A stretch of DNA of 20,464 nucleotides. Source: a virus. The translations under genes and the position numbers were made by a program. The stretch's first letter is position 1. Every line of letters starts with the position of its first letter. Where the stretch lies: positions 9,744-30,207 of the IMG/VR virus record IMGVR_UViG_3300000117_000149; one strand, 5' to 3'. Below are positions 1-20,464 of the stretch, piece by piece. Under the pieces are notes generated by a model. The model saw only the letters and a list, made by a program, of their open reading frames with translations. It ran no database searches and had not been told where the DNA came from.

Positions 1-15
1 TTTGTTGCAGAAGAT

Positions 16-1650
16 ATGGGTATTGACCAAAGCGTTGTAGCAAGAATGTTATTAGCGTTTAAAGAAGATAAAGCTGTATTAGAAGCAAGAGAAGGATGGA
101 ATATACCAGAGGAAGCAACAGCTTCTTTAGAATCATTTGAAAAATTTAGAGATAGATACTTCTTAACAGAGACTGGACAACCTTACGAAACCGCTAAGTT
201 CCATAAGAACTGGATTAAAAATATTTTAAAAGCTATAGATAAAGGTGAGCAGCTGATGATATTGTCACCTCCTCGACATGGTAAGACTGACTTGTTGACA
301 CATTTTGCTGTGTGGCAGATATGTAAAAACCCTAACATAAGAATTATGTGGGTAGGTGGTAATGAAGATATATCTAAAAATGCTGTAGGTTCTGTATTAG
401 ACCACTTAGAAAATAACGAACAATTAATAGAAGATTTTTGTGGACCAGGAGAAACTTTTAAACCTAAGAGTAGAACTGGTAAGACCTGGAGTTCTGGACA
501 GTTTACAGTTAAAACCAGGACAGTTACTGGTATTAAATCACCGACTATGGTTGCTGTAGGTAAAGGTGGAAAGATTCTTTCACGTGACTGTGACTTGATT
601 ATTGCTGATGACATTGAGGACCACTCTACAACAATACAACCTAGTTCAAGAGAACAAACTAAACGATGGTGGACAACAACACTATCTTCACGTAAAGAGG
701 AACACACAGCAATTCTTGTAATTGGTTCTAGGCAACACCCAGATGATTTATATAATTCATTAATTGATAACGATGAATGGAAAAAAATAATTGAATCCGC
801 ACATAGTTTAGAAATACCTATTGATTCTGGTCTAGACAAAGACCACAAGAAACACATGTTATGGGCAAGTAAAAGAAGTTATAAGTGGTTAATGGCACAG
901 AGAAGGAATGCAGAAACGACTGGTGGGTTAGCTATATTTGAAATGGTATATCTTAACCGACCATTCTCCGAAGGGCTGCAGATGTTTAAAGTAGATTCAC
1001 TTGATGCTTCAAGAGATGAGTCAAGAAGTATTGGGCATGTACCCGCTGGATGTAGATTGATAGCGGGACTTGACCCAGCTGCAACTGGATACCAGGCAGC
1101 ATTCTTATGGGCATTTAATGTTGAAGAAGGCAAACTGTACATGGTAGATATAGAAAATACTAAAGGTGGCGGCATACCCCAAGCATTTAAAACAATTAAG
1201 GAGTGGTACAAAAAGTATCACTGTTCACATTGGATTATTGAAGAGAATGGTTTTCAACGTGCCATACGACAAGATAGAGAATTAAAAGAGTGGACTGCAG
1301 CTAAAGGCATACACCTAGAAGGACATCAGACACAAAAAAATAAATTTGACCCATACTTTGGTGTAGGTTCTATGAGTGAACTGTTTGACAAGGGTAAAGT
1401 AAATTTACCTTATGGTAGTGCAGATTCACAAAATAAGAGTAATATATATCGTAGGCAGCTTTTGTATTTTTCAAATGCTGCTAGCAAGGCAAGTAGTAAA
1501 GGATATAAGTCGGATATAGTTATGGCAAGTTGGTTTCCAATCAAAATTGTAAGAAGATTACAAAAAGAATTTGTTGCTGACATGGCGCATGAATATACAC
1601 CGAGTTATGGCAATGTTGATATTAGTAATATGAACACAGCACCATGGTAA
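16..1650 (+). CDS. terL: Terminase large subunit (TerL), DNA-packaging ATPase/nuclease
   Basis: This is the motor that drives phage DNA into the prohead through the portal and cuts the concatemer. The N-terminal ATPase half shows a Walker A motif, SPPRHGKT, at residues 84-91. A Walker B-like LIIADDIED lies at 194-202, with D198/D199 and E201 as acidic candidates. The C-terminal RNase H-like nuclease half has the expected spaced acids: D352 in GLDPAATG, E409/E410 in IIEENG, and D500 in SDIVMASW. The 544 aa length is normal for TerL. The reading frame is open to base 1 (codons F-V-A-E-D precede the ATG) and no clear Shine-Dalgarno lies in the 15 visible bases, so the true start may be upstream of the window. 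The stop is 4 nt before the portal gene, the usual terminase-portal pairing. No small terminase is visible. The family call is very secure; the packaging type (cos, pac or terminal repeat) cannot be read from this window. Confidence 0.96.
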   Translation: MGIDQSVVARMLLAFKEDKAVLEAREGWNIPEEATASLESFEKFRDRYFLTETGQPYETAKFHKNWIKNILKAIDKGEQLMILSPPRHGKTDLLTHFAVWQICKNPNIRIMWVGGNEDISKNAVGSVLDHLENNEQLIEDFCGPGETFKPKSRTGKTWSSGQFTVKTRTVTGIKSPTMVAVGKGGKILSRDCDLIIADDIEDHSTTIQPSSREQTKRWWTTTLSSRKEEHTAILVIGSRQHPDDLYNSLIDNDEWKKIIESAHSLEIPIDSGLDKDHKKHMLWASKRSYKWLMAQRRNAETTGGLAIFEMVYLNRPFSEGLQMFKVDSLDASRDESRSIGHVPAGCRLIAGLDPAATGYQAAFLWAFNVEEGKLYMVDIENTKGGGIPQAFKTIKEWYKKYHCSHWIIEENGFQRAIRQDRELKEWTAAKGIHLEGHQTQKNKFDPYFGVGSMSELFDKGKVNLPYGSADSQNKSNIYRRQLLYFSNAASKASSKGYKSDIVMASWFPIKIVRRLQKEFVADMAHEYTPSYGNVDISNMNTAPW

Positions 1651-1654
1651 AAAA

Positions 1655-3394
1655 ATGAATGAATCAGCTTTATACGATAAGATAACACAGTTACATTATG
1701 ATAACCAAGATGGTTATGCAATGCGTGGTCGTATTCGTTCTATTATGAATGGTGGACCCAATGGAATACTTGCACTACTAGGTGACCAGCTAAAAGGTTT
1801 TGAAGATTGGCAAGTACCAATGCCTAACCTTATGAGTTCTGGTTTAGAGCATTTAGCACAGAAGATAGGAAGAATACCTAACTTAAAAATAGATGTACCT
1901 AACAATAAAGATTCAGAACGTGCAAGAAACAAAGCTGAAAAGATAGGCAGAATTATTACTGCGTACGATGATGTACAAAGATTAGATTTGCAAATGCCAC
2001 AAGTTGGTCGATGGTTACCAGGTTATGGCTACGCTGTATGGGTAATCAAAGAAAAGAAAGATGCTAATGGAACCCCTTATCCAGTAGCTGAATTACGAGA
2101 CCCATACAACTGTTTTCCAGGTTACTTTGGTGCAGACCAACAACCTAAAGACATGTCTATTGTAAGAAGAGTACCTAAAGATTCTCTAGCTAGAGTTTAT
2201 CCAGCATATAAAGATAAAATTATGAAGGATGTTCCTAACCAAATTAATATAGGTAGTGCTTATGCTTCTCCTTATACAGATTCATACAATGGTTCTTGGG
2301 CAAACTCCAATGGACAAGGTGACTTAGTTGCTGAATATTATAATGAAGAAGGTACCTACGTATTCCACATGTCATCTAGTACAGTATTAGATTTTATACC
2401 AAACCCACTAGGAAGCGGTCCTGCTTTCGTTGTAGCAAAGAAATTTTCTTTTGACCAACTACAAGGACAGTACGACCAGATTATAGGTTTAATGGCATCT
2501 ATGGCAAAGATTAATGTTATGAGCATTATCGCTATGGAAGATGCAGTATTTACAGAGACAAACATAACTGGAGAATTAGAATCTGGACAATACAAAAAAG
2601 GTAGATTCGCAGTCAACTACTTCTCTCCAGGAAGTCAGATTTCAAAACCATCATCTAATATGCCTTATCAATTATTTCAACAGATAGACAGAATAGAACG
2701 ACAACTTCGTGTTGGTGCTTCTTATCCTGCTACTGATGACTCACAATCTCCAGTTAGCTTTGCTACTGGTAGAGGACTTGAAGAGTTAGGTGCATCTATG
2801 TCTCTAATGATTAGAGAGTATCACACCATTATGGCTGATGCTATAGAACAGATAGATGCTAAAAGACTTGAATGGGATGAAGTAATGTATGGTGGTATGA
2901 CTAAAGAACTTTCTGGTTATAGAGATAATAAATTCTTTTCAGAAACATACGAACCAGTTAAAGACATACAAAAATCTTACAAGACACGAAGAGTGTATGG
3001 AGCAATGGCTGGATATGATGAACCACAGAAGATAGTTACAGGGCTGCAACTACTTAGTTCTGGAGTTATTGATACACAAACATTACAAGAGAACCTAGAT
3101 GGTTTAGATAACCTTGTAAGAGTTAATGAGAGAATAACAAAAGAAAAGATGGATAAAGTTTTAGAAGATACGCTTATGGCACAAGCAAGTCAAGGTGACC
3201 AGAAAGCTATCATGGCTGTAGTGCAAATAAGAAAAAACCCAGAGAATATGCAAAACATATTAGATAAATTTTTTACAGCTGAAGAACCAGAGATTCCGCA
3301 GGAAGAGACAGCAATGATTGAGGGTATGGGTCCAGCCACCACTGGTCCCGCACCTTCTATACAACAAGCTTTAGGAATGATGGGCAATGCTTGA
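1655..3394 (+). CDS. Portal protein
   Basis: The product (579 aa) would form the dodecameric portal ring at one capsid vertex, the channel for packaging and ejection and the docking site for TerL and the tail. The identification rests on several points. The gene directly follows TerL and the length is right. The N-terminal half (about residues 60-190) is mixed alpha/beta and portal-like, with an ELRDPYNCFPGYFG segment near 145-160. A long helical stretch after about residue 340 (RVGASYPATDDSQSPVS, then GLEELGASMSLMIREYH) resembles the stem and helical core of portals that precede a flexible acidic/proline C-terminus. The C-terminus is rich in Pro, Gly and Met. There is no obvious Shine-Dalgarno before ATG 1655; translation is probably coupled to terL, whose stop lies 4 nt upstream. 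The stop overlaps the next start by 8 nt. The call combines order and sequence style; a structure-based search would confirm it. Confidence 0.88.
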   Translation: MNESALYDKITQLHYDNQDGYAMRGRIRSIMNGGPNGILALLGDQLKGFEDWQVPMPNLMSSGLEHLAQKIGRIPNLKIDVPNNKDSERARNKAEKIGRIITAYDDVQRLDLQMPQVGRWLPGYGYAVWVIKEKKDANGTPYPVAELRDPYNCFPGYFGADQQPKDMSIVRRVPKDSLARVYPAYKDKIMKDVPNQINIGSAYASPYTDSYNGSWANSNGQGDLVAEYYNEEGTYVFHMSSSTVLDFIPNPLGSGPAFVVAKKFSFDQLQGQYDQIIGLMASMAKINVMSIIAMEDAVFTETNITGELESGQYKKGRFAVNYFSPGSQISKPSSNMPYQLFQQIDRIERQLRVGASYPATDDSQSPVSFATGRGLEELGASMSLMIREYHTIMADAIEQIDAKRLEWDEVMYGGMTKELSGYRDNKFFSETYEPVKDIQKSYKTRRVYGAMAGYDEPQKIVTGLQLLSSGVIDTQTLQENLDGLDNLVRVNERITKEKMDKVLEDTLMAQASQGDQKAIMAVVQIRKNPENMQNILDKFFTAEEPEIPQEETAMIEGMGPATTGPAPSIQQALGMMGNA

Positions 3395-3596
3395 TTTATT
3401 TGAAGAGATTGTTTGTACCCATCTAGCAGAAGTTGATGAAGAATGTGATGACATAATCCTAGAAGATTATATTAAAAGACAACACATCTTGCGTACTATC
3501 GCACAACAACACATGCCTAGACAATTTTTTGTAATATCAGAACCAATTTTTTTAGAAGAGTATGAGGAGGATGAAGATGGCGACCAGGATTACTAA
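3387..3596 (+). CDS. Small acidic protein of unknown function
   Basis: This 69-aa product is not a family I recognise. It is strongly acidic, with an EEYEEDEDGDQDY tail and a second acidic patch (EVDEECDD) near residues 15-22, and has two cysteines. It starts inside the end of the portal gene (8-nt overlap), with AGGA about nine bases upstream of the ATG, and its own 3' end overlaps the next gene. It is therefore probably translated by coupling in the late operon. Position between the portal and the ejection-protein block suggests a head-completion or assembly accessory protein, but nothing in the sequence proves this. No signal peptide or membrane segment is seen. I am fairly sure it is a real gene because of the tight overlaps on both sides and the lack of a competing frame. 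Confidence 0.72.
   Translation: MLDLFEEIVCTHLAEVDEECDDIILEDYIKRQHILRTIAQQHMPRQFFVISEPIFLEEYEEDEDGDQDY
3565..3570 (+). promoter_or_regulatory. Shine-Dalgarno AGGAGG that fixes the next start
   Basis: A perfect AGGAGG lies six bases before ATG 3577. Two upstream in-frame ATGs (3562 and 3571) sit before or directly against the motif and have no useful ribosome-binding site of their own. The motif is within the 3' end of the preceding acidic-protein gene. Confidence 0.8.
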
Positions 3597-3939
3597 AAGA
3601 AACGCAGCAATACCTCCAGCATCTCAAAATGTAATTGACCAATCCAGAATGACTTATGGAGAAAAAGGTCCATTAAAAGAGTTAAATAATGAAGTTAAGA
3701 ATTTAAACTTAGGTCAAGAGACACCTACAGCTGCGCCAACGCCAGGACAAAACTTAGGTGGAGCTTTACAAAGTAGTGTGTTTGCACCTACTGACCAACC
3801 ACTACGACCAGTAGAAGATGGACTGGACTTTGGTCCAGGAGTAGGTTCACAAGGACCAACAGAATCTACAGAAGAATTAATACAGAAATTTTTTGACCTA
3901 ACAGGTGACCCTTTACTAGCTAATTTATTAAAAGGGTAA
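3577..3939 (+). CDS. Small proline/glutamine-rich virion-module protein, unknown function
   Basis: The predicted product is 120 aa, starting MATRITKRNA. The frame could open at ATG 3562, but the perfect AGGAGG at 3565-3570 is spaced correctly only for ATG 3577. The N-terminus is short and basic. The middle is low-complexity, rich in Pro, Gly, Gln and Thr (for example TPTAAPTPGQNLGG), and probably disordered. The C-terminal stretch of about 25 residues (STEELIQKFFDLTGDPLL) looks like an amphipathic helix that could bind a partner. I recognise no family. The gene overlaps the previous one by 20 nt and ends one base before the giant gene that follows, so it is embedded in the same operon. A minor head or assembly role is a guess from position. 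Confidence 0.75.
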   Translation: MATRITKRNAAIPPASQNVIDQSRMTYGEKGPLKELNNEVKNLNLGQETPTAAPTPGQNLGGALQSSVFAPTDQPLRPVEDGLDFGPGVGSQGPTESTEELIQKFFDLTGDPLLANLLKG

Positions 3940-3940
3940 C

Positions 3941-6900
3941 ATGGCATACAGTACCTTTGATGCAGCTTCTTTTGCAGATGATTCTGCTACAGAAAGAGCG
4001 ATACAGAAATCTGTTGCACCAACACAAGCTACACAAGCTATGGCTAACCAAGCTTCAGCTATTATTAAAAGATTCCCAACAATAAGTAAAGGTTCTTTAG
4101 TAGGTGCAGTCAAGTTAGGTATTAGTGATAATGACCCTAGATTGGGACAAATAGTTTTAAAAGAATCTTTAGCTAAAGAACAAAATGGTTTTTCTAAATT
4201 ACGTGAAGCTATCAGTGTTAAAGAAAAAGCAAAAAGTGCATCACGTGGTTTATTCCTAGGATTCCAAAACTTATGGGAAGCTGGATTACCTAGAGGTGCT
4301 AGATATTTAGAAGGCAGACAACAAGGTATGACACACGATGAAGCTAAAGACAAATCTAAAGCATCTTTACTTGATATGAAAGCACAAGCTGAAGCAGCAG
4401 GTAAAGAAGTTGACTTAGGTACAGGATGGTTTCTAGGTAGCACTGACCCAACACAAACAGATGAATACAAAAACATGTTGGCAGCTGGTGTTGACCCATT
4501 AGTAGCTAGAGAATTTGTTCTAGATAATGTTTTAGGTGTACAGATTTACGAGCAACAAAGAAAAAAAGCAGAAGAAGCAATACAGTTTACTGGAGAAAGA
4601 GCAGAGAGATTTGAAGAAGCTGGACTTAAACCTACAGTAACTATTGGTCGTTTTTTATTTAAACCAGTAGATGAGATTATAGAGCCAGGAACAACTGCAT
4701 ACAACAATATAACTGGTGTTATAGATATACTTGCACAAATTTATGGTGACCCAACAGTAGCTTTAACAAAAGGATTTTCACTCCTAAGTAAATCTGCTAA
4801 AACTTTTACAAACTTAGACAATTTATCTAAAGCTGGAAAACTTTTTGAAAACACTGGGCTGCTCCAAGGAACAAGAAAAACTATCTTTGGACCAACATCA
4901 CAAGAATTTCTTGCTGGTAAAGGTGGTGTAAAGTTTAAACAATTTTTATGGGAGAACAATACATCAGATATTATTGCAACATCAAAAAATAATATTGATG
5001 ACTATGATTTTTATGTTGCTTTAGATAAATTTAAAGCAAAGAATAAAGGTAAATCATTCGATGAGATAGATGATGCGCTTACTAAAGAATTAGTTAATGA
5101 GAATTTATTAGTAAAGGCAACATTAAATAATGTTCCTACAGTTAAACGTGCTGGTAACAACATGACAAAAATGATGGAAAGAACTTATGGAACAAGACTT
5201 GTTACAGAAAATAAAAATGATAGTTTAGTTTCACTAAATAGATTTATACGTTTAGCTACATCAAGTATGGATAAAGATGCAGCTGCTAAAACTACAAATA
5301 AATTTATGAAAGATTCCATGAAAGCACTTAGTGCTGCAGATGCACCTTCACAAACAGCAATAGTTGTTACTAATTTCATAGAGAGAAATTTTAAACCAGC
5401 TGTTATACGTGGACTAGCAGGAGTAGATAAAGATACTTCTGTTAAAAAAGCTGCAACAAAGTTAACTGAATGGCAAACTGAATTAGTTGAACAAGGATTA
5501 AGTGTCCAGGCAAGGTTTATTGGAACTGCTAAGAAAAACAAAGATACTGTAAGAAGTTATACAATAGATTCATCTGGTGGAGATTTACCAATAACTAATG
5601 TATTAAGAGACTTACAAGGTGGAAATTTAGATGGTATTAAAGAGTTACTAGACCCAATAGTTGCATCGCAGTTAGCAGATGAAATATTTTTACCAGACCC
5701 TAAAGCTTTGATACGTTCTGCCAAAGCATTAGATGACACACTAGGAAAAGTAGGAACTAAATTACTAGCTTCTGGAAATGTAGAATCAACAAGAAGATTT
5801 ATGGATTGGTACTATGGTGCTTTATTCAAACCATTAGTTTTGTTAAGACCAGCATGGACAATAAGAGTTATAGCAGAAGAGCAATTAAGAATGTTATCTT
5901 CTGGTGTTACTAATGTTATTACACATCCAGCACAAATGATTGCTAGAGCTACAGGTAAGCAAAAAGAATCAAGCAAGATGTTGTTAGGTTCCTTTGAAGA
6001 TAACGCACAGTTTATTGATGTAACTTTGAATGGTGCAGGTATAACTTCTGCTTCCAGGAGAACAGGTGGAACAGGTAGATTTACTACAGTATCAAGACAA
6101 GAGAATAGAAAAGCTTGGGGTGAAGCATCATTTAGAAACTTTATGCAACACAAGTTTGACCCATTGTCTAGGAGACTTGCTGCAATACAACTAGAACCAA
6201 ATACTGCTGCTAGAAAAGCGCAGCTAAATAAATTAATTAAAGAAGCACAGACACAAGGTAACCCATTAAATAAACATATTAGAAAAGTTACAGGTGCAGA
6301 AGGGCATGCTTTTAAAGGAGCTGGCTTCAATGGTGCGCCAGGTAAAGCTAAAGCAGAAGAGTTTATTTACTATGCAAATGCTTCAGTGGCACAAGTTACT
6401 GGTGGAATTGTAGAGACAAGCACTAAAGGTAATAGAGCAAGACTTGCTAGAAACTGGATAGATGAGAATGGTAAAGAAGATTTACTTAAAGCTTTGTCAG
6501 ATGAAGCAATGGATGCTGCAGAGTTAGTAGGTTTAGAAAATATAGACATGGGTAAATACTGGGCAGGTCAGCTTAGTGATGTTGAATACACCTCTATAAC
6601 TACACAGTTAAGAAAAAACCAAGAAAAAATGAAAAAAGATTTCGTTAAGAAGTTTGAAAAAGTATTACCAGAACAAGCACGTGGAGAGTTAAAGAATGCA
6701 ATGACATCACAAACTAGAAGGTTAGATGACTTTGTAGATGAATCTTTTAATTTCTTTATGACTATTCCTACTAAAACAATGTCAAGAGCGCCAACCTTTA
6801 AGTTTCATTACTGGGACAAAGTAGGAGACTTTGCACAACATGCTAATGCAGCAACACTTAAGAAGTTAGTACAACAAGCTAAAGAAGCTGGACTAGCTAC

Positions 6901-8656
6901 AGGAACTAAAAATGAAAAAGCTGTACTTAAAAAACTAGAAAGTTACCAAGGAGTTAAAGGCGGCATAAACAAAGTAGAGATTATAGATAAGATAGGTGCA
7001 TCACATGCGCTTACTGAAACTAAAAAACTGCTTTATGATGTATCTACTAGAACAAGATTAGGTAATGCAACTAGAGGAATATTCCCATTCGGGGAAGCAT
7101 ACGTAGAAATCTTTAGTACTTGGAGCAGATTAATAGCAGAGTCACGAGGAAAACCTTTACGTAGAGCGCAGCAGCTTGTACAGTCAGCACAAAAACCTAA
7201 CCCAGTGTTTGATGATTCTGGACAAAAAGGATTCTTTTATAAAGACCCAAATACTAATGAAGAGTTGTTTGGTTATCCAGGAGAAGGATTAATACAGAAG
7301 TGGATGTTTAAAGACTTAACAGAGAATGGTGTACAAGTTAACCTACCAGTCTTTGCTGGTTCTTTAAACATAGCAGGTAACTTAATACCAGGTTTTGGTC
7401 CAACTATTACAGTTCCAGCTGCATTTATAAATCGTAAGTTTAATGTATTAAGACCAGGTAAGTGGGAAGAGACAGTATTGTTTGGAGACTTTGCACCACC
7501 TCGCACAGAAACTATTAGCGAAGTTATAACATCATTAGCACCAGCACCTTCTTGGTTAAAGAAACTAGGTACAGCTTTTGGTATAGGTGGAGCAGAATCT
7601 AAACGTATGTTCTCCAATACAACTATTGATGTGTATAAAGCTTTAGTGTATGCAGGAAAGATTGATGATAGTTCTCCAGAAGGAGCTAATGAAGGAATGG
7701 AGTTAGCTGGAGACTACGCCAGGAATATATTTATTATTAGAAGTATTTCACAAGCTATTGGACCATCTGGTTCTGTAAGCCCTAAGTATGAGATATCTGA
7801 TAAGACAGGACAACTATTCTTGTTTGAAACATTAGCTGAAGAGTATAGAAATATATCTAATGCTTCACCAGATAGTTCTACAGCAGTTAAAACATTCGTA
7901 GAGAGATTTGGATTTAACCCAATTACATTAGCTACCAGTAGAACAGAGACTATAAAGAAAAGACCAGTCACAGCTGATGGTGCTACATGGGAGAGAAATA
8001 ACCCAGAACTTGTAGAGAAATTTGATTTAACTTACGCATTCTTAATTGATGAAACTAATTCAGAGTTCATGTATGAACAGTATTGGAATCAGATTATTAG
8101 TGGCGATAGAGTTCCTAGAACTATAGAACAATGGCAACAAGCTAAGAATATTCTTTTAGGCAGCGTAGAGTATGAAAACTTTGTTAAAGAGAATGGATTG
8201 TTAGTAAGAAACGATAAGGTTTCTGTACAAGCTAAAAGAAATAAGAAAGCAGAAATAGCTAGTAAGTACCCAGGTTATGGTAGAAGCATAGACTATTCAC
8301 AAACAAAACCAGAGATGGATGATTTAATTGATGAATTGTACACATGGTTCGACCCAGTTAGTTATCAACTAGATAGTTCACTAACAACTAACCCAGCAGC
8401 ATTAGGTTTAGTTGAGTATGTAAAGACTAGAGATGCAGTAATTGCACAAACAAAACAATTAAATCCTACTTATACTGACAAGTCTTTTAGAAGTTCAAAC
8501 AAATTAGCGCCATTTAGAAGCTTGTTAAGAAACAAGATGCAAGGTATATTGGTTAAGTACCCAGAGTTTGGACCCTTAGCAAAAGAAATCTTTGAAAGAG
8601 AACTCCGAGAAGCAGATGAAGATATAGAATTAATAAGAGGATTAAATGACAGTTGA
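3941..8656 (+). CDS. Giant (1571 aa) putative internal virion / DNA-ejection protein
   Basis: This is the largest gene in the window and the most distinctive product. It is largely alpha-helical by composition, rich in Lys, Ala, Glu and Leu, and has no signal peptide. Recognisable local features are few: a Pro/Trp/Arg-containing helical segment near residues 630-655 (LLRPAWTIRVIAEEQLRML), an FMTIPTKTMSRAPTF segment near 940-955, and an aromatic FPFGEAYVEIFSTWSRL motif near 1047-1063. These are followed by a glycine- and proline-rich hydrophobic region around 1133-1163 (AGSLNIAGNLIPGFGP). Such mixtures occur in the large multidomain ejection proteins of podoviruses and in actinophage giant virion proteins; the aromatic motif reminds me of the 'large polyvalent protein' class, unverified. 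The gene begins one base after the previous stop, behind a weak AAGGG, and overlaps the next gene by 11 nt. No tape-measure hydrophobic repeats are seen. Function is inferred from size, order and the following lysozyme. Confidence 0.6.
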   Translation: MAYSTFDAASFADDSATERAIQKSVAPTQATQAMANQASAIIKRFPTISKGSLVGAVKLGISDNDPRLGQIVLKESLAKEQNGFSKLREAISVKEKAKSASRGLFLGFQNLWEAGLPRGARYLEGRQQGMTHDEAKDKSKASLLDMKAQAEAAGKEVDLGTGWFLGSTDPTQTDEYKNMLAAGVDPLVAREFVLDNVLGVQIYEQQRKKAEEAIQFTGERAERFEEAGLKPTVTIGRFLFKPVDEIIEPGTTAYNNITGVIDILAQIYGDPTVALTKGFSLLSKSAKTFTNLDNLSKAGKLFENTGLLQGTRKTIFGPTSQEFLAGKGGVKFKQFLWENNTSDIIATSKNNIDDYDFYVALDKFKAKNKGKSFDEIDDALTKELVNENLLVKATLNNVPTVKRAGNNMTKMMERTYGTRLVTENKNDSLVSLNRFIRLATSSMDKDAAAKTTNKFMKDSMKALSAADAPSQTAIVVTNFIERNFKPAVIRGLAGVDKDTSVKKAATKLTEWQTELVEQGLSVQARFIGTAKKNKDTVRSYTIDSSGGDLPITNVLRDLQGGNLDGIKELLDPIVASQLADEIFLPDPKALIRSAKALDDTLGKVGTKLLASGNVESTRRFMDWYYGALFKPLVLLRPAWTIRVIAEEQLRMLSSGVTNVITHPAQMIARATGKQKESSKMLLGSFEDNAQFIDVTLNGAGITSASRRTGGTGRFTTVSRQENRKAWGEASFRNFMQHKFDPLSRRLAAIQLEPNTAARKAQLNKLIKEAQTQGNPLNKHIRKVTGAEGHAFKGAGFNGAPGKAKAEEFIYYANASVAQVTGGIVETSTKGNRARLARNWIDENGKEDLLKALSDEAMDAAELVGLENIDMGKYWAGQLSDVEYTSITTQLRKNQEKMKKDFVKKFEKVLPEQARGELKNAMTSQTRRLDDFVDESFNFFMTIPTKTMSRAPTFKFHYWDKVGDFAQHANAATLKKLVQQAKEAGLATGTKNEKAVLKKLESYQGVKGGINKVEIIDKIGASHALTETKKLLYDVSTRTRLGNATRGIFPFGEAYVEIFSTWSRLIAESRGKPLRRAQQLVQSAQKPNPVFDDSGQKGFFYKDPNTNEELFGYPGEGLIQKWMFKDLTENGVQVNLPVFAGSLNIAGNLIPGFGPTITVPAAFINRKFNVLRPGKWEETVLFGDFAPPRTETISEVITSLAPAPSWLKKLGTAFGIGGAESKRMFSNTTIDVYKALVYAGKIDDSSPEGANEGMELAGDYARNIFIIRSISQAIGPSGSVSPKYEISDKTGQLFLFETLAEEYRNISNASPDSSTAVKTFVERFGFNPITLATSRTETIKKRPVTADGATWERNNPELVEKFDLTYAFLIDETNSEFMYEQYWNQIISGDRVPRTIEQWQQAKNILLGSVEYENFVKENGLLVRNDKVSVQAKRNKKAEIASKYPGYGRSIDYSQTKPEMDDLIDELYTWFDPVSYQLDSSLTTNPAALGLVEYVKTRDAVIAQTKQLNPTYTDKSFRSSNKLAPFRSLLRNKMQGILVKYPEFGPLAKEIFERELREADEDIELIRGLNDS

Positions 8657-9668
8657 TGAATTTTTACAAAGAATAGAAAGTATAATACTTCAGATTAATG
8701 AAGATGATTCACTAGGTACCAATCAAATAGGTATTACAACAGAACAAAGAGTAGATATATTATCAGCACCTACAATACAAGATGCTTCTTTATATTTATT
8801 GTCTTCAAACATTCCACAATACGTAATAGATTTTGCTACATCTGGACAAGATATAGCAGGTGTTACAGGAGATAATGTTGCATTAGCAGCAGCTACTGAA
8901 CAATATGGACAGTTCGGTAATCAAGATGCAGTCTTAGGTGTACCAGCTAACTATGTTCCTCCACGTTCTGGCGCTACAGATTTTTATACTGAAACAGATT
9001 TAGTTAACTTATTCGCTGGCAAGTCAGAAGAAGAGATTGCTGGCATACAAGCAGATTTAATTAACTCTAACTTACTTAGTGTTGGTGATGGATTTATGCC
9101 AGGAGAATGGGACTTAGCAACTCAAAGAGCTTTTACTCCAGTGTTAAGCAGAGCAAATAGAGGTGGTATTACTGATGTAGAAAAACTTAATGGTGCTGCA
9201 TGGAAAACAACATTAGATGAATATGTTGCTAATCCAGTACCAGAGATACCACAATCAGAGACTTACTTACCAGCTGACCCAGCAACTATTGCACAAAAGG
9301 TAAAAAGACTTTATGCTGCAGATTTAAACAGAGACCCTAATCCCTCTGAACTTAAACTGTTATCTAACACAATGTACAAAGAAGCAGAAGCTTCTTATCA
9401 ACAGAATCAATCTTTGGCTGCTACAGCACAGCAACAACCAGAGATGACTGGCGAAGAAATACTCGCTGGTGATTATGGAAACTATGCAGCTGACAATGTA
9501 CAGAGCGCTATCGAGGACCAAGGTCTTACACAGATAGACTCTGAAAGTAGAATGAGAGAAAAGTTTGATATGATAACCGACAAAGAAAAAAGCAGATTAG
9601 GAGAGAATTATAGTGCAAGGAATACTAGGGCTACTATTCTTAATAGTATCGCTAACAGACCCAATTAG
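8646..9668 (+). CDS. Virion-module protein of actinophage type, unknown function
   Basis: The product is 340 aa. The N-terminal 60 residues are helical. Residues about 110-185 carry a repeat-like motif (EEIAGIQADLINSNLL, then GEWDLATQRAFTPVLSRAN) that resembles a compact helical domain I associate with actinobacteriophage virion proteins next to lysozymes. After a Pro-rich linker comes a segment at about 212-240 containing DPATIAQKVKRLYAADLNRDP, again of a style seen beside actinophage lysozymes. The C-terminal quarter is charged and low in hydrophobics. The gene overlaps the giant gene by 11 nt, has AGAGG five bases before its ATG, and is followed by the transglycosylase gene. A structural or ejection role linked to the neighbouring muralytic protein is inference. 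The family resemblance is from memory and needs a profile search. Confidence 0.6.
   Translation: MTVDEFLQRIESIILQINEDDSLGTNQIGITTEQRVDILSAPTIQDASLYLLSSNIPQYVIDFATSGQDIAGVTGDNVALAAATEQYGQFGNQDAVLGVPANYVPPRSGATDFYTETDLVNLFAGKSEEEIAGIQADLINSNLLSVGDGFMPGEWDLATQRAFTPVLSRANRGGITDVEKLNGAAWKTTLDEYVANPVPEIPQSETYLPADPATIAQKVKRLYAADLNRDPNPSELKLLSNTMYKEAEASYQQNQSLAATAQQQPEMTGEEILAGDYGNYAADNVQSAIEDQGLTQIDSESRMREKFDMITDKEKSRLGENYSARNTRATILNSIANRPN
9599..9603 (+). promoter_or_regulatory. AGGAG motif offering an alternative GTG start for the lysozyme gene
   Basis: AGGAG lies nine bases before GTG 9613, which is in frame with the lysozyme. The preferred ATG 9673 has no recognisable Shine-Dalgarno upstream. 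The motif is inside the preceding gene, so it could equally be chance. Confidence 0.35.
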
Positions 9669-9672
9669 TAAT

Positions 9673-10425
9673 ATGAATCAACAAGAACTAATTTCATTTA
9701 TGGAAGCCATTAAAGAGCAAGAGAACGCTGGCGGCAATTATCTGCTGGAACATAAACCAACCAAGATGAAGGGTTACAATGGCGAGATTATAGATGTCCA
9801 GGCATTAGGTGCTTATGGTATCTTAGATGTTAACTGGGACAAATGGTCTAAACAAGCAGGATATGAAGGTGCAGACTGGAGAACACCAGAGATGCAAGAC
9901 ATCGTTGCAGCTTATAAGTTTTCTGAATACTACAATAAGTATGGTTCTTGGGACTTAGTAGCAGTTGCTTGGTATGGTGGTCCAGGTAAAGCTAACACCG
10001 CTATGAACGCAGGTATCGATGCGATAGGGGACACAGGGAACATAGAAGGTTTTGGACCTAACATACAAGAGTACGTAACTAGCGTTATGGATAAGTATGC
10101 TGGATACCTAGAAAAGCAACCAGTCAATGCTGATGTTGAAAGTTATATACAACAGAACAAACAAGAAATACAGGGACCACCTAAATTAAATACACAAGAT
10201 GATGGTATGGTTCCAGGCATAGACCCAATGCAAAAGTATGCAGCTGATATGTTATCGGCATTAGTTCCTAATAGAACACAACCAGTAAGTGATGTACAGT
10301 TTGAATCACAAGTACCACAACAAGCTGGTAGCTTTGAGGGTGCAAAAATTAAAACAGAGATAGTCAGAGAGAACGAAGATAGGTTTACGATAGATGACAT
10401 CTTGTCCACAATGGACCCAGAATGA
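9673..10425 (+). CDS. Virion-associated lysozyme-like lytic transglycosylase
   Basis: This enzyme should cleave peptidoglycan, most likely to let phage DNA cross the wall during entry. The fold is the soluble lytic transglycosylase/goose-lysozyme type. Numbering from ATG 9673, the putative catalytic Glu is E17 in IKEQENAGG. A GAYGILDVNW segment at 46-55 matches the 'GA.G..Q' substrate-site motif, and YGSWDLVAVAWYGGPG at 90-105 matches the 'YN.G' motif with Trp/Tyr variation. The domain ends near residue 147, and about 100 residues of polar, partly disordered tail follow. I prefer ATG 9673 (250 aa), four bases after the previous stop, although it lacks a clear ribosome-binding site. A GTG at 9613 has AGGAG upstream and would add a hydrophobic 20-residue N-terminus. 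Location among structural genes, without a holin next to it, argues for a virion enzyme rather than a lysis endolysin. Confidence 0.82.
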   Translation: MNQQELISFMEAIKEQENAGGNYLLEHKPTKMKGYNGEIIDVQALGAYGILDVNWDKWSKQAGYEGADWRTPEMQDIVAAYKFSEYYNKYGSWDLVAVAWYGGPGKANTAMNAGIDAIGDTGNIEGFGPNIQEYVTSVMDKYAGYLEKQPVNADVESYIQQNKQEIQGPPKLNTQDDGMVPGIDPMQKYAADMLSALVPNRTQPVSDVQFESQVPQQAGSFEGAKIKTEIVRENEDRFTIDDILSTMDPE

Positions 10426-10529
10426 AACCAATAAACGAAATGTCTTTTCAAGAACAAATGAAGTTATCCAGACAAAACAGACAGTTAAAGAAACAAAAAT
10501 TCTTAAAAGAAAACAAAATTAAAAGATAG
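10422..10529 (+). CDS. 35-aa highly basic mini-protein
   Basis: A short frame of 35 codons starts in an ATGA overlap with the stop of the lysozyme gene (ATG 10422-10424, TGA 10423-10425) and ends with TAG two bases before ATG 10532. It exactly fills what would otherwise be a 106-bp gap in a gene-packed operon. The product begins MKPINEMSFQEQMKLSRQ and is Lys/Arg/Gln-rich, with eight Lys and three Arg against three Glu. It is probably one amphipathic helix. I know no family. It could bind nucleic acid or an acidic virion protein, or act mainly to couple translation between its neighbours. Reality as a gene rests on the exact junctions on both sides and is not proven. Confidence 0.62.
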   Translation: MKPINEMSFQEQMKLSRQNRQLKKQKFLKENKIKR

Positions 10530-10531
10530 TT

Positions 10532-12451
10532 ATGGCTACTGAAGAAGAGTTAGCCAACATAGCTGCAGCAACAACTGCACCAATAATACCTTTTGAAGCT
10601 TCAAGAAGAAGTGTTAATTACATGAGTAACTATGTACCAGATTTAAGTAATCGGTCAGAATATACCCAGATAGATTTAAAAAAATTAATGAAGTCAATGG
10701 ATGATTTTATTAAGTTTGTAGGGTATAAACCTAAAGACTTTGACATGACATTGTTGAGTGAGTTGTTAACAGCACCAGGAGATATGACACACTTTACTTT
10801 AGCCGATGTAATAGGTGATGACTTCTTAGTAAAGATAAATGATATAGGCGTTGTAGAATCAGAAAAAAAAGTAGGAAAAATATTAGTTGATTTAATAAAC
10901 CTTGAAGAAGATATAACAATTAAAACAATGAACAAGCTAGCTGGTTCTGGTTTAGATGCAAATGATATTAGTTTATTTGATAATTACAATGAAACGATAG
11001 CACACGTTATAGACCAGAGTATGGATAACTTAAAAAAATTGTCTGGTAATTTAAACTCTACTCCTTTAGAAATAGCAACGCTGATGAAGCAAGGTAAGTT
11101 TGCAGCTATTACTGGAACAGACAATGATATATTTGATATAGCTATTTCAGTTTCTGAATATGTAACTAATTCAAAAATAGATTTAACAAGAACAGTAGTT
11201 ACAGAATCGGTAGAGTTAGGTAAAGGAATAGCTGCATTAAATAAATATACTCCAGAACAAATAAAAAACTTTGATGCTGAAAGAAATCTAATTAGTAATA
11301 TAGATTACGAAATAGGTAAAAACAAAAAACTTACAGCAACTACTTTACAAGAAACTTTAGATTCATATAAAACATTTCTTGTAGATAAGACTAAAGATTA
11401 TTTAAACAGGACAGACAATTTCTATTGGAGATTAACTAACTTAAGGCAAATAGAAATAGATGATGCGTTTGTTGGTGATGTAGTAAAAAACATTGAACAT
11501 GTAACAGGAGAACAAGTTGTTACTTATAGTCCTAGAATTATAGATGGACAACGTGAACTTAAAAGCAGTTTAGATATTTCACAAGCAGAAGTTGAAAAGA
11601 TTGTTAAAAAGAAACTACCTAAACCTATTAGTTTTTATGAAGTAGAAAAGATAGACACAAAGACAGCTGCCTTTACAGATGTAGCGCAATCTATACTTAA
11701 ACCAGATATCAGTCTTAAAGTAAAAGGTACTATGCACATGGCACCAGCTGTGAACTTTATAGAAAAGGTACAGAATGCTGGAGTAGATTTGTTAGTACAG
11801 AACTCCAGGACAGGTAAGCTTACTCCAATATCTCCAGTTTCAATGCAGACAGCTGGTATAGATGACACCTTAAACTTATGGGTAGCACCTAATCAAGACC
11901 TTAAAGAAGCAGAGTCAGCAATAGATAACATAGTAAACAAACCTTTAGATAGACAAGGCACTAGCTTAACTAGAGATACTGCACCTAAATCTAAGCGTGA
12001 AGTGATAGATAATGTACGAAAAACATTCGTAGATAATCACAGTGAAGCTGCACTAAAGACAGCAGAAGATATGGTTAAAACAAAACCTAAGTTTGCTAGC
12101 AAGGTTCTTAAAGGATTAAGTAAGTTAGATGTGGGACAAGAAGTAATAGAGAAAGGTTTATCTAAGTTAGGTACTAAGTATGGAGCAACAGCTTTTACTG
12201 GACCAGCTTTCGGTATCCTTGCGTTCTATGAAACATTAGTTCTTGCCGCAGATGTAGCTAATGCTGCAACTAAAGCTATAGACAAAGATGTAGATTTCTT
12301 TGACAACTTTGGTCAGATAGATGACAAGTATTCTATAACATACAAACTTACAAAACCTTTTTATGAAACATTATTTAAAGGAATCAATAATGTAACCTCC
12401 AACGATAACCAAGATAATGAAGTACAATATAGTATGGAAAGTAGTAAGTAA
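10532..12451 (+). CDS. Large helical virion-module protein (639 aa), unknown function
   Basis: I do not recognise a family. The product is mostly alpha-helical and rich in Lys, Asp, Asn and Ile, with long amphipathic stretches across residues 40-420 that suggest coiled coils or helical bundles. One moderately hydrophobic segment lies near residues 550-583 (TAFTGPAFGILAFYETLVLA), long enough to insert in or lie on a membrane. It is followed by a charged region and a polar C-terminus. That combination of helical body plus a single hydrophobic patch is common in phage ejection proteins that build a channel across the envelope, so I infer that role weakly. The ATG lies two bases after the mini-gene, with only a weak AAAGAT upstream. 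The stop overlaps the next start (TAATG). Codon use matches the neighbours and there is no frame break. Confidence 0.55.
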   Translation: MATEEELANIAAATTAPIIPFEASRRSVNYMSNYVPDLSNRSEYTQIDLKKLMKSMDDFIKFVGYKPKDFDMTLLSELLTAPGDMTHFTLADVIGDDFLVKINDIGVVESEKKVGKILVDLINLEEDITIKTMNKLAGSGLDANDISLFDNYNETIAHVIDQSMDNLKKLSGNLNSTPLEIATLMKQGKFAAITGTDNDIFDIAISVSEYVTNSKIDLTRTVVTESVELGKGIAALNKYTPEQIKNFDAERNLISNIDYEIGKNKKLTATTLQETLDSYKTFLVDKTKDYLNRTDNFYWRLTNLRQIEIDDAFVGDVVKNIEHVTGEQVVTYSPRIIDGQRELKSSLDISQAEVEKIVKKKLPKPISFYEVEKIDTKTAAFTDVAQSILKPDISLKVKGTMHMAPAVNFIEKVQNAGVDLLVQNSRTGKLTPISPVSMQTAGIDDTLNLWVAPNQDLKEAESAIDNIVNKPLDRQGTSLTRDTAPKSKREVIDNVRKTFVDNHSEAALKTAEDMVKTKPKFASKVLKGLSKLDVGQEVIEKGLSKLGTKYGATAFTGPAFGILAFYETLVLAADVANAATKAIDKDVDFFDNFGQIDDKYSITYKLTKPFYETLFKGINNVTSNDNQDNEVQYSMESSK

Positions 12452-14328
12452 TGGCAGAACGCAAAGACATAAAAACATTACCAGAATTAGTTATATACGC
12501 TAGAGATAATGACTTAAATAGTTCAGAAGTATTCTCATTAACAAGACAGCTAGGTGAATCTGAATCTGTAATACGTGGTGCAATAGATGCAGCACAAAAT
12601 ATGCCTAAGATTACTGACCCATATCAAGATAGGTTTATGCGTGAAGCTAAAGCTGTTACACCTCCTCCAACATTACAACAAGCTAAGAACTTACTTAACA
12701 ATCCTAAAGATATAGAAAAAGTAATAGCTATGAAAGTACTCAAAGAAAATCCACCAGTAGGTGTAGATGTTAGAAGTCTTGAAGAAAAAGAAACAGAGTA
12801 CATTAAAAATTATGTAGAGACTGGAGTACTAGGTCCAGTAGATTTTAAACAAGATACAGACCTATTGATACCAGGAGCAGCAGCAATGGTAGCTGGTCAA
12901 GAACCAGGAGAGACAGTAGATATTAGAGGTCAAGTAGAAGAAGAAACAAAATATATAGAATCAGTTGTTAATAATATAACAAATAACATTGATTCTCCAA
13001 CTGGTGGAGAAGTACCTGGTGGAGAAGAACCTCCTGTTGGTGGAGAAGTACCTGGTGGAGAAGAACCTCCTGTTGGTGGGCAATCACAAGAACAAGTTTT
13101 AAGTAATGAAAAAAACCAATTTAATAATATACCAGAAGGTGCAGACTTAGTAGATGTAGAAGGACAACTCTTCTTACGATATGCTGTACCAGGTGCAGGT
13201 TCTTTATACCAGGGCAGCACAATCTTTATGTTCTATGAGGTAAAGGACAATGACCCAATAGAAGCTGGCTTTGTTACACCAGGAGAAAACTTCTTTATCA
13301 ATGCCAAGTTCTCTTATGATGACTTAGACTTGATGGGAGTTATAGCTGGTAACAGTGCAGACCTTCCAGGTAATGACCCAGTAACAAATAAAGCACCACA
13401 TCCATTTACATCTTTTGCAGAGAACCTAGCTAAAGAAGCTACGATACAACCTTGGTTATTAGACCCAGATTCAGTTGCATTAATAGCTGAAGCTGCACTA
13501 GAAGGTAGAGAAGTAACAAGAGCAGAATGGTTTTCTACTAACTGGTATAAAACACACAATGAAGCTGAACGTTCTTGGTTAGAAGAGTACACAGCTGACC
13601 CATTAACAGCTACACAAAAAGCTAATGATTATAAACTACAAGTTGCTTCAGCACTTAAAGCTGCAGGAGTATCTGGTGGTTATGATACAGATACTAATCA
13701 AGAGTTAGCTGCACCAGATGCTTTGTCTGGATGGATAGCAAACAAGTGGGTAACTGGTGAATGGTCAGAAGGTTATACAACAGAACAGTTAGCTTTATTT
13801 GCAGACCCATTTAGAAGTGGTGTAAGAGATATTAAGTTTTCAGAATACATAGATAGCGGTGGTGTTGGTGGATTAAATAGAACTGCTGAACAAGAAGATA
13901 GAGTAAGAGGTTTATATACACAATGGCTTGGTCCAGTGTTTGGCAGCTTAACAGATGCAGAAGTTGCAGAGAAAGCTGGAAGGATTAGAAACAATCCAGA
14001 CTATGAAGCAGCATTAGTTGAAAGTTTAAAGACAAGTAGATTAGCTTTATTTCCTAAACACACTAATACTGAATTAACATACGATGATATAGTCAGTCCT
14101 TATAGAGGAATCACTAGACAGATATGGGGACAAGAAGCAGATGAGACACAAGGATGGTGGCAAGACATGGTAGCTACTAATGACTATGAAGCATCACAAA
14201 CATTACTTAGAACAAAAGGTTTAGAACAAAACGTAGGACAAGTTACAGTAGAAGCAACTCGTGCATTACAAGAAGCATTAGGTGGAGCTGCTGGTTCGGT
14301 AGAAACTAACTTAGGAGTTAATCAATAA
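12451..14328 (+). CDS. Large virion-module protein (625 aa) with Pro/Gly/Glu repeat linker
   Basis: The product has three parts. Residues 1-180 are helical and charged. Residues about 183-212 form a low-complexity linker made of two exact copies of GGEVPGGEEPPV plus flanking partial copies. Residues about 220-625 are a larger folded part with many Trp residues, including TQGWWQDMV near 570. Near residues 240-290 a beta-rich stretch (GQLFLRYAVPGAGSLYQG) is followed by helical repeats. I cannot name a family. Its position after the lysozyme and the helical 639-aa protein, and before the 275-aa protein, suggests a structural or ejection component. It overlaps both neighbours by one base (TAATG at each end), indicating coupled translation. 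The flexible linker may allow the two parts to move, or may be a site of rapid copy-number change. Confidence 0.55.
   Translation: MAERKDIKTLPELVIYARDNDLNSSEVFSLTRQLGESESVIRGAIDAAQNMPKITDPYQDRFMREAKAVTPPPTLQQAKNLLNNPKDIEKVIAMKVLKENPPVGVDVRSLEEKETEYIKNYVETGVLGPVDFKQDTDLLIPGAAAMVAGQEPGETVDIRGQVEEETKYIESVVNNITNNIDSPTGGEVPGGEEPPVGGEVPGGEEPPVGGQSQEQVLSNEKNQFNNIPEGADLVDVEGQLFLRYAVPGAGSLYQGSTIFMFYEVKDNDPIEAGFVTPGENFFINAKFSYDDLDLMGVIAGNSADLPGNDPVTNKAPHPFTSFAENLAKEATIQPWLLDPDSVALIAEAALEGREVTRAEWFSTNWYKTHNEAERSWLEEYTADPLTATQKANDYKLQVASALKAAGVSGGYDTDTNQELAAPDALSGWIANKWVTGEWSEGYTTEQLALFADPFRSGVRDIKFSEYIDSGGVGGLNRTAEQEDRVRGLYTQWLGPVFGSLTDAEVAEKAGRIRNNPDYEAALVESLKTSRLALFPKHTNTELTYDDIVSPYRGITRQIWGQEADETQGWWQDMVATNDYEASQTLLRTKGLEQNVGQVTVEATRALQEALGGAAGSVETNLGVNQ
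13003..13074 (+). repeat. Two perfect 36-bp tandem copies inside the 625-aa protein gene
   Basis: Two directly adjacent, identical 36-bp units (13003-13038 and 13039-13074) each encode GGEVPGGEEPPV in frame (residues 185-208). A partial third unit (GGTGGG) follows. Identity at the DNA level, including third codon positions, suggests recent duplication or ongoing slippage rather than old divergence under protein selection. Confidence 0.9.
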
Positions 14329-15155
14329 TGGCTACATTCTTAGAAGAAGCAAAGTTACTTTATCCAAATATGTCTGATACATTGTTGCAGTTGTTTGCAA
14401 ACACTTGGTCACAATCTGGTAATCCAGTAACAGCAATACAAGAGGTAAGACAATCAGATGTTTATAAAGCAGAGTTTCCTGGTAACTACAATCCAGATAC
14501 TGGACAAGTTAGATACAATGAAACTACGTACAAAGCATTAGAGCAATCTTACATTGGTACTTTAGTTGAGTATGGTATTCCAGAACAAACATCTAAAGTA
14601 TTACTAGCACCGCAGTTCGTATCTTTATTAGAAGGCGAAGTATCTGCACGTGAGTTTCAACAAAGAGTTGGTGCTGCATACGAAGGTATCGTAGATAACA
14701 TACAAGGAGTACAAAACTTTTTCTCAACTAATTACAATGTGGACTTAACACCAGAAGCAATCTTTATGGGAGCATTGGACCCATCAATAGGAGAAGAGAT
14801 AATCTCTGGCAGGATAACAGCTGCACAGATTGGTGGAGAAGCATCAAGAGCTGGCTTTACTATTACAAGAACAGAAGCAGAGAACTTAAGAAAAGCTGGA
14901 TTGAATCAAGCACAAGCTAGACAACTATACACAGCTGCACAAAAAGATTTACCAAGACTACAGGAGCTGCAGCAAAGACAAGAACCAAGTGATGATGCTT
15001 TAACATTAGAAGAGTTTACTCAAGCTGTTGTGTTCCAGGACCCAGACCAGTTGGAGAACATAAGAAGATTAGAAGCTGAAGAGACATCAATGTTTTCTGC
15101 TAGTACTGGATATGCACGTAGAGGTTCAAGGGTAACTGGTTTAACCCAGGAATAG
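14328..15155 (+). CDS. Actinophage-style virion-module protein (275 aa), unknown function
   Basis: The product is helical and polar with no membrane segment. The N-terminal region (residues 1-60) contains SDVYKAEFPGNYNPDTGQ. The middle (60-130) has a YNETTYKALEQSYIGTL helix followed by VSAREFQQRVGAAYE, and the C-terminal third contains AAQIGGEASRAGFTITRTEA. This order of motifs is one I associate with small structural proteins near the lysozyme in actinobacteriophages; the resemblance is from memory. The gene starts in a TAATG overlap with the previous stop and has AGGAG ten bases upstream. It is the last gene before the long non-coding region, and its stop codon forms the base of a terminator-like hairpin. 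It probably ends the packaging/ejection part of the late transcript. Confidence 0.58.
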   Translation: MATFLEEAKLLYPNMSDTLLQLFANTWSQSGNPVTAIQEVRQSDVYKAEFPGNYNPDTGQVRYNETTYKALEQSYIGTLVEYGIPEQTSKVLLAPQFVSLLEGEVSAREFQQRVGAAYEGIVDNIQGVQNFFSTNYNVDLTPEAIFMGALDPSIGEEIISGRITAAQIGGEASRAGFTITRTEAENLRKAGLNQAQARQLYTAAQKDLPRLQELQQRQEPSDDALTLEEFTQAVVFQDPDQLENIRRLEAEETSMFSASTGYARRGSRVTGLTQE

Positions 15156-15197
15156 CAAAAACCCCAACTAGAAACAAACAAACAGTTAGGGCTTTGC
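15155..15197 (+). terminator. Terminator-like hairpin after the 275-aa protein gene
   Basis: The arms GCAAA..CCC.AACT (15155-15169) and AGTT.GGG.TTTGC (15184-15197) pair over about 12 bp, with one small internal loop and one mismatch around a 14-nt A-rich loop. Only TTT follows, so this would be a weak or imperfect intrinsic terminator, or a 3'-end stabilising hairpin. It begins at the last base of the stop codon. Confidence 0.5.
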
Positions 15198-15229
15198 TTT
15201 ACACTACTTAGACTCTTCTATTTTAAAAA

Positions 15230-15258
15230 AGGTTACATAGTTTTTTTTCGTGTATAAT
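15230..15258 (+). promoter_or_regulatory. Candidate promoter P1 with perfect TATAAT
   Basis: A perfect -10 box TATAAT at 15253-15258 follows an A6 run (15225-15230) and a T8 run (15241-15248) that could bend the DNA. The -35 region is weak: GTTACA at 15232-15237 has a 15-base spacer and four of six matches to TTGACA. Transcription would start near 15265. Confidence 0.5.
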
Positions 15259-15264
15259 AATATT

Positions 15265-15346
15265 AAGGACTCTCTTCGAGCAATCGATTAGATAACCTTC
15301 CTTTCGTGAACGTATAAATAGTGGGGATAAAACCCCACTATTTTAG
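15265..15346 (+). ncRNA. Candidate small non-coding RNA of about 80 nt
   Basis: The interval lies between a perfect TATAAT box (15253-15258) and a strong intrinsic terminator (15316-15344), so a transcript from P1 would be a stand-alone RNA of about 80 nt. The body before the terminator (ACTCTCTTCGAGCAATCG and onward) has no start codon with a ribosome-binding site. I recognise no known RNA family. The RNA itself is inferred from the two flanking signals. Confidence 0.42.
15316..15344 (+). terminator. Strong intrinsic terminator
   Basis: AAATAGTGGGG (15316-15326) and CCCCACTATTT (15333-15343) form a perfect 11-bp stem with a six-base loop (ATAAAA). The lower stem is A/T and ends in TTTT. This is the best intrinsic terminator in the window and may work in both directions because of the A-tract on its left. 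It would stop read-through from the upstream module and end the candidate small RNA. Confidence 0.85.
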
Positions 15347-15356
15347 TTTATTAGTA

Positions 15357-15362
15357 TATAAT
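15357..15362 (+). promoter_or_regulatory. Candidate promoter P2 (-10 TATAAT) for the scaffold/capsid genes
   Basis: A second perfect TATAAT lies just after the terminator. No convincing -35 hexamer is visible at the normal distance (the terminator arm occupies that place), so it would need an activator or a phage sigma factor. The start would fall near 15369, immediately before the first leader hairpin, giving a leader of about 204 nt. Confidence 0.42.
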
Positions 15363-15369
15363 TAAAGTA

Positions 15370-15478
15370 TCGGATTGCGGCGTTCTCCGAATATAAATTG
15401 ATGCTGCACCTCCAGCTTATTTCAAGCGTGTAAGCTGCGTACTTAAATCGCTTCGTTCAGTACAGCTAGAAGTGGCTG
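15370..15478 (+). promoter_or_regulatory. Structured mRNA leader with competing hairpins
   Basis: Four pairings are visible: TCGGA/TCCGA (15370-15374/15386-15390); CAGCTTA/TAAGCTG (15413-15419/15431-15437); AGCT plus GTACT with AGTAC plus AGCT (15433-15436, 15439-15443/15459-15467); and CAGC/GCTG (15463-15466/15475-15478). The second and third share bases 15433-15436 and cannot form together, and the third and fourth also overlap. The region lies downstream of P2 and upstream of the scaffold gene. No known riboswitch is recognised. Confidence 0.45.
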
Positions 15479-15505
15479 ACTATTCTCATTGTACTTATAT
15501 ATAAC
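15476..15505 (+). promoter_or_regulatory. Weak additional promoter candidate
   Basis: CTGACT (15476-15481; four of six to TTGACA) and TATAAC (15500-15505; five of six to TATAAT) are 18 bases apart. The match is moderate and such pairs are expected by chance in A+T-rich DNA, so this is a secondary possibility for the scaffold/capsid transcript. Confidence 0.25.
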
Positions 15506-15572
15506 TAGTCGCCTATCGCATTGTTTACCCCAGGATAATGTAGTTAGTAGAAAATCTGGGAGAGGAGAAAAA

Positions 15573-16034
15573 ATGGATAATGTAGAAAATACAGTAGATG
15601 AAACTCAAGAGGAAAGTAATCCTTTGAAACAGTTGAGGGAACAGCTTAAAAAGACTGAAGCAGAAAACAAAGAGCTTAAGTCGGTTATGGCAGACTCTGT
15701 TTTTAAAGAAGCAGGATTTGACACTTCCGCTGGTGAAGGTAAAGCCCTTAAGAGTTTATATGATGGTGAGTTAAAACCAGATGCGATTAAGCAATTTGCT
15801 TCTGAAAACTATGGATGGGGTCAATCCTCTGAAGTGGTCCAGGAACAAGATGCACAAAAAGCAAGGGTAGTAACAAGTCAACAGAACTTAGATACTGTTA
15901 TAGAAGCATCAGTACCAGTTGAACCAGTAGGCGTAGATGACCAAATTGCACAAGCGCAGCAAGATGGTGATTGGCAGACAAGTTCAAATCTCAAAGCAGA
16001 AAAATTAAAATCCCTAATGGAGAAAAAATTATAA
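15573..16034 (+). CDS. Capsid scaffolding protein
   Basis: The product (153 aa) directly precedes the major capsid protein and has the composition of a phage scaffold: hydrophilic, acidic N-terminus, Glu/Lys/Gln-rich, and a predicted coiled coil at about residues 18-43 (KQLREQLKKTEAENKELK). A basic C-terminal helix (LKAEKLKSLMEKKL) would bind the capsid protein. Scaffolds guide procapsid assembly and leave or are degraded before packaging. I start at ATG 15573 because AGGAG at 15563-15567 sits five bases upstream. The frame stays open back to a TTG at 15489, but that extension crosses the structured leader and has no ribosome-binding site. The GGG just before the Shine-Dalgarno can pair with CCCAG near 15529-15533, so translation could be modulated. 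No protease motif is visible, so this is a scaffold alone. Confidence 0.82.
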   Translation: MDNVENTVDETQEESNPLKQLREQLKKTEAENKELKSVMADSVFKEAGFDTSAGEGKALKSLYDGELKPDAIKQFASENYGWGQSSEVVQEQDAQKARVVTSQQNLDTVIEASVPVEPVGVDDQIAQAQQDGDWQTSSNLKAEKLKSLMEKKL

Positions 16035-16062
16035 AAATTATTCTCTATTAATTAAATAAAAA

Positions 16063-16067
16063 AGGAG
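16063..16067 (+). promoter_or_regulatory. Strong Shine-Dalgarno of the capsid gene, partly in a hairpin
   Basis: AGGAG is seven bases before ATG 16075. GAGAAT (16065-16070), overlapping its 3' end, can pair with ATTCTC at 16040-16045, plus a G-U pair, around a 17-nt A+T-rich loop. The stem is short, so any effect on translation would be mild. Confidence 0.6.
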
Positions 16068-16074
16068 AATTAAA

Positions 16075-17013
16075 ATGGGAGTAGTAACAGGAATGGGCGA
16101 TTCTTATGATTTGCCCAATTACGTTGGCGAGTTATTCAACATAACCCCTAACGACACACCTTTCCTATCAGCCATCGGTGGCATGACAGGCGGTAAATCT
16201 GTAACTTCTAAACAATTCACTTGGCAAACAGTGGACAACGCAGCAGCTGACCAAACAGTAGCAGTTGAAGGTGCGGACCCATCATTTGCAGAGAGAACAA
16301 GAAGCGAAGTAACTAACGTTACACAGATTATGCAATATGGTGTAAACGTTTCCTATACAAAGCAAGCAGCTGTAGGAAACTTAAGTGGACAATCTATCAT
16401 TGGTAACCAACCAGTTCAAGATGAATTGGCGTTTCAATTAGATATGTCACTAAAAAGAGCTGCAAGAGACATAGAGCATACCTTTATACAAGGTGCTTTT
16501 GTCGCTGATACAGATGTATCAACAGCTCGTAAATCAAGAGGAATGCTCACAGCAGTAACAACTAACGAAGTTGCAGGTGGAGCAGCAACTCTTACACAAG
16601 CTATGGTAGATTCAGCTATGAAAAAAATGGCAGATTCTGGAGCTCCTTTCGAGCAACCAGTTATCTTTGCTAATGCTTTTCAAAAGCAAAAGCTATCATC
16701 AATCTATTCAAGTGCGTTAGCATTAGCGCCAAGAGATAGAACAATCGGTGGTGTTAACATTACAACAATCGAAACTGACTTCGGTCAAGTAGGTATTGTT
16801 TTTGAACGACACATACCAACTGATGATATCTTGATTGCCGACTTACAATACTGTAAGCCAGTTTTCTTGGACATTCCAGGAAAAGGACACTTCTTCGTTG
16901 AGCCATTAGCTCAATCTGGAGCAGCTTACAAGTATCAAGTCTATGGAGAAATTGGATTAGAATATGGTCCAGAACAATTCCATGCAAAAATAACAAACCT
17001 AGCTACCTCCTAA
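16075..17013 (+). CDS. Major capsid protein (HK97-like fold, SU10-type family)
   Basis: The product (312 aa) forms the icosahedral shell. The N-terminus has the pattern NYVGELFNITPNDTPFLSAIGG, which resembles the 'DUF5309/SU10 major capsid' family, followed by TSKQFTWQTVDNAA, an acidic EGADPSF and NVTQIMQYGVNVSYT. A long helix containing LDMSLKRAARDIEHTF (about residues 122-140) fits the HK97 spine helix, and the C-terminal half is beta-rich (IGGVNITTIETDFGQVGIVF). The family assignment is from memory of these motifs; position after a scaffold gene supports it strongly. Of all genes here this one has the most C in wobble positions by eye, as expected for a highly expressed gene. It has a strong ribosome-binding site and is followed by a long hairpin that could stabilise its mRNA. 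Confidence 0.92.
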   Translation: MGVVTGMGDSYDLPNYVGELFNITPNDTPFLSAIGGMTGGKSVTSKQFTWQTVDNAAADQTVAVEGADPSFAERTRSEVTNVTQIMQYGVNVSYTKQAAVGNLSGQSIIGNQPVQDELAFQLDMSLKRAARDIEHTFIQGAFVADTDVSTARKSRGMLTAVTTNEVAGGAATLTQAMVDSAMKKMADSGAPFEQPVIFANAFQKQKLSSIYSSALALAPRDRTIGGVNITTIETDFGQVGIVFERHIPTDDILIADLQYCKPVFLDIPGKGHFFVEPLAQSGAAYKYQVYGEIGLEYGPEQFHAKITNLATS

Positions 17014-17033
17014 TTAGGGGATAGATAGTATAT

Positions 17034-17069
17034 TTATTAGAGGGAGATAAATACTTCTCCCTCTAGTAA
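17034..17069 (+). terminator. Long perfect hairpin after the capsid gene, without a U-tract
   Basis: TAGAGGGAGA (17038-17047) and TCTCCCTCTA (17056-17065) form a perfect 10-bp stem around TAAATACT. The stem extends outward by one G-U and three A-T pairs to 17034 and 17069. No run of T follows on either strand. It may be a partial terminator, an RNase barrier that stabilises capsid mRNA, or a processing site. The next ATG is 12 bases downstream. Confidence 0.72.
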
Positions 17070-17080
17070 TATGGAGATAT

Positions 17081-17983
17081 ATGGCAGCAGTAAGCACACT
17101 TGTAGATAGAATATATAGAGATTTTTTAAATAAACCAGATGACTTATCTGCATTCTCTAGGTTAGAAGGAGCTATAAATAATTCAGTTACTTCTTTAACC
17201 TACGAAAATAACTTGTTTAGTGCTGAAGAAGAGAATCTTTTAGGTAATGGTGCCTTAATAGAGATTGACCAGGAGTTAATGCTAGTTACTTCAGCTAATA
17301 CTTCTACCAGAACTTTAACTGTATCAAGAGGATACGCAGGTACAGATGCTGCTTCTCATGCAGATGAAGTTAACTTATATGTTAATCCTACGTTCCCTCG
17401 TAAGTCTGTGTTTGATGCAGTAGCTGATAACATCGAGAGACTATACCCAAGTTTATATAATGTAACTACAACTAATGTAACTTCTAACTCTACCTTTGCA
17501 GAAGTACCAGCAACTACAGTTCTTGTAATTAATTCTTATGTACAGAACTCTTCTGGTGCGCAATATACATCAGCAGGAATAGAGTTACTTACTAACTTCC
17601 CACCATCTTCAACAGGTGCAGCTGTACAGTTTTCTAATACATCACTAGGTAAAACAGTTTACTTAGTTGTTAAAAGAAAATTTGCTAGACCATCTACTGA
17701 AACAGATGACTTAACAACTTTATGTTTGCTAGAAGATAACTACCAACAAATTGTTATGGTAGGAGCAGTAGCAGATATTATGGGAGCAACAGATGTAGAT
17801 GCTTCTACACAAGAATTTATTACAGAGAAATTAGCTGCAGAGAGTTACCCAGTTGGTTCTGGTGAAAGATTAAGAAACGCTTTGCTAAGATTAAGGTCGT
17901 TACTTATTGATGAAGCAAGAGGAGATTTACGCAGCTTATATCCACAAGCAGTAGCAATAAGCAACATTAACTACAGTGCATAA
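17081..17983 (+). CDS. Head-tail connector / tail adaptor-like protein
   Basis: The product (300 aa) has three visible parts. An N-terminal helix opens with STLVDRIYRDFLNKP. A beta-rich module at about residues 55-102 contains GALIEIDQELMLVTS and LTVSRGYAGTDAASHA, a motif widely found in phage adaptor, baseplate and fibre proteins. A C-terminal helical part at 205-285 (LEDNYQQIVMVGAVADIMGA, then RLRNALLRLRSLLIDEARGD) resembles helical-bundle adaptors that sit under the portal. The gene lies between the capsid gene and a propeller-like tail gene, the place of tubular protein A (gp11-like) in short-tailed phages; that equivalence is inferred. GGAG four bases before the ATG is the likely ribosome-binding site. 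The stop overlaps the next start (TAATG). Confidence 0.68.
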   Translation: MAAVSTLVDRIYRDFLNKPDDLSAFSRLEGAINNSVTSLTYENNLFSAEEENLLGNGALIEIDQELMLVTSANTSTRTLTVSRGYAGTDAASHADEVNLYVNPTFPRKSVFDAVADNIERLYPSLYNVTTTNVTSNSTFAEVPATTVLVINSYVQNSSGAQYTSAGIELLTNFPPSSTGAAVQFSNTSLGKTVYLVVKRKFARPSTETDDLTTLCLLEDNYQQIVMVGAVADIMGATDVDASTQEFITEKLAAESYPVGSGERLRNALLRLRSLLIDEARGDLRSLYPQAVAISNINYSA

Positions 17984-19893
17984 TGTCTGTATTACCTTCA
18001 CCCTCTAATACATCTGAACCTAAGTCACAAGGATTTGAAGCAAACCTAGATGATTTATTCTTACGCTTTGCTGTTGGACCAGGAAGGCAGATGAATATAA
18101 ACACTGCTCCTCTCCAGGCACAAGCTATACAAACATCAGAAACACCAGAAGATTTCCAACAGGAGTTTGGTCAAATATTCTCCAGGACAGATTTTGCTGG
18201 TGGTGGTGGTTTAGACAAAGCACATAGAAGAAACGCAGCTGATACAGATTTCTCTAGGTTTTGGGATAGTAAAGGTATCGATGTCTTTAGCGGCAAAGAA
18301 GCTGGTGAAGAATATAAAGTATCATTACTCCACGATACTGATGAAGTACAAACATCTAGTGAAACAAATCTTTACATGCAAGAGTTAGGTGGAGAAATAT
18401 TTTATGCTTCTGGAGCTGTACTAAAAATAATAGCAACACCATTAACAGGTAGTGCTGCAGATGATGGAACTCCTAGTGGTGGCAATAACATTACTGGTAT
18501 GGCTATCTTAGGAACTAAATTATACCTAGTAGCTAATGGAGATATCTATATAAGAAACAGTGCTGGTAGCTATGCAGTACATAACAATCACAAAACTTTT
18601 GACAATATATGGAGTATGAAAGGTAGATTAGTTGCAAGTGGCACCAATGGAGAACTTTATGAAGTAACAGATACTTCTAATCCAGCAACAATAAAAGCAT
18701 TACCAACAGGTAGTTCTTGGACAGATGTTACAGATGGTGGTGCAGTAGTTCTTGCTTGTGCAGATGATGGCTATATATATTCTTTAGCAGATGAATCATC
18801 TACATTAACAATTAAAGGACAAACTTTTGTAGAAGGTGAAGTACCTAATGCAATAGATGCAGCACAAGGATTTATATTCTATGGTACTTATCAGAACACA
18901 GCTAGTGGAAAGATAGGTAGATTATATAGAGCAGAGATAACTAATGCTAATAGTTTATATGTCTTGATTAATGCACAATTAATAAAACAATGGGGTGATG
19001 GAGCTTCTACTTTAGACCAGGCACCATACAGAATTATATCTACAAGAGATAGTATCTATACAGGTATTATTGATAGCGCTAGCAAAACTAATTTGTGGCG
19101 ATACTACTTACCAACAGGTGGTATAGCTAGAGACTTAGAGTTTGCTGAAAGCGGCATTGTTAAAGGTATAGCTGTTTTCTCTGATAGATTGTTTTCTACT
19201 GTATCTGCTGGTGGTTCTTATAGAGAAAGTACAAACTACGTAGCTACAGGATATATCATTACACCGCTTGCAGATTTCTTTACATCAGAAAAGAAACAGT
19301 GGGTAGGTGCAAAGCTAAATACTAATGTAGTAAATTCTGGTTCAGTAAAGTTATACAGTTCTACTATTGCTTCTGATATAAATAATCCAACAGCTACCAC
19401 ATGGTCCGAACAAGTATCTGTATTTTCTGGTACTGGTGGAGATGAAGAGGTTATGACTCTAGTAGATGGTAGATGGATAGCAGGTAAAATAGAACTTAAT
19501 ACTGATGATGTTACACAAACACCAGAGATGTTAGCTTTTGCTATTAGAGGTTTCCAGTTAGTCAATGACTTAGTTGTTGATATGCCTATTAATATATCGG
19601 ACCAAGTAGAGCGACCATTCAGAAAAGCTTTAAGAGTTAATGGTCAAGGTGATTTGGTTTACCAGGCGTTAAGAAATAAAGAAGGTAAGAATGTTCAATT
19701 AGAGATATTCAGACCAGATACTTTATTACGAGGTATAATAGAAAATGTTAGCAGTCCTATTGAGGAGATAAGTCCTAGAGGTTCTGTTACAAGCTATTGC
19801 TTAGTTAGATTTAGAGGTAGTAAAGTAATACAAACTTCAACATCTGGAGTAGGATTAGGAATAGAACTATTAGGAGTAGGAAAACTAGGATAG
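17983..19893 (+). CDS. Tail hub/nozzle-like protein with beta-propeller repeats
   Basis: The product is 636 aa. From about residue 160 to 420 it contains recurring blade-like units: GMAILGTKLYLVANGDIYI, WSMKGRLVASGTNGELYEV, GAVVLACADDGYIYSLADE, RIISTRDSIYTGIID and IAVFSDRLFSTVSAGG. Each is a pair of short beta strands followed by a turn, as in beta-propellers. The N-terminus (DLFLRFAVGPGRQMN, and a Gly-rich segment with DFAGGGGLDKA) is tail-tube-like, and the C-terminal 200 residues are beta-rich (GRWIAGKIELNTDD, then FRGSKVIQ). Podoviral nozzle proteins such as T7 gp12 are built on a propeller, and the adjacent connector-like gene fits that pairing; this is an inference. Translation is coupled by a one-base overlap at the start, and no Shine-Dalgarno is visible. 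Confidence 0.68.
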   Translation: MSVLPSPSNTSEPKSQGFEANLDDLFLRFAVGPGRQMNINTAPLQAQAIQTSETPEDFQQEFGQIFSRTDFAGGGGLDKAHRRNAADTDFSRFWDSKGIDVFSGKEAGEEYKVSLLHDTDEVQTSSETNLYMQELGGEIFYASGAVLKIIATPLTGSAADDGTPSGGNNITGMAILGTKLYLVANGDIYIRNSAGSYAVHNNHKTFDNIWSMKGRLVASGTNGELYEVTDTSNPATIKALPTGSSWTDVTDGGAVVLACADDGYIYSLADESSTLTIKGQTFVEGEVPNAIDAAQGFIFYGTYQNTASGKIGRLYRAEITNANSLYVLINAQLIKQWGDGASTLDQAPYRIISTRDSIYTGIIDSASKTNLWRYYLPTGGIARDLEFAESGIVKGIAVFSDRLFSTVSAGGSYRESTNYVATGYIITPLADFFTSEKKQWVGAKLNTNVVNSGSVKLYSSTIASDINNPTATTWSEQVSVFSGTGGDEEVMTLVDGRWIAGKIELNTDDVTQTPEMLAFAIRGFQLVNDLVVDMPINISDQVERPFRKALRVNGQGDLVYQALRNKEGKNVQLEIFRPDTLLRGIIENVSSPIEEISPRGSVTSYCLVRFRGSKVIQTSTSGVGLGIELLGVGKLG

Positions 19894-19894
19894 A

Positions 19895-20464
19895 ATGACA
19901 GCACAAGAAACTAACTTATTAAACGCTTATGAGACAACCTTAACAGGTACTATCGGTGCATCTGACTTAACTCTTACAGTAAACTCTGTAGTAGATTCAG
20001 CTTCTAATACATTAACAGCACCTTGTTATTTAGTTTTAAATCCAGATAGTGCAACTAATAGAGAAGTAATCCTTGTAACTAGCATTAATGTTGGTACAAA
20101 AACACTGACACTAGACAATATAAACAAAAGATTTTTAACAGGTTCTGCTGCAACATCTGGATTATCACATGCTTCTGGTTCTGTTGTACGTATGTCTCCA
20201 CTTCAACAACACATAGAAGATTTAAACGACAGAATAGATGTCAACTTTAACACAGCTGGTACGCAAATAGTTGCAGGTAATGCAGTAAAAGATGAAGATG
20301 ATATGTCATCTGATAGTGCAGTACATGTATCAACGCAGCAGTCTATTAAAGCTTATGTGGATAGCCAGGTAACAGCACAAGACTTAGACTTTACTGGTAC
20401 AACTGGTACAGGACAAGTAGATTTAGATAGTCAAACATTAAACATTGTTGGTACTACTAATGAA
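19895..20464 (+). CDS. Tail fibre / receptor-binding protein, N-terminal part (runs off window)
   Basis: An open frame of 190 codons starts at ATG 19895, one base after the previous stop and preceded by AGGA, and is still open at the last base. Residues about 14-103 form the same type of beta module as in the connector-like gene (REVILVTSINVGTKTLTLDN, then SGLSHASGSVVRM). Next comes LQQHIEDLNDRIDVNFN, a short trimerising helix. A Gly/Ser/Asp-rich repeat then begins: STQQSIKAYVDSQVTAQDLD followed by GTGQVDLDSQTLNIVGT. That last pattern is typical of phage tail fibre shafts in marine phages. The N-terminus would attach to the tail, and the missing C-terminus would carry receptor binding. A fibre call is well supported by this part; length and specificity are unknown. 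Confidence 0.82.
   Translation, partial: MTAQETNLLNAYETTLTGTIGASDLTLTVNSVVDSASNTLTAPCYLVLNPDSATNREVILVTSINVGTKTLTLDNINKRFLTGSAATSGLSHASGSVVRMSPLQQHIEDLNDRIDVNFNTAGTQIVAGNAVKDEDDMSSDSAVHVSTQQSIKAYVDSQVTAQDLDFTGTTGTGQVDLDSQTLNIVGTTNE

Follow-up and report, generated by a model that had tools for sequence, protein, structure and literature searches.

Why does a stretch of phage DNA in which GAT is found 459 times and ATC 208 times not contain a single GATC? The stretch, here called the window, consists of 20,464 bases and corresponds to positions 9,744-30,207 of the 30,207-base virus record IMGVR_UViG_3300000117_000149. The GC content of the phage is 36%. Judged from its genes, the window covers the structural half of the genome of a marine, podovirus-like phage, and those relatives that carry annotation are phages of actinobacteria.

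The genes described here are all read on the + strand and have coordinates of the window. The gene for the terminase large subunit (16..1650; phrog_38, E=2.9e-70), which served to gather and place 326 relatives, is followed by the portal protein gene (1655..3394), whose annotated matches are nearly all Streptomyces phages (29 of these and two unclassified Caudovirales records). A protein of 1,571 aa (3941..8656) occupies the same place as the ~1,600-aa gp9 of the Streptomyces phage FlowerPower, and this position suggests that it is virion-associated. The open frame at 9676..10425, also in the structural region and some 250-270 aa long, has no PHROG match; its position and a look at its sequence make it a possible glycosidase or transglycosylase. 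Farther on are a conserved phage protein of unknown function (14328..15155; phrog_8424, E=3.1e-27), the major capsid protein (16075..17013; phrog_1328, E=2.6e-80), which is 46.6% identical to the capsid protein of Mycobacterium phage Mendokysei, a conserved protein of phrog_7578 (17081..17983; E=2.3e-40), which is probably a head-tail or tail protein, and a 636-aa protein of the structural region with no PHROG match (17983..19893). The record ends within a tail-fibre-like gene, of which the 5' part is present as an open frame without a stop (19895..20464). A full-length relative of this gene is found in the related genome G001, and the relative at L083:17323-19197 contains long runs of GNLTGN/GDVTGD repeats.

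The early region of the same record encodes a protein resembling Zeta-toxin/AAA_33 kinases (L082:7279-7863, - strand). An exonuclease gene in the flank gave 789 matching records; all ten genera listed among the matches are actinobacterial, two further names being unlisted. A megablast search with the window found no match among annotated phages. The window contains no tRNA gene, whereas FlowerPower has a tRNA cluster within its structural region. G001 aligns to the window with 96-97% identity, and since window positions 2816-4406 match both of its ends, G001 is circularly permuted and, at about 37.4 kb, an essentially complete genome.

Absent words and the loss of sites

The original prediction that 20.5 kb are devoid of GATC agrees with an exact count of 0 in 20,464 bases, and because the word is palindromic both strands are without it. 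GANTC occurs 57 times. The expected number of GATC sites in the window is 65.8 from base composition, 40.2 from a first-order and 56.1 from a second-order Markov model. The strictest null used was a codon null, in which synonymous codons are shuffled while the proteins and the overall codon usage are held. For the 13 frames of the window it gives 61.8 +- 5.3 sites, the minimum among 200 shuffles being 46, so the concern that allowing for codon bias might bring the expectation close to zero proved unfounded. The absence of GATC is genuine, and codon bias does not account for it. It extends to the remaining 9,743 bases of the record (0 sites against 31 expected) and to G001 (0 against 119). Other palindromes are unaffected, with ratios of observed to codon-null numbers of 1.10 for CTAG, 1.13 for GTAC, 1.26 for AGCT, 1.14 for TGCA and 1.02 for CATG in the window, where GCGC too is at or above its codon-null expectation.

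It had also been implied that GATC would be the single strong outlier. This is at variance with the counts, since at least five other words are also at zero in the window. The codon-null expectation is 49.8 for CGTC/GACG and 31.6 for ACGG/CCGT, and among pentamers it is 31.9 for CCTGA, 25.3 for CTCAG and 24.0 for AGCCT; GGCC (8.0 expected) and CCGG (8.6 expected) are at zero as well. What the window presents is a set of absent short words, some palindromic and some asymmetric, the latter being two tetramers and three pentamers. With a strict filter, the whole record has eight such words and the relative G005 seventeen, GAAGAC, GATATC and CTGCAG among the latter. These three, like the purged words GTCTC and GGATG, are sites of known enzymes, and the purged words match type II and type IIS sites, the 6-mer entries of the lists being statistically weaker than the 4-mers and 5-mers.

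The loss of sites can be followed in genes aligned between G001 and G006, a relative which has GATC. Of the 48 GATC sites in G006, not one is GATC in G001. The commonest replacement is GACC, found at 15 of the 48 and silent, as it leaves an aspartate codon, and at about half of the lost sites the amino acids are unchanged. CATG sites of G001 in turn read TATG or CACG in G006. The control words GTAC and AGCT kept 17-28% of their sites in three comparisons. Among the one-step neighbours of GATC in the window, CATC/GATG is the most enriched, at 1.32 of expectation, with AATC/GATT at 1.11. The replacements and the neighbours taken together fit selection against GATC better than they fit a mutation bias. 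Loss of GATC by deamination of m5C was considered as a separate route and is unsupported, its products AATC/GATT reaching just the value given above.

Word avoidance among related phages

The relatives comprise 326 terminase loci, of which 320 come from IMG/VR (four terminase scans) and five from MAGs (one scan), the last being the window itself. GATC is at zero in 263 of the 326 contigs (2.63 Mb, in which 6,628 sites are expected) and CATG in 100 (0.81 Mb, 2,110 sites expected), numbers which do not represent independent events since the contigs are related and a few loci lie on one contig. Both words are missing from 44 contigs, and only seven have GATC and CATG both represented. In six of them one or both words are down to a few copies, so that the long-branch MAG contig L104 is the only clear case with GATC and CATG both at a normal level. 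When near-zero counts are taken as free, the 326 contigs divide into 220 free of GATC only, 56 free of CATG only, 48 free of both and 2 free of neither.

The distribution follows descent. GATC-free relatives are found down to 54% terminase identity, while the GATC-containing ones, with the exception of L104, lie at 65-71%. A FastTree tree of the 326 terminases requires no fewer than 7 changes of state for GATC and 13 for CATG, far below the numbers obtained with shuffled labels. Avoidance of a word is accordingly a heritable trait, bound to lineages and able to switch specificity. The same metagenomes yielded contigs of either kind, GATC-free and GATC-containing, which speaks against an artefact of the libraries.

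Methyltransferase-like genes are rare in these phages, being found in four of 46 long records: C5-type genes in G006 and G005, an MT-A70 gene in G007 and an N6-type gene, recognised by motif only, in G070 (loci L094:9177-10349, L092:15800-17498, L095:11561-12103 and G070:2784-3542). In G001 no recognisable gene for a restriction enzyme, a methyltransferase or a DNA polymerase was found when its ORFs were inspected by eye and the corresponding early genes scanned with profiles. With so few carriers the phage family would in general be unable to protect its own sites by methylation. As a side observation, GGCC and CCGG sites are present in G006 and absent from its relative G005. The idea that phage methyltransferases decide which words stay was rejected, because of the 4/46 carriers and because GGCC is present in G003, G010, G083 and G089, which have no such gene.

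Probable host restriction and the alternatives

The host is most likely a low-GC marine actinobacterium. Homology to actinophages points in this direction, as does a single 1.1-Mb actinobacterial MAG, RS345, which holds related phage contigs with 55-59% terminase identity. The 42 genomes examined from the order of RS345 have 0.6-1.1 Mb, and their GC content is 29-34% in the regions read. Ca. Actinomarinales have ~32.5% GC (PMC7771536), and the order of RS345, which resembles them in GC, is possibly the same order. Contigs of the wider phage family (L103, L104, L105-L107) have been binned in MAGs of Gammaproteobacteria, Rhodobacteraceae and Actinomycetota. Such disagreement means that at least some bins contain stray phage contigs, and a host call by MAG membership was rejected for this reason.

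Of the 42 genomes of the candidate host order, 6 have D12 (Dam-family) methyltransferases with strong scores. The two that were compared with solved structures have M.DpnII, a GATC enzyme, as the nearest (E=6e-40 and 4e-34). In genome G039 the gene next to the Dam-family methyltransferase (L113:889-1878) encodes a DUF6996/DUF6997 protein (L113:1941-2726) matching a PADLOC model for type II restriction enzymes with E=5e-27; DUF6997 is above cut-off in this one genome of the 42 and has no close solved relative. A DarT-like protein (L112:3-638, E=5e-14) was seen near a Dam-family methyltransferase of a candidate host genome. No enzyme of the DpnII family and none of the MutH/Sau3AI family was found in the 42 genomes, an E. 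coli control for the latter being positive; the ICEA family also gave no hit in the order, a search which is uninformative as its positive control was silent too. From these sequences a GATC-type system in the candidate host order is plausible, and its rarity among the 42 genomes is a weakness.

The original prediction explained the absence of GATC by selection from a host system which targets this word, and such selection is still the best explanation, even though GATC is no lone outlier and the 42 genomes of the candidate host order yielded neither DpnII nor MutH enzymes. In its favour, the absence extends over a large phage family, was often reached silently, turns to CATG in some lineages and goes along with a varying set of other restriction-like words. 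The reading which we consider probable postulates that restriction enzymes of a low-GC actinobacterial host have purged GATC and other words, lineage by lineage. These enzymes would cut phage DNA carrying their sites on entry. With no recognisable protective methyltransferase of its own, the phage would survive through the absence of sites, and sites newly arisen by mutation would be removed by selection, often via silent substitutions. Contact with hosts that have other enzymes would shift the purged set of a lineage, to GATC, to CATG or to both, together with varying further words. Host restriction would leave behind a set of avoided words which differs between lineages, has both type II and type IIS sites in it and shows many silent replacements where sites were lost. 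It should be noted that D12 methyltransferases in about one seventh of the genomes are sparse for a pressure acting on nearly all relatives, and this counts against restriction as the cause.

Another reading, to which we give some credence while thinking it unlikely, supposes that one GATC-targeting defence, maybe non-classical, is widespread in unrelated streamlined bacteria of the ocean and has purged several phage families. In the family of the window a CATG defence would replace it or act alongside it, leaving hardly any member with both words. A related proposal, which we regard as improbable, is that the pressure comes from a defence other than classical type II restriction that is common in ocean bacteria, such as the phosphorothioate-based Dnd/Ssp systems, BREX-like systems or methyl-dependent cutting. 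It can draw on the empty DpnII and MutH searches and on the purging of GATC in other marine phages (loci L452-L611), where GATC-free contigs number 58 of 59 for HTVC019P-like pelagiphages and 45 of 80 for HMO-2011-like phages, with 0 of 80 for HTVC010P-like ones. Some pelagiphages are also depleted in GANTC, while the SAR11 genomes examined have no restriction-modification systems (PMC9516812). The purged set, however, holds words which match type II and type IIS sites, and one candidate host genome has a predicted type II restriction enzyme gene adjoining a Dam-family methyltransferase gene; both argue for classical restriction.

That the phage makes, or once made, a GATC-cutting nuclease against the DNA of its host or of competitors, and shuns the sites in its own genome, appears very unlikely. 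Every gene cluster shared by 20 or more records occurs in at least one of G005 and G006, the two genomes that contain GATC, which speaks against such an enzyme, and the 8-17 words purged per genome are beyond what one nuclease would account for. The idea gains something from a protein of 131-143 aa with a YIVEVKSRD or YIIEIKSRD stretch (L092:16438-16833, - strand; L094:10440-10835, + strand; L095:3729-4160, - strand), which 5 of the 7 long records without CATG encode, as against 0 of the 36 with CATG. The protein is possibly a small nuclease. It has no match in Pfam or PHROG, its single-sequence fold is unusable (pLDDT 34.5), and a role as CATG nuclease was rejected, since the protein is absent from CATG-free G077 and G083 and belongs to no matched family.

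Avoidance of mismatch repair has even less to recommend it, and we consider it extremely improbable. It hypothesizes that GATC is lost because MutH makes nicks there in unmethylated phage DNA, an idea discussed for phiX174, which is wholly without GATC and has been studied in this respect in relation to mismatch repair (PMC5014478). The MutH family was found in 0 of the 42 genomes of the candidate host order with the E. coli control positive, and mismatch repair would leave the loss of CATG, GACG, ACGG, CCTGA and other words unexplained. Base composition, biased mutation or an artefact of the libraries deserve practically no weight, for although the genome is rich in AT and certain words with CG are scarce in any case, the Markov and codon nulls demand 40-62 GATC sites, the deamination products AATC/GATT are only at 1.11 of expectation, with CATC/GATG at 1.32, contigs with and without GATC share metagenomes, and the isolate phages HTVC019P and HMO-2011 likewise have no GATC.

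Streamlined ocean bacteria have been described as poor in defence genes, with no restriction systems in the SAR11 genomes examined (PMC9516812) and few in Ca. Actinomarinales (PMC7771536). The phages of such bacteria nevertheless appear to be under heavy restriction. The hundreds of phage contigs are a readable record of the words selected against, up to 17 per genome. This record predicts methylation motifs of the hosts, which can be checked in long-read metagenomes, and it could help to find the hosts of uncultured phages.

Comparison with known systems

Avoidance of sites is in kind already known. What is uncommon is the size of the purged set, its completeness over contigs numbering in the hundreds, and the way CATG takes the place of GATC as the avoided word. 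In a survey by Rusinov et al. (2018) about one tenth of viral genomes had a complete or almost complete loss of sites, mostly of orthodox type II systems, and GATC as a type IIM site was under-represented in 46 of 46 phages of hosts possessing the enzyme (PMC6286503). That survey dealt with isolates of known host and enzyme, whereas for the family of the window the host is a probable one and the enzyme a candidate.

A close parallel is the HF1 group of haloviruses, in which GATC and CTAG are wholly absent from 7 of 7 isolates, a fact which the authors credit to host restriction (PMC7230728). Most contigs of the family of the window likewise lack GATC completely, and some of them also lack a second palindromic tetramer, CATG. 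The HF1 group differs in consisting of archaeal myoviruses, most of them with an N6 methylase gene, and in having lost GATC and CTAG together, whereas lineages in the family of the window alternate between loss of GATC, of CATG or of both and have purged asymmetric words too.

Several unrelated phages are poor in GATC like the window. The cultured hosts of Staphylococcus phage K and of T7 set these two apart; the former has 0 sites against 76 expected in its first 40 kb, the latter 6 against 138. HTVC019P of Pelagibacter (L443; 0 against 95) and HMO-2011 of Puniceispirillum (L447; 0 against 145) are marine as well, with SAR11 and SAR116 hosts, and both have several other words purged. CATG, in contrast, is not purged in these two or in their relatives, one contig excepted. 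The depletion of GANTC in pelagiphages is also lineage-specific, and their SAR11 hosts are seemingly without restriction systems (PMC9516812).

FlowerPower of the Beephvirinae shares with the window a homologous terminase type and portal. Its gene order is alike, with terminase, portal, small ORFs, the ~1,600-aa protein, the scaffold position and the capsid following each other. It differs in a GC content of 61%, a large tRNA cluster and a normal number of GATC sites (296 against 299 expected). By its genes, the phage of the window is best placed as a distant relative of the Beephvirinae and not as a member.
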